Source: Mycobacterium pseudokansasii (GTDB lineage: Bacteria; Actinomycetota; Actinomycetes; Mycobacteriales; Mycobacteriaceae). From it: a stretch of 64,000 bases of DNA. The stretch covers positions 3,100,001 through 3,164,000 of the forward strand of contig NZ_UPHU01000001.1 in NCBI RefSeq assembly GCF_900566075.1, given 5' to 3'. This document shows positions 1 through 64,000 of this stretch, in pieces; position 1 is the stretch's first letter; every line of letters begins with the position of its first letter. The notes beneath the pieces were generated by a model. The model made no database searches. It was not told the origin of the DNA and saw nothing but the letters and a program-made list of their open reading frames with translations. The position numbers and the translations under genes were made by a program.

Positions 1-1039
1 GGTGGGAGCCGAGGCACCGGTGCGGGCCGCCGCCGAAAGCGCGGTGCCGGTTCGGGTTGCGGTTGAAGTCCACCAGGTCGGGATCGGGGAACTCCGCCGG
101 GTCGGTGTTGGCCGCGCCGAGCAACGGGCTGACCCGTTCGCCCTTGCTGATCGGGCAGCCCCCCACTTCGACGTCTTGCATGGCCACCCGGGCGACCCCG
201 GGAACCGGAGTCTCCCAGCGCAACAGCTCCTCGACCGCATGCGGCAGGATGTCGGGCTGCCCGATGAGTTGACAACGATGCTCGGGGTGTCGGGCCAGGT
301 AGACGAAGAAGCAGTCGAGCGAGTCGGTGACCGTGTCCAGGCCCGCGATCAGGAAAAGGAAGCAGATGTCGAGCAGTTCCTCGCGGGATAGCCGTTGGCC
401 GGCAACCTGCCCTTTGAACGTGGCCGCGATCATCGCGGACAGCACGTCGTCGCGCGGGTTGGCGATGTGGTCGTCGATAGCGCGGTCGAAGTATTCGTAG
501 ATCTGTTGCGCTACGGCCGCCGAAGCGTCGTGGCGGTCGTCGTAGCCGGTGGAACCCGCGGGGCGGATCACGCCGTCCTTCCACTCCAGGAATTTGTCGA
601 GGTCTTCCAGGGGAAGGCCCAGCAGCTGCAGGAAGACGGTGCACGGCAGCGGCACCGCGAACTCGGCATGAAAGTCGCATTCACCCCGGCCGGCGAACCG
701 GTCGATCATCTCGTTCACCAGCGCGGTGACGTGGGGTTCACGCCGAGCCATCTCCCGGGGCGTGAACAGCGGATCGAGGATACGGCGGTACTTGGCGTGT
801 TCGGGCGGGTCGATTTGCAGCGGGATCAGTGGCCGCAGGTTGCCGAGATCGACGGCATCCATGTTGGAGGAGAACAGGTCGGTGCGTTTGAGCGCCATCT
901 CGATGTCGGCGAGCCGGCTCAGAACCACCGCCTGCGGCGCCCGGAACACCGGAGTCGACTCGCGCAGTGCCTTGTACATGGGTTGTGGTTCGGCGATGCC
1001 GGTAACCGCCTGGTCGACATACCCCTCGGTTTCTGTCAT
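1..1039 (-). CDS. Cytochrome P450 (3' end cut by window edge)
   Basis: Heme-thiolate monooxygenase, cut at the left edge after about 346 residues (a full bacterial P450 is about 400). Read on the minus strand from ATG at 1039 it gives MTETEGYVDQAV and then DPPEHAKYRRILDPLF (C-helix region), an I-helix with AGLDTVTD, the K-helix ExxR in VEELLRWE, and the heme-binding loop [12 protein letters not shown] just before the edge. The catalytic Cys is therefore present and only the last 40-50 residues are missing. It is a soluble class I P450 that needs a ferredoxin and reductase, neither of which is seen nearby. The promoter lies between 1040 and 1141 and contains the inverted repeat at 1108-1123. 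It heads a group of catabolic genes, so hydroxylation of the growth substrate is the likely role; this is inference. Confidence 0.9.
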   Translation of the reverse strand, partial: MTETEGYVDQAVTGIAEPQPMYKALRESTPVFRAPQAVVLSRLADIEMALKRTDLFSSNMDAVDLGNLRPLIPLQIDPPEHAKYRRILDPLFTPREMARREPHVTALVNEMIDRFAGRGECDFHAEFAVPLPCTVFLQLLGLPLEDLDKFLEWKDGVIRPAGSTGYDDRHDASAAVAQQIYEYFDRAIDDHIANPRDDVLSAMIAATFKGQVAGQRLSREELLDICFLFLIAGLDTVTDSLDCFFVYLARHPEHRCQLIGQPDILPHAVEELLRWETPVPGVARVAMQDVEVGGCPISKGERVSPLLGAANTDPAEFPDPDLVDFNRNPNRHRAFGGGPHRCLGSH

Positions 1040-1107
1040 GCAGATAGCGTGGCACCGGCGCCGGGAGCGGGGCAATGCCTGCCGACCCTTTATATTGCAA
1101 AAATACG

Positions 1108-1124
1108 TAACTTACCGATGTTAG
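1108..1124. promoter_or_regulatory. Candidate operator upstream of the P450 gene
   Basis: Inverted repeat TAAC-N8-GTTA (1108-1123), about 70 bp upstream of the P450 start codon in an AT-richer stretch. The 9-mer CGATGTTAG at its right end (1116-1124) recurs inverted as CTAACATCG at 2001-2009, five bases before the tetR start codon. The shared word suggests that the TetR protein encoded at 2015 controls both promoters. Confidence 0.4.
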
Positions 1125-1141
1125 GTTCGGCGCTGCCGTGC

Positions 1142-1618
1142 TCACCCGGAAGCCGGTTCGTGTGACTGGCCGCCGTGGCGTTTGCGTGTCAGTGACGTGG
1201 CGCTGCGCACCGCGCCGCGCACCGTGTAAGCGGCCGCCACCACCGACAGCACGATCAGCAGGATGAACGTCGGCAGCCAGTTGCTGCGGCTGTGGTTGAC
1301 TTCCCACCAGATGATCGTGAACAGCAGCGCGCACAGCAGCAGCACGATGTCGCGCCAGTTGCCCTGGTAGGACATTGCGGCTTTACGCAGCGCGCGACTC
1401 CGGTCGGCGGCGTCCACCAGATCATCGATGCGTTCGTTGATCGTGCGTTCCAGATCGGCGCGTTGCGGGGCGTCGGCGGGGAGCCGGTCGAGCAGGTCCA
1501 TGTCCTGCTTGAGCTGGCCGCGAAAGTCGGCGCCCTTGAATTGCCCGGCCGCAACGGCGAGCATGACACCGCCGAAGACGGGCGCACTGCCCAACGCAAG
1601 CTCTCGCAGACCCGACAC
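1142..1618 (-). CDS. Conserved small membrane protein, function unknown
   Basis: About 158 residues. The N-terminal half is soluble and charged (GADFRGQLKQDMDLLDRL, then NERIDDLVDAADRSR). It is followed by two hydrophobic segments around residues 91-106 (DIVLLLCALLFTIIWW) and 116-132 (LPTFILLIVLSVVAA), and a basic tail (LTRKRH). I took GTG at 1618 as the start because a clean GGAGGA lies six bases upstream; ATG at 1624 is in frame but abuts that site. The open frame continues far upstream, but only as a GC-bias artefact. No enzymatic motif is visible. It sits convergent with nothing and between the P450 and tetR genes, so a link to the catabolic cluster is only positional. Confidence 0.6.
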   Translation of the reverse strand: MSGLRELALGSAPVFGGVMLAVAAGQFKGADFRGQLKQDMDLLDRLPADAPQRADLERTINERIDDLVDAADRSRALRKAAMSYQGNWRDIVLLLCALLFTIIWWEVNHSRSNWLPTFILLIVLSVVAAAYTVRGAVRSATSLTRKRHGGQSHEPASG

Positions 1619-2014
1619 CTGCATTCCTCCTTCGGGCACTGACCGCCAGCTGCGCATTGCCGGGCCAGAACGGAGGCGGCAACCGCGGCACTCTCGGCCG
1701 GTCGAGAGCCGTTTACGTGATCCGAGCAGGACTATAGGCGCTGAGCGGTCAGTTCGCGCTCCCGGGTTGTGGCCGGTAACCGGGGCCCGGCATCGACCGT
1801 GGCGTCGACGACGGACGTCGCGAATCCCGGGGCTCAGCCCACCTCCCGGCAGCCTGGCACCTGAGAGCCATCGAAGGCCAAATCGCCTCAACGGCAAGGT
1901 GTTTGAAATCCCGCGGTGCCCAAAACCGATGGCCGCAGCGCGCGTCGCGCCGGCAAGAATTCGCTGGCGTGCGGTGCTAGCCGCGCGATGAGCGCAGCCA
2001 CTAACATCGCATGA
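1619..2014. other. Intergenic region, small membrane protein / tetR
   Basis: About 390 bases without a convincing gene. It contains the inverted repeat CTCTCG-N6-CGAGAG (1691-1708), which could form a hairpin. The half-operator CTAACATCG lies at 2001-2009, immediately before the tetR start. Promoters for both divergent genes must lie here, but I cannot place -10/-35 boxes with confidence. Confidence 0.4.
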
Positions 2015-2653
2015 ATGGCTGAAGCGGGCGTAGCGGGGCGGCGTGCCAACAAGCGGGGCCTGGCGACGCGGGAGAGCATGCTCGAGGCCGCGATACGGTC
2101 GCTGGCCTCCGGAGACCCCGCAGCCGCGTCGGCCAATCGCATCGCCAAAGACAGCGGCGCTACCTGGGGCGCGGTCAAGTACCAATTCGGCGATATCGAC
2201 GGGTTCTGGGCCGCAGTGCTGCACCGCACCGCGCAGCGACGCGGCGAGTTGCCGTCGAATGCCATCTCCGGCGGTCCGCTGCACGAGCGGGTCTCGGTCA
2301 TCATCGACACCTTGTACGAGGGGCTGACCTCCAGCGATTCCCGGGCGATCGAGACGCTTCGCCGAGCACTGCCCAACAACCGCGCCGAACTTGAGCGGCA
2401 CTATCCCCGAACCGCTGCCGAGCTGGCGTCCTGGCACCAAAGCTGGGCGATGGCCTGCCAGAAGGCATTCGCGGATCTGGATGTCGATCCTGACCGGGTA
2501 CGCGAGGTAGCCACGTTCATCCCGGGAGCCATGCGCGGCATCACCTCCGAAAGACAGCTGGGCACCTACTCCGACCTCGACCAAGCCCGCCGAGGGTTGA
2601 CCAACGCCATCGTCGCTTACCTGGGAAATGCTGGGGCACAATGCTTTTCCTGA
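2015..2653 (+). CDS. TetR family transcriptional regulator
   Basis: A 212-residue regulator with an N-terminal helix-turn-helix typical of TetR (residues about 15-60: TRESMLEAAIRSLASGD, then ANRIAKDSGATWGAVKYQFGD, where the second helix pair ends in the usual Y-F recognition segment). The C-terminal ligand domain is all helical and unremarkable. No good Shine-Dalgarno precedes ATG 2015, so the mRNA may be leaderless or nearly so. The motif CTAACATCG ends five bases before the start and also occurs in the P450 promoter, consistent with autoregulation and control of the oxidative genes. The ligand is unknown; a CoA ester or substrate of the neighbouring pathway would be usual for this family in mycobacteria. 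Confidence 0.85.
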   Translation: MAEAGVAGRRANKRGLATRESMLEAAIRSLASGDPAAASANRIAKDSGATWGAVKYQFGDIDGFWAAVLHRTAQRRGELPSNAISGGPLHERVSVIIDTLYEGLTSSDSRAIETLRRALPNNRAELERHYPRTAAELASWHQSWAMACQKAFADLDVDPDRVREVATFIPGAMRGITSERQLGTYSDLDQARRGLTNAIVAYLGNAGAQCFS

Positions 2654-2757
2654 GTGCGACAACCTTGCCGGTATTTTTTCGCGGTTGGCGATCCGTATGG
2701 ACCGTCGGCATGGCCGGTGCGCCAGGGTATCTGGACATCGGGCCGGTGTAAGAGCTT

Positions 2758-3303
2758 GTGGCCGAGCAGGATCGCCGCCGCTGGGACGAGCGCTACACCG
2801 ACCTGGGAGCGCCGGCGCCCGGCGCCGTCGGACCGCCCGGCGCCTTCGTGGGTCACACGGACGTATTCCCTACCGCGGGAAAGGCGTTCGATCTGGCCTG
2901 CGGTCCGGGACTGGGCGCGGTCTGGTTAGCACACCGAGGGTTAGAGGTGTGGGGAGTGGACGTCTCTCCGGTAGCGATTGGCCAGGCACGGGATTTGGCC
3001 GCGCATTGCGGGGTCGCCGATCGCTGTCGATTCGATGTTGTCGACCTGGATGCGGGTTTACCGCCGGGGCCACCCGTCGACGTGATCGTCTGCCATAAGT
3101 TCCTGGATCCCCGCCTGGACCGGCCGATCGTCGCACGCTTGGCACCGGGCGGGTTGCTGGCCATCGCCGTGCTCAGTGAGGTCGGCGCGGCTGCGGGTCC
3201 CTTCCGCGCCGGGCGGGGCCAGCTGCGGGCGGCATTTGCCGGACTGGACGTGATTGCCGCTGGGGAAGGCCAGGGGCAGGCCTGGCTGTTGGCACGGGCC
3301 TAA
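2758..3303 (+). CDS. Class I SAM-dependent methyltransferase
   Basis: A 181-residue protein. GTG at 2758 is the first possible start because an in-frame TAA precedes it by two codons. Motif I is FDLACGPGLGAVWLA (about residues 39-53) and motif II is VWGVDVSPVAIGQA, with the acidic residue that binds the SAM ribose; DVVDLDAGLP and DVIVCHKFLDP follow. The protein is short, with only a Rossmann-like core and no obvious substrate cap. It follows tetR in the same direction after about 100 bases. The substrate is unknown; small-molecule or metalloid detoxification types share this architecture. Confidence 0.75.
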   Translation: MAEQDRRRWDERYTDLGAPAPGAVGPPGAFVGHTDVFPTAGKAFDLACGPGLGAVWLAHRGLEVWGVDVSPVAIGQARDLAAHCGVADRCRFDVVDLDAGLPPGPPVDVIVCHKFLDPRLDRPIVARLAPGGLLAIAVLSEVGAAAGPFRAGRGQLRAAFAGLDVIAAGEGQGQAWLLARA

Positions 3304-3555
3304 CCGTCAGGCTCGGTGGGCCGCAACTGCGCAATCTCTTGTGCTGCAGTGATATCAGCGCCCTAGTCGCAACTTTCGGGTGCCAGGTGGTGCCGCGGCG
3401 ACGGCCTCGGCAAACCCGGTCCGGATGTCCTCGGCGGCAACGGCGCCGGCGGCGGCCGGGGAACATGGCGGTGCTTTTCGCCGAATCCACCGCCAACGAT
3501 CGAAAACTATGCGAACCTGAACCGATATTGCGCGGAGCAACATCAGGGGGCAGCC

Positions 3556-4719
<1,164 letters not shown>

Positions 4720-4759
4720 GCGGCGCTCGGCTGTTCACGCGTCCGGTACTGTCACCAGC

Positions 4760-5593
4760 ATGGAACGGCGCGTCCTCGAAGCGATCATCTACGAACGCGA
4801 ACCGCCGATCGCGCGGATCATCCTGAATCGGGTCGACAAGGCCAACACCAAGGATGCGGTCCTGGTCACCGAAGTCGATGCCTGCCTGCATGAGGCCGAC
4901 CGCGATAGAGAGATCAAAGTCGTCATTCTGAAGGCCAACGGCAAGGGCTTCTGCGGCGGGCACGTGGCGCGTTGGGATCCGGACGAAAACCCCTACCCGG
5001 ATTTCGGCAATACCTTCGAGGACCTGTACAAGGGCACCGCCGACCTGTTCCTGTGGCCCACCCTGTACCTGTGGGAGTTCCCCAAGCCGACGATCTCCCA
5101 GATCCACGGCTACTGCATGGGCGGCGGCATCTATCTGGGCCTGTTGACCGACTTCTGCGTCGCCTCCGAGGACGCGTATTTCCAGATGCCGCTTGCCCAA
5201 AGCCTGGGAGAGCCCGGCGGGCACACCATGATCGAGCCGTGGTTGCTGATGAACTGGCACCGCACCATGGACTGGCTGCTGCTGGCGCCGACCCTGTCGG
5301 CGCAACAGGCCCTCGACTGGGGTCTGCTCAACCGGGTGGTGCCCCGCGAGGACCTGGAAGCCACCGTCGAGGAGATGGCGCGCAAGATCGCGCAGATCCC
5401 GCTCACGACGCTGATGGCGGTGAAGAACAACGTGAAGCGGGCCTGGGAACTGATGGGAATGCGGGTGCACCTGCAGGTCAGCCATATTCTGACCAACATG
5501 GTCGGCGCCGCATCCGATGTTCAGGCGCGTCGGGCCGAGCTGATGCAGTCCGGAATGAAGCCGCGCGATTTCGTCGCCGGCGACGACTCCTAG
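4760..5593 (+). CDS. Enoyl-CoA hydratase/isomerase (crotonase) family, atypical
   Basis: A 277-residue crotonase-fold protein. The CoA and oxyanion loops are clear (KANGKGFCGGH, residues 58-68; HGYCMGGG, 116-123). Both catalytic glutamates of canonical hydratases (rat Glu144 and Glu164) are replaced: by alignment to GGGCEL and FGQPE the positions are Tyr125 and Leu145. A C-terminal KNNVKRAWELMGMRVH is shared with the paralogue at 10260-11132. It may be a C-C bond hydrolase, isomerase or thioesterase-like member rather than a simple hydratase. It forms a likely two-gene operon with the acyl-CoA dehydrogenase upstream. Confidence 0.85.
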   Translation: MERRVLEAIIYEREPPIARIILNRVDKANTKDAVLVTEVDACLHEADRDREIKVVILKANGKGFCGGHVARWDPDENPYPDFGNTFEDLYKGTADLFLWPTLYLWEFPKPTISQIHGYCMGGGIYLGLLTDFCVASEDAYFQMPLAQSLGEPGGHTMIEPWLLMNWHRTMDWLLLAPTLSAQQALDWGLLNRVVPREDLEATVEEMARKIAQIPLTTLMAVKNNVKRAWELMGMRVHLQVSHILTNMVGAASDVQARRAELMQSGMKPRDFVAGDDS

Positions 5594-5656
5594 CGCGAGC
5601 AGACACAGAATCGCATTGCGCGGGCCTTCGGCGTGCGATTCTCTGTCTGCTCGCGC
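5593..5656. terminator. Long inverted repeat between convergent genes (bidirectional terminator-like)
   Basis: Two 23-base arms (5593-5615 and 5634-5656) are complementary except for one base and enclose an 18-base loop. The left arm begins GCGCGAGCAGACACAGAATC. The left arm overlaps the last base of the crotonase stop codon, and the repeat ends six bases before the stop codon of the opposing flavoprotein gene. There is no U-tract, so it would work as a hairpin or stabiliser of both 3' ends. I recall similar palindromes between convergent mycobacterial genes but cannot check. Confidence 0.7.
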
Positions 5657-5662
5657 AGCCAA

Positions 5663-7333
5663 CTAGCGGGCGGCGGCGTGCCGGGCGGCAACATAGCCGA
5701 ACACCATCGAGTTCGCAATGCTCGCTCCGGCCCCAGGATACGTTCGTCCCATCACCGTCGCGGTGGTGTTGCCGGTGGCGTAAAGGCCCTCGATCACCCG
5801 GTCGTGCTCGTCGAGAACCTGGGCGTGCTCGTTGGTGATCACACCTCCGCAGGTGCCGACGTCCGCCGGAAACACTCTGGTTGCGTAGTAGGGCGCGCGG
5901 TTGAGCGGGCCGAGGGCGGCGTTGGGCCGATATCCGGGATCGCCCAGGCAGGTGTTGTAGGCCGACTGACCGCGGCCGAAGTCGGGATCAAGGCCCTGGG
6001 CCGCAAAGTGGTTGAACCGCTGAATCGTTCGCGTCAGCGCATCGACGGGCACACCGATCTGGCGGGCCAGGTCGCCGATGGTGTCACCGCGCTTGACGGC
6101 GCCGCTGTCGATGAATTCGGGCGGCAGGCGTCGGTTGAGCGGGTTGGTGCCCGTGACGTACCGGCGGATGTAGCCGTGGTCGAAGATCATCCAGCACGGC
6201 ACCGCCTTGGCGGCGTACATCGCCTTGCCCACTTCGACGTAGGAGTTCGACTCGTTGCAGAACCGCCGGCCGGCCAAGTCGACGTAGACGGCTCCCGGCC
6301 GTTGTCGTCCCGAGCCCAGCGACGCCGCCGCCGCACCGCCGTTGGCAATGAACACCGAAGGGAGCCACCACGCTTCGTCCAGCAGGCCGGTTTGCGCGCC
6401 CAACCGCACCGCGGCGCGCAGCACCTCTCCGGTGTCGCCGGCATTGGCGATCGACCACTTACCGTCGTTGGGCTGATCGCCACTGTATTGCCGTCGCATC
6501 TCGGCGTTGTGGCCAAAGCCGCCGGCCGCCAACAGGACTCCCTTGCGCGCCTCGATACCGACCGGAATACCGTCGCGGATGACGCGCGCCCCGACCACCC
6601 GGCCGTCCTCGACGATCAGGTCCTCCATGGCGGCGTTGGTCCACAACGTGGGCCGGCCATCGCTGAGGTCAAGCAGCACCTTGAGCATCTGGCCGATCAA
6701 TGATGCTCCGTTGGTGAGGATTTGGCGGCCGCGGACCCGGGCGGCGCGGGTGCGCAGAAACACTCGGGCTGCTACGGCGAAGGCACGTGTCGACCGGTTG
6801 AAGTACTGCAGCGAGCGCAACTCGTTGGTCAGCACCACGTAGCCGTAATTCTTGGCCAGCGGCGGCTGCAGCTTGTCGCCCCAGGCCCCCAGGACAGCAG
6901 CGTCGAACGGAACTCCCTCGACGGCACGGCCGGCGGCGTTGCCGCCCTGATGATTCGGGTAGTAGTCGCTCCAGCCGGCGCAACGGATCAGCCGAACACC
7001 TTTGTGGACAAGAAAATCGAGCATCTCGTAGCCCGCTGACAGGAACGTCTCCCGGCGGGCAGCCGAAGACGCCGCGCCGATGTCGCCGACCACGTCGGCA
7101 AGGTAGGCCAGACCGTCTTCGTAGGTGTCGGCGATGCCGTCGGCCCGCATCAGCGGGTTGTTCGGCAGCCAGACGATACCGCCGGAAAGACCCGTCGAGC
7201 CGCCGACCAGGTGCTGCTTCTCGACGATGAGCGGCTCGAGCCCGCGGTCGAGTGCGGCCAGCCCCGCCACCATGCCGCCCCCGCCGCTTCCTGCGATGAG
7301 CAGGTCGACCGAGCGGTCCCACCGCGCGCTCAT
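5663..7333 (-). CDS. FAD-dependent dehydrogenase, 3-ketosteroid-delta1-dehydrogenase/fumarate reductase family
   Basis: A 556-residue flavoprotein. The N-terminal dinucleotide motif is LLIAGSGGGGMVAGLAAL (residues 11-28), followed by an acidic ribose-binding end (LIVEK) and GGSTGLSGG. The C-terminal FAD segment GLYATGNTTATVMG, then YPGAGASIANSMVFGYVAA, is characteristic of the KstD/FRD flavoprotein group. It probably dehydrogenates a cyclic ketone or enoyl substrate. Its start codon overlaps the stop codon of the Rieske gene (ATGA), so the two are translationally coupled. It is the last gene of the eight-gene minus-strand operon that starts at 14295. The exact substrate cannot be inferred. 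Confidence 0.85.
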   Translation of the reverse strand: MSARWDRSVDLLIAGSGGGGMVAGLAALDRGLEPLIVEKQHLVGGSTGLSGGIVWLPNNPLMRADGIADTYEDGLAYLADVVGDIGAASSAARRETFLSAGYEMLDFLVHKGVRLIRCAGWSDYYPNHQGGNAAGRAVEGVPFDAAVLGAWGDKLQPPLAKNYGYVVLTNELRSLQYFNRSTRAFAVAARVFLRTRAARVRGRQILTNGASLIGQMLKVLLDLSDGRPTLWTNAAMEDLIVEDGRVVGARVIRDGIPVGIEARKGVLLAAGGFGHNAEMRRQYSGDQPNDGKWSIANAGDTGEVLRAAVRLGAQTGLLDEAWWLPSVFIANGGAAAASLGSGRQRPGAVYVDLAGRRFCNESNSYVEVGKAMYAAKAVPCWMIFDHGYIRRYVTGTNPLNRRLPPEFIDSGAVKRGDTIGDLARQIGVPVDALTRTIQRFNHFAAQGLDPDFGRGQSAYNTCLGDPGYRPNAALGPLNRAPYYATRVFPADVGTCGGVITNEHAQVLDEHDRVIEGLYATGNTTATVMGRTYPGAGASIANSMVFGYVAARHAAAR

Positions 7334-8706
7334 TGTGCCGCCGAAACGCCCGCAGCGAGGCCCAAATCGGCGATCGGCACGTCGATGGTGGTGTTGGTCT
7401 GCGCAATCGCGGGCAGCAGCGTGTCGTAGGGCAACCCGGCCAGGAATCCGTCGATGACCCGCTCGAAGTTCGAGATCAGCCCTTCGATCTGGTTCGACAA
7501 CCGCATGTACTCGAAACCCTTGGAGCGCAGCCCTTTCTGCTGCCGCGGCAGGTTGGAGAAGTCCTGCGCGGGAATTGGCGGCCAGCTCGGGTCATCGGGC
7601 GCCATCGGTTCCGGTGGGGTGGGCTTGCCGGTGACCTGATCGGGCGGAATCCGGATGAGCGACCAGATCTCGAACAACGTCTCCTCCGGCCCCAGCGGAC
7701 GAACCCGGTACGAGGAAGCGCTGCTGTATTGCGGCAACAGGAAGTAATGCGGAAAGCCGAACCCGATCGCGTCGACAATGCCGCGGCGCGCCAACTCGTT
7801 GAGGTCGGGAACATCGCATCCGCGGGCGCGATGCCAGGCGACGACGGCGTCGTTGAGCGTGGCGCGCCAGGCAGTCATCGCCTCGGCGGGATCGTCCGGC
7901 AACTCGACGTTCTGCAGGCCTTCGGCGATGCGGATGTCGTTGGCGTGGGTCATGCCGCCCATGCCCGCGCCGAGGGTCCGCATAAAATACAGGCTGCTGG
8001 CGATGACCGGGCGTGTGCCCGGCGCGGACGTACCGTTGCCCTGCGCCGACGGCAGCAGCTGCGGATGGGTCTGCGGCACGTGATAGCCCTCCATGAACGC
8101 CGCCGTGGCCAGCTTCCAATTCACCGGAAGCCGGCACGACAGCCACCACTCGGTGCGCAGCGACTCGACCTTCCAGGCGTCGTAGATCGAGGCGAAAGGC
8201 TCCAGGCAGGCGCGCAACGCGGGTGCGGCGTCGTCGAGGTTGATCCACGCGCACCCGCCCCACAGTTCGCACCGGACCGACACCAGCTGAAGATCCTGCG
8301 GGCACAGGTTGTGCTCGCCGAACACCTCCGGCCGGGCCACATAGGTGTTGCGTCCGTCGATGGCCCAGCACCAGCCGTGGAAGGGGCACACGAAGGTGCG
8401 CCGGAATCCGTTGCCCTCCACCAGCTTTACCCCGCGGTGCCGGCAGGCGTTGTGATAGGCCCGCACGTTGTCGGCATCCACCCGCACCACGATGATCGAC
8501 TCGTCGAGGATCTGGTACTCCACGAAGTCGCCCGGCTGGGGGATCTCTTCGAGCCGGCAGGCCATCTGCCACACGCGTGGCCAGAACTTCTCGGCCTCCA
8601 GCGCGTAGAACTCGGCGTCGTAGTAGCGCTGCTTGGGGATCCGGTCGGCGGTCTGGACCGCCCATGGCACCGGCAGCGGTGTCCAGTTCACCTCAATGTT
8701 CACCAT
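7330..8706 (-). CDS. Rieske non-heme iron oxygenase, alpha subunit
   Basis: A 458-residue ring-hydroxylating oxygenase. The [2Fe-2S] Rieske ligands are C88-x-H90 (NACRHRG) and C107-x2-H110 (CPFHGW). The mononuclear iron site is suggested by EGYHVPQTH (His209 and His214), with the acidic ligand further downstream. ATG 8706 was chosen because GAGGGA lies eight bases upstream; the open frame extends about 43 codons further without a ribosome site. No beta subunit, ferredoxin or reductase gene is adjacent, so electron donors must come from elsewhere, as for KshA-type monooxygenases. It lies 14 bases downstream of the acyl-CoA ligase and overlaps the flavoprotein gene. Confidence 0.9.
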   Translation of the reverse strand: MVNIEVNWTPLPVPWAVQTADRIPKQRYYDAEFYALEAEKFWPRVWQMACRLEEIPQPGDFVEYQILDESIIVVRVDADNVRAYHNACRHRGVKLVEGNGFRRTFVCPFHGWCWAIDGRNTYVARPEVFGEHNLCPQDLQLVSVRCELWGGCAWINLDDAAPALRACLEPFASIYDAWKVESLRTEWWLSCRLPVNWKLATAAFMEGYHVPQTHPQLLPSAQGNGTSAPGTRPVIASSLYFMRTLGAGMGGMTHANDIRIAEGLQNVELPDDPAEAMTAWRATLNDAVVAWHRARGCDVPDLNELARRGIVDAIGFGFPHYFLLPQYSSASSYRVRPLGPEETLFEIWSLIRIPPDQVTGKPTPPEPMAPDDPSWPPIPAQDFSNLPRQQKGLRSKGFEYMRLSNQIEGLISNFERVIDGFLAGLPYDTLLPAIAQTNTTIDVPIADLGLAAGVSAAQ

Positions 8707-8720
8707 CTGGCTTCCCTCGC

Positions 8721-10238
8721 TCACATGATTCGCGACGTGCGGCCTTGCCAATACCGTTCGCGGATGCGCCTTTTGTACAGCTTTCCGTTGGGGTCGCGGG
8801 GCAGCTTCGCGGTGAAGTCGACGCTGCGCGGGCACTTGTAGCCGGCCAGGTGCGTTCGGCAGTAGTCGATCAGCTCGGCCTCCAGCTCGGGTCCCGCCCC
8901 AACCTCGTCCACCGGCTGCACCACGGCCTTGACCTCCTCGCCGTATTCATCGTTGGGAACGCCGAACACCGCGGCGTCGACGAGCTTGGGGTGCATCACC
9001 AACAGGTTCTCCGCCTCCTGCGGATAGATGTTGACCCCGCCGGAGACAACCATGAACGTCGAGCGGTCGGTGAGATAGAGGTATCCGTCCTCGTCCACAT
9101 AACCCATGTCGCCCAGCGAGCGCCAACCGCGGTCGTTGCGCACCGACGCGGTCTTGACCGGATCTTTGAAGTACTCGAACTGCGGGCCGCCCTCGAAAAA
9201 GAGTTCACCGCAGTGCCCGACGGGAAGCTCGGTTCCGTCGTCGCCGAGGACATGGACCGGGCTCAATGGTTTGCCGACCGAACCCGGGTGGGCGAGCCAC
9301 TCCCGCGGGCCGATCGTGGTTCCGGCGAATCCCTCTGTGCCCCCATAGTATTCGTGGATGATCGGCCCGAACCAGGCCATCATTCGGTGCTTGACGTCGA
9401 CCGGGCAGGGCGCGGCCGCGTGCAGCACGCACTGCAGGCTGGAAACGTCATACGCGCGCCGCACCTCCTCGGGCAGCTTGAGCATGCGCACGAACATCGT
9501 CGGCACGAACTGGGCGTGGGTGACCCGATGGGTCTCGATCAGCCGCAGTACCGTCTCGGCGTCGAACTTGCCCATGAGGACGACGGTGGCCCCGACGCGG
9601 TGGACCGCCATGGCATAGTTCACCCCGGCGGCGTGATAGAGCGGCGCGGGGGACAGGTACACGCTGGCCGGGCGCAGGGCGTAGCGCCGGGTGAGCGCCA
9701 TCTCCAGAACCGCCTGAGCCCAGGAACCGTTGGCGGTGGGCAGGCCGCGGCGCACCGCCTTGGGCCGGCCGGTGGTGCCCGACGAATACAGCATCTCGCT
9801 GCCGTCGGACGCCGGGAAATCGTCGCCGGCGCCGGCCAGCGCGTCGAGGTAGGAATGCCAGCCGGGTATCGACCCGCCGACGCAGACCGGGACGCGGCTG
9901 CTGTCGGCCAGCTTGCCCGCCAGGTCGGCAAAAGCCGAGTCGAGGAACACCGCCCGGGCCTCGCAATCGTCGACGATGTAGGCCACCTCGTCCAAGGTGA
10001 GGTGGGTGTTCACCGGCGTGTAGTAGAGCCCGGAAAGCTGGCAGCCCCAGGTGATTTCGAGAAACTCCGGGCGATTCGACAGCAGCAGGGCCACACCGTC
10101 GCCGCGCCTGAACCCCGCTTCGTGCAGCAGCGCGGCGACGCGGCGGCTGCGGGCATGCAACTCCGCATACGAGATGCCCGCCCCGTCACCCACGACAAGT
10201 GCCGGTGCTGCGCTACTGGCGTGGTCGGTCAGGTTCAT
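8721..10238 (-). CDS. Acyl-CoA synthetase (AMP-forming, FadD type)
   Basis: A 505-residue adenylate-forming ligase that activates a carboxylic acid to its CoA thioester. The P-loop-like A3 motif is YSSGTTGRPK (151-160). Also visible are YYGGTEG (A5), GDMGYVDEDGYLYLTDR (A7/A8 hinge), GGVNIYPQE, and the C-terminal catalytic lysine in PNGKLYKRR (about residue 486). It is shorter at the N terminus than long-chain FadDs and resembles the FadD4-like group. It lies 21 bases downstream of the crotonase gene in the operon. In the pathway it would prime the substrate acid before desaturation and cleavage. Confidence 0.9.
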   Translation of the reverse strand: MNLTDHASSAAPALVVGDGAGISYAELHARSRRVAALLHEAGFRRGDGVALLLSNRPEFLEITWGCQLSGLYYTPVNTHLTLDEVAYIVDDCEARAVFLDSAFADLAGKLADSSRVPVCVGGSIPGWHSYLDALAGAGDDFPASDGSEMLYSSGTTGRPKAVRRGLPTANGSWAQAVLEMALTRRYALRPASVYLSPAPLYHAAGVNYAMAVHRVGATVVLMGKFDAETVLRLIETHRVTHAQFVPTMFVRMLKLPEEVRRAYDVSSLQCVLHAAAPCPVDVKHRMMAWFGPIIHEYYGGTEGFAGTTIGPREWLAHPGSVGKPLSPVHVLGDDGTELPVGHCGELFFEGGPQFEYFKDPVKTASVRNDRGWRSLGDMGYVDEDGYLYLTDRSTFMVVSGGVNIYPQEAENLLVMHPKLVDAAVFGVPNDEYGEEVKAVVQPVDEVGAGPELEAELIDYCRTHLAGYKCPRSVDFTAKLPRDPNGKLYKRRIRERYWQGRTSRIM

Positions 10239-10259
10239 CGGTGTCGGTTCGCCACGACG

Positions 10260-11132
10260 TCATGTGGCCGGAGCGCCGTCGGTCGACTCCGCCGCGGTCG
10301 CCTGGCGGCGCGCCATCTCGGCGGGCTTGATCTTGCCCTTCAGCACCTGCTGCACCAGAGCCTGTACGTCGGCGCTGATCGACGCCAGCGCCACCAGGTC
10401 ATTGGAGCTTTGCCAGTGCACCCGCATGCCCATCAGCTCCCAGGCGCGTTTGATGTTGGCCTTGGTCGCCAACAGCGTCGTCAGCGGAGCCTGCGCGATG
10501 TGCCGCGCGATCGCCTCCACCCGGGCGTCGAGTTGATCGCGGGGGACCACCTCGTTGACCAGACCCACCGCCAACGCCTTCTGCGCGTCGATGACTTCGT
10601 TCAGGTACAGGTAATACGATGCCCGCCGCCAATTCATGAACACCCAGGGTTCGATCGAGCATTCGCCCGACGGCATGCCGAAGCCCTGCAGCGGTGGGTA
10701 CTGAAAGTAGGCGTCCTCGGCGGCGATGACGATATCGGTGGTCAACCCGTAGTGCGTGCCCCCGCCCACGCAGTAGCCGTGGACCTGGGCAATCGTCGGT
10801 TTGGCGAACTCCCACAAATTGAGCACCGGCTTGACGAACAAGTCGGACTGCGGCTTCCACGGCGTGCCCATCACCTTTGCACCCTCGACGAACGCCGGAT
10901 AGTCGACCGCGTTGTTGCCGATCGCGTGTCCCGAGCAGAAACCCTTGCCGTTGGCCTTGAGGATCAGCACCTTGATGTCGTAATCGCGGTCCGCGTCGGC
11001 CAGCGCGGCGTCGACCTCCTCGGCAAGTTTCTGGTCCTGGGCGTTGGCCTTCTCGGGCCAGTTCAGCGTGACCCGCGCTATCGCGCCGGTCTTCTCGTAG
11101 ATGATGCGTTCGCGAGTTTCCTTGAGGTCCAT
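10260..11132 (-). CDS. Enoyl-CoA hydratase/isomerase (crotonase) family, atypical paralogue
   Basis: A 290-residue crotonase from ATG 11132, with GGAGAAGG just upstream; a longer open frame upstream is not supported. It has KANGKGFCSGH (59-69) and HGYCVGGG (118-125), the oxyanion hole loops. As in the paralogue at 4760-5593, the two hydratase glutamates are absent: the aligned positions are His127 and Pro147. The tail RRQATAAESTDGAPAT is low complexity. It sits between the lipoyl-domain gene and the ligase gene, 13 bases from the former. The two paralogues share WELMGMRVH and the GFC(S/G)GH loop, so they are related and may form a heteromer or act in consecutive steps. Confidence 0.85.
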   Translation of the reverse strand: MDLKETRERIIYEKTGAIARVTLNWPEKANAQDQKLAEEVDAALADADRDYDIKVLILKANGKGFCSGHAIGNNAVDYPAFVEGAKVMGTPWKPQSDLFVKPVLNLWEFAKPTIAQVHGYCVGGGTHYGLTTDIVIAAEDAYFQYPPLQGFGMPSGECSIEPWVFMNWRRASYYLYLNEVIDAQKALAVGLVNEVVPRDQLDARVEAIARHIAQAPLTTLLATKANIKRAWELMGMRVHWQSSNDLVALASISADVQALVQQVLKGKIKPAEMARRQATAAESTDGAPAT

Positions 11133-11145
11133 GCCTTCTCCTGGG

Positions 11146-11382
11146 TTATGAGGTGATGACGCCGATCTGAACGCCGATGTCGTAGGTCCCACCGGCGGCC
11201 GCGGTCCACTGCACGGTGCCGGACGCGCCGGCCTCGACTTCCTGTTCGGCCTTCTCGGTTGCGACGACGTAGATCGGGGTGCCCTCCTCGACATGCTGGC
11301 CGCTTTCGACGAGCAGTTCGACGAGTTCGGCCTCGGACACCGCGACCGACACGCGCGGGATGCGAATGACGAAGTCAGCCAT
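11146..11382 (-). CDS. Stand-alone lipoyl (biotinyl/lipoyl attachment) domain protein
   Basis: A 78-residue protein consisting only of a lipoyl-type domain. The attachment lysine is in VVATEKAEQEVEA (Lys44), the beta-turn expected for E2 swinging arms. There is no E3-binding or catalytic acyltransferase domain. Its start overlaps the end of the E1-beta gene by 8 bases, so it is translated with E1. It would accept the acyl or hydroxyalkyl group made by the TPP-dependent E1 pair and pass it to CoA, using an acyltransferase encoded elsewhere or perhaps one of the adjacent CoA enzymes. Confidence 0.85.
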   Translation of the reverse strand: MADFVIRIPRVSVAVSEAELVELLVESGQHVEEGTPIYVVATEKAEQEVEAGASGTVQWTAAAGGTYDIGVQIGVITS

Positions 11383-12373
11383 GCACTCCCGTCCTGTTCA
11401 GGGTCCGCTGCGCGGCCGTGACGATTCGTGCCGGCGAGGGATACACCTGCGCCTCCAGCGCGGCGGCGGCCGGGTTGGGGACGAACCGCGCACCGACCCG
11501 CTCCACGGGCGCCGCGAGTTCGCCGAACAGTTGCGATTGCAGGATCGCGGCGATCTCCGCCCCGGGCCCGCCGAATTGCACCGCGTCGTGCACCACGACG
11601 GCTCGTCTTGTGCGACGGACGGATTCGACGACGGTCTCGACATCGAGCGGCACCAGGGTGCGCAGGTCGACGACGTCGGCGCTGACCCCCTGTTCCTGCA
11701 GGGTGGCCGCGGCCGCGAGCGCGTCGTGCACACTGCGCCCGTAGCCGATCAGGCTCACGTCGGTGCCCGTCCGCTTGATATCGGCCTGACCCAACGGGAT
11801 CGAGAAACCCGGGTCGACGGGGACGGGTCCGCGTTTGCTTTGCAGGCGGATGGTTTCGACGAACAGGCACGGGTCCTCGTCGAAGATCGCGGCGGTCAGC
11901 AGGCCCTTGCCATCCCGCGGGGTGGACGGCACGATCACCTTCATCCCGGGGATGTGCATGAACCACGCCTCCAACGTCTGCGAATGCGTGGCGCCGGTGC
12001 CCAATCCGGCGTATACCTGGGTCCGTACGGTGATCGGCGCCGTGGTGCGTCCGCCCGTCATGAAGCGCAGCTTGGCGGCATGGTTGATCAACTGGTCGGC
12101 GGCGATGCCGATGAAATCCATGATCATGATCTCGGCTACCGGCAGCATCCCGTCTACCGCCGCGCCGATCGCCGCACCCACGATCGCGGCTTCCGAGATC
12201 GGGGCGTCCACGACCCGGTCGTGGCCGTACTTTGTCGACAGGCCAGCGGTGGGCCCGGACGCGCCGGGATCGGCGATGTCCTCGCCGAGCAGGAACACCC
12301 GGTCGTCGGCCTGTAGCGCCTGATCGAGTGCGAGGTTGAGCGCCTCGCGCATCGTCATCTCTTGTTCGGTCAT
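11375..12373 (-). CDS. 2-oxoacid/acetoin dehydrogenase E1 component, beta subunit
   Basis: A 332-residue pyrimidine-binding and transketolase C-terminal protein. The start ATG 12373 (MTEQEMTMREALN) lies 10 bases after the stop of E1-alpha. Typical E1-beta segments are VFLLGEDIADPG, VDAPISEAAIVGAAIGAA, MDFIGIAADQLINHAAK and the C-terminal VVDLRTLVPLDVETVVESV. GEDIA contains the Glu that protonates N1' of thiamine. With E1-alpha it forms a TPP-dependent decarboxylating or C-C cleaving heterotetramer. The closest functional families are branched-chain 2-oxoacid, pyruvate and acetoin dehydrogenases, and sequence reading alone cannot separate these. Confidence 0.88.
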   Translation of the reverse strand: MTEQEMTMREALNLALDQALQADDRVFLLGEDIADPGASGPTAGLSTKYGHDRVVDAPISEAAIVGAAIGAAVDGMLPVAEIMIMDFIGIAADQLINHAAKLRFMTGGRTTAPITVRTQVYAGLGTGATHSQTLEAWFMHIPGMKVIVPSTPRDGKGLLTAAIFDEDPCLFVETIRLQSKRGPVPVDPGFSIPLGQADIKRTGTDVSLIGYGRSVHDALAAAATLQEQGVSADVVDLRTLVPLDVETVVESVRRTRRAVVVHDAVQFGGPGAEIAAILQSQLFGELAAPVERVGARFVPNPAAAALEAQVYPSPARIVTAAQRTLNRTGVHG

Positions 12374-12383
12374 CTGCCGTGCC

Positions 12384-13370
12384 TCACACCGGAAACCCGA
12401 GCGGCGTTGCGTATACGTCACGTTCGAGTTCGTCGAGGGACGGCGCACCGGCGCTCATGACCGCGCGCAACGCCGAATCCACCTGCAGCAGCGCGTCGTG
12501 GTCGATGCCGCTGAGCTCGTTCTCGCCGTAGATTCCGGTTTCGAGGAGGTGGTTGCGGAACCGCGGCACCGGGTCGGCGGCCATGGCCGCTGCCAGCTCG
12601 TCCTTTGGTATGTAAGGCATCCGGTCACCGAAGTAGTGGCCGCGGAAGCGAAACGTCACGCACTCGATGAAGGTGGGGCCGCCGCCGCCCCGGGCGGCCT
12701 CCACCGCCTTGTCAAGTGCTGACCTCACCGCCAGCGGGTCGTTGCCGTCGACGCGGACGGCCGGCATGCCGTAGCCGGCGGCACGTTCCGCGACATGTTC
12801 AAGCTTCATCGTGGCGGATGTGGGTGTCATCTCCGCGTACCGGTTGTTCTGGCATACGAATACCACGGGCAGGTTCCAGAGCGCGGCCATGTTGGCCGCC
12901 TCGTGGAAGGAGCCGGTGTTGGTGGCGCCGTCGCCGAAGCTGACCACCGTGACGCGATCCAGCCCTTTGCGCTTGCCGGCCAGCGCCAGCCCGACGGCCA
13001 CCGGCGGCCCGGCGCCGACGATGCCGGTCGAAAGCATCACGCCTACGGCCGGATTGGCGATATGCATGGTGCCGCCCTTGCCGCGGCTGGCACCGACGGT
13101 GCGTCCCAGCATCTCCCCGAAGATCTCCTGCAGCGGCACTCCCTTGCCGATCAGATCATGCAGCCCGCGGTAGGTCGTCACCAGCTGATCGTCGGTCCGC
13201 AACACCACACCCATCGCCGCGGCGATGGCTTCCTGGCCGCGCGACGGCCAGTACACGCAGATGAACTCCCCGGTGCTGATGCCCTTGGCCAGCCGGTCAT
13301 CGGCCGTTTTCATCAGCACCATCAGCTCATAGAGGCGGCGGCGGAAGTCGCCGAAACGGTCGAGGGTCAC
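12384..13370 (-). CDS. 2-oxoacid/acetoin dehydrogenase E1 component, alpha subunit
   Basis: A 328-residue TPP-binding subunit. GTG 13370 (TLDRFGDFRRRLYELM) is chosen because TTGGAG lies seven bases upstream; upstream codons in the open frame have no family similarity. The TPP/Mg motif is VSFGDGATNTGSFHEAANMAALW followed by CQNN. Before it come YRGLHDLIGKG and SRGKGGTMH, the phosphorylation-loop region of the E1-alpha family. It is the second gene of the operon after the SDR. An E1 alpha/beta pair with only a lipoyl domain and no E2 catalytic or E3 gene is unusual. Confidence 0.88.
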   Translation of the reverse strand: MTLDRFGDFRRRLYELMVLMKTADDRLAKGISTGEFICVYWPSRGQEAIAAAMGVVLRTDDQLVTTYRGLHDLIGKGVPLQEIFGEMLGRTVGASRGKGGTMHIANPAVGVMLSTGIVGAGPPVAVGLALAGKRKGLDRVTVVSFGDGATNTGSFHEAANMAALWNLPVVFVCQNNRYAEMTPTSATMKLEHVAERAAGYGMPAVRVDGNDPLAVRSALDKAVEAARGGGGPTFIECVTFRFRGHYFGDRMPYIPKDELAAAMAADPVPRFRNHLLETGIYGENELSGIDHDALLQVDSALRAVMSAGAPSLDELERDVYATPLGFPV

Positions 13371-13419
13371 GGTGTGTCTCCAAGTCCCATGTGCCGCAGG
13401 TGAATTGATCTCATCGCGA

Positions 13420-14295
13420 TCACCCGCCGGACCACGGCTTGACCTTGAGGAAGCCGCCGCCGTCCACCCGCAGCTGCTGGCCGGTGATATAGCGGGCCGC
13501 ATCGGAGGCGAGAAACAACACGGCCTCGCTGATGTCCTCGGGTTCGACATAGGGAATCGGCATCGCTTGCACCACCGGGAAAACCGGTTCGGCGTCCTCG
13601 CGAGTGGGGTTGGGCAGGTCCGGCCGGAAGGCCCGGTACATGGGAGCGCTGTGCAACATGTCGGTGTTGACGTTGGTCGGGTGTACCGCGTTCATCCGGA
13701 TGGAGAACGGAGCCAGCGTCCGGGCGAAGTCGTTGACGTAGTGCGCCGCAGCGATTTTCGCGAAGGCATAGCCGGCTCCGCCGGGGCCGCCGTCGATGCC
13801 GGTGGTGTTCATCGACGACATGAATGCCGCATTGGAACCGATGACGATGATCGACGCGCCGGCGCGTAGGTGTTTGAGGCTGGCATGCACCAGGTTGAGC
13901 ACCCCCACCAGGTCCACGTCCACGGCGTCGGCGAAGGCCTGCGGCGGCAGGCCGGCGGTGAGCGGGCAGATGCCGGCGTTGGCGACCACGATGTCGAGAC
14001 GGCCCAATTCGGACACCGCGTTGTCGATCGCCGTCGACAAGGCCGCGCGGTCGCGGACGTCGGCGATCGCGGTGATGACCCGCCGGCCTTCTTTTTCCAC
14101 CAGACGCGCCGTCTCGTCCAGGTCCTCCGGCCGGGCCAGCGGATACTCGTTCGTCTCGATATCGGCGCACAAGTCCACCGCGAGGATGTCGGCGCCCTCT
14201 GCGGCAAGCAACCGTGCATGCGAGCGGCCCTGCCCGCGCGCCGCGCCACTGATCACCGCCACCTTGCCGGCTACCCGGCCCGCTATCCGGCTCAT
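13420..14295 (-). CDS. SDR oxidoreductase, probably mycofactocin-coupled
   Basis: A 291-residue short-chain dehydrogenase. The Gly motif is SGAARGQGRSHA (residues 16-27). The GQGRSH form is typical of the mycofactocin-dependent SDR subfamily, in which NAD(H) stays bound and electrons go to the peptide redox cofactor mycofactocin. NAG is at 106-108, catalytic Ser154 in IGSN, and Tyr176-x3-Lys180 in GYAFAK. The subfamily insertion after beta-2 (ADIETNEYPLARPEDLDET) is also present. It is the first gene of the minus-strand operon, with its promoter in the 14296-14550 region, and would oxidise an alcohol formed by the oxygenases. Confidence 0.85.
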   Translation of the reverse strand: MSRIAGRVAGKVAVISGAARGQGRSHARLLAAEGADILAVDLCADIETNEYPLARPEDLDETARLVEKEGRRVITAIADVRDRAALSTAIDNAVSELGRLDIVVANAGICPLTAGLPPQAFADAVDVDLVGVLNLVHASLKHLRAGASIIVIGSNAAFMSSMNTTGIDGGPGGAGYAFAKIAAAHYVNDFARTLAPFSIRMNAVHPTNVNTDMLHSAPMYRAFRPDLPNPTREDAEPVFPVVQAMPIPYVEPEDISEAVLFLASDAARYITGQQLRVDGGGFLKVKPWSGG

Positions 14296-14494
14296 CGCCG
14301 CCCCTTGTCCGCGTCCCTACACCGACGACCCACATTGGGAGTCAAAGCCTTTCGCTGCCCGCGCGGCGCTGGCACCGAGCACGGCCGGGCTGCGGCAGCG
14401 GCCAACGACGCCGGCGTCGAACCGTTGGTGGTTCCCATCGCATCTCTTCCGAAGAACCGCGCGTGCCTGCAGCCGGGATATCGCCATCCGCTAC

Positions 14495-14518
14495 GCTAGC
14501 TAGAATATCTAAAATAGC
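14495..14518. promoter_or_regulatory. AT-rich palindromic region in the divergent promoter
   Basis: In the 255-base divergent gap between the SDR operon and the CoA transferase, an AT-rich block contains the inverted repeat TAGA-ATA-TCTA (14501-14511), flanked by GCTA (14495) and TAGC (14515). It is a plausible operator and -10 region serving one or both directions. The 33 bases that follow run up to ATG 14551, with GAGGGG as ribosome site. Confidence 0.4.
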
Positions 14519-14550
14519 AAGGAATAGCTGCGGCGGCCGAGGGGATTGCG

Positions 14551-15771
14551 ATGGCAGGGGTACTCAGCGGTGTCCGGGTTGTCGAGTTGGCGTCGTGGAC
14601 CTACGTACCGTCAGCCGGTGCCGTCCTGTCGGATTGGGGCGCCGACGTGATCAAGGTGGAGGGTGTCGCGGCGGGTGATCCCGGCCGGGCATTGGTGGTG
14701 GGTGGTTTCACTCGTGAGGCGGCCCGGGTCGACGCCGACTTCATCCTCGAGTTGGGTAACCGTGGCAAGCGCAGCATCGCGATGGACATCAAATCCGAGA
14801 CCGGCCGTGAGCTGTTCGGCCGCCTGCTGGCCAGTGCCGATGTGTTTCTGACCAATTGGCTGCCCGGCGCCCTCGAGCGCGCCCGGCTGACCGTCGAGGA
14901 GATCCGCTCCTTCAATCCCAAGATCATCATCGCCAGAGGAACGGGGCTGGGCGTGCGCGGCCCGGATCGCGATCGCGGTGGCTTCGATGCCGCCACCTAC
15001 CTGGCGCGCGGTGGGGTGGCCTACACCCTCACCCCGTTCGGCAGCGAGACGCCGGCTGTGCAGGGGCCGGCGTTCGGCGACCTGCAGGGCGGGGCAACGC
15101 TGGCCGGTGGGGTGTGTGCCGCGTTGTTTCACCGCGAACGCACCGGAGAGCCGTGCATCGTCGACTCGTCACTACTGGCTCAGGCGATGTGGGCCATCGC
15201 GCCGTCGATTTCGGCGGCGGACTTCTTCGATATCGACGGCATTCCCGGGGCGCCGCCCGGGTTGGCCATCAATCCGCTGGTGAATCGGTACCAGACCAGG
15301 GACGGCAGGTGGATTCAGCTGGTGTTCCTGCAACCCGACAAATACTGGGCCGGCTTTTGCCGGCGGATGGGACTTGCCGAGCTGGCCGCTGACGAGCGGT
15401 TCGTGCCGTCGCGCAACCTCATTGCCAACGCGGCCGAGGCAACGCAGATCTTCGCCGTTGCCTTCGCCGGCCACGATCTCGCGCATTGGCAGAAGGTTCT
15501 CGAGGACGAACCGGGTGTGTGGGCAGCCCTGGCGACGCCACGGGAGACGCTCAACGATCCTCAGGTCGAACCCAACGGGTACGTGGTGACCAACCGCGAT
15601 GACCACGGCGAGCCGTACCGGATCGTGGCCGCGCCGGTTCAATTCAACGAAATGCCGCCGGGTCCCGCGCGTGCCCCCGAGCATGGCCAGCACACCGAGG
15701 AGATTCTGCTCGAGATCGACGTGGACTGGGACGACATCGCACGGGCCAAGGATCTCAACGCGATCCTGTGA
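14551..15771 (+). CDS. CaiB/BaiF family (type III) CoA transferase
   Basis: A 406-residue family III CoA transferase, which moves CoA between acids through an aspartyl-CoA thioester. N-terminal VRVVELASWTYVPSAG and LSDWGADVIKVE are family hallmarks. The catalytic Asp is most likely Asp177 in GPAFGDLQGGATLAGGV, aligned with Asp169 of formyl-CoA transferase. NRGKRSIAMD and VDSSLLAQAMW are further signatures. It is divergent from the SDR-E1-ligase operon and probably co-regulated, offering an ATP-independent route to the CoA ester or recycling of CoA from a product. Confidence 0.88.
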   Translation: MAGVLSGVRVVELASWTYVPSAGAVLSDWGADVIKVEGVAAGDPGRALVVGGFTREAARVDADFILELGNRGKRSIAMDIKSETGRELFGRLLASADVFLTNWLPGALERARLTVEEIRSFNPKIIIARGTGLGVRGPDRDRGGFDAATYLARGGVAYTLTPFGSETPAVQGPAFGDLQGGATLAGGVCAALFHRERTGEPCIVDSSLLAQAMWAIAPSISAADFFDIDGIPGAPPGLAINPLVNRYQTRDGRWIQLVFLQPDKYWAGFCRRMGLAELAADERFVPSRNLIANAAEATQIFAVAFAGHDLAHWQKVLEDEPGVWAALATPRETLNDPQVEPNGYVVTNRDDHGEPYRIVAAPVQFNEMPPGPARAPEHGQHTEEILLEIDVDWDDIARAKDLNAIL

Positions 15772-15796
15772 GAGGGGCCGGGTACCGAGCAGCCGG

Positions 15797-16171
15797 CTAC
15801 CGGGCAGCGGCTGCCTGGCGTGCGGCGATCTTGGCGCGCACCGTAGCCATGTCCAGCGATTTCATCTGGCCGATCAGGTTCTCCAGCACCGCAGGCGGCA
15901 GGGCGCCGGCCTGGCTGTAGACCAGCACGCCGTCACGAAACGCCATGATGGTGGGAATTGAGCGGATGCCCGCCGCCGCGGCCAGTTCGCGCTCGGCCTG
16001 GGTATCGACCTTGGCGTGCACGACGTCGGGATGGGCTCGTGCGGACTTTTCGTAGATCGGGGCGAACGCCTGGCACGGACGGCAGTAGGCGGCCCAAAAG
16101 TCAACCAGCACAAGCTGATTGTTGGTAACCGTGCTCTCGAATGTGTCGTGGGTTAGATTGACGGTGGCCAT
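15797..16171 (-). CDS. Thioredoxin with CRPC active site
   Basis: A 124-residue thioredoxin. The active site is FWAAYCRPC (Cys30-Arg-Pro-Cys33), differing from the common WCGPC, and the cis-proline is in IRSIPTIMAF. The C-terminal extension of about 15 residues (KIAARQAAAAR) is basic and Ala-rich. ATG 16171 has GGAAGGA just upstream. It is divergent from the CsoR-type repressor, with the palindrome at 16212-16227 40 bases upstream, so it is probably controlled by that repressor. Arg in the CxxC dipeptide would shift the redox potential; a role in persulfide or disulfide reduction is inferred. Confidence 0.88.
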   Translation of the reverse strand: MATVNLTHDTFESTVTNNQLVLVDFWAAYCRPCQAFAPIYEKSARAHPDVVHAKVDTQAERELAAAAGIRSIPTIMAFRDGVLVYSQAGALPPAVLENLIGQMKSLDMATVRAKIAARQAAAAR

Positions 16172-16205
16172 TGTCGGTCCTTCCATCCGGGGATACTGCT
16201 GCTAA

Positions 16206-16577
<372 letters not shown>

Positions 16578-16636
16578 ACAGAGGTTGCTACAAGAATCCG
16601 AAGAGAATGTCCGAAAAGATAGAGGAGATAGTGGAG

Positions 16637-17065
16637 ATGGATATTGCATTGTCGGCCACCTTGCACACCGGCTTCGACGAGGCGGTCAAGCGCACCCGCG
16701 AGGCGCTGGCGCAGCAAGGCTTTGGCGTCTTGACCGAGATCGACGTGAAGGCAACCCTGAAGGCCAAACTCGACGAAGACATGGAGGACTACCTGATCCT
16801 GGGCGCCTGCAATCCGCCGCTGGCGCACCGTGCAATCGAGGCGACCCGCCAGATCGGCACTCTGCTGCCCTGCAATGTGGTGGTGCGATCGGACCCCGAA
16901 AAGGCCGGCACCACCGTCGTCGAAGCGATGAACCCGCGGCTGTTGGCTGATGTCACCGGTGAACCCAAGCTCGCCCCGATCGCCGATGAAGTCACCGGCC
17001 GGATCCAAGCCGTCATCGACGAGCTGCAACGCTCGGACAAGGCGGCCGAACGCTCGCAGGCGTAA
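16637..17065 (+). CDS. DUF302 domain protein
   Basis: About 142 residues and a single DUF302 domain. The family pattern is FDEAVKRTREALAQQGFGVLTEIDVKATLK, then YLILGACNPPLAHRAIE and LLPCNVVVR. A Cys in GACNPP and one in LLPCN are typical and may bind a metal or react with thiols. The start is taken at ATG 16637 (GGAG nine bases upstream); ATG 16607 would add ten residues with a poorer ribosome site. There is no signal peptide. DUF302 genes are often linked to CsoR-type regulators and to sulfur or metal stress genes. The biochemical function is unknown. Confidence 0.8.
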   Translation: MDIALSATLHTGFDEAVKRTREALAQQGFGVLTEIDVKATLKAKLDEDMEDYLILGACNPPLAHRAIEATRQIGTLLPCNVVVRSDPEKAGTTVVEAMNPRLLADVTGEPKLAPIADEVTGRIQAVIDELQRSDKAAERSQA

Positions 17066-17120
17066 TCGGTACCCTTGCGACCCTGAGGTTCCCACAACCA
17101 CCCGAAGGGGTACGAGGCTG

Positions 17121-17477
17121 ATGTCAGACCACTACCATCACGAGGTCCTCGAGGAGCTGCGGCCGCAACACCGAGCGCTTCGCAGCCAGATTCCGGACGT
17201 CTACAAGGGATTTGCGGCCCTCAGCGGCGCCGCGCTCACCGACGGCGCCCTCAGCCGTAAGGTCAAGGAACTCATGGCGATGGCGATCGGGGTGGTACAG
17301 GGGTGCGACGGCTGCATCGCCTCCCACGCCCAGGCCGCGGCCCGCGCCGGTGCCACCGCCGAGGAAGCCGCCGAGGCGATCGGTGTCACCATCCTCATGC
17401 ATGGCGGACCGGCCACCATCTACGGCGCTCGGGCCTACACCGCATTCTGCGAATTCGCCGAGACCAAACCTTCTTAG
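17121..17477 (+). CDS. Carboxymuconolactone decarboxylase/AhpD-like protein; Rv1767-like
   Basis: A 118-residue AhpD-fold protein. The redox motif is GCDGCIASHAQAAARAGAT, a CxxCxxxH typical of AhpD-like peroxidase adaptors rather than of true decarboxylases. A preceding KVKELMAMAIGVVQ helix supplies the conserved Glu. ATG 17121 follows GAGG. It ends the csoR-DUF302 transcription unit (55-base gap) and corresponds in position to Rv1767. Inferred role: thiol-dependent peroxide or persulfide reduction together with the nearby thioredoxin. Confidence 0.85.
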   Translation: MSDHYHHEVLEELRPQHRALRSQIPDVYKGFAALSGAALTDGALSRKVKELMAMAIGVVQGCDGCIASHAQAAARAGATAEEAAEAIGVTILMHGGPATIYGARAYTAFCEFAETKPS

Positions 17478-17672
17478 GGCGGTCCCTGCCGTCCGGCGGC
17501 GCCGGCCCCCGGCAGCGGCGAGATCGCTGAAACACTTCGGGGCCATCCGGCGAAACGATCGGTAGGTCTACCGGAAATGCGGGGTGTGCTGACCCGATGG
17601 CGATACCCTTTGCCGAGGGTTGATGGCGACCGGGCGACCGCCGGGTTTCCGTGAGGTGGTGGGAGGTCCCTG

Positions 17673-19559
17673 ATGTCGTATCTCATCGCGGCCCCAGAAC
17701 TGGTGGCGGCGGCGGCAACGGATCTGGTGAGCGTTGGTTCGTCGATAAGCGCGGCCAACTTCGCGGCTGCCGCGCCAACGACGGCAGTGCTGGCGGCCGG
17801 TGCCGACGAGGTGTCAGCCGCGATCGCTGCCCTGTTCGGGGCGCATGCCCAGGCCTATCAGCTGCTCAGCACCCAGGCCGCGGCATTCCACGAGCAGTTT
17901 GTACGGCTGCTCACCGCGGGAGCGAACTCGTATTCCCTCGCCGAGGCCGCCAATGCCTCGGCTGCACAATCCTTGCAGCAGGACCTGCTCGACCTGATCA
18001 ACGCGCCCACCCAGGCGCTATTCGGACGTCCACTGATCGGCAACGGCGCCGATGGAATAAACGGAACCGGGCAGAGCGGCGGTGATGGCGGGATCTTGAT
18101 CGGCAACGGCGGCAACGGCGGGTCCGGCGGCATCAACCAGGGCGGCGGCAACGGCGGCAACGCCGGCTTGTGGGGCAACGGCGGCGCCGGTGGAGCCGCG
18201 GGGAACTCCACCACCGCCGGTCTCAATGGGTTCAACGGCGGCGCCGGAGGCAACGGCGGCTTGCTGTGGGGCAACGGCGGTGCCGGTGGCGCCGGCGGCA
18301 ATGGCGGCCCTGCGCCACTGGCCGGTGGCGTCGGCACCACCGGCGGCAACGGCGGCAACGGTGGTGGCGCCGGGCTGATCTACGGCTTGGGCGGCGCGGG
18401 CGGAAACGGCGGAATCGGGGGAGCCGCGCCGGCCATCGGCCCCTCGCCGACCATCATCCCCGCGGGCGGTGTCGGCGGGTCCGGGGGTGCCGGCGGCGGG
18501 GCAGCGGCGTTGTTCGGCGTCGGCGGCGCGGGCGGGACCGGCGGGGCCGGCGGCCTCAGCAACGCGACGGTCCAGAGCGTGGGTGGCTACGGCGGCATGG
18601 GCGGTCTCGGCGGACAGAGCGGACTGCTGTACGGCGCTCCGGGCGCCGGGGGCGTCGGCGGTGCGGGCGGGGCCGGCGACGGACTGTTCGCCAGCTTCGG
18701 CGGCCATGGCGGGTCCGGTGGGAACGGGGGCGCCACCGGCCTGTTCGGCAATGGCGCGGTCGGCGGCGACGGCGGGCTGGGGGGCGACGGTGGCACGGGA
18801 GGCGCCCAGGGCGGCCAGGGTGGTATCGGTGGTCTCGGCGGTACCGGAAGCCCCGGTGGTCTGCTGTTGGGCAACGGTGGATCCGGCGGCAACGGTGCGC
18901 TCGGTGGCAATGGTGGCGCCGGCGTGACCACCGGCTTCGCCGGCTCGGGTGGCTTCGGCGGCGCCGGTGGCGATGCCCAGCTGCTCGGGATCGGCGGCGT
19001 CGGCGGCAACGGCGGTGGTATCGGCGCCGGAACCACGGCCGCGGTGCCGGTCACCTCGCAGCCGGTGGGCGGCATCGGCGGCAATGGCGGTCGCTCCGGA
19101 TATCTGTTCGGGACGGGCGGCAACGGCGGCAATGGAGGGGCCACCAGCACCAACGGGGCGCTGTATGCCAGCGGCGGCGACGGCGGCGACGGCGGCCTGA
19201 TCTTCGGCAACGGCGGTACCGGTGGCAACGGCGGCGCCGGTGGCGGCACCAGTGTCGGCAGCGGCGGTCAGGGCGGCAACGGTTCGTTTTTCTTCGGCAA
19301 CGGCGGTGCCGGCGGCACCGGCGGCGCGGGCGGCCAGGGTGCCGGCGGCTCCGGCGGATCGGGTGCGGTGTTCTTCGGCAACGGCGGTGCCGGCGGTAAC
19401 GGCGCACCCGGCGGCGTCGGCGCGGGCGGCAACGGCGGCAGCGCGGTAATCATCGGCAACGGCGGCAACGGCGGAAACGGCACCGGCTTGGCCGCCGGGG
19501 GCAACGGCGGCGCCGGCGGATTCCTCTTCGGCCAAAACGGGACGAACGGGTCGGCCTAA
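17673..19559 (+). CDS. PE_PGRS protein (position of Rv1768, PE_PGRS31)
   Basis: A 628-residue protein with an N-terminal PE domain ([18 protein letters not shown], about 100 residues). The ESX-type YxxxE secretion signal is in [20 protein letters not shown] linker follows, then a long Gly-rich PGRS domain built of GGxGGx repeats (NGGNGG, GGAGGAGG). It is probably exported by ESX-5 and surface exposed. The last residues, [10 protein letters not shown], are the usual PGRS end without a C-terminal domain. Its length is close to H37Rv PE_PGRS31 (618 by memory) and the flanking genes match. The long opposite-strand open frames here are artefacts of the GGC repeats. Confidence 0.9.
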
Positions 19560-19693
19560 TTCGGCGGGGACCGCCTCGGACAATCGAAGACAATCGAAAA
19601 GGCGCAGCGGGCACACCATTCGGCGTGTTCACCGCCGTGCCGGAACATCACCGATCTGCTGCCAGAGTCCGCCGCGTTCAGTAAGGTGGCGGC

Positions 19694-20935
19694 GTGCCTG
19701 AGGTGGGTCGCGAGCAGCGTGCCGACGAGCCGGTCAGGCTCGACCCGCACGGCCGGCTGCAACGCTACGAGCAGGCATTCGCCGCCCTGGACGCGCCGTT
19801 TGCCTTCGTCGACCTCGACGCGATGTGGGCCAATGCCGGTCAGCTGCTGTCCCGCGCGGGTGACAAGCCGATCCGAGTGGCGTCGAAGTCGTTGCGGTGC
19901 AGGCCTTTACAGCGCGAAATCCTTGACTCCAACGTTCGCTTCGACGGGCTGATGACCTTCACGCTGGCCGAGACTCTCTGGCTGGCCGAGCACGGCTTCG
20001 ACAACCTGCTCCTCGCCTATCCAACGACCGATCGGGCGGCACTGCCCAAGCTGGGCGAGCTGACGGCCGCGGACCCCGAACGGGCGCCGATCGTGATGGT
20101 CGACAGCGTCGAGCACCTCGACCTGATCGAAAGCGCGACCGCACACCCGGTGCGGCTGTGCCTGGACCTCGACGCCGGCTACTGGCGAGCCGGCGGACGA
20201 GTGAAAATCGGGCCCAAACGGTCACCGCTACACACGCCGGAACAGGCCCGAGCGCTCGCGGTGGAGATCGCGCGCCGCCCGTCGGTGACCCTGGTGGCGT
20301 TGATGTCCTACGAGGGCCACATCGCCGGGTTCGGCGACAACGTGGCGGGCAAGTCCGCCCAGAACGCGGCCGTGCGGTGGATGCAGCGGCGGTCCTTCGC
20401 GGAGTTGCGGGAACGTCGCGCCCGCGCCGTCGAGCTGGTGCGTGACGTCGCCGACATCAAGATCGTCAACGCCGGCGGTACCGGCGACCTTCAGCTGGTC
20501 GCCCAGGAGCCGGCGATCACCGAGGCCACCGCCGGCTCCGGGTTCTACGCCCCGACGCTGTTCGACTCGTATTCGACGTTCGCCTTGCAGCCGGGCGCGA
20601 TCTTCGCGTTGCCGGTCTGCCGCCGGCCTGGCGCCGACACCGTGACCGCGCTCGGGGGCGGCTATCTGGCCAGCGGAGTGGGCGCCAAGGATCGCATGCC
20701 GACCCCCTATCTGCCGAGCGGGCTCAAGCTCGACCCGATGGAAGGCACCGGTGAGGTTCAGACGCCCTTGTCCGGGCAAGCGGCCCGGCGCCTGAAGATC
20801 GGCGACAAGGTGTATTTCCGGCACACCAAGGCCGGCGAGCTGTGTGAGCGGTTCGATCGGTTGTACCTGGTTCGGGGCGCGCAGATCCTCGACGCCGTCC
20901 CGACCTACCGGGGTGAGGGCCGCGCGTTTCTCTGA
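19694..20935 (+). CDS. PLP-dependent alanine racemase-fold enzyme, D-threonine aldolase/amino acid deaminase-like; Rv1769-like
   Basis: A 413-residue protein with an N-terminal alanine racemase-type TIM barrel. The PLP lysine is Lys65 in IRVASKSLRC, followed by barrel strands GLMTFTLAETLWL, VMVDSVEHLDL and LDLDAGYWRAGG. The C terminus, with LGGGYLASG and VYFRHTKAGELCERF, resembles D-threonine aldolase/D-serine dehydratase-like enzymes, in which a His/Cys pair binds metal. The start is GTG 19694. Position and length match Rv1769. The four genes 19694-24933 run in the same direction with small gaps and may be one unit. The substrate is unknown. Confidence 0.8.
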   Translation: MPEVGREQRADEPVRLDPHGRLQRYEQAFAALDAPFAFVDLDAMWANAGQLLSRAGDKPIRVASKSLRCRPLQREILDSNVRFDGLMTFTLAETLWLAEHGFDNLLLAYPTTDRAALPKLGELTAADPERAPIVMVDSVEHLDLIESATAHPVRLCLDLDAGYWRAGGRVKIGPKRSPLHTPEQARALAVEIARRPSVTLVALMSYEGHIAGFGDNVAGKSAQNAAVRWMQRRSFAELRERRARAVELVRDVADIKIVNAGGTGDLQLVAQEPAITEATAGSGFYAPTLFDSYSTFALQPGAIFALPVCRRPGADTVTALGGGYLASGVGAKDRMPTPYLPSGLKLDPMEGTGEVQTPLSGQAARRLKIGDKVYFRHTKAGELCERFDRLYLVRGAQILDAVPTYRGEGRAFL

Positions 20936-20978
20936 TGATGGAATGGTTCGCCTACCCGCCGTGCGACAAGGAGCTGCT

Positions 20979-22184
20979 ATGACTGCGATCACCGCATTGC
21001 CGACTGAATTGGCCACGATGCGTGAGGTCATCGAGACACTGGCACCGATCGAACGCGGTGCCGGCGACGCGGGGGAGCAGGAGGCTGCCGCCTGGATCGT
21101 CGAGCGCTTGAGAGCCGCCGGTGCACAGAATGCGCGGATCGAAGACGAACAGTTCTACGACGGCTACCCGCAGCTGCACGCCAAGCTGTCGGCGGTTGGC
21201 GTCGGCGCCGCGATCGCCGGTCTGATCAGCCGACGGTTGCGGGTACTTGCCGGGCTGGCGGGGCTGGGCGCGGGGCTGGCGATCGCCGACGACTGTTCCA
21301 ACGGGATACGCGTGGTGCGCAAGAAACTCCAAAAGCCCCGGACGACATGGAATGTCGTGGCCGAAGCCGGCGACCCCACCGGCCAGCGGACGGTCGTGGT
21401 GTGCGCTCATCACGACGCCGCACACAGCGGCAAGTTCTTCGAACCCGGCTATCAGCGGTTCTTCGTCGAGCGATTCCCGGGGATCGTCGAGCGCATCGAC
21501 ACCTCACTGCCGAACTGGTGGCCGTCGATCCTGGCGCCGGCGGTGGCCGGTGCCGGCGCGCTACGGGGCAGCCGCAAGATGATGCTCGCCGGGGCCGCGA
21601 TGAGCGCGATCGGGGTGGCGGCGTTCACCGACATCGCCCGCAGCCCGATCGTGCCGGGAGCCAACGACAATCTTTCCGCCGTGGCGCTGATCGTCGCGCT
21701 GGCCGAGCGGCTACGTGATCGCCCAGTGCAGGGTGTGCGGGTGCTGCTGGTGTCGCTGGGCGCCGAGGAGCAATTGCAGGGTGGCATCTACGGTTTCATC
21801 GCCCGTCACAAGCCTCAGCTGGACCGTGACCACACCTACTTCCTCAACTTCGACACCGTCGGCTCACCTGAACTCATCATGCTCGAGGGTGAGGGCACCA
21901 CGATCATGGAGGACTACTACCACCGGCCGTTCCGGGATCTGGTGGTTCGAGCCGCCGAACGCGCTGACGCACCGCTGCGGCGGGGGCTGCGATCGCGCAA
22001 CAGCACCGACGCCGTGATCATGAGTCGGGCGGGCTACCCGACCGCCTGCTTTTCTTCCTTCAACCGCCACAAGGCGCTGTCGAACTACCACCAGATGTCC
22101 GATACACCGGAGAACGTCGTCTACGAAACGGTGATGCATGCGACAACGGTGGCCGAATCCGTGGTGCGGGAGCTGGCCCGGTGA
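20979..22184 (+). CDS. M28-family zinc peptidase, membrane associated; Rv1770-like
   Basis: About 401 residues; ATG 20979 has AAGGAG six bases upstream. The M28 aminopeptidase metal ligands can be followed: His in CAHHDAAHSG, Asp in PGANDNLSAV, Glu-Glu in LGAEEQLQGG (catalytic and ligand), Asp in LNFDTVGS and His in NYHQMSDTPE. A hydrophobic stretch about residues 70-100 (VGVGAAIAGLI, then VLAGLAGLGAGLAIA) and another after the first ligand (ILAPAVAGAGAL) suggest membrane insertion. The stop overlaps the GTG start of the next gene. Position matches Rv1770. Confidence 0.8.
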   Translation: MTAITALPTELATMREVIETLAPIERGAGDAGEQEAAAWIVERLRAAGAQNARIEDEQFYDGYPQLHAKLSAVGVGAAIAGLISRRLRVLAGLAGLGAGLAIADDCSNGIRVVRKKLQKPRTTWNVVAEAGDPTGQRTVVVCAHHDAAHSGKFFEPGYQRFFVERFPGIVERIDTSLPNWWPSILAPAVAGAGALRGSRKMMLAGAAMSAIGVAAFTDIARSPIVPGANDNLSAVALIVALAERLRDRPVQGVRVLLVSLGAEEQLQGGIYGFIARHKPQLDRDHTYFLNFDTVGSPELIMLEGEGTTIMEDYYHRPFRDLVVRAAERADAPLRRGLRSRNSTDAVIMSRAGYPTACFSSFNRHKALSNYHQMSDTPENVVYETVMHATTVAESVVRELAR

Positions 22185-23467
22185 GCACCGTGTGGCGCAA
22201 CTGGGCCGGCGAGCAGTTGTGCGCGCCGTCGCAGATTGTCCGGCCCACTTCCGAAGCCGAGTTGGCGGAGGTCGTCGTCAAGGCTGCACAGCGCCGCGAA
22301 CGGGTGCGCGCCGTCGGCACCGGGCATTCGTTCACCGACTGCGCCTGCACCGACGGCGTGATGGTCGACATGAGCGGCATGCAGCGGGTCATCGACGTGG
22401 ATGTGGCGGCCGGTCTGGCGACGGTGCAAGGCGGGGCCAGGCTGCACCCGCTGTTCGCGCAGCTGGCCGAGCGGGGGCTGGGCCTGGAGAACCAGGGCGA
22501 CATCGACAAGCAGTCGATCACCGGGGCGACCGCGACTGCCACGCACGGCACCGGGGCGCGCTTCACCAACGTGTCGGCGCAGGTCGTTTCGCTGCGATTG
22601 GTTACCGCCAGTGGCGACGTCGTGACCCTGTCGGAGGGTGACGACTACCTGGCGGCACGGGTATCGATCGGCGCGTTGGGCGTGATCTCCCAGGTGACCC
22701 TGCGGGTGGTGCCGCTGTTCACGCTGCATCGCGACGACGCGCTGCGCCCGCTGGCCGACACGCTGGATCGACTCGACGAGCAGGTGGACGGCAACGACCA
22801 CTTCGAGTTCTTCGTGTTCCCCTACGGCGATACGGCGCTGACCCGCACCACGCGCCGCAGCGACGAGGAGCCCAGGCCGCTGCCGCTGTGGAAACGCCGG
22901 ATCAACGACTACGCCGAAAACGCGGCGCTGAGCCTGATCTGCCGCGCTGGTCGTCAATTCCCCAGTGCCGCACCGGCATTGAACCGCCTCATGACGAACT
23001 TGATGTCGCCGGCCACCGTCCAGGATCACGGCTGGAAGGTCTACGCGAGTGCACGCAACGTCAAGTTCACCGAGATGGAATACGCGATACCGCGCGAGCA
23101 CGCGCGCGAGGGCGTGCAGCGGATCATCGACCTTGTCCGCCGCCGCAACCTGCCGATCATGTTTCCGCTCGAGGTCCGCTTCGGCGCCCCCGACGACGCG
23201 TTCTTGTCGACCGCGCATGACCGCGACACCTGCTACATCGCCGTTCACCAGTACACCGGCATGGAGTTCGAAACCTACTTCCGCGCCGTCGAAGAGATCA
23301 TGGACGAGTATGCGGGCCGTCCGCATTGGGGTAAGCGCCACTATCAGAGCGCCGGCACGCTTCGCGATCGGTATCCCGCTTGGGATCGCTTCGCGGCGGT
23401 CCGCGATCGCCTCGACCCCAACAGGGTCTTCCTCAACGACTACACCCGGCGGGTCCTCGGCCCCTGA
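22181..23467 (+). CDS. L-gulono-1,4-lactone dehydrogenase (FAD, VAO family); Rv1771
   Basis: A 428-residue flavoprotein, the same length I recall for Rv1771. The N-terminal PCMH-type FAD domain has GTGHSFTDCACTDGVM and GDIDKQSITGATATATHGTG. The C-terminal ALO domain ends with WGKRHYQSAGTL, RYPAWDRF and VFLNDYTRRVLG. The M. tuberculosis enzyme oxidises L-gulono-1,4-lactone to ascorbate with cytochrome c, not oxygen, as acceptor (Wolucka and Communi). The GTG start overlaps the upstream stop (GTGA), so translation is coupled to the M28 gene. The link between an ascorbate enzyme and a peptidase is conserved but unexplained. Confidence 0.88.
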   Translation: MSTVWRNWAGEQLCAPSQIVRPTSEAELAEVVVKAAQRRERVRAVGTGHSFTDCACTDGVMVDMSGMQRVIDVDVAAGLATVQGGARLHPLFAQLAERGLGLENQGDIDKQSITGATATATHGTGARFTNVSAQVVSLRLVTASGDVVTLSEGDDYLAARVSIGALGVISQVTLRVVPLFTLHRDDALRPLADTLDRLDEQVDGNDHFEFFVFPYGDTALTRTTRRSDEEPRPLPLWKRRINDYAENAALSLICRAGRQFPSAAPALNRLMTNLMSPATVQDHGWKVYASARNVKFTEMEYAIPREHAREGVQRIIDLVRRRNLPIMFPLEVRFGAPDDAFLSTAHDRDTCYIAVHQYTGMEFETYFRAVEEIMDEYAGRPHWGKRHYQSAGTLRDRYPAWDRFAAVRDRLDPNRVFLNDYTRRVLGP

Positions 23468-23568
23468 CGGGCGACCAATGGCACCACTTGTAGGGACCAA
23501 AGTCCTTGGCTGACAACATCCTAGTGACCGCGGCCACCAGGCATCGTAGCTTTGTCCGTGGAGCCACT

Positions 23569-24933
23569 ATGACTGAATTCATGCGCAACAGCGATGCCTT
23601 TACCTGGGCGATGGAAACCGACCCACGGCTGCGGTCCACAGTGGTCACGGTCGTGCTGCTGGATCGATCCCCGGACTGGGACCAGATACGCCAGCGCTTC
23701 GATCTGATCAGCCGGGAACTACCGATGTTCCGCCAGCGGGTGGTGGAATCTCCGCCGCCCGCCCCGCCACGATGGGAGTACGACGCGGACTTCGACTTGG
23801 ACTACCACATGCGGCGGGTGGCCGTTTCGGGAGCGGGCACCCTCGACGATGTGCTCGAACTGGCCCGAGTGGCCGCGATGCAGGATTTCGACCGGGCCCG
23901 GGCCCTCTGGGAGGCGACGCTGGTCGAGGGCCTGCACGACGGCGCCGCGGCGGTGATCTGCAAGTTCCACCATGCGCTCACCGACGGTGTCGGAGGCATC
24001 CAGATCGCGATGCGGCTATTCGACCTTTCCGAAGAGCATTACGAGCTGGAGTCACTGCCCGCCGCACCGGAGGTACCCCAGCCGTCCCGCCTGGAGGGGT
24101 ACCGCGATTCGTGGCGCTATAGCGCCACGTTGCTCGCCAACGTGGTGACCGGCACGGCACGGCAGGTACCGCAACTGGTGTACGGCGGTGTCCGGCGCCC
24201 CATCTCGACGCTCCGGTCGGCAGCGGCCAACGCGGCGTCGGTGTACCGGACGGTCCGGCCGCTCAACCGCACCGGTTCACCGCTGATCAGGCAGCGGGGC
24301 CTGATCCGGCGCCTCGGGGTGCACGAGGTGCCGCGGCTGCAATTGCGCGACGCCGCGCATCGGTGTGGCGGCGCGCTCAACGATGCGTTTGTCGCCGGGG
24401 TGGCGGGCGGGTTACGCATCTATCACGAAAAACACGGCGTTGCGGTTGGCGATTTGCACCTGACCATGCCGATCAGCCTGCGGACGAACACCGATGACAT
24501 GGGTGGAAACCGAATCACGTTGATGCGGTTCGACATTCCCGTCGGTGAGGCTGACCCGGCGAAACGGATCAAGGCCATCCACGAGCGCGTCGGCGCGGTG
24601 CGGCAGGAAAAGTCGCTGCCCTACACCCAGGTGATTGCCGGCGTTCTCAACCTGATGCCGCGCTGGTACATCGGCTCGGTGCTGCGCCACGTTGATTTCC
24701 TGACCAGCGACGTACCCGGCATCCCGGTGCCGGTGTTCCTCGGAGGTGCGGCAGTGCGCAGGCAATACGCGTTCGGCCCGACGATCGGCTCGGCCGTCAA
24801 CGTCACGCTGCTGTCCTATGTCGACACCTGCGCACTGGGCATCGACGTCGACACCGCCGCGATCCCCGACTACGACGTCTTCCATGACGCTCTGGTCGCC
24901 GGCTTCGACGAAGTATTGGCGCTCGCAGGCTAG
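23569..24933 (+). CDS. Wax ester synthase/diacylglycerol acyltransferase (WS/DGAT)
   Basis: A 454-residue bifunctional acyltransferase (Tgs family) using acyl-CoA to make wax esters or triacylglycerol. The catalytic motif HHxxxDG is KFHHALTDGVGG (about residues 133-144). PLNRTGSPLIRQR and GGALNDAFVAGVAGGLR, and C-terminal SDVPGIPVPVFLGGA, are other family blocks. ATG 23569 is preferred: GTGGAG lies upstream and MTEFMRNSDAFTWAMETD is the usual N terminus; an in-frame start 63 bases earlier is not needed. H37Rv has no WS/DGAT between Rv1771 and Rv1773c as I remember, so this gene marks the start of an extra segment (to about 27.9 kb). Confidence 0.9.
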   Translation: MTEFMRNSDAFTWAMETDPRLRSTVVTVVLLDRSPDWDQIRQRFDLISRELPMFRQRVVESPPPAPPRWEYDADFDLDYHMRRVAVSGAGTLDDVLELARVAAMQDFDRARALWEATLVEGLHDGAAAVICKFHHALTDGVGGIQIAMRLFDLSEEHYELESLPAAPEVPQPSRLEGYRDSWRYSATLLANVVTGTARQVPQLVYGGVRRPISTLRSAAANAASVYRTVRPLNRTGSPLIRQRGLIRRLGVHEVPRLQLRDAAHRCGGALNDAFVAGVAGGLRIYHEKHGVAVGDLHLTMPISLRTNTDDMGGNRITLMRFDIPVGEADPAKRIKAIHERVGAVRQEKSLPYTQVIAGVLNLMPRWYIGSVLRHVDFLTSDVPGIPVPVFLGGAAVRRQYAFGPTIGSAVNVTLLSYVDTCALGIDVDTAAIPDYDVFHDALVAGFDEVLALAG

Positions 24934-25078
24934 TAACGTGCTCGGAAAGTGACGCGGCGTGCCTGCGCACCTGATGTAACTGGAACGGTCAGTGCGGCTA
25001 GGTCGCCGACGAAATCCAAGGTCCACAAACAAATCCCAAGCCGATCAGCCCAGTACACCAACCCTGCGAAGATCCGAG

Positions 25079-25801
25079 CTAACGTTTGCACTCTATAAAG
25101 AGGTGCTGAGTGGGAAAAACGTACAAGTTGTCTCGAACCCTGTACTCGCGCTCTACGATCCGAAGCAGTCGACTCTTAAACGCATCGCGCGTGTCCTGTG
25201 AGCCCGTAAGCCATGGGCCAAGGAATTTGACGATTGCGTCCGCGTAGGTCGCCTCAACGAAGCTGTTCACCGGATACACGTCGACCGTGCCAAGACGATT
25301 GCAGCACTCGATTAATGTATCGAATTGTGAGTTATCAGTGTCCGTCCTACCCAAGAGCTTTTGGTCAAGATATCCAACAGCTCCATGCGATCCTTTAAAT
25401 GTAACGATAAGCAGCAGTCCATTTTGACTCACACTCTCCCATGCAGCATTGAGAAATGCGGGATATGAGGCAGTCGAGCCCTCGGGTACCGAGTGGCACG
25501 ATAGAACGAAATCGTACGTCCTGTGTATGGGTAATGGAAAAACTCCCTCAATCACCTGTAGCCCAACGTCCCGCAACGCCGCAGCACATTCGTTATCCTG
25601 TTCAATTGCACAGTAAGCCCGAACACGCTTTGATAGTGGAACAGCCATTGCGGGGTACCCGGCGCCGATATCGAGCAGCGAGGTGGCCCCAGCGTCATGG
25701 ATGCGACGAATTATGTTGTGGAGCAGCGCGCTTCTCTGATGGTAATAGAGTCTAGCTGGCCACACATCGGATGCGGATTTTCCTGGGTCAGCACCCGTCA
25801 T
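25079..25801 (-). CDS. Class I SAM-dependent methyltransferase (low-GC island)
   Basis: A 240-residue methyltransferase. Motif I is SLLDIGAGYPAMAVPL (41-56), followed by the acidic motif II end YCAIEQDNE and motif IV YDFVLSCHSVPEGST. The C-terminal half (NSFVEATYADAIVKFLG, then RIVEREYRVRDNLYVFPTQHLFI) resembles small-molecule O- or N-methyltransferases. Base composition is about 45-50% GC, far below neighbouring genes, and codon use is unlike the host. It starts 15 bases after the stop of the unknown gene at 25817-26539 and is presumably in the same transcript. The substrate is probably made by the partner gene; this is inference. Confidence 0.8.
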   Translation of the reverse strand: MTGADPGKSASDVWPARLYYHQRSALLHNIIRRIHDAGATSLLDIGAGYPAMAVPLSKRVRAYCAIEQDNECAAALRDVGLQVIEGVFPLPIHRTYDFVLSCHSVPEGSTASYPAFLNAAWESVSQNGLLLIVTFKGSHGAVGYLDQKLLGRTDTDNSQFDTLIECCNRLGTVDVYPVNSFVEATYADAIVKFLGPWLTGSQDTRDAFKSRLLRIVEREYRVRDNLYVFPTQHLFIECKR

Positions 25802-25816
25802 GACCAGTCCGGGTTT

Positions 25817-26539
25817 TCAAGCCTCTTCATACTGCCTGTGCTGGGTGCCCTTACGATGCTCTATTGCATGACCTGGAGTGTAGATAACACAGACTTTTAC
25901 GCAAACTGTCGCTGTATAGCAGCGTTTGATCGTACGCTTGAAGGCCCAACTCGTCGAAATTGTCTTGTCATATTCTATGGATTCCCGATTCTTGATCGTG
26001 ACAATATTCGCGACCCGCTCCAGATCACTCTCCTCAACCAAGATCTGGTCAGCGCGTAAACCGTCGTAGAATTGTCTTCCCGCAAAACCCAACCCGATGA
26101 ATTCGCTCAGCTCGTATTTTGTCAATAGACGTTGATAAGCGCAGAGGAATTCAATGTGCTCGGGCAGTCTTCCGATAGCAGAATTGACGACAGGATCTCG
26201 CGAGAACTCTAGCGGGATGAGATTCCCAGCCTGCAACTTGAACGTGCTTGGAGCAAAGGAGTCATCTTTCGATGGACGCGTAGCCATCATCGTGGTGAGC
26301 GCTGGGGTTCCATCATCCAAGATCTCTTCATCCTCGAGCATAATGTGTTCCGAATCGATACTATTGTGCTTGTGGAGCAAGTCTACGGAGTAGTATTCGT
26401 CGACACCGAATTCGAAAAAACAGGCGCAAGCTTCCTCCAAGAGTGCAGCCAATTTCTGGTCTTTGCGGACTCTTCGATCGGCAGAATTTACATCGAGAAG
26501 CAAGTTATACCGTTCTGCTGAAAAAAATTCGGTTTTCAT
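25817..26539 (-). CDS. Unknown protein (low-GC island)
   Basis: A 240-residue protein that I do not recognise. It starts MKTEFFSAERYNLLLD. The most distinctive segment is YYSVDLLHKHNSIDSEHIMLEDEE (49-72, quoted in parts: LLHKH at 54-58, then an acidic loop), followed by NLIPLEFSRDP (106-116) and SEFIGLGFAGRQFYDGL. No signal peptide or membrane helix is seen. The C terminus holds several Cys (KRCYTATVCVKVCV) and a basic His-rich tail. GC is about 42-52% in lines I counted, unlike the roughly 65% host. AGGGG precedes the ATG. It is paired with the methyltransferase downstream. It could be a tailoring enzyme or a resistance/defence component; no function is assigned. Confidence 0.65.
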   Translation of the reverse strand: MKTEFFSAERYNLLLDVNSADRRVRKDQKLAALLEEACACFFEFGVDEYYSVDLLHKHNSIDSEHIMLEDEEILDDGTPALTTMMATRPSKDDSFAPSTFKLQAGNLIPLEFSRDPVVNSAIGRLPEHIEFLCAYQRLLTKYELSEFIGLGFAGRQFYDGLRADQILVEESDLERVANIVTIKNRESIEYDKTISTSWAFKRTIKRCYTATVCVKVCVIYTPGHAIEHRKGTQHRQYEEA

Positions 26540-26715
26540 ACGCTGCCCCTACGCGGATGCACTAACCAGTCCAAGATATGATTTCGGCTGCGGCCCTCGG
26601 TTGTCAAGCAACGCAAGAAGCATTCTGCCGAGGACCTTGTACGTAGCTGCGGCCCGCCGACGACCTGACAGCGCCGGAAAGACCGATGAAGAGATTGTCG
26701 CGTAAGCCAGAGGTG

Positions 26716-27882
26716 CTAGCGGCCAAGCTGTACCACTGGCAGCGTACCTGTGGCGGGGCGGACACGGCGCCAGGAAGCCTCAGTGGGCGCTGGCTGGTCG
26801 GGTGCCGCCTCGGTTGCCGTCAGCGCCCCGCGTGCCTGCACCCGCCCGGCCCGCATGAAGCCGGCCCAGTCGCGGGTGCTGAGAAATTGGCGATAGAAGC
26901 CGAGTCCCCGCACCGTCTGGTACGAAACAGGCTCGATCATGATCAACCTCGACGCCGCCCGTAACCGGGCCAGGTTCTCGCGGGCGAGTTCGATCTGCTG
27001 GCAGGTGCGCACCTGGCTCGCGACGTACAAGATGCTGGCGCGGCGATACTCCCAACCCGTGGCGTCTTCGCCCGCAAAGCCCGGAGGATAGAACCCGTTG
27101 ATCGCCAGCGTCACCTCGCAGGGCTGCTCGATGTCGAGCAGGGGGCGAACCGGGAAGATGTCGACGATGCCGCCGTCGCACCAGTGGAACCCGTCGAACT
27201 CGACAGGCTGGATGAACAACGGCAACGCGATGGCCATATGTACGGCGCGCGCTACCGTAAGCTCTGGATGCGTACCGGGACCGATGAATTCGATTCGATT
27301 CTGTTCGATATTCCAGATCGGTGCGTAGGCCGGAACAGGCAGTTCGCCCAGGGTCAGGTCGCCGAGCAGACGCCGGTAGGTCTGCTCGATCACATCGCCG
27401 GCAATGATGCCGGCAAACCCGCGCCCGGCATCCAGCGCCAGCCGCAGCAGCCGGCCCCAATCCAGGTCGACATAGTCGCGGGGAAGCAGCCCCAGAGTGA
27501 AGGCCGCCACCTCGTCCGCGCTCATCCCGGCCGCAAGGGGAAAACCGAACAGCGCCGAGCCCGAGCACAGCGAGTAGACGGACGGACGCAGACCCGCTTC
27601 CTCCAGCGCCCGCGCGGCCCCTACCAGCGAGGCCATCGCGCCGCTTCCGCCGGTGGCGGCCAGCGCAATCCGTTGCCCTTCAGCGATATTCGTGACGTAA
27701 GGCGCCGCGGACGGGAACGGCTGGTGGTGCTGAGCACCCGTGGAGGGCAGACGCAGCGCAGCCCAGGCGGCGTCCGCCAGAAATCCGGCGTCCTGGCGCA
27801 ACCCCAGCGAAAATTCGCGTGCGCGCGTTAGCACGTCGAAGTACTGGCGCAGCCGAAAGACATCGAGAATCGTCCCTAGCAT
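26716..27882 (-). CDS. Patatin-like phospholipase/acylhydrolase
   Basis: A 388-residue lipid acylhydrolase. The glycine-rich oxyanion segment is LAATGGSGAMASLVGAA, the nucleophile elbow is YSLCSGSALFG (a degenerate GxSxG, with Leu in place of the first Gly and Ser in place of the last), and the dyad Asp is in WCDGGIVDIFPVRPL. These keep the Ser-Asp dyad but the elbow is unusual. C-terminal RLIMIEPVSYQTVRGLGFY would close the domain. There is no signal peptide; a hydrophobic N-terminal helix may bind membranes. ATG 27882. It adjoins the low-GC island but has host-like GC. Related patatin proteins are widespread in mycobacteria (for example Rv1063c by memory). Confidence 0.8.
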   Translation of the reverse strand: MLGTILDVFRLRQYFDVLTRAREFSLGLRQDAGFLADAAWAALRLPSTGAQHHQPFPSAAPYVTNIAEGQRIALAATGGSGAMASLVGAARALEEAGLRPSVYSLCSGSALFGFPLAAGMSADEVAAFTLGLLPRDYVDLDWGRLLRLALDAGRGFAGIIAGDVIEQTYRRLLGDLTLGELPVPAYAPIWNIEQNRIEFIGPGTHPELTVARAVHMAIALPLFIQPVEFDGFHWCDGGIVDIFPVRPLLDIEQPCEVTLAINGFYPPGFAGEDATGWEYRRASILYVASQVRTCQQIELARENLARLRAASRLIMIEPVSYQTVRGLGFYRQFLSTRDWAGFMRAGRVQARGALTATEAAPDQPAPTEASWRRVRPATGTLPVVQLGR

Positions 27883-28138
27883 GTCGCCGACTATTCAGGC
27901 CGGCCGGCACCTGGCACAGAGTCCTCAGTCACCAATGCCGGGGTCCGTCGTCGTTGATGACGCGGGGCCGGTATCAAGGTGATCACGGGCGAATACCAAT
28001 GTGGGCGGCAGCCTGGCACAAGGAAGCCGATACCCAAATCATGGCACCGTGGCCAGAGCGGCTCACCCGAGCCACCTGCCCCCGGGCCGAGGCACTTGTG
28101 GTGGGTATCGGTAGGACTCGACAGGAGATTGGCAGAGC

Positions 28139-28429
28139 ATGACGGCGAACTGGGTGCCGACCCAGATCTCGGGTGGCCCGGACGCTGGTCGCATTCTCGA
28201 CACCGCGCGGGGAATTCTCATCGGGCTGCGCCGGTGCGCTTCCGAGAATGCACTCGACGAGCTGCACACCGCGGCACAACGCCACAAGGTGTCGGTGTTC
28301 GCGATGGCATGGGCGTTGGTCCATCTCGCCGGTGACGGCGCAACATCTCAGGTATTCGCCGATGCCCAATCGGCGGTTCGGCGCGAGTGGGGTCAATTGT
28401 TTGCCCGGTCAGCCGCGCCAACGCGCTGA
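28139..28429 (+). CDS. ANTAR-domain small protein (position of Rv1772)
   Basis: A 96-residue protein. Residues 17-65 fit an ANTAR RNA-binding domain: ILDTARGILIGLRRCASENAL, then LHTAAQRHKVSVFAMAWALVHLAG, with the conserved Ala/Gly and hydrophobic spacing of the three-helix hairpin-binding fold. There is no sensor domain attached. ANTAR proteins act as antiterminators on mRNAs with paired hexaloop hairpins. GGAG precedes ATG 28139. It is convergent with iclR with a five-base gap. It may correspond to Rv1772, though I do not remember that sequence. Confidence 0.6.
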   Translation: MTANWVPTQISGGPDAGRILDTARGILIGLRRCASENALDELHTAAQRHKVSVFAMAWALVHLAGDGATSQVFADAQSAVRREWGQLFARSAAPTR

Positions 28430-28434
28430 CCCGG

Positions 28435-29184
28435 TCAGCGTGTCCAGACCGGAGAATCGGCCGCGCTGCGCAGTGCTGAAACGATGCGCTGTTCCTTTTC
28501 CGCAAACCGCTCGGTCGGCGTGGGCACCGAGATGGCGACCACGTTGTCGCCCAAGGCTCGTCCGGCGATAGCGGCCGCGGAAATACCCGGGGTGTGCTCG
28601 TCACGATCGAACGCTATTCCACTGCTTCGGATTTCAGCGATCGCACGACGCAGGGCTGCGGCGACTTCAGGACTGAACTTGGCCAGGGCGGTTTCGGCGG
28701 CCGCGTCGTCGAGTACCGCGAGGGCGGCCTTTCCGTTGGCGGTGCTGTTCAGCGGGAATCGGACACCGATTGCCGAAACGGCGCGGAGTCGGTGTGACGA
28801 CTCGATCTGGTCGACGAACCACATCTTGTGGCCACGCAGAATCGACAGGTCGACAGTTTCGCCGCCGGTTGCTGCGGCCACTCGCTCGATGGTCGGCCGG
28901 AACACCGCAGCGATGTGCGCTGCGGTGGCGTTGCCGAATCCCAGTAAGCGTTCGCCGAGAGAAAAGTGGCCCCGGTCATCGATGCTGGCCAAACCGACTT
29001 CGACCAGACCGACCAGCAGCCGGCGCGTGGTCGACTTGGCCAGCTCCAAGCGCTCACTGAGGTCGACGAGGCGCAACTGACCGGGCGCGGCCGCGATCTC
29101 GTCCAATGCGGCTGCGGCCCGACGCAGCACCTGGATACCCTCATCGCGAGTCGCCGGGGAATTTCGTTCCGTTCGCGGCACCAT
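28435..29184 (-). CDS. IclR-family transcriptional regulator; Rv1773c
   Basis: A 249-residue regulator (Rv1773c is 248 by memory). The N-terminal winged helix (QLRLVDLSERLELAKSTTRRLLVGLVEVGLA, residues 35-65) is followed by the IclR effector domain with VDLSILRGHKMWFVDQ, SAIGVRFPLNSTANGKAALA and the C-terminal GISAAAIAGRALGDNVVAISVP. It is divergent from the flavoprotein gene at 29244, and the short shared promoter carries two palindromes. By family habit it would repress the adjacent catabolic pair and be released by an aromatic or organic acid ligand. Confidence 0.9.
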   Translation of the reverse strand: MVPRTERNSPATRDEGIQVLRRAAAALDEIAAAPGQLRLVDLSERLELAKSTTRRLLVGLVEVGLASIDDRGHFSLGERLLGFGNATAAHIAAVFRPTIERVAAATGGETVDLSILRGHKMWFVDQIESSHRLRAVSAIGVRFPLNSTANGKAALAVLDDAAAETALAKFSPEVAAALRRAIAEIRSSGIAFDRDEHTPGISAAAIAGRALGDNVVAISVPTPTERFAEKEQRIVSALRSAADSPVWTR

Positions 29185-29185
29185 T

Positions 29186-29210
29186 CCACTATAGTGGTTC
29201 GTATTGCGAA
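29186..29210. promoter_or_regulatory. Divergent iclR/flavoprotein promoter with two palindromes
   Basis: A perfect 12-base palindrome CCACTATAGTGG (29186-29197) directly abuts TTCG-N5-CGAA (29198-29210). The second resembles typical IclR-family operators. Both lie within the 59-base gap between the two start codons (29184 and 29244), so one bound protein could control both directions. AAAGGAG before 29244 is the ribosome site of the flavoprotein. Confidence 0.6.
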
Positions 29211-29243
29211 TCTTGATGAACCGAAATACGGATCAAAGGAGAG

Positions 29244-30587
29244 TTGATGAGCGCGCTACCGGCCGGTCGGCACTTTTTCCGCGGTGACGAGGGCTACGAA
29301 GCGGCCCGCCGTGGTTCTGTGTGGCATCAACGAGTGCCCGAACGGTATCCCGCGGTAATCGTGCAAGCCGCCGGTGCGGACGACATCATCGCGGGGCTGC
29401 GCTACGCCAAAGCCAACGGCCACAAGGTCAGCATCGTTTCCGGGGGGCACAGCTTCGCAGCCAGCCATCTGCGTGACGGCGCCGTCCTGCTCGACGTCAG
29501 CCGCCTCGATCACGCGACGATCGACGCCGAAAAGCGAACCGCGGTCGTCGGTCCCGGCAAGGGCGGCAGCCTGCTCATGGCCGACCTCGAGGCGCAAAAC
29601 TTGTTCTTCCCCGGTGGCCACTGCAAGGGCGTCTGCCTCGGCGGTTATCTGCTGCAGGGTGGCTACGGCTGGAACAGCCGTATTCTCGGCCCGGCCTGTG
29701 AGAGCGTCATCGGCCTCGACGTCATAACCGCGGAGGGCGAGCAGATCCATTGCGACGAAGACAATCACGCCGACCTGTACTGGGCTGCCCGCGGCGCCGG
29801 TCCGGGCTTTTTCGGTGTGGTCACGTCGTTCTACCTGAAGCTTTACCCGCGGCCGGCCGTCTGCGGCACCAGCGTGTATGTCTACCCCTTCGAGGTCGCC
29901 GACGAGGTCTACACCTGGGCCCGCAACATCAGCGCCGACGTGGACCGCCGCGTGGAGATGCAGATCATCGCGACACGCAGCGTCGCGGAGATGGGTCTGG
30001 AGATTCCGGCCATAGTGCTGGCGTCGCCAGCGTTCGCCGACTCGGAGGAAGAGGCCAAGGAGGCGCTCTCGGTGTTCGACACCTGCCCGGTCGTCGACCG
30101 GGCACTGATCAAAAACCCTTATGTGCCAACTGATCTGCCGGCCTGGTACGACGTGGTGATGACCCACTACCTCGGCGACCACCGGTACACGGCAGACAAC
30201 ATGTGGACATCGGCATCGGCTGACCAGCTGTTGCCGGGGATTCGCAACATCCTCGACACCTTGCCGCCGCCACCGTCGCACTTCTTGTGGCTGAACTGGG
30301 GACCATCCCCGGCCCGCCAGGACATGGCCTACAGCGTGGAAGACGAGATTTATCTGGCGCTCTACGGTTCCTGGAAGGACGCCGCCGACGATGAGAAGTA
30401 CGGCGATTGGGCGCGATCCAACATGGCCGCCATGTCTCACTTGGCCACGGGCATTCAGCTTGCCGACGAGAACCTCGGTGATCGCCCGGCCCGGTTCGCC
30501 ACCGATGAAGCCATGGCCCGGCTAGACAAGACCCGGGCCACCTATGACCCCGATGGTTTGTTCAACAGTTGGATGGGACGGATTTGA
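29244..30587 (+). CDS. FAD-dependent oxidase of the berberine-bridge (BBE) type; Rv1774
   Basis: A 447-residue flavoprotein (Rv1774 446 by memory). ATG 29247 would be the alternative to 29244. The PCMH FAD domain has IVSGGHSFAASHLRDGAVLLDVS, where His68 is the usual histidyl-FAD site. GGHCKGVCLGGYLLQGGYGW holds cysteines near the position of the second (cysteinyl) attachment in bicovalent enzymes. The BBE C-terminal motif is DPDGLFNSWMG. It would oxidise an alcohol, sugar or phenolic compound. The stop overlaps the next start (TGATG), so it is coupled to the DAPG-hydrolase-like gene, and both are controlled with the IclR regulator. Confidence 0.88.
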   Translation: MMSALPAGRHFFRGDEGYEAARRGSVWHQRVPERYPAVIVQAAGADDIIAGLRYAKANGHKVSIVSGGHSFAASHLRDGAVLLDVSRLDHATIDAEKRTAVVGPGKGGSLLMADLEAQNLFFPGGHCKGVCLGGYLLQGGYGWNSRILGPACESVIGLDVITAEGEQIHCDEDNHADLYWAARGAGPGFFGVVTSFYLKLYPRPAVCGTSVYVYPFEVADEVYTWARNISADVDRRVEMQIIATRSVAEMGLEIPAIVLASPAFADSEEEAKEALSVFDTCPVVDRALIKNPYVPTDLPAWYDVVMTHYLGDHRYTADNMWTSASADQLLPGIRNILDTLPPPPSHFLWLNWGPSPARQDMAYSVEDEIYLALYGSWKDAADDEKYGDWARSNMAAMSHLATGIQLADENLGDRPARFATDEAMARLDKTRATYDPDGLFNSWMGRI

Positions 30588-31399
30588 TGACCGGCGACTT
30601 GTACCTCGGATATCGCGACGGCGACGCGGACACACCGTTCGGCAAGTTCTTCAAACCCGAAATGGCGGCGCTGCCGGACCATGTCGTCGAAGCGCTTCAA
30701 CATGGTCCGCAAGGCGGGATGGCGCTGTTGGCGTTCGGTGACGCGGCGACCGTAGCTGACGAGGGCTACCACCAGACGGAGAACGGCTACGGGGTACTCG
30801 AGGACGGCAGCTTCCAGGTATCAGTCCGCACCGACATGCCGGAAGTGACCCCGGCGATGTGGACGTGGTGGTTCGGCTGGCACGGTTGCGACACTCGTCG
30901 GTACAAACTGTGGCATCCGCGTGCGCATCTCTCCGCGGCCTGGAAGGATGGCTCGAACGATGCCGGACGTCGCGGTGCCCAGCGTTACATCGGCCGCTGG
31001 TCGATGATCAAGGAATACATCGGTTCGACGATGCTGACCGCCGCAATACAATTCATCGCACCGCCGTCCATGGGCCTGCCCGAAGATTCCGATGACGGCG
31101 TGGCCGTTTGTGCACGGCTGGGCTCCGGTGATGCCCCGGTGGATGTCGGATGGTTCGTCCATCACATTCGCTCGACACCGGTCGGCTCGGAGATGCGGTC
31201 GCGGTTTTGGATGGGTGGCCCGCACATCGAGGTTCGCAATGCCCCCGGTATGGCGTCGAAGGCGGTGCGTCCCATAGCATCTCGGGTCCTAGGCGATCCG
31301 GTCGCCACCGCCCGCAACCTGCTGGTGCATTGCGCCCAGGAGATGAACCACCTGGCGGCGTTCATGCCCCAGCTCTACGAAAGCTTCGGCGACGAGTAG
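30587..31399 (+). CDS. DAPG hydrolase (PhlG)-like protein; Rv1775
   Basis: A 270-residue protein (Rv1775 272 by memory). It has the features of the PhlG fold, zinc enzymes that cleave a C-C bond next to an aromatic ketone: WWFGWHGCDTRRYKLWHPRAH (residues about 94-114, with metal-binding His), SRFWMGGPHIE (a His) and C-terminal AQEMNHLAAFMPQLYESF with Glu and His of the metal site. Position next to the BBE oxidase suggests oxidation followed by C-C hydrolysis of an aromatic or cyclic diketone. The start ATG overlaps the upstream stop by one base. Confidence 0.7.
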   Translation: MTGDLYLGYRDGDADTPFGKFFKPEMAALPDHVVEALQHGPQGGMALLAFGDAATVADEGYHQTENGYGVLEDGSFQVSVRTDMPEVTPAMWTWWFGWHGCDTRRYKLWHPRAHLSAAWKDGSNDAGRRGAQRYIGRWSMIKEYIGSTMLTAAIQFIAPPSMGLPEDSDDGVAVCARLGSGDAPVDVGWFVHHIRSTPVGSEMRSRFWMGGPHIEVRNAPGMASKAVRPIASRVLGDPVATARNLLVHCAQEMNHLAAFMPQLYESFGDE

Positions 31400-31401
31400 G
31401 C

Positions 31402-31959
31402 TCACTGTCCGGCAAATGCCGGCGCGACGAATGTTTGTACCAGGCGGCGTTCGGCTTCTTCGTTTTCTGCCGGCCAGTACATCAGCGACAGCACCACTCG
31501 AATCACCCATTTCGGGGCCTGGGGATCACCGCCGGCGAGCCCGGCTAGCTCGGTAGCAAAGTCGGCAAGGAGCGGCGACTCGGCGAACCAGGCAACTTCT
31601 CTGGTGCCGCCCCGGATCGAGCTGACCATGAGCTGACACAGTGGGTCGGCTCGGATCTGTTGCAGCGTCAAAAGGATCGAGGCGACAAGTCGCTCGGAAC
31701 CGGTCAGCGGCTCGACGGCCGAGCGCACCGAGTCCACGATGCGTTCCGCGGTCCGTTTGACGACGGCGTTACGGATCTCGGTCTTCCCGCCGACGTAGCG
31801 GTAGATGGTTGCCCGTGAGCAGTGGACTCGGATAGCGAGCTTGTCGATATCGAGGGTGTTGAGCCCATCGTGAGCGATGAGGTCGGTCGCGGCGTCGTAG
31901 ATCCGTTCGGCAGCAGCAGCGCGCCGATCGCCGCCGATGAGCCAATCGTCAACAGGCAC
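31402..31959 (-). CDS. TetR-family regulator; Rv1776c
   Basis: A 185-residue regulator (Rv1776c 186 by memory), GTG start at 31959. The TetR helix-turn-helix is AAAERIYDAATDLIAHDGLNTLDIDKLAIRVHCSRATIYRYVGGKTEIRN (in parts, residues 15-62), with the hallmark ATIYRYVGGK recognition helix. It is convergent with the PhlG-like gene with a two-base gap. The inverted repeat at 32010-32037 lies about 50 bases upstream and is the likely self-operator. It may also act on the Rv1774-1775 pair or on cyp144. Confidence 0.88.
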   Translation of the reverse strand: MPVDDWLIGGDRRAAAAERIYDAATDLIAHDGLNTLDIDKLAIRVHCSRATIYRYVGGKTEIRNAVVKRTAERIVDSVRSAVEPLTGSERLVASILLTLQQIRADPLCQLMVSSIRGGTREVAWFAESPLLADFATELAGLAGGDPQAPKWVIRVVLSLMYWPAENEEAERRLVQTFVAPAFAGQ

Positions 31960-32302
31960 GAGATTTGCGTGTCCTTCCCGCCGAGAAGCATTGGATCATT
32001 TTTCTAAGAGTGAGACGAAGATAGCATCTTCTCTCACCATCGTCGCAGGTCCTCAATCCGCTTTGAGACGACCCCGGACGATACCTGCCGGTCGCGCATT
32101 TCAACTTGTTGTCACGCCGTTGACCTGCGGGTTTCCGCTCATCACGCTGGTTCAACAACGTGTCGTTACGGGGTCGCCGGAGGTGCGGGATGTCACTTGT
32201 GTCGCTTGACAGACCAGCTCGGCGACGTTCGGACCGGGTTAGCCGGTTTGCGGATGGTCTCGTTTTGTCACTGACTCGCTGGCGCATGAGAGAGGTCGGG
32301 CA
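31960..32302. other. Intergenic region, tetR / PPE-MPTR
   Basis: About 340 bases, without a gene. It contains the tetR operator candidate (32010-32037). A segment at 32067-32130 is similar to the region just upstream of cyp144 (about 38810-38870), including GAGACG.CCC and a shared TTTCAA..TTGT..C.CAC..CGTTGAC block. CGTTGAC could serve as a -35 element. Confidence 0.45.
32010..32037. promoter_or_regulatory. Candidate TetR operator
   Basis: Inverted repeat GTGAGA-C-GAAGAT / AGC / ATCTTC-TCTCAC: 12-base arms that pair completely apart from one inserted C. The length, symmetry and position 50 bases upstream of the Rv1776c-like gene fit a TetR-dimer site. Confidence 0.6.
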
Positions 32303-35300
32303 ATGAACTTTTCGGTAATGCCGCCGGAGATCAACTCGGCTCTGATCTTCGCCGGAGCCGGGGCGGAACCGTTCTTGGCGGCTGCGGCGGCCTGGGGCGG
32401 GCTGGCGGACGAATTAACCTCGGCGGCAGCCTCTTTCGGTTCGGTGGCCACGGGGTTGGTCGGCAGTTCATGGCTGGGGCCGTCGTCGGCAGCGATGGCC
32501 GCAGTGGCAGGCCCCTATGCGGAATGGCTGTCTACTTCGGCGGCCCAGGCCCTGCAGGCGGCGACACAAGCCGAAGCGCTGGTGGCCGAGTTCGACGTCG
32601 TCCGAGCGGCAATTGTGCAACCGATTATGGTGGCCGCCAACCGATCCGACCTGGTGTCGCTGGTGATGTCGAACCTGTTCGGCCAGAACGCTCCGGCAAT
32701 CGCCGGCGTGGAAGCCGTATACGAGGAGATGTGGGCGCAGGACGTGTCGGCAATGGCTGCCTATCACGCAGGCGCTTCCGCGGTGGTCTCATCGCTGACG
32801 CCGTTCACCGAGCCGCTGCAGCGTCTGGCGGGCCTGGCGGGACAATCGAGCGGCGCGGCGGCCGCCGTTGAGTCGCGACTGCCTTTCGATATCGGTTTCG
32901 GCAACCTTGGCGGCGGCAATCTGGGCAACGGGAATGTCGGCCTCGGGAACCTGGGCAGCGGAAACCGCGGCAATGGCAATTTCGGTGCGGGAAATCTGGG
33001 TACCAGCAACTTCGGCGTTGGCAACCTGGGCAACTACAACTTTGGTCCGGGAAATCTCGGCAGCTACAACGTGGGCCTGGGCAACACCGGCAACAACAAT
33101 TACGGTTTCGGCAACACCGGCACCAACAATATCGGAATCGGCCTCACAGGCACCGGCCAGATCGGCATCGGATTGCCGAACTCTGGCACCGCCAACCTCG
33201 GCTTGTTCAACTCGGGCAGCGGAAACATCGGTTTCTTCAACTCGGGCAGCGGGAATGTCGGCATCGGCAACTCCGGCAACGGAAACACGGGATTCTTCAA
33301 CGCCGGCCCCGGCAACTTTGGCATCGGTAACTCCGGTGGCTTCAACACGGGCTTTTTCAATCCAGGAAATTTCAATACCGGAGTATTTGACGTCGGCAAC
33401 GCCAATACTGGAAATTTCAACGCTGGGAACTTCAATACCGGCAATTTCAACTCCGGCTCGTCCAACACCGGTAGCTACAACACCGGGAATGTGAACACCG
33501 GGTTCTTCAACGCGGGCAACGTCAACACGGGTTTTTTCAACACCGGCGACATGAACAACGGCTTCGGTTTCAGAGGCACTGGTCAGGGCGGCCTGCACGT
33601 GAATATCGGCACACCCGATCTGACGTTGCCGCCGCTCAATATGCCCACTCTGACAATACCGGCTTTGAACCTGCCGACCATTATTACGCCCGACTTGTCG
33701 ATACCCGCTATCGACCTGCCCAATGTCATCGTGCCCGCGATCACCGTGCCGGGGCTGGACCTGCCGGCCGTCGCCGTGCCGGGCTTCACGCTGGACAGCG
33801 CCCTCCTGGGCGGCTTCACCACACCCAAGCTGGTCATTCCGCCGCTGACCACACCGACGATCGCCGTGCCGGGGCTGGACCTGCCGGCGGTGGCCGTGCC
33901 GGGCTTCACGCTGGACAGCGCCCTCCTGGGCGGCTTCACCACACCCAAGCTGGTCATTCCGCCGCTGACGACACCGACGATCGCCGTGCCGGGGCTGGAC
34001 CTGCCGGCGGTGGCCGTGCCGGGCTTCACGCTGGACAGCGCCCTCCTGGGCGGCTTTACCACGCCCAAGCTGGTCATTCCGCCGCTGACCACGCCCACCG
34101 TCAACGTGCCCGGTCTCGACCTGCCCAACATCACCACGCCCCCGATCAGTGTGCCGGGGCTGGATCTGCCGGCCGTGGCCGTGCCGGGCTTCGCGCTGGA
34201 CAGCGCTCTCCTGGGCGGCTTTACCACACCCAAGCTGGCCATTCCTGCGCTGACGACGCCCACCATCGCGGTGCCCGACCTTGCCCTACCCAACATCACC
34301 ACGCCTCCGATTGCCGTGCCGGGACTGGATCTGCCGGCCGTGACCGTCCCGGGCTTCAAGTTGGACAGCTCACTCGTCGGTGGTTTCAGCACGCCCAAGC
34401 TGGTCATTCCGTCGCTGACGACACCGACGATCGGCGTGCCGGATCTTGACTTGCCGAAGATCACTACGCCCCCGATCGCGGTGCCGGGGTTGGATCTGCC
34501 GGCCCTGACCGTCCCGGGCTTCAAGTTGGACAGCTCACTCGTCGGCGGTTTCAGCACACCCAAGCTGGTCATTCCGTCGCTGACAACCCCCCCGATCGAT
34601 TCGCCGGGTATCACGTTGCCGCAGATATCGATACCTGGTTTCAAGGTCGACAGCATAACCGTAGGCGGCTTTCAGACGCCCCACATAGTTTCGCCAGAAT
34701 TTACTACACCGACGATTCGTTTTAACGGTCTTGGTATCTACAGTCTAGCGGTAAAGTGGGACACCAATGTATTTGCTCTCAAGGGAGTGAACTACCTCCC
34801 GAATACAGCTATCATTGATCCGTTCAACGGCCAGGCGTACTTTAACCTGATCTCACTGGAATCCTCGGGATTCGATCTTCCCACCCTCACCATCCGGTCG
34901 TATACGTTACCGCGCTTCGGGATCGACGGATTCGGCCTTCCGCCGATCACCCTGCCGGACATCAATATCCCGCGCATCACGCTGGGTGCGTTCACCATAC
35001 CCGCGATGTCCACGGGTCAGTTCACGATCGACCCCGTGGGGGTGGACCAGTTCGGTCTTCCGCCGATCACCGTGCCCGACGTCAACATTCCGCCGATCAA
35101 GTTGGGTGCCTTCACCATTCCGGGGCTTGACATCGACCCCGTCAAGTTGGATGGGTTCACTATTCCGGCGATGTCTACGGGTCAGTTCACGATCGACCCC
35201 GTGGGGGTGGACCAGTTCGGTCTTCCGCCGATCACCGTGCCCGACGTCAACATTCCGCCGATCAAGTTGGGTGCCTTCACCATTCCGGGGCTTGACATCG

Positions 35301-36316
35301 ACCCCGTCAAGTTGGATGGGTTCACTATTCCGGCGATGTCTACGGGTCAGTTCACGATCGACCCCGTGGGGGTGGACCAGTTCGGTCTTCCGCCGATCAC
35401 CGTGCCCGACGTCAACATTCCGCCGATCAAGTTGGGTGCCTTCACCATTCCGGGGCTTGACATCGACCCCGTCAAGTTGGATGGGTTCACTATTCCGGCG
35501 ATGTCCACGGGTCAGTTCGCTATCGATCCGATCGGGGTGGACCAGTTCGGTCTTCCGCCGATCACCGTGCCCGACGTCAATATCCCGCCGATCACATTGG
35601 GCGTCTTTACTATTCCGGGAGCGACCACCGGCCAGTTCGTTGTCGATCCGATCGGGGTGGACCAGTTCGGTCTTCCGCCGATCACCGTGCCCGACGTCAA
35701 TATCCCGCCGATCACATTGGGCGCCTTTACTATTCCGGGAGCGACCACCGGCCAGTTCGTTGTCGATCCGATCGGGGTGGACCAGTTCGGTCTTCCGCCG
35801 ATCACCGTGCCCGACGTCAACATCCCACCGATCACATTGGGCACCTTCGCCATTCCCGAACTCAACCTCGACCCGATCCGACTCGGTGCCTTCACCGTCC
35901 CGGGCCTTACCGTCCCACCCGTGCAGTTGTCAGCCTTTACTTTCCCCGGTTTCACGATCCCGAGCATCACCCTGCCTGGCACCACGATTGCGGGCTTCGA
36001 CATCCCGCAGCCGCCGGGCTTCGGCAACACGAGCACCGCACCATCGTCGGGGTTCTTCAACACCGGCGCCGGGGGCAGCTCCGGCTTCGGTAACCGGGGC
36101 TTGAGCCTTTCCGGTGTGTTTAATGTGAACCCTGCGGTGCTCCTGGGTGGTTCCGGCTACCAGAATGTCGGCACCAACATCTCTGGACTGGTGAATCTCG
36201 GTGGTTCGCTGTCGGGCCTGGCAAATACGGGCAGCCTGCCCATGACGTTACCTAGCCTGCTCTCCGGCATCGCAAGTATCGGAAGTGCGGGCTCCGGCTT
36301 CTTCCTCAGGTTCTAG
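32303..36316 (+). CDS. PPE-MPTR protein with extended P-x-x-x-P tandem repeats
   Basis: A 1337-residue PPE protein. The PPE domain is residues 1-180 ([11 protein letters not shown]; WxG in [33 protein letters not shown]). It is followed by an MPTR segment of NxGxGNxG pentapeptides (about 195-420). A long C-terminal part is made of P-rich repeats: 40-residue units ending [13 protein letters not shown], then 55-residue units with [20 protein letters not shown], then 40-residue units with GATTGQF. The end returns to short NxG repeats and GFFLRF. It is probably an ESX-5 substrate on the cell envelope. H37Rv has no PPE gene between Rv1776c and Rv1777 as I recall. Confidence 0.9.
33746..34105 (+). 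repeat. Three 120-bp in-frame tandem repeats within the PPE gene
   Basis: Units start at 33746, 33866 and 33986 (GTGCCGGGGCTGGAC each time) and are nearly identical over 120 bases. Diverged copies continue to about 34600. They encode a 40-residue unit. Confidence 0.9.
35003..35497 (+). repeat. Three 165-bp in-frame tandem repeats within the PPE gene
   Basis: Units start at 35003, 35168 and 35333 (GCGATGTC[C/T]ACGGGTCAG) with almost no differences; a partial fourth begins at 35498. They encode a 55-residue unit containing [17 protein letters not shown]. Such identity implies recent amplification or gene conversion. Confidence 0.9.
35521..35880 (+). repeat. Three 120-bp in-frame repeats, second class
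   Basis: The segments 35521, 35641 and 35761 stay in 120-base register. They share GATCCGATCGGGGTGGACC and the [14 protein letters not shown] coding, while the block between units changed from [11 protein letters not shown] to GATTGQF. This looks like a shortened derivative of the 165-bp unit. Confidence 0.8.
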
Positions 36317-36507
36317 GTGATTGCCGGAAGCCGCGGCCTGTCCTGCGCTGGCGCACGGATGAATACGCACATGACCGACCTGAACGGAAGCGGCGGTGGC
36401 AGCGGCGGAACCGGGGAGTCCCGACAACCCAGCGCGCCAACCGACGTGCGGCGTTCGGAATCTTGTGATGGCTGCGGTGAAATCCCGCGTAGTGGAGGGA
36501 AAGTGAC

Positions 36508-38298
36508 ATGTCATTTGTGATCGCGGGGCCGGAGTTCTTGGCGGAGGCTGGTCGTAATTTGGCTGGGATCGGTTCGACGTTGGTGGAGGCTAATGCTGCG
36601 GCGGCGGCCGCCACAACGCGGGTGTTGGCCCCGGCTGTGGACGAGGTGTCAGCGGCGGCCACGGCCTTTTTCAGCGGACACGCGCAGACATATCAGCAGC
36701 TCAGCGTTCAAGCCGCGGCTTTTCATGAGCAGTTTGTGCGTACTCTGCTCAGCAACGCTGGCTGGTATCAGCTCACCGAGTCCGCCAACGCCGCGGCGGC
36801 GGTCAACCCGCTCAGCGCTGTGAACGCTGCGGCCCAAAACCTGCTGGCCCCCGTTAGAGCGGTAAACACCGCGGCGAACGCTCAATCTCTCGCGCTTACT
36901 GGCCGTCCGCTGGTCGGCAACGGCGCCGACGGTGGTCTTGGCCAGCCCGGAAAGCCTGGCGGGTGGTTAGGGGGCAACGGCGGCCGGGGCGGTGACGGTT
37001 TGCCTGGCCAGCCCGGAGGTAGAGGCGGTGATGCGACATTCGGCAACGGCGGAGCGGGCGGGCGCGGCGGCATCGGCGGCGGTGCCGGTGGTGACGGGGG
37101 CAACGTAATGACACTGGGTAACGGCGGGGCGGGCGGTGCCGGCGGCATCGGCGCGCCCGGCGCCGCCGGCGTCAACCCGATTCAGAGCGTCACCCAGCCT
37201 GCGGCAGCCGCAGGTAGCTCCGGCAGCCCCGGTACACCTGGCGGCGCTGGAGCCGACGGGGTCGCCGGGCAGCCCGGCGGTGCCGGCGGCGCGGGTGGAA
37301 TGGGCTCGACTTCTGTCCCCGGCGGCACGGGTGGCGGTGGCAACGGCGGTGATGGCGGCGATGGCGGTGCAGGTGCGCCGGGCGGCGCGGGCGGCAACGG
37401 CGGCGCAGGGATCGGGCTCAGCGGCGGCAATGGCGGTGACGGTGGTGACGGTGGCATTGGCGCCGCCGGCGGCAGGGGCGGTGCCGGCGGCCCCGGGGCT
37501 GCCGGTGGCGACGGCGGCCACGGTGGTGACGCCGGCGGAGCCAGCAGCGTGGGCGGCGCCGGTGGCCCGGGTGGACGCGGCGGCAATGGCGGTCACGGTG
37601 GATCGATGGGTGGCAATGGTGGCGCCGGCGGCATCGGTGGACCTGGCGGCACGGGTGGCGTAGGAGCTCCCGGTGCCAATGGCGGCAACGGTGGACTCGG
37701 CGGCTCGGTCGGCTCAAACGGGGGCGACGGCGGCGACGGTGGCGTTGGCGCGCCGGGTGGCCTTGGCGGCCCTGGTGGCGCCGGCGGTAATGGTGGCAAC
37801 GGCGGGCAATACGGTCGCGGTGGTGCCGTTGGCGCTGGCGGCGTCGGTGGTGTAGGCGGCATCGGTGGCAGCGGCGGCGCTGGCGGCATCGGTGGCGGCG
37901 CCGTGGTCACGGGGACTGGCGGTACCGGTGGCGACGGCGGTGCCAGTGGTGCAGGCGGAGTCGGCGGAGTGGGTGGTCCGGCCGGATCGGCCGGGGCTGG
38001 CGGTCCAGCCGGCCCTAATGGCCCGGCTGGACCCGGCGGCGCCTTCGCACCTGGCGGTGCGGGCGGCCGCGGTGGCGCAGGCGGCGTCGGCGGCAGGGGC
38101 GGTAGCGGCGGCACCGCCTTCTATGGTGCGACTCCCGGCGCCGGGGGCGTGGGCGGGAGTGGCGGTGCCGGCGCAGCAGGTGGTCTCGGAGGGCCGGGCA
38201 GCCCGGCTGGAGGCGTTGGTGCCACTGGCAGCGCCGGCGTCATCGGCAGCAAAGGGTCCACGGGCACGAAGGCCCCGGTTTTGGGGTTCCCACTTTAG
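36508..38298 (+). CDS. PE_PGRS protein
   Basis: A 596-residue protein. The PE domain begins [20 protein letters not shown] and the YxxxE-type signal appears as YQLTESAN. The linker is [14 protein letters not shown], then PGRS repeats of GGAGGxGG rich in Ala and Pro, ending [11 protein letters not shown] without a C-terminal domain. A ribosome site GGAGGG lies before ATG 36508. It lies about 190 bases after the PPE-MPTR gene in the same direction, so the two may be co-expressed and form an inserted PPE/PE_PGRS pair between tetR and cyp144. Other-frame ORFs within it are Gly-codon artefacts. Confidence 0.9.
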
Positions 38299-38863
38299 GT
38301 CTGTTAACGGTTTCCGACGCGGCGGCGCCACCGGCGGGACTCCCGTGAGTCCGATGGCCCGACCGCGTCGGGGATCGGTGGTGGCGCCGTCGATAGCGCC
38401 CCCTGCCACCCGCACAGACTGAGGCGCGGGTGGTCCTGCGCTACGAAATGGCGGTCCCTATCCTCGGCTCGTGCTTGGTGAACGCGGCGGTCCAAAATTT
38501 GCCGGCTGCGTTGTACCGGTCCTTGGGCGCCGGTTGCAGACCGGTGCTGGGTCAACCTCTTGAGATCGCAGCTGCACGGCGCGCCAGCAGCCTGCGGCTT
38601 GGATGGCTTTGCACACCCCGACGGTTTGGCCGCCCATCGAGATCTGACGTCTTGCTCGAAGCGGCAAGCTTCTGAGGCTGCCCAATTTTTTTCTGACCTA
38701 TATCGGTGAACGGCGAGAATTTCCTTTGCTGCGTTGCGCGGCCTGATCTCAGCCTGAAACGGACGACGATCTCAAGCACACGGTATCCCGCAGGTCAGGT
38801 TCACGCGGTGAGACGGCCCGTGGCAGCGTCGCCGGCGGGCAATTTCAATTTGTCGCCACCTCG
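38299..38863. other. Intergenic region, PE_PGRS / cyp144
   Basis: About 565 bases with only short, unconvincing reading frames on either strand. Around 38687 there is an AT-rich TTTTTTTCTG stretch that could be a terminator tail or promoter spacer. The last 70 bases share similarity with 32067-32130, upstream of the PPE-MPTR gene. Confidence 0.4.
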
Positions 38864-40114
38864 TTGACTGCTAGGCAACCTGCCAGTCACTCTGGTCAAG
38901 TGACAGCCGCCACCGATGCCATCACCCTCTTCGGTGCCGAATCCCTGCAGAATCCGTACCCACTCTACGAGCGCATGCACGCCGCCGGTCCGGTCCACCG
39001 CATAGCCGACTCGGCGTTCTACGCCGTGTGCGGTTGGGATGCCGTTCACGACGCCATCAGCCGCCCCGAAGAGTTCTCCTCGAATTTGACTGCCGCGTTG
39101 ACGTATACCCCCGAGGGGAAGGTCAAGCCGTTCGAGATGGATCAGCTCGACGGTCCCACCCACGTGCTCGCCACCGCCGACGACCCTGCCCACGCGGTGC
39201 ACCGCAAGCTGTTGGTGCGTCACTTGGCGGCCAAGCGAATCCGCGTAATCGAGCACTTCGCCGCCGAGACCGCAGAGCGGCTCTGGGCCGACGGCTTGCG
39301 GGAGGGGCGCATCGAATGGATGGGTGCCATGGCCAACCGGCTGCCGATGATGGTCGTGGCTGAGCTCATCGGCGTCCCCCACGCCGACGTCGCTCAACTG
39401 GTGAAGTGGGGATATGCTGCCACTCAGCTCCTCGAAGGGTTGGTTAGTCAAGAGCAACTCGCCGCCGCGGGCGTCGCCGTAATGGAACTCAGCGGCTACA
39501 TCTTCGAGCAATTCGGCTGGGCGGCCACCAACCCGCAGAGCAACCTGCTCGGGGAGCTGGTCACCGCCTGCGCATCCGGTGAAATCGACACGCTCACCGC
39601 CCAAATCATGATGGTCACCTTGTTCGCCGCCGGCGGAGAGTCCACGGCCTCGTTGCTGGGCAGCGCGGCGTGGATGCTCGCCAGCCGCCCCGATATCCAG
39701 CTACAAGTCCGAGAGAAACCGGAGCTGCTCGCGGCGTTCATCGAAGAGACGTTGCGCTACGAGGCCCCATTCCGGGGCCACTACCGGCACGTGCGAAGAG
39801 ATACCAGCTTGGCCGGCGTCGAACTCCCGGCTGATTCGCACCTCTTGCTGCTGTGGGGCGCGGCCAACCGCGATCCGGCCCAGTTCGAGTCACCCGAGCA
39901 ATTCCGTCTTGACCGCGCAGGAGGCAAGGGCCACATCAGTTTTGGGAAGGGCGCACACTTCTGCGTGGGTGCCGCGCTGGCACGTCTGGAGGCGCAGATC
40001 GTCTTGCGGCTACTGCTCGACAGAACCGCACCCATCGAGGCCGCCGACGTCGGACGATGGTTGCCAAGCATTTTGGTGCGCCGCCTTGAACACCTCGAGT
40101 TGACGGTGAGATAG
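38864..40114 (+). CDS. cyp144: Cytochrome P450 CYP144 (Rv1777 orthologue)
   Basis: About 404-416 residues depending on start (TTG 38864 or GTG 38900; neither has a ribosome site, consistent with the alternative and leaderless starts reported for M. tuberculosis CYP144A1). From FGAESLQNPYPLYERM onward it follows the CYP144 sequence I remember closely, including FYAVCGWDAV, WMGAMANRLPMMVVAELIG and WGYAATQLLEGLV. I-helix FAAGGESTAS, K-helix EETLRYE and heme loop FGKGAHFCVGAALARLEA are intact. The natural substrate is unknown; azoles bind it. There is no adjacent ferredoxin. Confidence 0.93.
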   Translation: MTARQPASHSGQVTAATDAITLFGAESLQNPYPLYERMHAAGPVHRIADSAFYAVCGWDAVHDAISRPEEFSSNLTAALTYTPEGKVKPFEMDQLDGPTHVLATADDPAHAVHRKLLVRHLAAKRIRVIEHFAAETAERLWADGLREGRIEWMGAMANRLPMMVVAELIGVPHADVAQLVKWGYAATQLLEGLVSQEQLAAAGVAVMELSGYIFEQFGWAATNPQSNLLGELVTACASGEIDTLTAQIMMVTLFAAGGESTASLLGSAAWMLASRPDIQLQVREKPELLAAFIEETLRYEAPFRGHYRHVRRDTSLAGVELPADSHLLLLWGAANRDPAQFESPEQFRLDRAGGKGHISFGKGAHFCVGAALARLEAQIVLRLLLDRTAPIEAADVGRWLPSILVRRLEHLELTVR

Positions 40115-40181
40115 CAGCTTCGACAGCATTGGACGCGGCTTGGCCGTGCCGCACGGCGGCAGTGCATTGCCATGAGGACTC

Positions 40182-40631
40182 TTACTCGAAGGACATCGGC
40201 GAATGGCCTCCACCGGTCACGATGAAAGCCTCGACCGCCGTGGCCTGCTCGAAGCCCTCCACCTCCACCCGCCACTCGTAGAGTCCCGGTTCCAACGGAA
40301 TTCCCGGCGGGATACTGAGGGCAAGCGGCATCCGGACCGAAGTGCCGTGGATCGATCCGGGCATCCGGCCTGCCTCGGCGGCGGCTTCGAACAGCATGGG
40401 CTGTGGGCCATGCGGCCCCGTCACTACCACCGGATCTCCATCGGTGGTCAGCAGTTGGCACGTCAACTTGTGCTGTCGGTTGGTCTCATCCCAGTCGATG
40501 TCCAAAAAAAGCACCAAAGCGAAAGGGGGAGTGGGTGTTTGGCATTGTCGCCAGCCCAGCCCGAGGGCGTGGACCTTACCCGACTGGGGGTCGGCCTGCG
40601 CTGCGTCCGCCAGCAAAAGGCTGACTTTCAT
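40182..40631 (-). CDS. Conserved hypothetical protein, Rv1778c-like
   Basis: A 149-residue protein, the length I recall for Rv1778c. It starts MKVSLLLADAAQADPQSGKVHALGLGW and has a beta-rich middle (LVLFLDIDWDETNRQHKLTCQLL) and C-terminal EPGLYEWRVEVEGFEQATAVEAFIV. This resembles small one-domain beta-sandwich proteins of unknown function (I believe DUF6941). There is no signal peptide. It is convergent with cyp144. Nothing points to a biochemical activity. Confidence 0.8.
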   Translation of the reverse strand: MKVSLLLADAAQADPQSGKVHALGLGWRQCQTPTPPFALVLFLDIDWDETNRQHKLTCQLLTTDGDPVVVTGPHGPQPMLFEAAAEAGRMPGSIHGTSVRMPLALSIPPGIPLEPGLYEWRVEVEGFEQATAVEAFIVTGGGHSPMSFE

Positions 40632-40864
40632 GAGGCCGCCGGCATTGCGATCGGCGATCGGGATATCACCTTGAGAACGTGTCCTGTGCTGCCGTCAAGA
40701 GACCCACGAGATCCTGTCCTTGTCCGTCGTTACGCCGTGCTGGGCACGGTCAGCATGGTGCCGTCCGAGATACCATCGCTAACAGAATCCCATGCGACCT
40801 GACCCGGCATGCTGCCTGCCAGCGTGTGTCGCACCATGTTACTTACCGCGGTTACCTACCGGGG

Positions 40865-42727
40865 TTACTTACCGGGGGGCAGCTGACGCGGACCATCGGG
40901 GGAACTCAGCTCGGCCGGCCCCTCCCGCCCGACCAGCCCACGCCGATTCGCACGTCCGGTCGATCCCATCGACAACCCGGACAGATCTTGCGGAGATTGC
41001 TCCAACGGCCGGTATCGCTCGTTGGGGCTCAGTCCCTCATAGTTTCCGTCGTAGCTGCCGGTGTCGGCCTCGCCACGTGACGATTCGATACGGTTCACGC
41101 CGGCCGGGGCCTCAGCAACGGGGGATTGAGGCGTCGGCTGGTCACGTCTGCTGTTGGAGCTGTCGGGGCTGTCGGAACTTTCGGAGTTGACGGTGACCTT
41201 GCGGGTGCGCTTGAACGAAAAAGCGATTTCTTCGACCTCTTCGAACACCTGACGTGCGGTGCGCAGTGGCTGAGTGGTGTTGTCGATCACCCGCGCCACG
41301 AACGGGGGCATCAACGGCCGTATCCATCGCGCCGCAGCCTTGGTGGCGTCCGGAATCGACGGAATCAGCGGGCCGCCGCGCTCAGTCTCATCCGCTGCCA
41401 CTGTCCCGCTTGAGTCGACCTGCGCCGGAAGCCGTTCCGGTGGTTGAGCGAGGCGATCCGCTGTTCCAGCCGGCAATTGGGCGACGGCGCGGCTGGCGGC
41501 CTCTGCTTCGGCCGCGATAGGCAGATACATGTCTTCCTCTACTTCCTCGACTGGCTCGACTGCCTCGAAATGACGCTGCGACGACGCGCGCACGGGAAGC
41601 TCCAGCGCTTCGCTGACACGACGGCGTTGCTGTTCCCGGTCGATTTCGGCCTGTGCCTCGATCGCCAGGCGGGTCTGGGTCAGTTGATGCTCGGCCCACA
41701 TGATTTCGGCGGCGCGGCGAACTTCGGCACGTTTGATCGCGATGGCGGTCTCGGCCTCGAGTTCGGCGCGGTCCCGCTCGGCGCGCGCGGCCGCGTGGCG
41801 GTCATGTGTCGTCTCACCACGCCATAGCCGCAGGATCAGCGGCAGCAGATACACCAGCGCGAAGAACGCGATCAGCAGCGCCCGCAGCACCAACGCGCCT
41901 GCGCTGGCGAGGGTTACGTCGTTCATTGCCACCCAGCGAGTGCCCAGCCCGCGACCCGCGTCGGCCACCACCGCGTGGCGAGCCGTGTTGAGGGCCTCCT
42001 GGTCCTGCCGCACCCTGGCGTCGAGGTCGGGTGCCTGGCGGTCGCGAGCCGCCAACGCATTGTCCAATTCACGCTGCGCATCGGCGAGAAGGTCATTGGC
42101 CGTTCGTGTTTCGGGTCCTTGACCGGGAACGCCCGTGATCCTGGTCTGCGGGCAACCCGGTGTGGGGTGGTATTCGCAGCGCGCGACCACCAGAGCCGTG
42201 TCCAGATGCCCCCGAGCCTGTTCGACCCCGTTGTCGAGCGCGGCCCGCGCAGCACGGGACTGTTGCAGCGACGCCGACGCCTGCGCGACAGCGGGCACGG
42301 AGTCGGCGTTGCGCAGTGCGCGTTCGTCGAGCCGCTGATCGATGGCACCGGAAAACGCAACGAGCGCTGCGAGCTCGCCGACCACGACGCCGACGGCGAG
42401 AGCGACCCCGGCGCGTCCCGCGATGCCGGACCGGCCCCGGCCTGGTCCACCGGCGGTACCGCGGACCACCGCGCCGACCAGTAGGGCGAACACCAAGGTC
42501 ACGGCAACGACGGCCCAGGTGGGCCAGGCCGTCGATTCGCTCACCGCCAAGCTCGCCACGAGCCAGGCCAGCCCGGATCCGAAGGCCACCACAGCGCCTG
42601 CTACGGCGTGGGTTGACCGCTCGTGACGCTCACCGAGTTCACCCCAGTGTCCGCCGCCGAGCCAGGTCAGCAGTCCCTCGATGCGGGTTACGACCGAGCG
42701 CTGATCAGGATTTTCGTGGGCGCACAT
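40865..42727 (-). CDS. DUF4407 integral membrane protein, Rv1779c-like
   Basis: A 620-residue protein. N-terminal membrane helices occur about residues 45-62, 70-90 and 100-120 (VVAVTLVFALLVGAVV, then GVALAVGVVVGELAALVAF), with a fourth at about 275-300 (LVLRALLIAFFALVYLLPLIL). Between and after them are long charged coiled-coil regions (ARAERDRAELEAETAIAIKRAEVRRAAEIMWAEH). The C terminus is disordered and rich in Pro/Ser. This is the DUF4407 pattern, and position matches Rv1779c (somewhat shorter there by memory). Its function is unknown; it may be a scaffold. Confidence 0.85.
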   Translation of the reverse strand: MCAHENPDQRSVVTRIEGLLTWLGGGHWGELGERHERSTHAVAGAVVAFGSGLAWLVASLAVSESTAWPTWAVVAVTLVFALLVGAVVRGTAGGPGRGRSGIAGRAGVALAVGVVVGELAALVAFSGAIDQRLDERALRNADSVPAVAQASASLQQSRAARAALDNGVEQARGHLDTALVVARCEYHPTPGCPQTRITGVPGQGPETRTANDLLADAQRELDNALAARDRQAPDLDARVRQDQEALNTARHAVVADAGRGLGTRWVAMNDVTLASAGALVLRALLIAFFALVYLLPLILRLWRGETTHDRHAAARAERDRAELEAETAIAIKRAEVRRAAEIMWAEHQLTQTRLAIEAQAEIDREQQRRRVSEALELPVRASSQRHFEAVEPVEEVEEDMYLPIAAEAEAASRAVAQLPAGTADRLAQPPERLPAQVDSSGTVAADETERGGPLIPSIPDATKAAARWIRPLMPPFVARVIDNTTQPLRTARQVFEEVEEIAFSFKRTRKVTVNSESSDSPDSSNSRRDQPTPQSPVAEAPAGVNRIESSRGEADTGSYDGNYEGLSPNERYRPLEQSPQDLSGLSMGSTGRANRRGLVGREGPAELSSPDGPRQLPPGK

Positions 42728-42875
42728 GAGACTCCAAACACCTCCAGGTACTTCCAGCGTGGCAGGCCGCCACCCGACTTATCGAATCGAAGCGGCCGCT
42801 TGTGGGGTTGTTCACAACTCGCGGCAGATGTCGCAGATCACACTGCCGCGGTGGGGACCGGTCCGCTGGGACATC

Positions 42876-42943
42876 TGACGTCGAATGACGTCAAATTTCG
42901 CGCGACGCGAACCGATCAGCGACCGTTACGCCAGTTGACGTGA
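42876..42943 (+). promoter_or_regulatory. Cluster of TGACGTNA motifs before the Rv1780-like gene
   Basis: TGACGTCG (42876-42883), TGACGTCA (42886-42893, perfect palindrome) and TGACGTGA (42936-42943). The first two are ten bases apart (one helical turn) and the third ends 14 bases before ATG 42958. A regulator binding a TGACGT half-site is possible. Confidence 0.35.
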
Positions 42944-42957
42944 GACGGTATAAACCT

Positions 42958-43521
42958 ATGCAACATCACGACTACCTCACCTACGAAGACTTCGGCCGCA
43001 GATTCTTCGAGGTTGCCGTCACACCGGAGCGGGTGGCGGCATCATTCGCCGAAATCGCCGGCAGCGAATTCGACATGGAACCGATCGCCCAAGGCCCGGG
43101 AGGGATCGCCAAGGTCAGCGCGCATGTCAAGATCAACGAGCCGCGTGTGACCCGAAAGCTCGGTGACCTCATCACATTTGTGATCCACATTCCGCTATCG
43201 ATCGACCTGCTGCTGGACCTCCGGCTCGACAAGCAACGGTTCAAGGTGGCCGGAGATATCGCGCTGCGCGCCACCGCACGTGCTGCCGAGCCGCTGCTGC
43301 TGATCGTCGACGTCGCCAAACCGCGGCCCTCCGATATCACCGTCAACGTGTCGTCCAAATCGATTCGCGGGGAGGTGCTGCGCATTCTGGCCGGTGTTGA
43401 CGGCGAGATCCGGCGGTTCATCGCCCAGTACGTCGCTGAGGAGATCGATTCACCGCAGTCGCAGGCCGCCCAGGTCATCGATGTAGCCACCCAATTGGAT
43501 ACCGCCTGGAAAGGAATTTAG
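42958..43521 (+). CDS. Conserved hypothetical protein, Rv1780
   Basis: A 187-residue protein, exactly the length I recall for Rv1780; ATG 42958 is used and an in-frame GTG six codons earlier is not needed. It is a beta-rich soluble domain: SAHVKINEPRV, LITFVIHIPLSIDLLLDLRLDKQRF, DIALRATARAAEPLLLIVDVAKP, then a helical C terminus (GEVLRILAGVDGEIRRFIAQYVAEEI). The fold resembles small lipid-binding or assembly-type domains, but this is a guess. It lies next to the malQ/ESX-5 region in M. tuberculosis too. Confidence 0.8.
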   Translation: MQHHDYLTYEDFGRRFFEVAVTPERVAASFAEIAGSEFDMEPIAQGPGGIAKVSAHVKINEPRVTRKLGDLITFVIHIPLSIDLLLDLRLDKQRFKVAGDIALRATARAAEPLLLIVDVAKPRPSDITVNVSSKSIRGEVLRILAGVDGEIRRFIAQYVAEEIDSPQSQAAQVIDVATQLDTAWKGI

Positions 43522-43752
43522 CCGCAAGGCGGCGAGGGCAACGGGGTTGGCACTGGTTCTGCGGCAACGGGATTGGGCCTGCAACAGGCTGGATTGGTCG
43601 GCGCGAAATCGGCGCTCGCCGGCAGACAGCCCGGATTATCGGGGTTTTTCGGAGTTTATCGGGCCGCGGTGCCTGGGTATGTAACCCCGAACGTATGGCG
43701 CGGCTCCGGCCTGTCGGGAGCAGGGCCGCCGAACCAGGGAGCGGGTTAACAC

Positions 43753-44181
43753 ATGGCGCGTGTGGAGGTGTCAACGTCATCCAACGTCGACCCTGAGTCT
43801 GCCTGGAAAATCGCCTCCGACCTGCACCGATTCGACGAATGGATGACGATATTCGGAGGCTGGCGCGGGGCGGTGCCATCGACGATCGAGGAGGGCTCCC
43901 GCGTCTCGTCACTGATCAAGGTGAAGGGTTTTCGCAACGTCATTCACTGGACGGTCACCGAGCACGACGAGCCGACCTCGATCCAGCTGCATGGCTGCGG
44001 TCGGGGCGGAATCCGGATCGCTGTCGCGGTGACTGTCACCGCCAACCATCCGGGGTCGGATTTCCATCTGACGGCTGACCTGAAAGGCGGTCTGCTCGGC
44101 GGGCCGGTTGGGCGGCTCGTCGCCAGAGTTCTGCGCCCCGAGATTCAGAACTCGGTGGACAACCTCGCAGCTTTGCAGTAG
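43753..44181 (+). CDS. SRPBCC (START-like/polyketide cyclase) family protein
   Basis: A 142-residue START-like fold protein: MARVEVSTSSNVDPESAWKIASDLHRFDEWMTIFGGW, then VKGFRNVIHWTVTEHDEP and the C-terminal helix GGPVGRLVARVLRPEIQNSVDNLAAL. The pattern and size match the mycobacterial Rv0854-Rv0857 group of hydrophobic-ligand-binding proteins. It begins a four-gene segment (43753-46017) not present, by memory, between Rv1780 and Rv1781c. The ligand is unknown. Confidence 0.8.
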   Translation: MARVEVSTSSNVDPESAWKIASDLHRFDEWMTIFGGWRGAVPSTIEEGSRVSSLIKVKGFRNVIHWTVTEHDEPTSIQLHGCGRGGIRIAVAVTVTANHPGSDFHLTADLKGGLLGGPVGRLVARVLRPEIQNSVDNLAALQ

Positions 44182-44190
44182 CCGGCACAC

Positions 44191-44487
44191 CTACATCTCA
44201 GGCCGCTCGGAGTGGCCCAACGGCCGCTGCCGTTCGGCTTCGCGAACTCGCCTGCGCTCCATGGCAAGCCAAGCCAGACCGGCGCCGAACGAGAGCAGTC
44301 CGCCGATGGCGGCCGCGAGGCCGAGTCCTACCTGTCCGAGTGCGAAATTGGCGAGGGACACCACGAAAGCCAGCACGCCGCCAGCGACGACAACCAGACC
44401 GGGCGCGTGCTGGGCGTCGTTGATGCGTTCCGCCGAGTCGTGGGCGTAGGGACGTCGGTGGATGGCATGGCGCGAGATGCCCCCCAT
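44191..44487 (-). CDS. Small membrane protein, UsfY-like
   Basis: A 98-residue protein from ATG 44487, with GAAGGAGG six bases upstream; the open frame upstream has no ribosome site. After a short polar N terminus (RRPYAHDSAERINDAQHAP) come two membrane helices (LVVVAGGVLAFVVSLANFAL, about 33-52; VGLGLAAAIGGLLSFGAGLAWL, about 55-76) and a basic tail MERRRVREAERQR. The RRPYAHDSAERI...PG start and the two-helix plus ERRRV end resemble UsfY, the small protein encoded upstream of sigF. Its function is not known; a stress role is inferred from UsfY. Confidence 0.55.
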   Translation of the reverse strand: MGGISRHAIHRRPYAHDSAERINDAQHAPGLVVVAGGVLAFVVSLANFALGQVGLGLAAAIGGLLSFGAGLAWLAMERRRVREAERQRPLGHSERPEM

Positions 44488-44621
44488 GAACGCCTCCTTC
44501 AGGTTGAGGTCCCCCGGGCCGGCAAACCGCCGGGGCCGGTCAGCACCTTCGGAATTCCCGAAATGTCGCATGGCCAAACGACTTCGCTTGCCGTGGCGTG
44601 GAAAGCGGAGTCGGCAGCCGC

Positions 44622-45113
44622 TCACGCCGGCGGCAGTTGGTCGCGCGGCAGCAATCGGCGTACCGGCCGGCTTTCAATGGCGTGGATCGTCAAGGCGCGG
44701 CTACTGATTCGCCAGCCCGAATCGGTCAGCTGGTACTCGTCGTCGTACCGCAGATGCCAGACCACGTCGACCAGGTCATCGCCGCGCCGGCTCCAATGGT
44801 GCGCGATGCAGGTGATACGCCCTCGCGCGACACCCGGGCCCGGGGCGTGGTCATAGACCTCTCCGACGATCGCGTGTTCGGTACGCATGGTTTGGGCGAC
44901 GGCCGCTATGGCGGTGGCGATGGCCATTCGGCCCCGGTGCGAATGGACCGGTGTCAGTGTGGCGGGGGGGTCGGGTGTCGTCAGCTCGGCTGCCACAGTG
45001 AAAAGGTCGGCCGCAGCGTCGAATTCGCTGTCATCGACGTGGGCCGCATACCGGTGCACCAGATCGCTGAGTGCCAGCCGATCGGCCGGCGCAAGAGACT
45101 CGGCAGGGGTCAT
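44622..45113 (-). CDS. SnoaL-like/NTF2-fold protein
   Basis: A 163-residue protein of the NTF2-like superfamily: DRLALSDLVHRYAAHVDDSEFDAAADLFTVAAEL is the usual N-terminal helix pair with Tyr and Asp, followed by beta strands ARGRITCIAHHW, LVDVVWHLRYDDEYQLTDSGWRIS. Many members are steroid isomerases, dehydratases or ligand-binding proteins. Its start is 16 bases downstream of the LLM-enzyme stop, so these two are probably one operon. The substrate is unknown. Confidence 0.8.
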   Translation of the reverse strand: MTPAESLAPADRLALSDLVHRYAAHVDDSEFDAAADLFTVAAELTTPDPPATLTPVHSHRGRMAIATAIAAVAQTMRTEHAIVGEVYDHAPGPGVARGRITCIAHHWSRRGDDLVDVVWHLRYDDEYQLTDSGWRISSRALTIHAIESRPVRRLLPRDQLPPA

Positions 45114-45129
45114 CAGACCTCACGAGACC

Positions 45130-46017
45130 TCAAGAAACCAATCCCAGACGCTGCGCGCACGCCGACACGATGTCTTTGGCGTGCTCGATATCGGTGGTCG
45201 GCGGCATGCCCAGCACGATCCTGTCGGCGCCCTCATCGACCAGGCGGGCCGCGCGTTCGCTGTCGATCTTGGTCACCAGGTGGCCCAAAGAGACCTCCAG
45301 GGATACCGGATCGCGGCCGGCCGAGGACGCCTCCTCACGCATCAGCGCGATCAGTGCAGCGAGCCGCAGTCCGGCCACGCCGAGTGGCTGGAAGCCATCG
45401 CCGAAGCGCCCGGCCCTGCGCGCGGCCGCCCGGCTGTGCCCGCCGATGTGAATCGGAAGCCGCCCAACCGGTTTGGGGTAGCACATGGCGTTGTCGAAGC
45501 TGAAGAACTCGCCGTGGTGAGAAGCGCCGTGCGGGTGGTCGGCCCACAATGTCCGCAGCACAGCCAGCTGTTCGTCGGCCCTGCGGCCGCGGCTGTCGAA
45601 CTCCGCCCCGCAGGCCTCGAGCTCCTCTTTGAGCCATCCCACACCCACACACAGCCGCAGCCTGCCGCCGGAGAGGGCATCGATCGTCGCAGCGCGTTTG
45701 GCCAGCACCACGGGGTGATGGTTGGGCAGCACCAAGACTCCGGTGGCCAAACCGAGCCGCTTCGTCCGGCCGGCCAGAAACCCGAGCAGATCGAGCGGGT
45801 CGGGAATCGGGCAGTCCGCGGCCAGCCCAACCCGCCCGGAACGGTCGTACGGATACACGCTGTCGTACCGGGTGACCAGCACGGTGTGCTCAGCGACGAT
45901 GATCGATTCGAAGTTGCAAGCCTCGAGGTGCAGCGCGAAGCAGGTCATCCAGTCCGGGTCCGCGGTGACTCCGTCGGCGACCGGGGCGACCACCGCCACC
46001 GAGGGCGTGGCCGTCAT
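45130..46017 (-). CDS. LLM-class flavin oxidoreductase, probably F420-dependent
   Basis: A 295-residue TIM-barrel luciferase-like protein. Signatures are FESIIVAEHTVLVTRYDSVYPY, PLDLLGFLAGRTKRLGLATGVLVLPNHHPVVLAKRAATIDALSGGR (LLM core, residues 73-118), GVGWLKEE and PIHIGGHSRAAARRAGRFGDGF. The mycobacterial subgroup with VLPxHHP and the GGHS loop usually uses F420. It lies upstream of the SnoaL-like gene in the same operon, and a two-step modification of a ring compound is possible. The start ATG 46017 has no clear ribosome site. Confidence 0.85.
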   Translation of the reverse strand: MTATPSVAVVAPVADGVTADPDWMTCFALHLEACNFESIIVAEHTVLVTRYDSVYPYDRSGRVGLAADCPIPDPLDLLGFLAGRTKRLGLATGVLVLPNHHPVVLAKRAATIDALSGGRLRLCVGVGWLKEELEACGAEFDSRGRRADEQLAVLRTLWADHPHGASHHGEFFSFDNAMCYPKPVGRLPIHIGGHSRAAARRAGRFGDGFQPLGVAGLRLAALIALMREEASSAGRDPVSLEVSLGHLVTKIDSERAARLVDEGADRIVLGMPPTTDIEHAKDIVSACAQRLGLVS

Positions 46018-46135
46018 CGATGCGCCCCGTGGGGATCAGCGGCATCAGCCGCAGGGCGTACCGGGACTTCCGCCGCGCGACGGCCGGAGACGCACCGCAG
46101 AGATGTCACGACATCCGACGCTAACAGGACGATTC

Positions 46136-48280
46136 TCAGGTGACCTCGGGAGCCGTCACGGCTCGCATCACGTCGGCCAAGGTCGCTGCCCTCTCGTCCG
46201 TGAAGATGTCCTCGAGCAGCACCTGCTTGCCGTCTGGACCGGTCAGTGGAACCCGCCAGTTGGGGTACTCATCGGTAGTGCCTGGCTGATTCTGCGTCCG
46301 CCGATCGCCGACCGCGTCGGTCAAAGCCACTCCCAACAGGCGTGACGGCGTTCGGCCGAGGTATCGATAGAAGGCAAACAGGGTCTGCTGCGGGTCGGCT
46401 TCGGCCCCGTCCGCTAACAGGCCGACCCGACGCAATTCCGCTATCCAGGCGTCCTGATCGGCCCGATGCGCCTCGAGTTCGGCTTCCACCGGCCGGGTCA
46501 ACAAACCGAGAGACTCGCGCAGCCGCACGTGGTCGCCGGCCAGATACCCGGCCGTCGGCGGCAGGTCGTGGGTGGTGACCGACGACAAGCAGTACTCGCG
46601 CCAGCGCTCGGCCGGCAGCGGACCGCCATTTCCGTCCCGATCCAGCTCGAACCAGAGAATCGAGGTGCCCAGCAGGCCGCGCAAGAATAGATAGTCGCGC
46701 ACCCACGGTTCGACGGTGCCGAGATCCTCCCCGACTACGACCGCCTCGGCCCGATGCGCTTCCAGCGCGACGATGCCGATCATCGCCTCGTGGTCGTATC
46801 GCACATACGTGCCATGAGTCGGCGCCGCTCCCGCTGGGATCCACCACAGCCGGAACAGCCCGATGATGTGGTCGATCCGGACTCCGCCCGCGTGCCGCAG
46901 CACAGCCCGGATGAGGGCGCGAAACGGTTGATACTCCTGCTCATCGAGCCGGTCGGGTCGCCATGGCGGCTGAGACCAGTCCTGGCCAAGCTGATTGAAC
47001 TCATCCGGTGGCGCGCCGGCGGTCACGCCCAACGCCAGCACGTCCTGTAGCGCCCATGCGTCGGCACCGTCGGGGTGGACGCCCACGGCGAGGTCATGCA
47101 TGATGCCCAACGACATTCCGGCCCGGCTGGCCCCGGACTGCGCCGCGGCGAGCTGTTCGTCGAGCTGCCATTGCAGCCACCGGTGGAAATCGACCGCGAC
47201 GGCGTGTTTGTCGACGAAACGGGCAACACCGGGGGCATCGGGGTGCTGCAGCGACTTCGGCCATCGATGCCAGTCACCGCCGTACTTTTCGGCAAGCGCG
47301 CACCAGGTGGCGAAGTCGTCCAGGGCGCGGCCCTCCCGGGACCGGAACGCCGCATAGGCCAACTCGCGTCCTGCCGATCTCGGCACCCGGTGGATCAGCT
47401 CGAGAGCCTTGCGCTTGGCCCGCCACGCGCTGTCCCGGTCGATGGTGTCGCACCGGTCCGAGCGCTGCTGCACCTCGGTGCGCAGTTGCCGGACTCGGCT
47501 GCGCTTGGCCAGCTCGGCGAACTCCGGAATGGCCTCCACCCTCAGGTAGAGAGGGTTGAAGTAGCGCCGCGAGGTCGGCAGGTACGGCGACGGCTCCATG
47601 GGTGTTGTGGGTGCCGCCGCGTGCAACGGGTTGACCAGGACATAGTCGGCGCCGTGCCGGTAAGCCGACCACAGCGCCAGTTCAGCCAGGTCGGTGAGAT
47701 CGCCGATACCCCACGACCGTCGGGACCGCACGCTGTAGAGCTGGGTGGCCAGGCCCCAGGCCCGACGATTGCCGAGCTTTTCCGGCAGCCCGACCCAGTC
47801 CGGCGTGACGATGAGCGCGGTGCCGGTCTCGTCGTCGCCGGAGCGCAGCTGCACGCGGTGATACCCGAGCGGTAGGTCGGCGGGCAGCACAAAGCTCGCT
47901 TCGCCGATCCAGCGTCCGTCCAGCTCGAACGGCGGGGTGAAGTTGTCGGTCTGCTGCACCCCGCCGCGTAGCGTGCCGTCCTCGAGGCGCAACCACACGT
48001 CGGCGGGCGCACCGTGAGTGACGTGCACCCAGAACCGCGTCGCCGCACCAGCGCGCGCCACGATGGTCGCCGGCAGCGAACGGGCCCAGTACGACCGGAG
48101 TTGTTCGGTCAGTGCCGCGTTGCGCTCCTCCTCGGTTCGCGCGGCAACGCCGAACGCGGCCAGCACGGCCACCAGTGTGTCCGCGCAGACACGCACGTCG
48201 TGGCCGGTCCAGTCCTGATATTCGGTGGCGATACCGAGTCGGCGGGCAAGTTCGACCAACGACGGCGCGAGCTCAGTCAT
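46136..48280 (-). CDS. malQ: 4-alpha-glucanotransferase (amylomaltase); Rv1781c
   Basis: A GH77 enzyme of about 714 residues that disproportionates maltodextrins. Catalytic segments are VRIDHIIGLFRLWWIP (nucleophile Asp), VVVGEDLGTVEPWVRDYL (acid/base Glu) and SVTTHDLPPTAGYLAG (third carboxylate). The N terminus MTELAPSLVELARR matches what I recall of the M. tuberculosis protein, so ATG 48280 is chosen; ATG 48289 would add three residues. It sits immediately before the ESX-5 locus on the opposite strand, as in H37Rv. Confidence 0.93.
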   Translation of the reverse strand: MTELAPSLVELARRLGIATEYQDWTGHDVRVCADTLVAVLAAFGVAARTEEERNAALTEQLRSYWARSLPATIVARAGAATRFWVHVTHGAPADVWLRLEDGTLRGGVQQTDNFTPPFELDGRWIGEASFVLPADLPLGYHRVQLRSGDDETGTALIVTPDWVGLPEKLGNRRAWGLATQLYSVRSRRSWGIGDLTDLAELALWSAYRHGADYVLVNPLHAAAPTTPMEPSPYLPTSRRYFNPLYLRVEAIPEFAELAKRSRVRQLRTEVQQRSDRCDTIDRDSAWRAKRKALELIHRVPRSAGRELAYAAFRSREGRALDDFATWCALAEKYGGDWHRWPKSLQHPDAPGVARFVDKHAVAVDFHRWLQWQLDEQLAAAQSGASRAGMSLGIMHDLAVGVHPDGADAWALQDVLALGVTAGAPPDEFNQLGQDWSQPPWRPDRLDEQEYQPFRALIRAVLRHAGGVRIDHIIGLFRLWWIPAGAAPTHGTYVRYDHEAMIGIVALEAHRAEAVVVGEDLGTVEPWVRDYLFLRGLLGTSILWFELDRDGNGGPLPAERWREYCLSSVTTHDLPPTAGYLAGDHVRLRESLGLLTRPVEAELEAHRADQDAWIAELRRVGLLADGAEADPQQTLFAFYRYLGRTPSRLLGVALTDAVGDRRTQNQPGTTDEYPNWRVPLTGPDGKQVLLEDIFTDERAATLADVMRAVTAPEVT

Positions 48281-48600
48281 GGCGCCCATCTTGCGTCCAA
48301 CATCGCTGCGCGCGGACGGCGGGGCGGTCTGGCTTGTCCGGTTCGCCGCGGGCTCACCGCACCGCGCGTTTACTTCCCAGCTCAGAGACGTTAAACCGGC
48401 CGCAACATTTCCGCGCGCCGAGACGGCGATTGGTCGCTACGATGCAATGAAGACACGACGAATCCTTGGGGGATCTAGTGCGGTAAGGGCCGTATGGCGC
48501 CGTCCTTTCGGGTGCCCTACGGTTATCGATGTCGTCAGCATTTCTCCACATATTTGGGCCAATATCCAGGCGTTCTGAACAGACCGGAAGGTGATCTAGC
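48281..48600. other. Divergent malQ/eccB5 intergenic region
   Basis: About 310 bases. It must hold the promoters for malQ and for the ESX-5 core operon. Visible elements are an AT-richer stretch at 48530-48560 and a ribosome site GGAAGGTGATC before GTG 48601. I cannot assign -10/-35 boxes. Confidence 0.4.
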
Positions 48601-50121
48601 GTGGCTGAAGAGAGCCGCGGGCAGCGGGGGTCGGGGTACGGCCTTGGATTGTCCACGCGGACCCAGGTAACGGGTTATCAGTTCCTGGCGCGCCGAACCG
48701 CGATGGCATTGACCCGCTGGCGGGTGCGCATGGAGATCGAACCCGGCCGGCGGCAGACGCTGGCGGTGGTGGCATCGGTGTCTGCGGCCCTGGTGATCTG
48801 CCTGGGCGCGTTGCTGTGGTCGTTCATCAGCCCGTCGGGCCAGTTGAACGAGTCGCCGATCATCGCCGACCGGGATTCCGGCGCGCTCTTCGTCCGGGTC
48901 GGGGACCGGTTGTATCCTGCGCTGAACTTGGCATCGGCACGGTTGATCACCGGGCGGCCGGACAACCCGCATCTGGTTAAGGGAAGCCAGATCGCCAGCC
49001 AACCGCACGGCCCGCTGGTGGGCATCCCCGGCGCGCCGAATCAGTTCTACCCGAAGAGTCCGCCGGCGTCGTCGTGGCTGGTCTGTGACACCGTGTCCAC
49101 CTCGTCGAGCCTCGGGTCGTCGCAAGGGGTCTCCGTCACCGTCATTGACGGCACTCCCGATCTCAGCAGCCACCGGCGGGTATTGAAGGGTTCCGATGCC
49201 GTGGTGCTCAGCTATGGCGGAGACGCGTGGGTCATCCGCGAGGGGCGCCGGTCCCGCATCGACGCCACCAACCGGTCGGTGCTGCTGCCGCTGGGGTTGA
49301 CGCCGGAACAGGTCAGTCAGGCCCGACCGATGAGCCATGCGCTCTACGACGCCCTGCCGGTGGGGCCCGAGCTGCTGGTGCCCGAAGTACCCAACGCGGG
49401 TGCTCCGGCGACTTTCCCCGGTGCTCCCGGTCCGGTGGGCACGGTGCTCGTCACGCCGCAAATCAGTGGGCCGCAACAGTATTCGCTGGTCTTGGCCGAC
49501 GGCGTGCAGACCCTGCCGCCCTTGGTGGCCCAGATCATGCAGAACGCCGGACGGCCGGGGAATACCAAGCCGGTGACGGTGGAACCCTCGGCGTTGGCCA
49601 AGATGCCGGTGGTCAACAGGATAGATCTGTCCGCCTACCCGGATGAACCGCTCAATGTGCTGGACATCCGGGAAAATCCGTCGACGTGCTGGTGGTGGGA
49701 ACGGACCAGGGGTGAGAACCGGGCCCGCGTCAAGGTGATCTCCGGGCCTACCATCCCGGTCGCGACCCATGAAATGCACAAGGTGGTTGACCTGGTGAAG
49801 GCCGACATGAGCGGCCGTGAAGCTGACCACGTCTATTTCGGACCCGACTATGCCAACTTCGTCGCTGTCACCGGCAACAACCCCGCCGCTCAGACCACCG
49901 AATCGCTGTGGTGGCTCACCGACGCGGGCGCGCGGTTCGGGGTGGAGGACACCAAGGAAGCCCGCGAGGCGTTGGGTCTGAGCCTGGCCCCGAGCATGGC
50001 CCCGTGGGTGGCGCTGCGGCTGCTGCCGCAGGGGCCCACGCTGTCTCGAGCCGATGCGCTGGTCGAACACGACACCTTACCCATGGACATGACCCCCGCA
50101 GAATTGGTGGTACCCAAGTGA
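48601..50121 (+). CDS. eccB5: ESX-5 conserved component EccB5
   Basis: A 506-residue protein, the same length as M. tuberculosis EccB5 by memory. A cytosolic N terminus (TRTQVTGYQFLARRTAMALTRW), one membrane helix (about residues 55-80: LAVVASVSAALVICLGALLWSF) and a long periplasmic repeat domain follow, with conserved Cys in LVCDTVS and NPSTCWWW that form a disulfide in EccB proteins. It is part of the inner-membrane ESX-5 complex with EccC5, EccD5 and EccE5. GTG 48601. The stop overlaps the GTG of eccC5 (GTGA). Confidence 0.97.
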   Translation: MAEESRGQRGSGYGLGLSTRTQVTGYQFLARRTAMALTRWRVRMEIEPGRRQTLAVVASVSAALVICLGALLWSFISPSGQLNESPIIADRDSGALFVRVGDRLYPALNLASARLITGRPDNPHLVKGSQIASQPHGPLVGIPGAPNQFYPKSPPASSWLVCDTVSTSSSLGSSQGVSVTVIDGTPDLSSHRRVLKGSDAVVLSYGGDAWVIREGRRSRIDATNRSVLLPLGLTPEQVSQARPMSHALYDALPVGPELLVPEVPNAGAPATFPGAPGPVGTVLVTPQISGPQQYSLVLADGVQTLPPLVAQIMQNAGRPGNTKPVTVEPSALAKMPVVNRIDLSAYPDEPLNVLDIRENPSTCWWWERTRGENRARVKVISGPTIPVATHEMHKVVDLVKADMSGREADHVYFGPDYANFVAVTGNNPAAQTTESLWWLTDAGARFGVEDTKEAREALGLSLAPSMAPWVALRLLPQGPTLSRADALVEHDTLPMDMTPAELVVPK

Positions 50122-53100
50122 AACGTGGTTTTGCCCGGCCGACCGCGGAAAAGCCGCCGGTGATCAAGCCGGAGAACATCGTCCTGCCGACACCGCTGAG
50201 CATTCCGCCGCCGGAGGGCAAGCCCTGGTGGCTGATCGTGGTGGGCGTCGTCGTGATCGGCCTGCTGGGCGGCATGGTCGCGATGACGTTCGCCAGCGGG
50301 TCACGCGTGTTCGGCGGCGCCGGCGCCATCTTCCCGATCTTCATGGTCGGCGGGATGATGATGATGATGTTCGGCGGCCGATTCGGCGGCCAGCAGCAGA
50401 TGAGCCGTCCCAAGCTGGACGCGATGCGCGCTCAGTTCATGTTGATGCTGGACATGCTGCGCGAGACGGCCCAGGAGTCGGCCGACAGCATGGACTCCAA
50501 CTACCGGTGGTTCCACCCGGCGCCCACCACACTGGCGGCAGCAGTGGGGTCGCCCCGGATGTGGGAGCGCAAGCCCGACGGCAAAGACCTCAACTTCGGC
50601 GTGGTGCGCGTCGGCGTGGGCATGACGCGCCCGGAGGTGACCTGGGGCGAGCCGCAGAATATGCCGACCGACATCGAGCTCGAGCCGGTGACCGGTAAGG
50701 CGCTTCAGGAGTTCGGGCGCTATCAAAGCGTCGTCTACAACCTGCCCAAGATGGTTTCGCTGCTGGTTGAGCCCTGGTATGCGCTCGTCGGGACCCGTGA
50801 GCAGGTGCTGGGCCTGATGCGGGCGATCATCTGCCAGCTGACGTTCTCCCACGGACCGGACCATGTGCAGTTGATCGTGGTCAGTTCCGATCTGGACGAG
50901 TGGGACTGGGTGAAGTGGCTTCCGCACTTCGGTGACTCACGCCGTCATGATGCGGCCGGTAATGCGCGGATGGTCTACAGCTCGGTCCGCGAGTTCGCCG
51001 CCGAGCAAGCCGAATTGTTCGCCGGACGTGGGTCGTTCACGCCCCGGCACGCCAGCTCGTCGGCGCAGACGCCGACGCCGCACACCGTGATCATCGCCGA
51101 TGTCGACGACCCGCAGTGGGAGTACGTGATCAGCGCCGAAGGCGTGGACGGGGTGACGTTCTTCGATCTGACCGGCTCTTCGATGTGGACCGATGTCCCG
51201 GAGCGCAAGCTGGAATTCGACGAGAAGGGTGTGATCGAGGCGCTGCCGCGCGACCGCGATACCTGGATGGTGATCGACGACAAGGCCTGGTTCTTCGCGC
51301 TGAGCGACCAGATGAGCATCGCCGAGGCCGAAGAATTCTCCCAGAAGTTGGCGCAGTGGCGCCTCGCCGAGGCCTACGAGGAGATCGGTCAACGGGTGGC
51401 CCACATCGGGGCCCGAGACATCCTGTCCTACTACGGAATTGACGAACCGGGCAGCATCGACTTCGACTCGCTGTGGGGCAACCGCACCGACACGATGGGC
51501 CGGTCGCGATTGCGGGCGCCGTTCGGCATCCGCTCCGACAACGGCGAACTGCTGTTCTTGGACATGAAGTCGCTGGACGAAGGCGGCGACGGCCCGCACG
51601 GTGTCATGTCCGGGACGACCGGTTCGGGTAAGTCGACGCTGGTGCGGACCGTGATCGAGTCGTTGATGCTCGGCCATCCACCGGAGGAGCTGCAGTTCGT
51701 TTTGGCCGACCTCAAGGGTGGTTCGGCGGTCAAGCCGTTCGCCGGGGTGCCGCACGTGTCGCGCATCATCACCGACCTGGAGGAAGACCAGGCGTTGATG
51801 GAACGGTTCCTGGACGCGCTATGGGGCGAGATCGCCCGCCGTAAAGCAGTGTGCGACAACGCCGGGGTCGACGACGCCAAGGAGTACAACTCGGTGCGCA
51901 CCCGGATGCGGGCCCGAGGCCAGGACATGCCGCCGTTGCCGATGCTCGTGGTGGTCATCGACGAGTTCTACGAATGGTTCCGGATCATGCCGACCGCGGT
52001 CGATGTTCTGGACTCGATCGGCCGGCAGGGCCGTGCGTATTGGATCCACCTGATGATGGCGTCACAGACCATCGAGAGCCGGGCCGAAAAGCTCATGGAG
52101 AACATGGGTTATCGCTTGGTGCTGAAGGCGCGTACCGCCGGGGCGGCGCAGGCCGCCGGCGTGCCGAATGCGGTGAACCTGCCGGCACAGGCCGGTCTGG
52201 GTTATTTCCGCCGGAGCCTCGAGGACATCACCCGCTTCCAGGCCGAGTTCCTGTGGCGCGACTACTACGCCCCGGGCGGCACCATCGACGGCGACGAAGC
52301 GCCGGTTCTGGTGCACAACATCGACTACATCCGGCCGCAGCTATTCACCAACTCGTTCACGCCGCTGGAGGTGAGTGTGGGCGGGCCGCAAATCGAGGCG
52401 GTCGTCGCGCACGCCAACGGCGAGGTGATCGAGGGCGAGGGCGCCGACGCCGAGGAGGAAGAGGAAGGCGTGCGGACCCCCAAGGTCGGCACGGTGATCA
52501 TCGATCAGCTGCGCAAGATCAAGTTCGAGCCCTACCGGTTGTGGCAGCCGCCGCTGACCGTTCCGGTAGCCATCGATGAGCTGGTCAACCGATTCCTCGG
52601 CCACCCGTGGCAGAAGGACTACGGTTCGGCGCGGAATCTGGTGTTCCCGATCGGGATTATCGACCGCCCCTTCAAGCACGACCAGCCACCGTGGACGGTC
52701 GACACCTCGGGCCCCGGTGCCAACGTCTTAATCCTTGGCGCGGGCGGTTCGGGCAAGACCACCGCTCTGCAGACGCTGATCTGCTCGGCGGCGCTGACCC
52801 ATACTCCCGAGCAAGTTCAGTTCTACTGCTTGGCGTACAGCAGCACCGCACTGACAACGGTGGCGCGCTTCCCTCATGTGGGCGAGGTCGCCGGTCCCAC
52901 CGACCCCTATGGTGTGCGCCGGACAGTGGCCGAATTGCTGGCGTTGGTGCGCGAGCGCAAACGGAGCTTCCTCGAACACGGCATCGCGTCGATGGAGATG
53001 TTCCGCCGGCGCAAGTTCGGCGGAGAAGCCGGGCCGGTACCCAACGACGGGTTCGGCGATGTGTACCTGGTGATCGACAACTACCGGGCACTGGCCGAAG

Positions 53101-54287
53101 AAAACGAAGTACTGATCGAGCAGGTCAACCTGATCATCAACCAGGGCCCCTCGTTCGGGGTGCACGTGGTGGTCACCGCGGATCGCGAATCGGAGCTGCG
53201 GCCGCCGGTGCGCAGCGGTTTCGGTTCCCGGGTCGAACTGCGATTGGCCGCGGTGGAGGACGCCAAGCTGGTGCGTTCCCGCTTCGCCAAGGACGTTCCC
53301 GTCAAGCCCGGCCGCGGCATGGTTGCGGTCAACTATGTCCGGTTGGACAGCGACCCGCAGGCGGGTCTGCACACCCTGGTGGCTCGGCCGGCGCTGGGCA
53401 GTACGCCCGACAACGTCTTCGAGTCCGACAGTGTGGTCGCGGCGGTAAGCCGGCTGACAACCGCCCAAGCCCCGCCGGTACGCCGGCTGCCGGCGCGATT
53501 CGGCGTGGAACAGGTGCGCGAGCTGGCCGCACGCGACACCCGTCAAGGTGTGGGTGTCGGCGGAATCGCCTGGGCGATATCGGAATTGGATCTGCAGCCG
53601 GTCTACCTCAACTTTGCCGAGAACTCGCACCTGATGGTGACCGGTCGGCGCGAATGTGGGCGCACGACGACGCTGGCCACGATCATGTCCGAAATCGGGC
53701 GGCTCTACGCGCCGGGCGCCAGCAGCGCACCGCCGCCTCCGCCCGGACGGCCCTCCGCGCAGGTATGGCTGGTCGACCCGCGCCGTCAGCTGCTGACGGC
53801 GCTGGGTTCGGATTATGTGGAGAAGTTCGCCTACAACCTCGACGGTGTCGTCGCGATGATGGGTGAGCTGTCGGCGGCCCTGGCCGGCCGTGAGCCGCCG
53901 CCGGGTTTGTCCGCCGAGGAACTGTTGTCGCGGTCGTGGTGGAGCGGGCCGGAGATCTTCTTGATCGTCGACGACATCCAGCAGCTGCCGCCGGGCTTCG
54001 ATTCCCCGTTGCACAAGGTCGTTCCGTTCGTCAACCGGGCTGCCGACGTCGGCTTGCACGTGATCGTCACCCGGACCTTCGGTGGCTGGTCTTCGGCAGG
54101 CAGCGACCCGATGTTGCGGGCGCTGCACCAGGCCAATGCACCACTGCTGGTGATGGACGCCGATCCGGACGAGGGCTTCATCCGCGGCAAGATGAAGGGG
54201 GGTCCGCTGCCACGTGGCCGAGGCCTGCTGATGGCCGAGGACACCGGGGTGTTCGTTCAGGTCGCTGCCACCGAGTGGCGGAGGTAA
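50118..54287 (+). CDS. eccC5: ESX-5 FtsK/SpoIIIE-type ATPase EccC5
   Basis: A 1389-residue motor and substrate receptor of ESX-5, read as one intact gene (in H37Rv annotation it was split as Rv1783/Rv1784). Two membrane helices occupy about residues 37-58 and 66-86. Three ATPase domains follow: Walker A GTTGSGKST at 499-507 (Lys505), GAGGSGKTT at 874-882 (Lys880), and a degenerate GRRECGRTTT at 1176-1185 with Arg in place of Lys. Walker B segments are MLVVVIDEFYEWF and DVYLVIDNYRAL. The third domain would bind EsxN-type signals. GTG 50118 replaces the longer frame; MKRGFARPT is the known N terminus. Confidence 0.97.
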   Translation: MKRGFARPTAEKPPVIKPENIVLPTPLSIPPPEGKPWWLIVVGVVVIGLLGGMVAMTFASGSRVFGGAGAIFPIFMVGGMMMMMFGGRFGGQQQMSRPKLDAMRAQFMLMLDMLRETAQESADSMDSNYRWFHPAPTTLAAAVGSPRMWERKPDGKDLNFGVVRVGVGMTRPEVTWGEPQNMPTDIELEPVTGKALQEFGRYQSVVYNLPKMVSLLVEPWYALVGTREQVLGLMRAIICQLTFSHGPDHVQLIVVSSDLDEWDWVKWLPHFGDSRRHDAAGNARMVYSSVREFAAEQAELFAGRGSFTPRHASSSAQTPTPHTVIIADVDDPQWEYVISAEGVDGVTFFDLTGSSMWTDVPERKLEFDEKGVIEALPRDRDTWMVIDDKAWFFALSDQMSIAEAEEFSQKLAQWRLAEAYEEIGQRVAHIGARDILSYYGIDEPGSIDFDSLWGNRTDTMGRSRLRAPFGIRSDNGELLFLDMKSLDEGGDGPHGVMSGTTGSGKSTLVRTVIESLMLGHPPEELQFVLADLKGGSAVKPFAGVPHVSRIITDLEEDQALMERFLDALWGEIARRKAVCDNAGVDDAKEYNSVRTRMRARGQDMPPLPMLVVVIDEFYEWFRIMPTAVDVLDSIGRQGRAYWIHLMMASQTIESRAEKLMENMGYRLVLKARTAGAAQAAGVPNAVNLPAQAGLGYFRRSLEDITRFQAEFLWRDYYAPGGTIDGDEAPVLVHNIDYIRPQLFTNSFTPLEVSVGGPQIEAVVAHANGEVIEGEGADAEEEEEGVRTPKVGTVIIDQLRKIKFEPYRLWQPPLTVPVAIDELVNRFLGHPWQKDYGSARNLVFPIGIIDRPFKHDQPPWTVDTSGPGANVLILGAGGSGKTTALQTLICSAALTHTPEQVQFYCLAYSSTALTTVARFPHVGEVAGPTDPYGVRRTVAELLALVRERKRSFLEHGIASMEMFRRRKFGGEAGPVPNDGFGDVYLVIDNYRALAEENEVLIEQVNLIINQGPSFGVHVVVTADRESELRPPVRSGFGSRVELRLAAVEDAKLVRSRFAKDVPVKPGRGMVAVNYVRLDSDPQAGLHTLVARPALGSTPDNVFESDSVVAAVSRLTTAQAPPVRRLPARFGVEQVRELAARDTRQGVGVGGIAWAISELDLQPVYLNFAENSHLMVTGRRECGRTTTLATIMSEIGRLYAPGASSAPPPPPGRPSAQVWLVDPRRQLLTALGSDYVEKFAYNLDGVVAMMGELSAALAGREPPPGLSAEELLSRSWWSGPEIFLIVDDIQQLPPGFDSPLHKVVPFVNRAADVGLHVIVTRTFGGWSSAGSDPMLRALHQANAPLLVMDADPDEGFIRGKMKGGPLPRGRGLLMAEDTGVFVQVAATEWRR

Positions 54288-54318
54288 GACCGTCAGCGCT
54301 GCGTAGGGCTGAGCTCAG

Positions 54319-55533
<1,215 letters not shown>

Positions 55534-55651
55534 TCACGGCCTTCGAGGCAGCCGGGCCCCGGTGACACAGCCCAATATCGCACGCGTGGCAAACACGCAC
55601 CAATCCGACGGTATGAGCACGGCCCTGGCCGATGACAATGTGCTCGGCTAG

Positions 55652-55918
<267 letters not shown>

Positions 55919-56542
55919 TCACGCCGCGTCCAAGACACTTCATAGATTCATAGGTCCGTAGCCGTACGCGACCGGGGTGTGCTCAGGAAACTCATACGTG
56001 GCGGCGCGCAACGTCTAGTGGGTAATTCTGGTTTCCCAACGCCCATGACCCCTGTTTGCGCAGGTCACCCGGGCGCAACTGAACTCGCGGTTTAACGACA
56101 GCTTAACAATGGTTTGCGGGGAATGAATTGTTGGCGTCCGCGCCCGGGGGACGCCGTTCGGCAACCTAAAGTGTTTTATGTGCAACAGGTTCATAACAAA
56201 CGAATTGCTGGTTGGCGATGCTAAAATCTTGGACTTTTCGGGGTCGAGGGGGCATCCCGTTGCAGGCCGTACCGACGGAAGCGGCGGCCGTAACGGCCGC
56301 GGATGGATCCGGTGTCGGCTGCGCGATGACTGCCGGTAACGAGTTGACTCACCGGACGGCGAGGGCGAGCCACCGATGACCATCGGCAGCCAATGCATCC
56401 CCCGGTATGGGCAGGCGTATGGGCAGGGGTGGGGTAAGCACTGCTGGCCCGTGGCGAGTTCGCAATCAGGGTGACAGCGTAGCCGCGACCGGCTCGGCTG
56501 CCGCGATCGCGGTCGGCCAAGCAGGGGCTAAGGAGGGGTGGG
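55919..56542. other. Intergenic region upstream of the ESX-5 PPE genes
   Basis: About 620 bases without a credible gene. It contains a direct repeat TTTAAC/CTTAAC (around 56091-56106), an AT-rich segment at about 56120-56215, and GTATGGGCAGG repeated around 56405-56427. Regulators such as EspR or PhoP may bind here, but no consensus can be asserted. Confidence 0.4.
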
Positions 56543-57757
56543 TTGTTGGACTTCGGGGCGTTACCGCCGGAGATCAATTCGGGACGAATGTATGCCGGCC
56601 CGGGATCGGGCCCGATGATGGCTGCCGCGGCGGGCTGGGACGGGCTGGCCGCAGAATTGAGCACGGCGGCGGCCGGCTACGGCTCGGTGATCACCGAACT
56701 GACCAGCTCACCGTGGGTAGGGCCGGCGTCCGCATCGATGCTGGCCGCGGCCGCACCGTATGTGGCCTGGTTGAACGCCACCGCCGAGCAGGCCGAGCAA
56801 GCGGGCATGCAAGCCCGCGCAGCCGCGACAGCCTATGAGGCCGCCTTCGCGATGACGGTGCCGCCTGCGGTGATCGCGGCCAACCGGGCGTTGTTGCTCA
56901 CCTTGATCGCAACCAACTTTTTCGGACAGAACACGCCGGCTATCGCGGCCACCGAGGCCCACTACGCCGAGATGTGGGCCCAAGACGCCGCCGCGATGTA
57001 TGGCTATGCCGCCTCCTCGGCGACCGCTTCACAGTTGACGCCGTTCCAGCCGCCCCCGACCACCATCCAATCCGACGCAGCGGCCGGGCAGGCCGCCGCG
57101 GTCGGGCAGGCCCTGGCGGCATCGGCAGCCAACTCCGCGCCGACCGTTCTTCCGACCATGTCGATGACTGCGCTCCCGGGCAGCCTGACGTCGCCGCTAT
57201 CCACACCGATCACGGGCATCGACGCGATACTGACCCAACTGGGTTTCTCACTGACCCCCTCGTCACTGGCGGTTCCCCCCTGGGTCGTCGGACCCACGGG
57301 ACTGCTCGCCACCCTGTTCGGGAATTCGACAAATATTTGGAACTCGGTCACCAATTACCCATATTTCGCACTGGGGTCGGTCAATTCGCTGATCGCGTGG
57401 GGCGGTGGGCTGTTACCGGGTGCCCCGGCGCCAAATCCCGCGCTTGGTGGAGCGCTGGCGCCGCCGGGAGCCGTGGGTGGTTCCTGGGGTGCCCCGGCGG
57501 CCGGTCTTGGCAAGGCCGGGACCGTCGGCCGGTTGTCGGTCCCACCGACCTGGGTGGCCATCACGGCCTCAGAAGTAAGTCCATTGTCCGGCGAACCCGC
57601 AACCATCAGCGCCCTCGACGCCACCGCGACCAACGCCGGAACATCGGGATTAATGCGCGGAATACCCCTGACCGGCGCCGGCCGGCGCACCCCCGGCTAC
57701 GTCAACAAATACGGCTTCCGCCACAACGTGCTCGCCCGCCCACTGCCGGCCGGGTAA
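56543..57757 (+). CDS. PPE protein (PPE25-like)
   Basis: A 404-residue PPE protein of the ESX-5 locus, with [19 protein letters not shown], WxG in SSPWVGPAS, and [32 protein letters not shown]. The C-terminal half is Ala/Pro-rich and ends [21 protein letters not shown], the PPE-SVP type ending; SVPPTWV is present in [11 protein letters not shown]. No ATG is available: start is one of two adjacent TTG codons at 56543 and 56546, with AGGAGG (56531-56536) six or nine bases upstream. It pairs with the PE protein at 57996 and is chaperoned by EspG5. Confidence 0.9.
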
Positions 57758-57995
57758 CTCGTGAGCATGCCGATTCAGCCAGTCCGAGCAACACAAATGG
57801 AGGCCACAAACCGCATAGATGCTGACGCAAACACCAACTGCAGATTAATGCTCGATAGCAATCAGTGAACAGTAGCGGTCCAGGAATGAATAGTTGGCAT
57901 CGGAACCATGCCGAGCCATCACGGCCAAGTAACGTGATCACGGGATGGGGTGCCCTGAAGCCGTTGAGGCACAGGGTTATTCGAGGAGGAAACTG

Positions 57996-58295
57996 ATGTC
58001 GTTTGTGACGACACAGCCACAAGCATTGTCGGCTGTTGCCGCCACCCCACAAGGCGTCGGCCCGGCACTGAACGCTCACAACGCCGCCGCGGCGATCCTC
58101 ACAACCGGGGCCGTTCCAGCGGCAGCTGATGAGGTGCCAGCGCTGACCGCGGCACAGTTCGCCGCGCATGCCCAGATGTACCAGATCGCATCCGCGCAGG
58201 CGGTAGCCATCCACGAGATGTTCGTCAAGACCTTGGGTGTCAGCGCCGCCTCGTATGCGGCCACCGAGGCGGCGAACGTAGTCGCGAGCAGATAA
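57996..58295 (+). CDS. PE protein (PE18-like)
   Basis: A 99-residue PE protein, the length I recall for PE18. [14 protein letters not shown], helix-turn-helix core with FAAHAQMYQ, and YxxxE secretion motif in [14 protein letters not shown] precedes ATG 57996. It would form a helical bundle with the PPE partner downstream (58307), 11 bases later, and be exported by ESX-5. Confidence 0.92.
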
Positions 58296-58306
58296 GGGTC
58301 AAACAA

Positions 58307-59539
58307 ATGGATTTTGGGGCGTTACCGCCAGAGATCAATTCCACGCTGATGTACATCGGTCCGGGGTCGGGGCCGATGACGGCCGCAGCTTCCGCGTGGA
58401 ACGGGTTGGCAGCCGAGCTGAACGCAGCCGCCACAGCCTACGAAGCCGTGATCACCGGGCTAGCCACCGAAGAGTGGCTTGGTCCGGCGTCGGCATCGAT
58501 GGCCGAGGCGATCGCGCCCTATGTGGCCTGGATGAGCAACGCCGCCACACAGGCTGAACTGGCAGCAAACAAGGCCACCGCCGCGGCAGCGGCATACGAG
58601 GCCGCCCATGCGGCGACGGTGCTTCCCCAGCTGGTCGCGCTCAATCGGGCCGAGCTCGCCCAGCTGCTGGCTGCCAACGTGTTCGGTCAATACACCAACG
58701 CCATCGCGGCGCTCGAGGCCCAATATGGTGAAATGTGGGCACAAGACGCCGCAGCCATGTACCAGTATGCGGGCTCGTCCGCGACCGCTACGAAGATCAC
58801 CCCATTCGCTTCCCCTCCGCAGACGACCAGCCCAGCCGCCGCGGCATTACAGTCCGGCGCGGTCACGCAAGCGACCGGCACTGCGGCCGGCTCGGCGCAG
58901 CAAACGTTGTCGGATCTGATTAACGGCTTGCAGACCCAGCTGGCAAGTCTCGCGTCGCCCTCGAACGCAGCTCTTGTCGGGCTGACTCCGACCAGCGAGA
59001 CGTTGGGATCGGTAGCTTTCAACCCGAACTCGATCGTCGGCTCGATCTTGACCGGGATCGGCGGAAACAGCACGTTGAACCCACAGTGGTTCATTACCGC
59101 GTTCAGAAACTTCGCCGGTCCCGCCTATAACGTCGAGGGCCTGCCCTACTTCTCGACCGGTATGGCGAATACCTTGCTGTCCCTGAGCAAGGGCCTGGCG
59201 CCGGCCGCCTCGTCGGCCGCCGGCAACGCCGCCGCGAACGGCTTAGCGGGATTGGGCGGACTACTGGGCGGCGGGGGTAGTGGGGTAGCGGCAAGCATGG
59301 GCCAGGCGGCGTCTGTCGGGAAGCTGTCAGTGCCGGCCGCGATCGCCGGGATAGGCCCGACGGTTGGCCATGCGGCTCCGTTGCCGATCAGCACTGTCAG
59401 CGCGGCACCCGACACGGCAGCCGGAAATCTGCTCGGTGGCATGCCACTAGCCGGTGCCGGTGCCGGAGCTGCGGCGGGCGCCGGGCCGCGCTACGGCTTC
59501 CGGCCCACCGTCATGGCCCGCCCACCGTTCGCCGGCTGA
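58307..59539 (+). CDS. PPE protein (PPE26-like)
   Basis: A 410-residue PPE protein: [22 protein letters not shown], WxG in [41 protein letters not shown], then a C-terminal SVP segment ([13 protein letters not shown]) and ending [16 protein letters not shown]. It is somewhat longer than PPE26 of H37Rv (393 by memory), mostly through Gly/Ala-rich insertions. It is linked to the PE gene 11 bases upstream, forming a PE/PPE pair recognised by EspG5. Confidence 0.92.
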
Positions 59540-59924
59540 CAGCGACGTTGTGCCGTGTTTCGCCGACGCCGCATCGCCTACCCGGAACGCGCTAGCAGGC
59601 CCCCGGTGCGCGCTGGGCTTGCACGACTACGCGTCATCAGCCCGGCAGGTTTGATCCGCCCAACCCGCGCGGCACCTGGAACGCCTTGGTCTGCCGGTTA
59701 TGACCGGTGTCGACACCTGGCTTCCCAAGGGTTGGGGCGGGAGTTTGCTGAGCGGACGACAAACAGCCCTTCCCGCTGTTACTGTGTCGTTACCACAGGT
59801 GAATTTGCCGTGCCAACATGTGAATACTTGCTAAATGGTGTCGTTGAAAGCAAACTGGCGCCGCGCGGTCATCTACTCTCTTGCAGTAGAGCGGTGCCGG
59901 GGACAATCGAGGGAGGAAAACAGC
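59540..59924. other. Intergenic region PPE26-like / PE19-like
   Basis: About 385 bases with no gene. Here H37Rv carries PPE27, which is absent. An AT-rich stretch near 59770-59850 and GGGAGGAAAA before PE at 59925 suggest a promoter for the PE-esxM-esxN part. Confidence 0.5.
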
Positions 59925-60224
59925 ATGTCATTTGTGACCACACAGCCGGAAGCTCTGGCCGCTGCGGCGTCAAGCCTGCAGGGTATTGGTACCACGATGA
60001 GCGCCCAGAACGCCGCTGCGGCGGCCCCGACGACAGGGGTCGTGCCAGCGGCCGCCGACGAGGTGTCGGCGTTGACCGCGGCTCAATTCGCCGCGCACGC
60101 GCAGATGTACCAAGCCGTCAGCGCCCAGGCGGCCGCGATTCACGAGATGTTCGTTAACACCTTGGCGACCAGTTCCGGTTCGTATGCGGCCACCGAGGCC
60201 GCCAACGCCGCCGCTGCCGGCTGA
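59925..60224 (+). CDS. PE protein (PE19-like)
   Basis: A 99-residue PE protein, the length of PE19: [43 protein letters not shown], YxxxE in YAATEAAN. A close paralogue of the PE at 57996. AGG-rich GGGAGGA precedes ATG 59925; in-frame upstream codons to 59835 are not supported. It has no PPE partner directly downstream; esxM follows after 324 bases. Confidence 0.92.
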   Translation: MSFVTTQPEALAAAASSLQGIGTTMSAQNAAAAAPTTGVVPAAADEVSALTAAQFAAHAQMYQAVSAQAAAIHEMFVNTLATSSGSYAATEAANAAAAG

Positions 60225-60845
<621 letters not shown>

Positions 60846-60895
60846 CGCCCAAAGCCACAGCTGCGTACGCTTTCACTGGTTAGGAGAACACCACT

Positions 60896-61180
60896 ATGAC
60901 CATCAATTACCAGTTCGGCGATGTCGACGCCCATGGCGCCACGATTCGTGCCCAGGCGGCGTCGCTCGAGGCCGAGCACCAGGCCATCGTTCGCGATGTG
61001 CTGGCTGCCGGCGACTTCTGGGGCGGCGCCGGTTCGGTGGCCTGCCAGGAGTTCATCACCCAGTTGGGTCGCAACTTCCAGGTGATCTACGAGCAGGCCA
61101 ACGCCCACGGCCAGAAGGTCCAGGCCGCCGGCAGCAACATGGCGCAGACCGACAGCGCCGTCGGCTCCAGCTGGGCCTAA
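60896..61180 (+). CDS. esxN: WXG100 secreted protein EsxN
   Basis: A 94-residue ESAT-6-like protein, MTINYQFGDVDAHGATIRAQ, with WxG in FWGGAGS and ending AVGSSWA. 50 bases after esxM, with AGGAG before ATG 60896. In M. tuberculosis EsxN and its duplicates (EsxI, EsxL, EsxO, EsxV) are nearly identical; it forms a four-helix heterodimer with EsxM and is exported by ESX-5. Confidence 0.97.
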   Translation: MTINYQFGDVDAHGATIRAQAASLEAEHQAIVRDVLAAGDFWGGAGSVACQEFITQLGRNFQVIYEQANAHGQKVQAAGSNMAQTDSAVGSSWA

Positions 61181-61278
61181 AACCGAACTTCAGGCGCGGC
61201 AGCACACCAACTACCGGGTGTGCTGCCGTGTCCTGCAGTTGACCGGCAGTCAACAACTGAAAACCCCTGAGGTTAGGC

Positions 61279-62181
61279 ATGGATCAACAGAGCACGCGCA
61301 CCGACATCACCGTCAACGTCGACGGCTTCTGGATGCTCCAGGCGCTGCTGGATATCCGGCACGTTGCGCCCGAACTGCGGTGCCGGCCGTACGTATCCAC
61401 TGACAACAACGACTGGCTGAATGAGCATCCCGGAATGGCGGTCATGCGCGAGCAGGGCATTGTCGTCGGAGACACGGTCAACGAACAGGTGGCCGCCCGA
61501 ATGAGGGTGCTCGCCGCGCCCGACCTCGAGGTCGTAGCCCTGCTCTCCCGGGGCAAGCTGCTGTACGGGGTAGTCGATGACGAGAACCAGCCGCCCGGTT
61601 CGCGCGACATTCCGGACAACGAGTTCCGGGTGGTACTGGCCCGCCGAGGCCAACACTGGGTGTCCGCTGTGCGGGTGGGCAACGACATCACCGTCGACGA
61701 TGTCTCGGTAACCGACAGCGCATCGATCGCCGCACTGGTGATAGACGGGCTGGAATCGATTCACCACGCCGACCCTGCTGCGATCAATGCGGTCAATGTG
61801 CCTTTGGAGGAGATGCTGGAGGCCACCAAGTCATGGCAGGAATCCGGCTTCAACGTCTTTTCCGGCGGGGATCTGCGGCGAATGGGTATCAGCGCCTCCA
61901 CGGTGGCCGCGCTGGGCCAGGCCTTATCAGATCCTGCGGCCGAGGTCGCGGTCTATGCACGGCAGTACCGAGACGATGCCAAGGGTCCGAGCGCCTCGGT
62001 GCTGTCCCTTAAGGACGGATCGGGTGGGCGCATTGCGCTCTACCAGCAGGCGCGAACCGCGGGTTCCGGGGAGGCGTGGCTGGCTATCTGCCCGGCGACC
62101 CCGCAATTGGTGCAAGTCGGGGTGAAGACCGTGTTGGATACGCTGCCGTACGGCGAGTGGAAAACACACAGCAGGGTTTAA
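61279..62181 (+). CDS. espG5: ESX-5 chaperone EspG5
   Basis: A 300-residue cytosolic chaperone (Rv1794 is 300 by memory). MDQQSTRTDITVNVDGFWMLQALLDI and the central SFxx-type surface with ESWQESGFNVFSGG are characteristic. EspG5 binds the hh motif at the tip of PPE proteins and delivers PE/PPE pairs to EccC5. It lies downstream of esxN in the same direction; ATG 61279. Confidence 0.95.
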   Translation: MDQQSTRTDITVNVDGFWMLQALLDIRHVAPELRCRPYVSTDNNDWLNEHPGMAVMREQGIVVGDTVNEQVAARMRVLAAPDLEVVALLSRGKLLYGVVDDENQPPGSRDIPDNEFRVVLARRGQHWVSAVRVGNDITVDDVSVTDSASIAALVIDGLESIHHADPAAINAVNVPLEEMLEATKSWQESGFNVFSGGDLRRMGISASTVAALGQALSDPAAEVAVYARQYRDDAKGPSASVLSLKDGSGGRIALYQQARTAGSGEAWLAICPATPQLVQVGVKTVLDTLPYGEWKTHSRV

Positions 62182-62182
62182 C

Positions 62183-62208
62183 AACACTGTTACGAAAAAC
62201 GAAGTGTT
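62183..62208. promoter_or_regulatory. AT-rich repeat before eccD5
   Basis: In the 270-base gap between espG5 and eccD5, AACACT and AGTGTT (62183-62188 and 62203-62208) form an inverted repeat, and TGTTAC occurs twice, 18 bases apart. It is a possible operator or promoter region for the eccD5-mycP5 part of the locus. Confidence 0.35.
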
Positions 62209-62451
62209 ACAACGCTTTCAAACATAGAATGCGAGCCAGATGCGGACCGGGCATACTGCTCTGGTAGCGGCTGCAAAATTGAAAAGCAAGTGTCAACCAC
62301 AACCATTTAGTCGCGAGGCGAGGCAAATGAATTCGGAGTTGGTCGATCCGCAACTCAGCCGGGGCGACGCCTCGGTGAGCACACCGACGGTGCCCCGGGC
62401 GCGGCTGAAGTCATGGGCTACTACGTTCGCCACGGCAGGGGGTACAGGACG

Positions 62452-63963
62452 ATGACCGCAGTAGCTGATGCGCCACAGACCGAAATCGAGGGCGTCTCGT
62501 CGCCCCGATCTGTCGTCGTCGGCATCATGGCCGGTGTCGGCGTCCAGATTGGCGTGCTACTGGATGCCAACGCCCCGGTTTCGGTGATGACCGAACCACT
62601 GTTGAAAGTGGTGAACAGTAGGCTCCGAGAGCTCGGCGAGCCTCCCCTGGAGGCGACCGGCCGCGGCAGGTGGGCGTTGTGTCTGGTCGATGGCTCGCCG
62701 TTGCGGGCCACGCAGTCGTTGACCGAACAGGAGGTCTATGACGGCGACCGGCTGTGGATCCGATTCATCCCGGATACCGAGAAGCGGTCGCAAGTCATCG
62801 AGCACATCTCCACAGCGGTTGCGTCCAATCTCAGCAAGCGATTCGCCTCGATCGACCCGGTTGTCGCCGTACAGGTTGGGGCGTCGATGGTGGCCATCGG
62901 CGTCGTCCTGGCATCAGGAGTGCTCGGGTGGTGGAGGTGGCACCACAACACGTGGTTGACCACCATTTTCGCGTCAGTGGTCGCTGTACTCGTGTTGGCG
63001 GTGTCGCTGCTGCTGTTGATGCGCGCCAAGACCGACCCGGATCGGCGCGTTGCCGACATCATGCTGATGAGCGGTCTTGCTCCACTGGCAGTGGCCGCCG
63101 CGGCTGCGCCTCCCGGTCCGGTCGGGTCGCCGCAAGCGGTGCTGGGTTTCGGGGTGCTGTCAGTAGCCGCCACGTTGGCGCTGCGATTCACCGGTCGCCG
63201 GCTTGGGATCTACACCGCGATCGTCACCATCAGCGTGGTGGCGACGCTTGCGGGTCTGGCCCGGATGGTCGCCGCAGCCGGCGCGGTGACGTTGTTCAGT
63301 AGCACGGTGCTGGCCAGCGTCCTGCTCTATCACGCAGCCCCCGCGCTGTCGCGACGGCTGGCCGGGATACGGTTGCCGGTGTTTCCGTCCGCGACCAGCC
63401 GGTGGGTCTTCGAGGCCCGTCCCGACCTGCCCACCACGGTGGTGAGGTCCGGTGGTGGTCCGGCGACCCTCGAAGGGCCGGCGTCGGTACGCGATGTGGT
63501 GCTGCAAGCCGAACGCGCCCGGTCATTCCTGAGCGGCCTACTGGTGGGGCTCGGCGTCCTGATGGTGGTATGTCTGACCGCGCTGTGCAATCCGCACACC
63601 GGGCAACGCTGGCTGCCGCTGTTACTTGCCGGATTCACCGCCGGGTTCCTGCTGTTGCGCGGACGCTCGTACGTCGACCGCTGGCAGGCGACCACCCTGG
63701 CCGCCACCGGCGTGATCGTCGTCGCCGCGGTGGTTATCCGGTATGCGCTGGTGTTGGCCTCGCCGTTGTCGGTGTCGATCGCCGCGGCGATCCTGGTGCT
63801 GCTGCCCGCCGCGGGTCTGACAGCTGCGGCCGTGGTGCCCAACACCATCTACAGCCCGCTGTTCCGCAAGTTCGTGGAATGGATCGAATACCTCTGCTTG
63901 ATGCCGATCTTCCCGCTGGCATTGTGGTTGATGAATGTCTATGCAGCGATCCGGTACCGGTAA
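62452..63963 (+). CDS. eccD5: ESX-5 membrane component EccD5
   Basis: A 503-residue protein (same length as Rv1795 by memory). An N-terminal ubiquitin-like domain (about residues 20-110: VVGIMAGVGVQIGVLLDANAPVSV, YDGDRLWIRFI) is followed by about eleven membrane helices, including LVLAVSLLLLM and MVVCLTALCN. EccD5 dimers form the membrane vestibule of ESX-5. ATG 62452 is used because MTAVADAPQTEIEGVSS is the expected start. The end overlaps mycP5. Confidence 0.95.
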   Translation: MTAVADAPQTEIEGVSSPRSVVVGIMAGVGVQIGVLLDANAPVSVMTEPLLKVVNSRLRELGEPPLEATGRGRWALCLVDGSPLRATQSLTEQEVYDGDRLWIRFIPDTEKRSQVIEHISTAVASNLSKRFASIDPVVAVQVGASMVAIGVVLASGVLGWWRWHHNTWLTTIFASVVAVLVLAVSLLLLMRAKTDPDRRVADIMLMSGLAPLAVAAAAAPPGPVGSPQAVLGFGVLSVAATLALRFTGRRLGIYTAIVTISVVATLAGLARMVAAAGAVTLFSSTVLASVLLYHAAPALSRRLAGIRLPVFPSATSRWVFEARPDLPTTVVRSGGGPATLEGPASVRDVVLQAERARSFLSGLLVGLGVLMVVCLTALCNPHTGQRWLPLLLAGFTAGFLLLRGRSYVDRWQATTLAATGVIVVAAVVIRYALVLASPLSVSIAAAILVLLPAAGLTAAAVVPNTIYSPLFRKFVEWIEYLCLMPIFPLALWLMNVYAAIRYR

Positions 63964-64000
63964 CCACAGGTTGCGGCGTGGTCGTGGCCCAGCAGCGGCC
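63941..64000 (+). CDS. mycP5: Mycosin protease MycP5, first 20 codons
   Basis: Starting at ATG 63941, in a different frame from eccD5 and overlapping its last 23 bases, the sequence reads MQRSGTGNHRLRRGRG, matching the start of M. tuberculosis MycP5 (MQRFGTG). The reading is open to the window edge. This would be the basic N region of its signal peptide; the subtilisin-like catalytic domain is outside the window. Confidence 0.8.
   Translation, partial: MQRSGTGNHRLRRGRGPAAA

Follow-up and report, generated by a model that had tools for sequence, protein, structure and literature searches.

A putative catabolic operon of Mycobacterium pseudokansasii with a Rieske oxygenase-linked E1/lipoyl module

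Organization of the gene cluster

Inspection of the window, i.e. the whole 64-kb stretch of M. pseudokansasii DNA analyzed in this study, revealed the genes summarized in Table 1, whose identities were checked with Pfam and NCBIfam models and whose starts were reassessed. Eight minus-strand genes form one tight operon, encoding (i) a short-chain dehydrogenase (SDR), (ii, iii) the E1α and E1β subunits of a thiamine-diphosphate (ThDP) dehydrogenase, (iv) a 78-aa lipoyl-domain protein (LIP), (v) the crotonase-family protein ECH2, (vi) a FadD-type ligase, (vii) a Rieske oxygenase and (viii) a KstD-like flavoprotein. From the SDR gene to the KstD-like gene they are separated by gaps of 49, 10, 13, 21 and 14 bases or overlap by 8 and 4 bases, and the operon is flanked by the ECH1 and CaiB genes. 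A preliminary description of this DNA had proposed such an eight-gene operon, with gaps under 50 bases and two overlaps, and the Pfam/NCBIfam identities and start positions confirm it.

Table 1. Genes of the cluster, with their positions in the window.
Feature	Position	Strand	Supporting match or remark
Cytochrome P450, cut by window edge; extension in close relatives	2..1039	-	PF00067
Putative TetR-type regulator; local extension	2015..2653	+	NCBIfam TetR-type matches weak, all below cut-off
Acyl-CoA dehydrogenase (ACAD); local extension	3556..4719	+	Pfam
ECH1, crotonase-family protein	4760..5593	+	Pfam ECH_1
KstD-like flavoprotein, 3-ketosteroid delta-1-dehydrogenase type	5663..7333	-	NF009478
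Rieske non-haem iron oxygenase alpha subunit	7330..8706	-	PF00355 + PF00848
FadD-type acyl-CoA ligase	8721..10238	-	PF00501 + PF13193
ECH2, crotonase-family protein	10260..11132	-	PF00378
LIP, stand-alone lipoyl-domain protein, 78 aa	11146..11382	-	PF00364, 42.9 bits vs cut-off 22.1
E1-beta (E1β), thiamine-diphosphate dehydrogenase	11375..12373	-	PF02779 + PF02780
E1-alpha (E1α), thiamine-diphosphate dehydrogenase	12384..13370	-	PF00676; GTG start
Mycofactocin-coupled SDR dehydrogenase, first gene of operon	13420..14295	-	TIGR03971
CaiB/BaiF family III CoA-transferase, divergent from operon	14551..15771	+	PF02515, 282.9 bits

The P450, TetR and ACAD genes occupy the same places in all four close relatives (93-95%, 88-96% and 97-99% identity, respectively), and the P450 is complete (394 aa) in one locus, L004. 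No P450 was found within about 15 kb of E1α in any of the six more distant mycobacterial loci that extend far enough for this comparison (a seventh breaks off before that point); one of the six retains TetR and part of ACAD. Among 50 related loci, some P450 was found in nine, at 24-31% identity only, most of the stretches read ending before the place expected from the spacing in the window, so that longer stretches were then compared; orthologs of ACAD and TetR occur in six and five loci, respectively. Since the three genes keep their positions in close relatives and the P450 is missing from distant loci, the widely conserved unit spans approximately positions 4760-15771, and positions 1-4719 constitute a local extension. 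The P450, previously counted as a member of the cluster, is thus an extension shared by close relatives rather than an outsider.

Predicted proteins of the operon

In the Rieske oxygenase, residues C88/H90/C107/H110, H209/H214, E206 and D382 are invariant in 18 aligned sequences; neither a Rieske beta subunit gene nor a reductase gene was found beside the alpha gene. The KstD-like protein passes the NCBIfam model NF009478, named 3-ketosteroid-delta-1-dehydrogenase by NCBI (859.4 bits versus a cut-off of 789). Alignment to 4c3x, using a deduced numbering offset, located equivalents of Tyr119, Tyr318, Tyr487 and Gly491, which we take to be the catalytic residues of KstD1, and these are conserved in 44, 43, 45 and 45 of 45 relatives, respectively.

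A KstD-type flavoprotein with its catalytic residues and a Rieske oxygenase also characterize the 9,10-seco steroid route (KstD and KshA), in which, according to the review PMC8399759, ring B is classically opened by Rieske 9α-hydroxylation of a Δ1-desaturated steroid. The operon might be a side branch of classical cholesterol or bile-acid degradation to which a separate KstD and Rieske 9α-hydroxylase are dedicated, as the family score of the flavoprotein would allow. We consider this very unlikely: the operon carries a ThDP/lipoyl module instead of meta-cleavage genes, and neither an extradiol dioxygenase nor a KshB-type reductase was detected among those ORFs of the first 25 kb of the window that were compared with Pfam/NCBIfam, or among 10 ORFs of its left flank. 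Furthermore, the genome encodes three further KstD paralogs elsewhere (39-43% identity), E1α occurs in 60 of the 198 genomes that represent the genus, and the words thiamine and acetoin are absent from the main texts compared on bile-salt degradation. On account of the paralogs and of the presence of E1α in this fraction of the genus, the idea that the locus is the main cholesterol cluster was rejected.

The SDR scores above the cut-off of the mycofactocin-coupled model TIGR03971 (334.1 versus 300 bits), and the genome encodes the mycofactocin radical-SAM maturase (MftC model; 649.8 versus 265). The best NCBIfam match of the FadD-type ligase is FadD4, at a score under its cut-off. The two crotonase-family proteins share 50% identity. 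ECH2 lacks both canonical catalytic glutamates (presumably Glu144 and Glu164 of the classical crotonase enoyl-CoA hydratase), in place of which alignment to 4k29 places H and P; ECH1, read against ECH2, has Y and L at these positions. The motif GYC[MVI]GGGIYLG is kept in 39 of 39 orthologs of ECH1, and GGGTH in 40 of 41 orthologs of ECH2, with one ORF failing the pattern.

The E1 pair and the separate lipoyl protein

The residue comparison, in which the first and last "invariant" positions are an artefact of extended query ends, revealed a nearly invariant GDG...NN motif and H260 in E1α, and conserved E62 and H131 in E1β. The histidines for lipoyl acylation are retained in the E1 pair, as is the lipoyl-lysine in LIP, whose motif [DE]KxxxE occurs in 95 of 99 family matches. 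The genes, their operon-like layout, the conserved module and the retained catalytic residues are directly evident from the sequence comparison.

The ThDP motifs and acylation histidines are shared with the pyruvate and branched-chain 2-oxo acid dehydrogenase complexes, which belong to the same E1 family. It is possible, if somewhat unlikely, that E1αβ and LIP constitute an ordinary 2-oxo acid dehydrogenase acting late in the same pathway after another ring opener, with the Rieske and KstD-like proteins acting earlier and linked to it by the pathway only. The E1 sequences match the pyruvate/branched-chain families, with which their general catalytic residues are conserved, and E1β falls narrowly under the pyruvate dehydrogenase NCBIfam cut-off (310.6 versus 321). 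In contrast, E1α lies far below its pyruvate dehydrogenase cut-offs (TIGR03182, 267.7 versus 393.85 bits; TIGR03181, 244.3 versus 411.35 bits) and belongs to a separate clade, with 14 positions in E1α and 11 in E1β passing the thresholds chosen for clade specificity; moreover, no E2 gene lies beside E1.

Among the closest known systems is also the acetoin dehydrogenase enzyme system (AcoA/AcoB plus a lipoyl E2). E1αβ belong to the same superfamily, and the best NCBIfam match of LIP is the N-terminus of acetoin dehydrogenase E2 (PRK14875; 41.7 bits versus a cut-off of 307). Database names of E1 relatives include acetoin:DCPIP oxidoreductase subunit alpha as well as pyruvate dehydrogenase; no acetoin-specific E1 model was among the NCBIfam matches listed for the pair. 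The proposed reaction, C-C cleavage beside a carbonyl with acyl transfer to lipoamide, would also be shared. Unlike in the acetoin system, the lipoyl domain is here a separate protein, inspection of the operon revealed neither E2 nor E3, and the module is linked to genes for a Rieske oxygenase and a KstD-like protein, with a predicted substrate that is cyclic and bulky.

The Pfam E2 core (PF00198) has six matches in the genome, none of them within the window; each of the two other E1β loci of the genome has such a match within 1 kb. Of the 18 ORFs from the first 21 kb of the window that were compared with Pfam, none gave an E3-type (pyridine nucleotide-disulphide) match. The earlier statement that the cluster lacks E2 catalytic and E3 genes therefore holds within these limits; the accompanying suggestion of transfer to CoA stays a prediction, since no E2 is encoded in the window.

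Conservation and linkage to Rieske oxygenases

Among the 50 related loci, LIP and E1β are present in all 50, ECH2 in 48, FadD in 47, Rieske in 45, KstD and CaiB in 43 each, and ECH1 in 41, several of the absences reflecting short contigs. In other genera E1 and Rieske remain together at 47-75% (E1α) and 28-53% (Rieske) identity. Individual members are missing from some loci and accessory genes differ, as might be expected if the genes did not belong to a single pathway and were neighbors by chance or through common regulation; given the recurrence of the set and its persistence at such identities, this explanation is extremely improbable.

The E1α orthologs fall in a clade of 51 rows with a support of 100/100. 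A Rieske gene (profile score of at least 250 bits) was found within 10 kb in 43 of 51 rows of this clade, versus 5 of 22 rows outside it. For loci chosen by E1α rank alone, the corresponding values were 30/33 in the clade and 4/21 for control E1 loci within 10 kb, and 27/33 versus 0/21 within 3 kb (Fisher's test ignores relatedness). With a looser cut-off of 80 bits they were 31/33 versus 6/21 and 27/33 versus 4/21, the four controls with a Rieske gene within 3 kb all coming from a single genus, in which a weak and divergent relative of Rieske oxygenases is encoded about 0.5 kb away from E1. All 34 places ranked after the mycobacterial orthologs and down to E=7.6e-74 were sampled, 33 of them falling in the clade and one outside it; a further 20 lower-ranked places, some having been skipped, were taken as controls. 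Plasmid loci L105-L107, chosen after their E1β and Rieske matches had been seen, are outside the 33/21 count and are included in the tree; region L134, a mis-placed duplicate without a whole E1α, was dropped. That any E1 locus would have a Rieske gene nearby was not supported: at 250 bits the four positive controls are from one genus, with the gene 6.3-7.0 kb away, and at 80 bits there are six. The close linkage in the clade, maintained though other neighbors vary, argues against the ordinary 2-oxo acid dehydrogenase considered above.

Some of the loci counted here had also served to build the profiles for Rieske, KstD and LIP, which favors detection there. A Pfam search, independent of these profiles, likewise placed a Rieske gene within 6 kb of E1α in all 13 genomes searched other than that of the window; in one of them, G142, Pfam found it at one of three E1α loci, and our own profile found a Rieske gene cut by the contig end at the other two (C43, C245). 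The number of Rieske genes per genome (PF00848; 14 genomes) is 1-18, so 0.005-0.05 would be expected in a 21-kb stretch. In genome G148 the only Rieske gene in 3.9 Mb is located less than 1 kb from E1α.

Of the 23 closest loci, 19 encode the lipoyl domain as a small protein of its own and 15 contain a KstD-like gene. An E2 core lies within 3 kb of E1 in 11 of 21 control loci, versus 1 of 23 close relatives. A subclade of 11 rows has Rieske in 8 and no LIP, which indicates that the lipoyl step is not universal; a KstD-like gene occurs in 1 of its 10 genome loci, and from this and the 15 of 23 close loci it follows that neither is the desaturation step.

The following gene blocks were recognized: (i) Rieske-ferredoxin-FAD protein-E1α-E1β-LIP on a Streptomyces plasmid, (ii) Rieske-E1α-E1β-LIP-ligase-FAD protein in Azospirillum B510 and (iii) Rieske-FAD protein-E1α-E1β-LIP-E2 core-ligase-crotonase in Paraburkholderia sprentiae. 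A separate E2-core gene is added in the Paraburkholderia and Diaphorobacter versions; Paraburkholderia PGU19 and Diaphorobacter carry E1-LIP-E2, with no Rieske gene within the stretch read. An expanded mycobacterial cluster (L047) contains an extra ACAD pair, one partner of which has no Pfam middle-domain match; such pairs are an arrangement of steroid catabolism. The search for the same gene set elsewhere, suggested in the preliminary description, thus revealed an E1-lipoyl unit coupled to Rieske, and often to a KstD-like gene, across distant genera. What is new here is the well-supported clade of E1α that is tied to Rieske oxygenases.

Proposed pathway

We suggest, with about even confidence, that the operon serves the catabolism of a bulky alicyclic (terpenoid- or steroid-like) compound and is built around a ring-cleavage module of Rieske oxygenase, E1αβ and a separate lipoyl carrier. 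Each of the reactions, the sequence of steps and the type of substrate (perhaps a 3-oxo terpenoid) are inferences from the predicted proteins. The mycofactocin SDR would oxidize a ring alcohol to a ketone, and the KstD-like flavoprotein would introduce a double bond beside it to give a cyclic enone. The Rieske oxygenase may then hydroxylate next to the carbonyl, yielding an α-hydroxyketone or, after tautomerisation, an α-diketone. With ThDP, E1αβ would attack the carbonyl and break a ring C-C bond, as the E1 of acetoin dehydrogenase breaks acetoin, and pass the acyl piece to LIP. From there it might reach CoA via an E2 encoded at another genomic locus or via a partner that escaped recognition, the resulting acids being processed by FadD, CaiB and the two crotonases.

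According to PMC12247030, the E1 of the acetoin system (acetoin:DCPIP oxidoreductase) splits acetoin, transferring the acyl unit to the lipoamide of the next enzyme, and accepts diketones as donors. The same source describes cyclohexane-1,2-dione hydrolase of Azoarcus, a ThDP enzyme able to cleave a cyclic α-diketone. The hydrolase resembles the proposed module in this activity; unlike E1αβ, it is of the decarboxylase/acetolactate synthase type of ThDP enzymes and has no lipoyl carrier. On one Rhodococcus plasmid, a Rieske gene is located two genes from that of such a single-chain ThDP enzyme. In the PDB the latter matches acetolactate synthase and oxalyl-CoA decarboxylase/2-hydroxyacyl-CoA lyase best, and cyclohexane-1,2-dione hydrolase ranks below these.

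The catabolic ring-cleavage reading is supported by the coupling of the E1α clade to Rieske, the cross-phylum blocks, the kept residues of KstD, E1 and LIP, the analogy with the acetoin system and the ACAD pair of L047. Counting against it, an E1-lipoyl pair suits ordinary 2-oxo acids equally, and the residue patterns compared here do not discriminate between the two. Also weighing against it are the failure to find E2 or E3 genes in the operon, the higher control counts at 80 bits, and the loci that lack LIP, a KstD-like gene or Rieske. The preliminary proposal is thus supported in part: a catabolic cluster for a cyclic terpenoid- or steroid-like compound that includes E1/lipoyl cleavage agrees with the data and is strengthened by the genomic comparison, its reaction and substrate being predictions.

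A more specific and rather doubtful version is a new route for opening a saturated ring by an oxygenase-primed "acyloin lyase", in which KstD and Rieske would convert a 3-oxo ring to a 2-hydroxy-3-ketone or 2,3-diketone, the dedicated E1 would cut between C2 and C3, and the free lipoyl protein would capture the acyl end. This route would be appropriate for terpenoids with a 4,4-dimethyl group, such as triterpenoid and similar acids, because aromatization of ring A, the course followed in classical steroid degradation, is not possible in them. No bacterial gene set for the degradation of such compounds was found in the literature searched.

Implications

The literature searched contained no description of a pathway that pairs an oxygenase with a thiamine E1 and a separate lipoyl protein, nor, in agreement with the preliminary description, of a characterised pathway with this gene set. 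If the catabolic ring-cleavage reading is right, the operon represents a ring-cleavage module that is widespread and undescribed, with the oxygenase products passing straight into thiamine/lipoyl C-C cleavage, so that ring opening yields an activated acyl thioester. It raises the question of how an acyl group moves from its carrier to CoA where no E2 accompanies the lipoyl arm. In mycobacteria, Frankiaceae and plant-associated proteobacteria, the module would also serve as a genetic marker of terpenoid-type breakdown.

Gene content and organization of the operon

The window (G000:C1:3100001-3164000) is part of a 6.4-Mb genome. Named relatives such as Mycobacterium innocens, M. persicum, M. ostraviense, M. 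gastri and M. attenuatum are the most similar at this locus (E1α identity 84-90%), and we therefore treat the strain as belonging to the M. kansasii group. Matches to Pfam and NCBIfam families bore out the gene list of the preliminary description, which had named oxygenases, CoA-dependent enzymes and a thiamine-dependent E1 pair with a free lipoyl domain. Eight of these genes form an operon (see the table of coordinates), in the order SDR (mycofactocin-coupled dehydrogenase), E1α, E1β, LIP (stand-alone lipoyl-domain protein of 78 aa), ECH2 (crotonase family), FadD (acyl-CoA ligase), Rieske oxygenase and KstD (KstD-like flavoprotein). Five junctions have gaps of 49, 10, 13, 21 and 14 bases, and at the other two the genes overlap by 8 and 4 bases.

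The right-hand part of the window encodes PPE, PE, MalQ, an FtsK-type EccC-like ATPase, a second P450 and EccD (family matches), and presumably represents an ESX-5 secretion region. The G+C content is 0.64-0.69 in 14 of the 16 window stretches; of the two lower ones, that at 0.598 contains a patatin-like gene and two adjacent 240-aa ORFs, which gave no Pfam matches.

Coordinates of the features of the window, its genome (G000, contig C1) and the compared stretches (L-numbers)
Feature	Location	Remark
Eight-gene operon	14295 to 5663	minus strand
ECH1 (crotonase family)	left side of operon	converges on operon
CaiB (family III CoA-transferase)	right side of operon	divergent from operon
Stretch of G+C 0.598	24001-28000	
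Stretch of G+C 0.617	32001-36000	
Presumed ESX-5 region	32303-63963	
E2 cores elsewhere in the genome	C1:3738094, 4304592, 4599985, 3983974	plus two lesser matches
E2-like fragment	G000:C1:4301646-4302059	two in-frame stops
Protein of ~102 aa	L025:9669-10007; L038:9681-9989; L047 near 9700-9989; L052:1616-1942	immediately upstream of E1α
M. lepraemurium cluster	L054, from 10001 on	
Rieske and single-chain thiamine enzyme genes, Rhodococcus plasmid	L122:11923-17840	

Association of the E1α clade with Rieske oxygenases

E1α was used to survey 394 genomes of the class, and stretches of up to 20 kb were then read around 55 places. In the E1α tree (73 rows) the family of the window lies inside a 51-row clade with support of 100/100. 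A Rieske oxygenase (at least 250 bits) is located within 10 kb in 43 of the 51 rows of this clade vs 5 of the 22 outside it, and placing this label on the tree takes 8 changes, whereas shuffled labels take 21 on average (none of 500 shuffles was as low).

The same association was observed among loci picked by E1α rank alone, including controls of lower rank (see the table of counts). At 250 bits and 10 kb, 30/33 in-clade loci are positive vs 4/21 controls (Fisher p = 1e-7, in a test that ignores relatedness). The four positive controls all belong to one genus; their Rieske genes are 6.3-7.0 kb away, and each also has a weak Rieske relative on the strand opposite to E1α, at a distance of ~0.5 kb. 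Since the 14 genomes checked have 1-18 Rieske genes each, 0.005-0.05 would be expected per 21-kb stretch.

Rank-picked E1 loci with the given neighbor
Neighbor	Closest (of 23)	LIP-less subclade (of 10)	Controls (of 21)
Rieske, 250 bits, 10 kb	23	7	4
Rieske, 250 bits, 3 kb	21	6	0
Rieske, 80 bits, 10 kb	23	8	6
Rieske, 80 bits, 3 kb	21	6	4
LIP within 3 kb of E1β	19	0	0
E2 core within 3 kb	1	0	11
KstD-like protein in stretch	15	1	0

In a sister E1αβ subclade (L123-L132, L109), 8 of 11 rows have Rieske neighbors and no lipoyl protein was found nearby; perhaps these enzymes perform thiamine-dependent cleavage without a lipoyl acceptor.

Conservation in mycobacteria

Among 50 related loci in genome contigs (E<=1e-8), E1α, E1β and LIP are each present in all 50, followed by ECH2 (48), FadD (47), SDR (46), Rieske (45), KstD and CaiB (43 each) and ECH1 (41). 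The five loci without the Rieske gene are short stretches or lie at a contig end. Orthologs of ACAD (acyl-CoA dehydrogenase; at least 60% identity) occur in 6 of the 50 and TetR in 5. In longer stretches of 11 mycobacterial genomes, the four closest share the P450-TetR-ACAD order of the window (P450 93-95% identical); six others with enough sequence gave no P450 match at the locus, one of them retaining TetR and part of ACAD. Across the genus, E1α (E<=1e-120) is present in 60 of 198 genomes (identity 75-100%).

Several cluster genes of M. lepraemurium matched only in pieces or in part, suggesting that the cluster is decaying in this host-restricted species. FadD matches in more than one piece in L172 and L180, as does E1β in L180; these copies may be disrupted or reflect assembly errors. 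A second mycobacterial arrangement carries a conserved protein of ~102 aa (no Pfam match for the L038 copy), for which the window operon has no room upstream of E1α.

Occurrence on plasmids and in other phyla

The block is also present on annotated plasmids of Streptomyces NBC_00564, Azospirillum B510 and Paraburkholderia sprentiae, the last with a separate 275-aa E2 core directly after LIP. In Paraburkholderia PGU19 and Diaphorobacter HDW4B, E1α-E1β-LIP-E2 core adjoins MMPL, DUF1302, DUF1329 and YCF48 genes, with no Rieske gene in the stretch read around E1. In L107, L110 and L111, the lipoyl part of E2 is a free protein and the catalytic core has a gene of its own (~250-275 aa).

One Rhodococcus plasmid carries KstD-E1α-E1β-(VOC)-SDR-Rieske, without LIP. 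On another, the gene for a related Rieske oxygenase lies two genes from that of a single-chain, acetolactate synthase-type thiamine enzyme, followed by an aldehyde dehydrogenase; this single case may reflect an independently arisen solution to the same chemical problem.

Conserved residues

E1α retains the GDG...NN motif and H260 (in RGHY), the counterpart of the acylation histidine, and E1β retains E62 and H131; we assume for these residues the roles they have in pyruvate dehydrogenase. Clade-specific positions of E1α include 86-87 (H-D in 40/40 rows of the LIP subclade; G and H in controls, 18/20 each) and 189 (Q in 93%; E in 20/20 controls). The lipoyl-lysine motif of LIP is found in 95 of 99 family hits. 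The KstD-like protein retains all four residues matched to what we take to be the catalytic set of KstD1. Both metal sites of the Rieske protein are intact, one position being glutamate where most family members presumably carry aspartate. ECH1 and ECH2 (50% identical) both lack the two usual crotonase glutamates, and are therefore unlikely to act as simple hydratases.

Proposed reaction and substrate

Oxidation by the SDR, desaturation by KstD and α-hydroxylation by the Rieske oxygenase would yield an α-hydroxyketone or its diketone tautomer, and thiamine-dependent cleavage would follow, as with acetoin. Acetoin:DCPIP oxidoreductase is described as cleaving acetoin with transfer of the acyl unit to lipoamide, diketones being usable as donors, and cyclohexane-1,2-dione hydrolase as a thiamine enzyme cleaving a cyclic diketone (PMC12247030). 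E2 cores are encoded elsewhere in the genome, where the other two E1β loci each lie less than 1 kb from one. One intact E2 gene is accompanied, ~2.5 kb away, by an E2-like fragment.

The KstD-like enzyme, together with the paired ACADs of a relative with an expanded cluster (one partner without a Pfam middle-domain match), suggests a bulky ring ketone as the predicted substrate. The 3-oxo ring A of 4,4-dimethyl terpenoids is a speculative and rather improbable candidate. Nocardia is reported to convert ursolic acid to ursonic acid and its 1-ene-3-one, and betulonic acid to a 2α-acetoxy-3-ketone (review, PMC4139828), and some bacterial products have a fragmented ring A (review, PMC7728323). These compounds resemble intermediates of the proposed route, although they are reported for another genus and without genes.

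A search of a PMC library with few subscription papers and no bioRxiv preprints found no description of the module of Rieske oxygenase, E1 and free lipoyl protein. Its parts are of known kinds; their combination is, within that scope, new.
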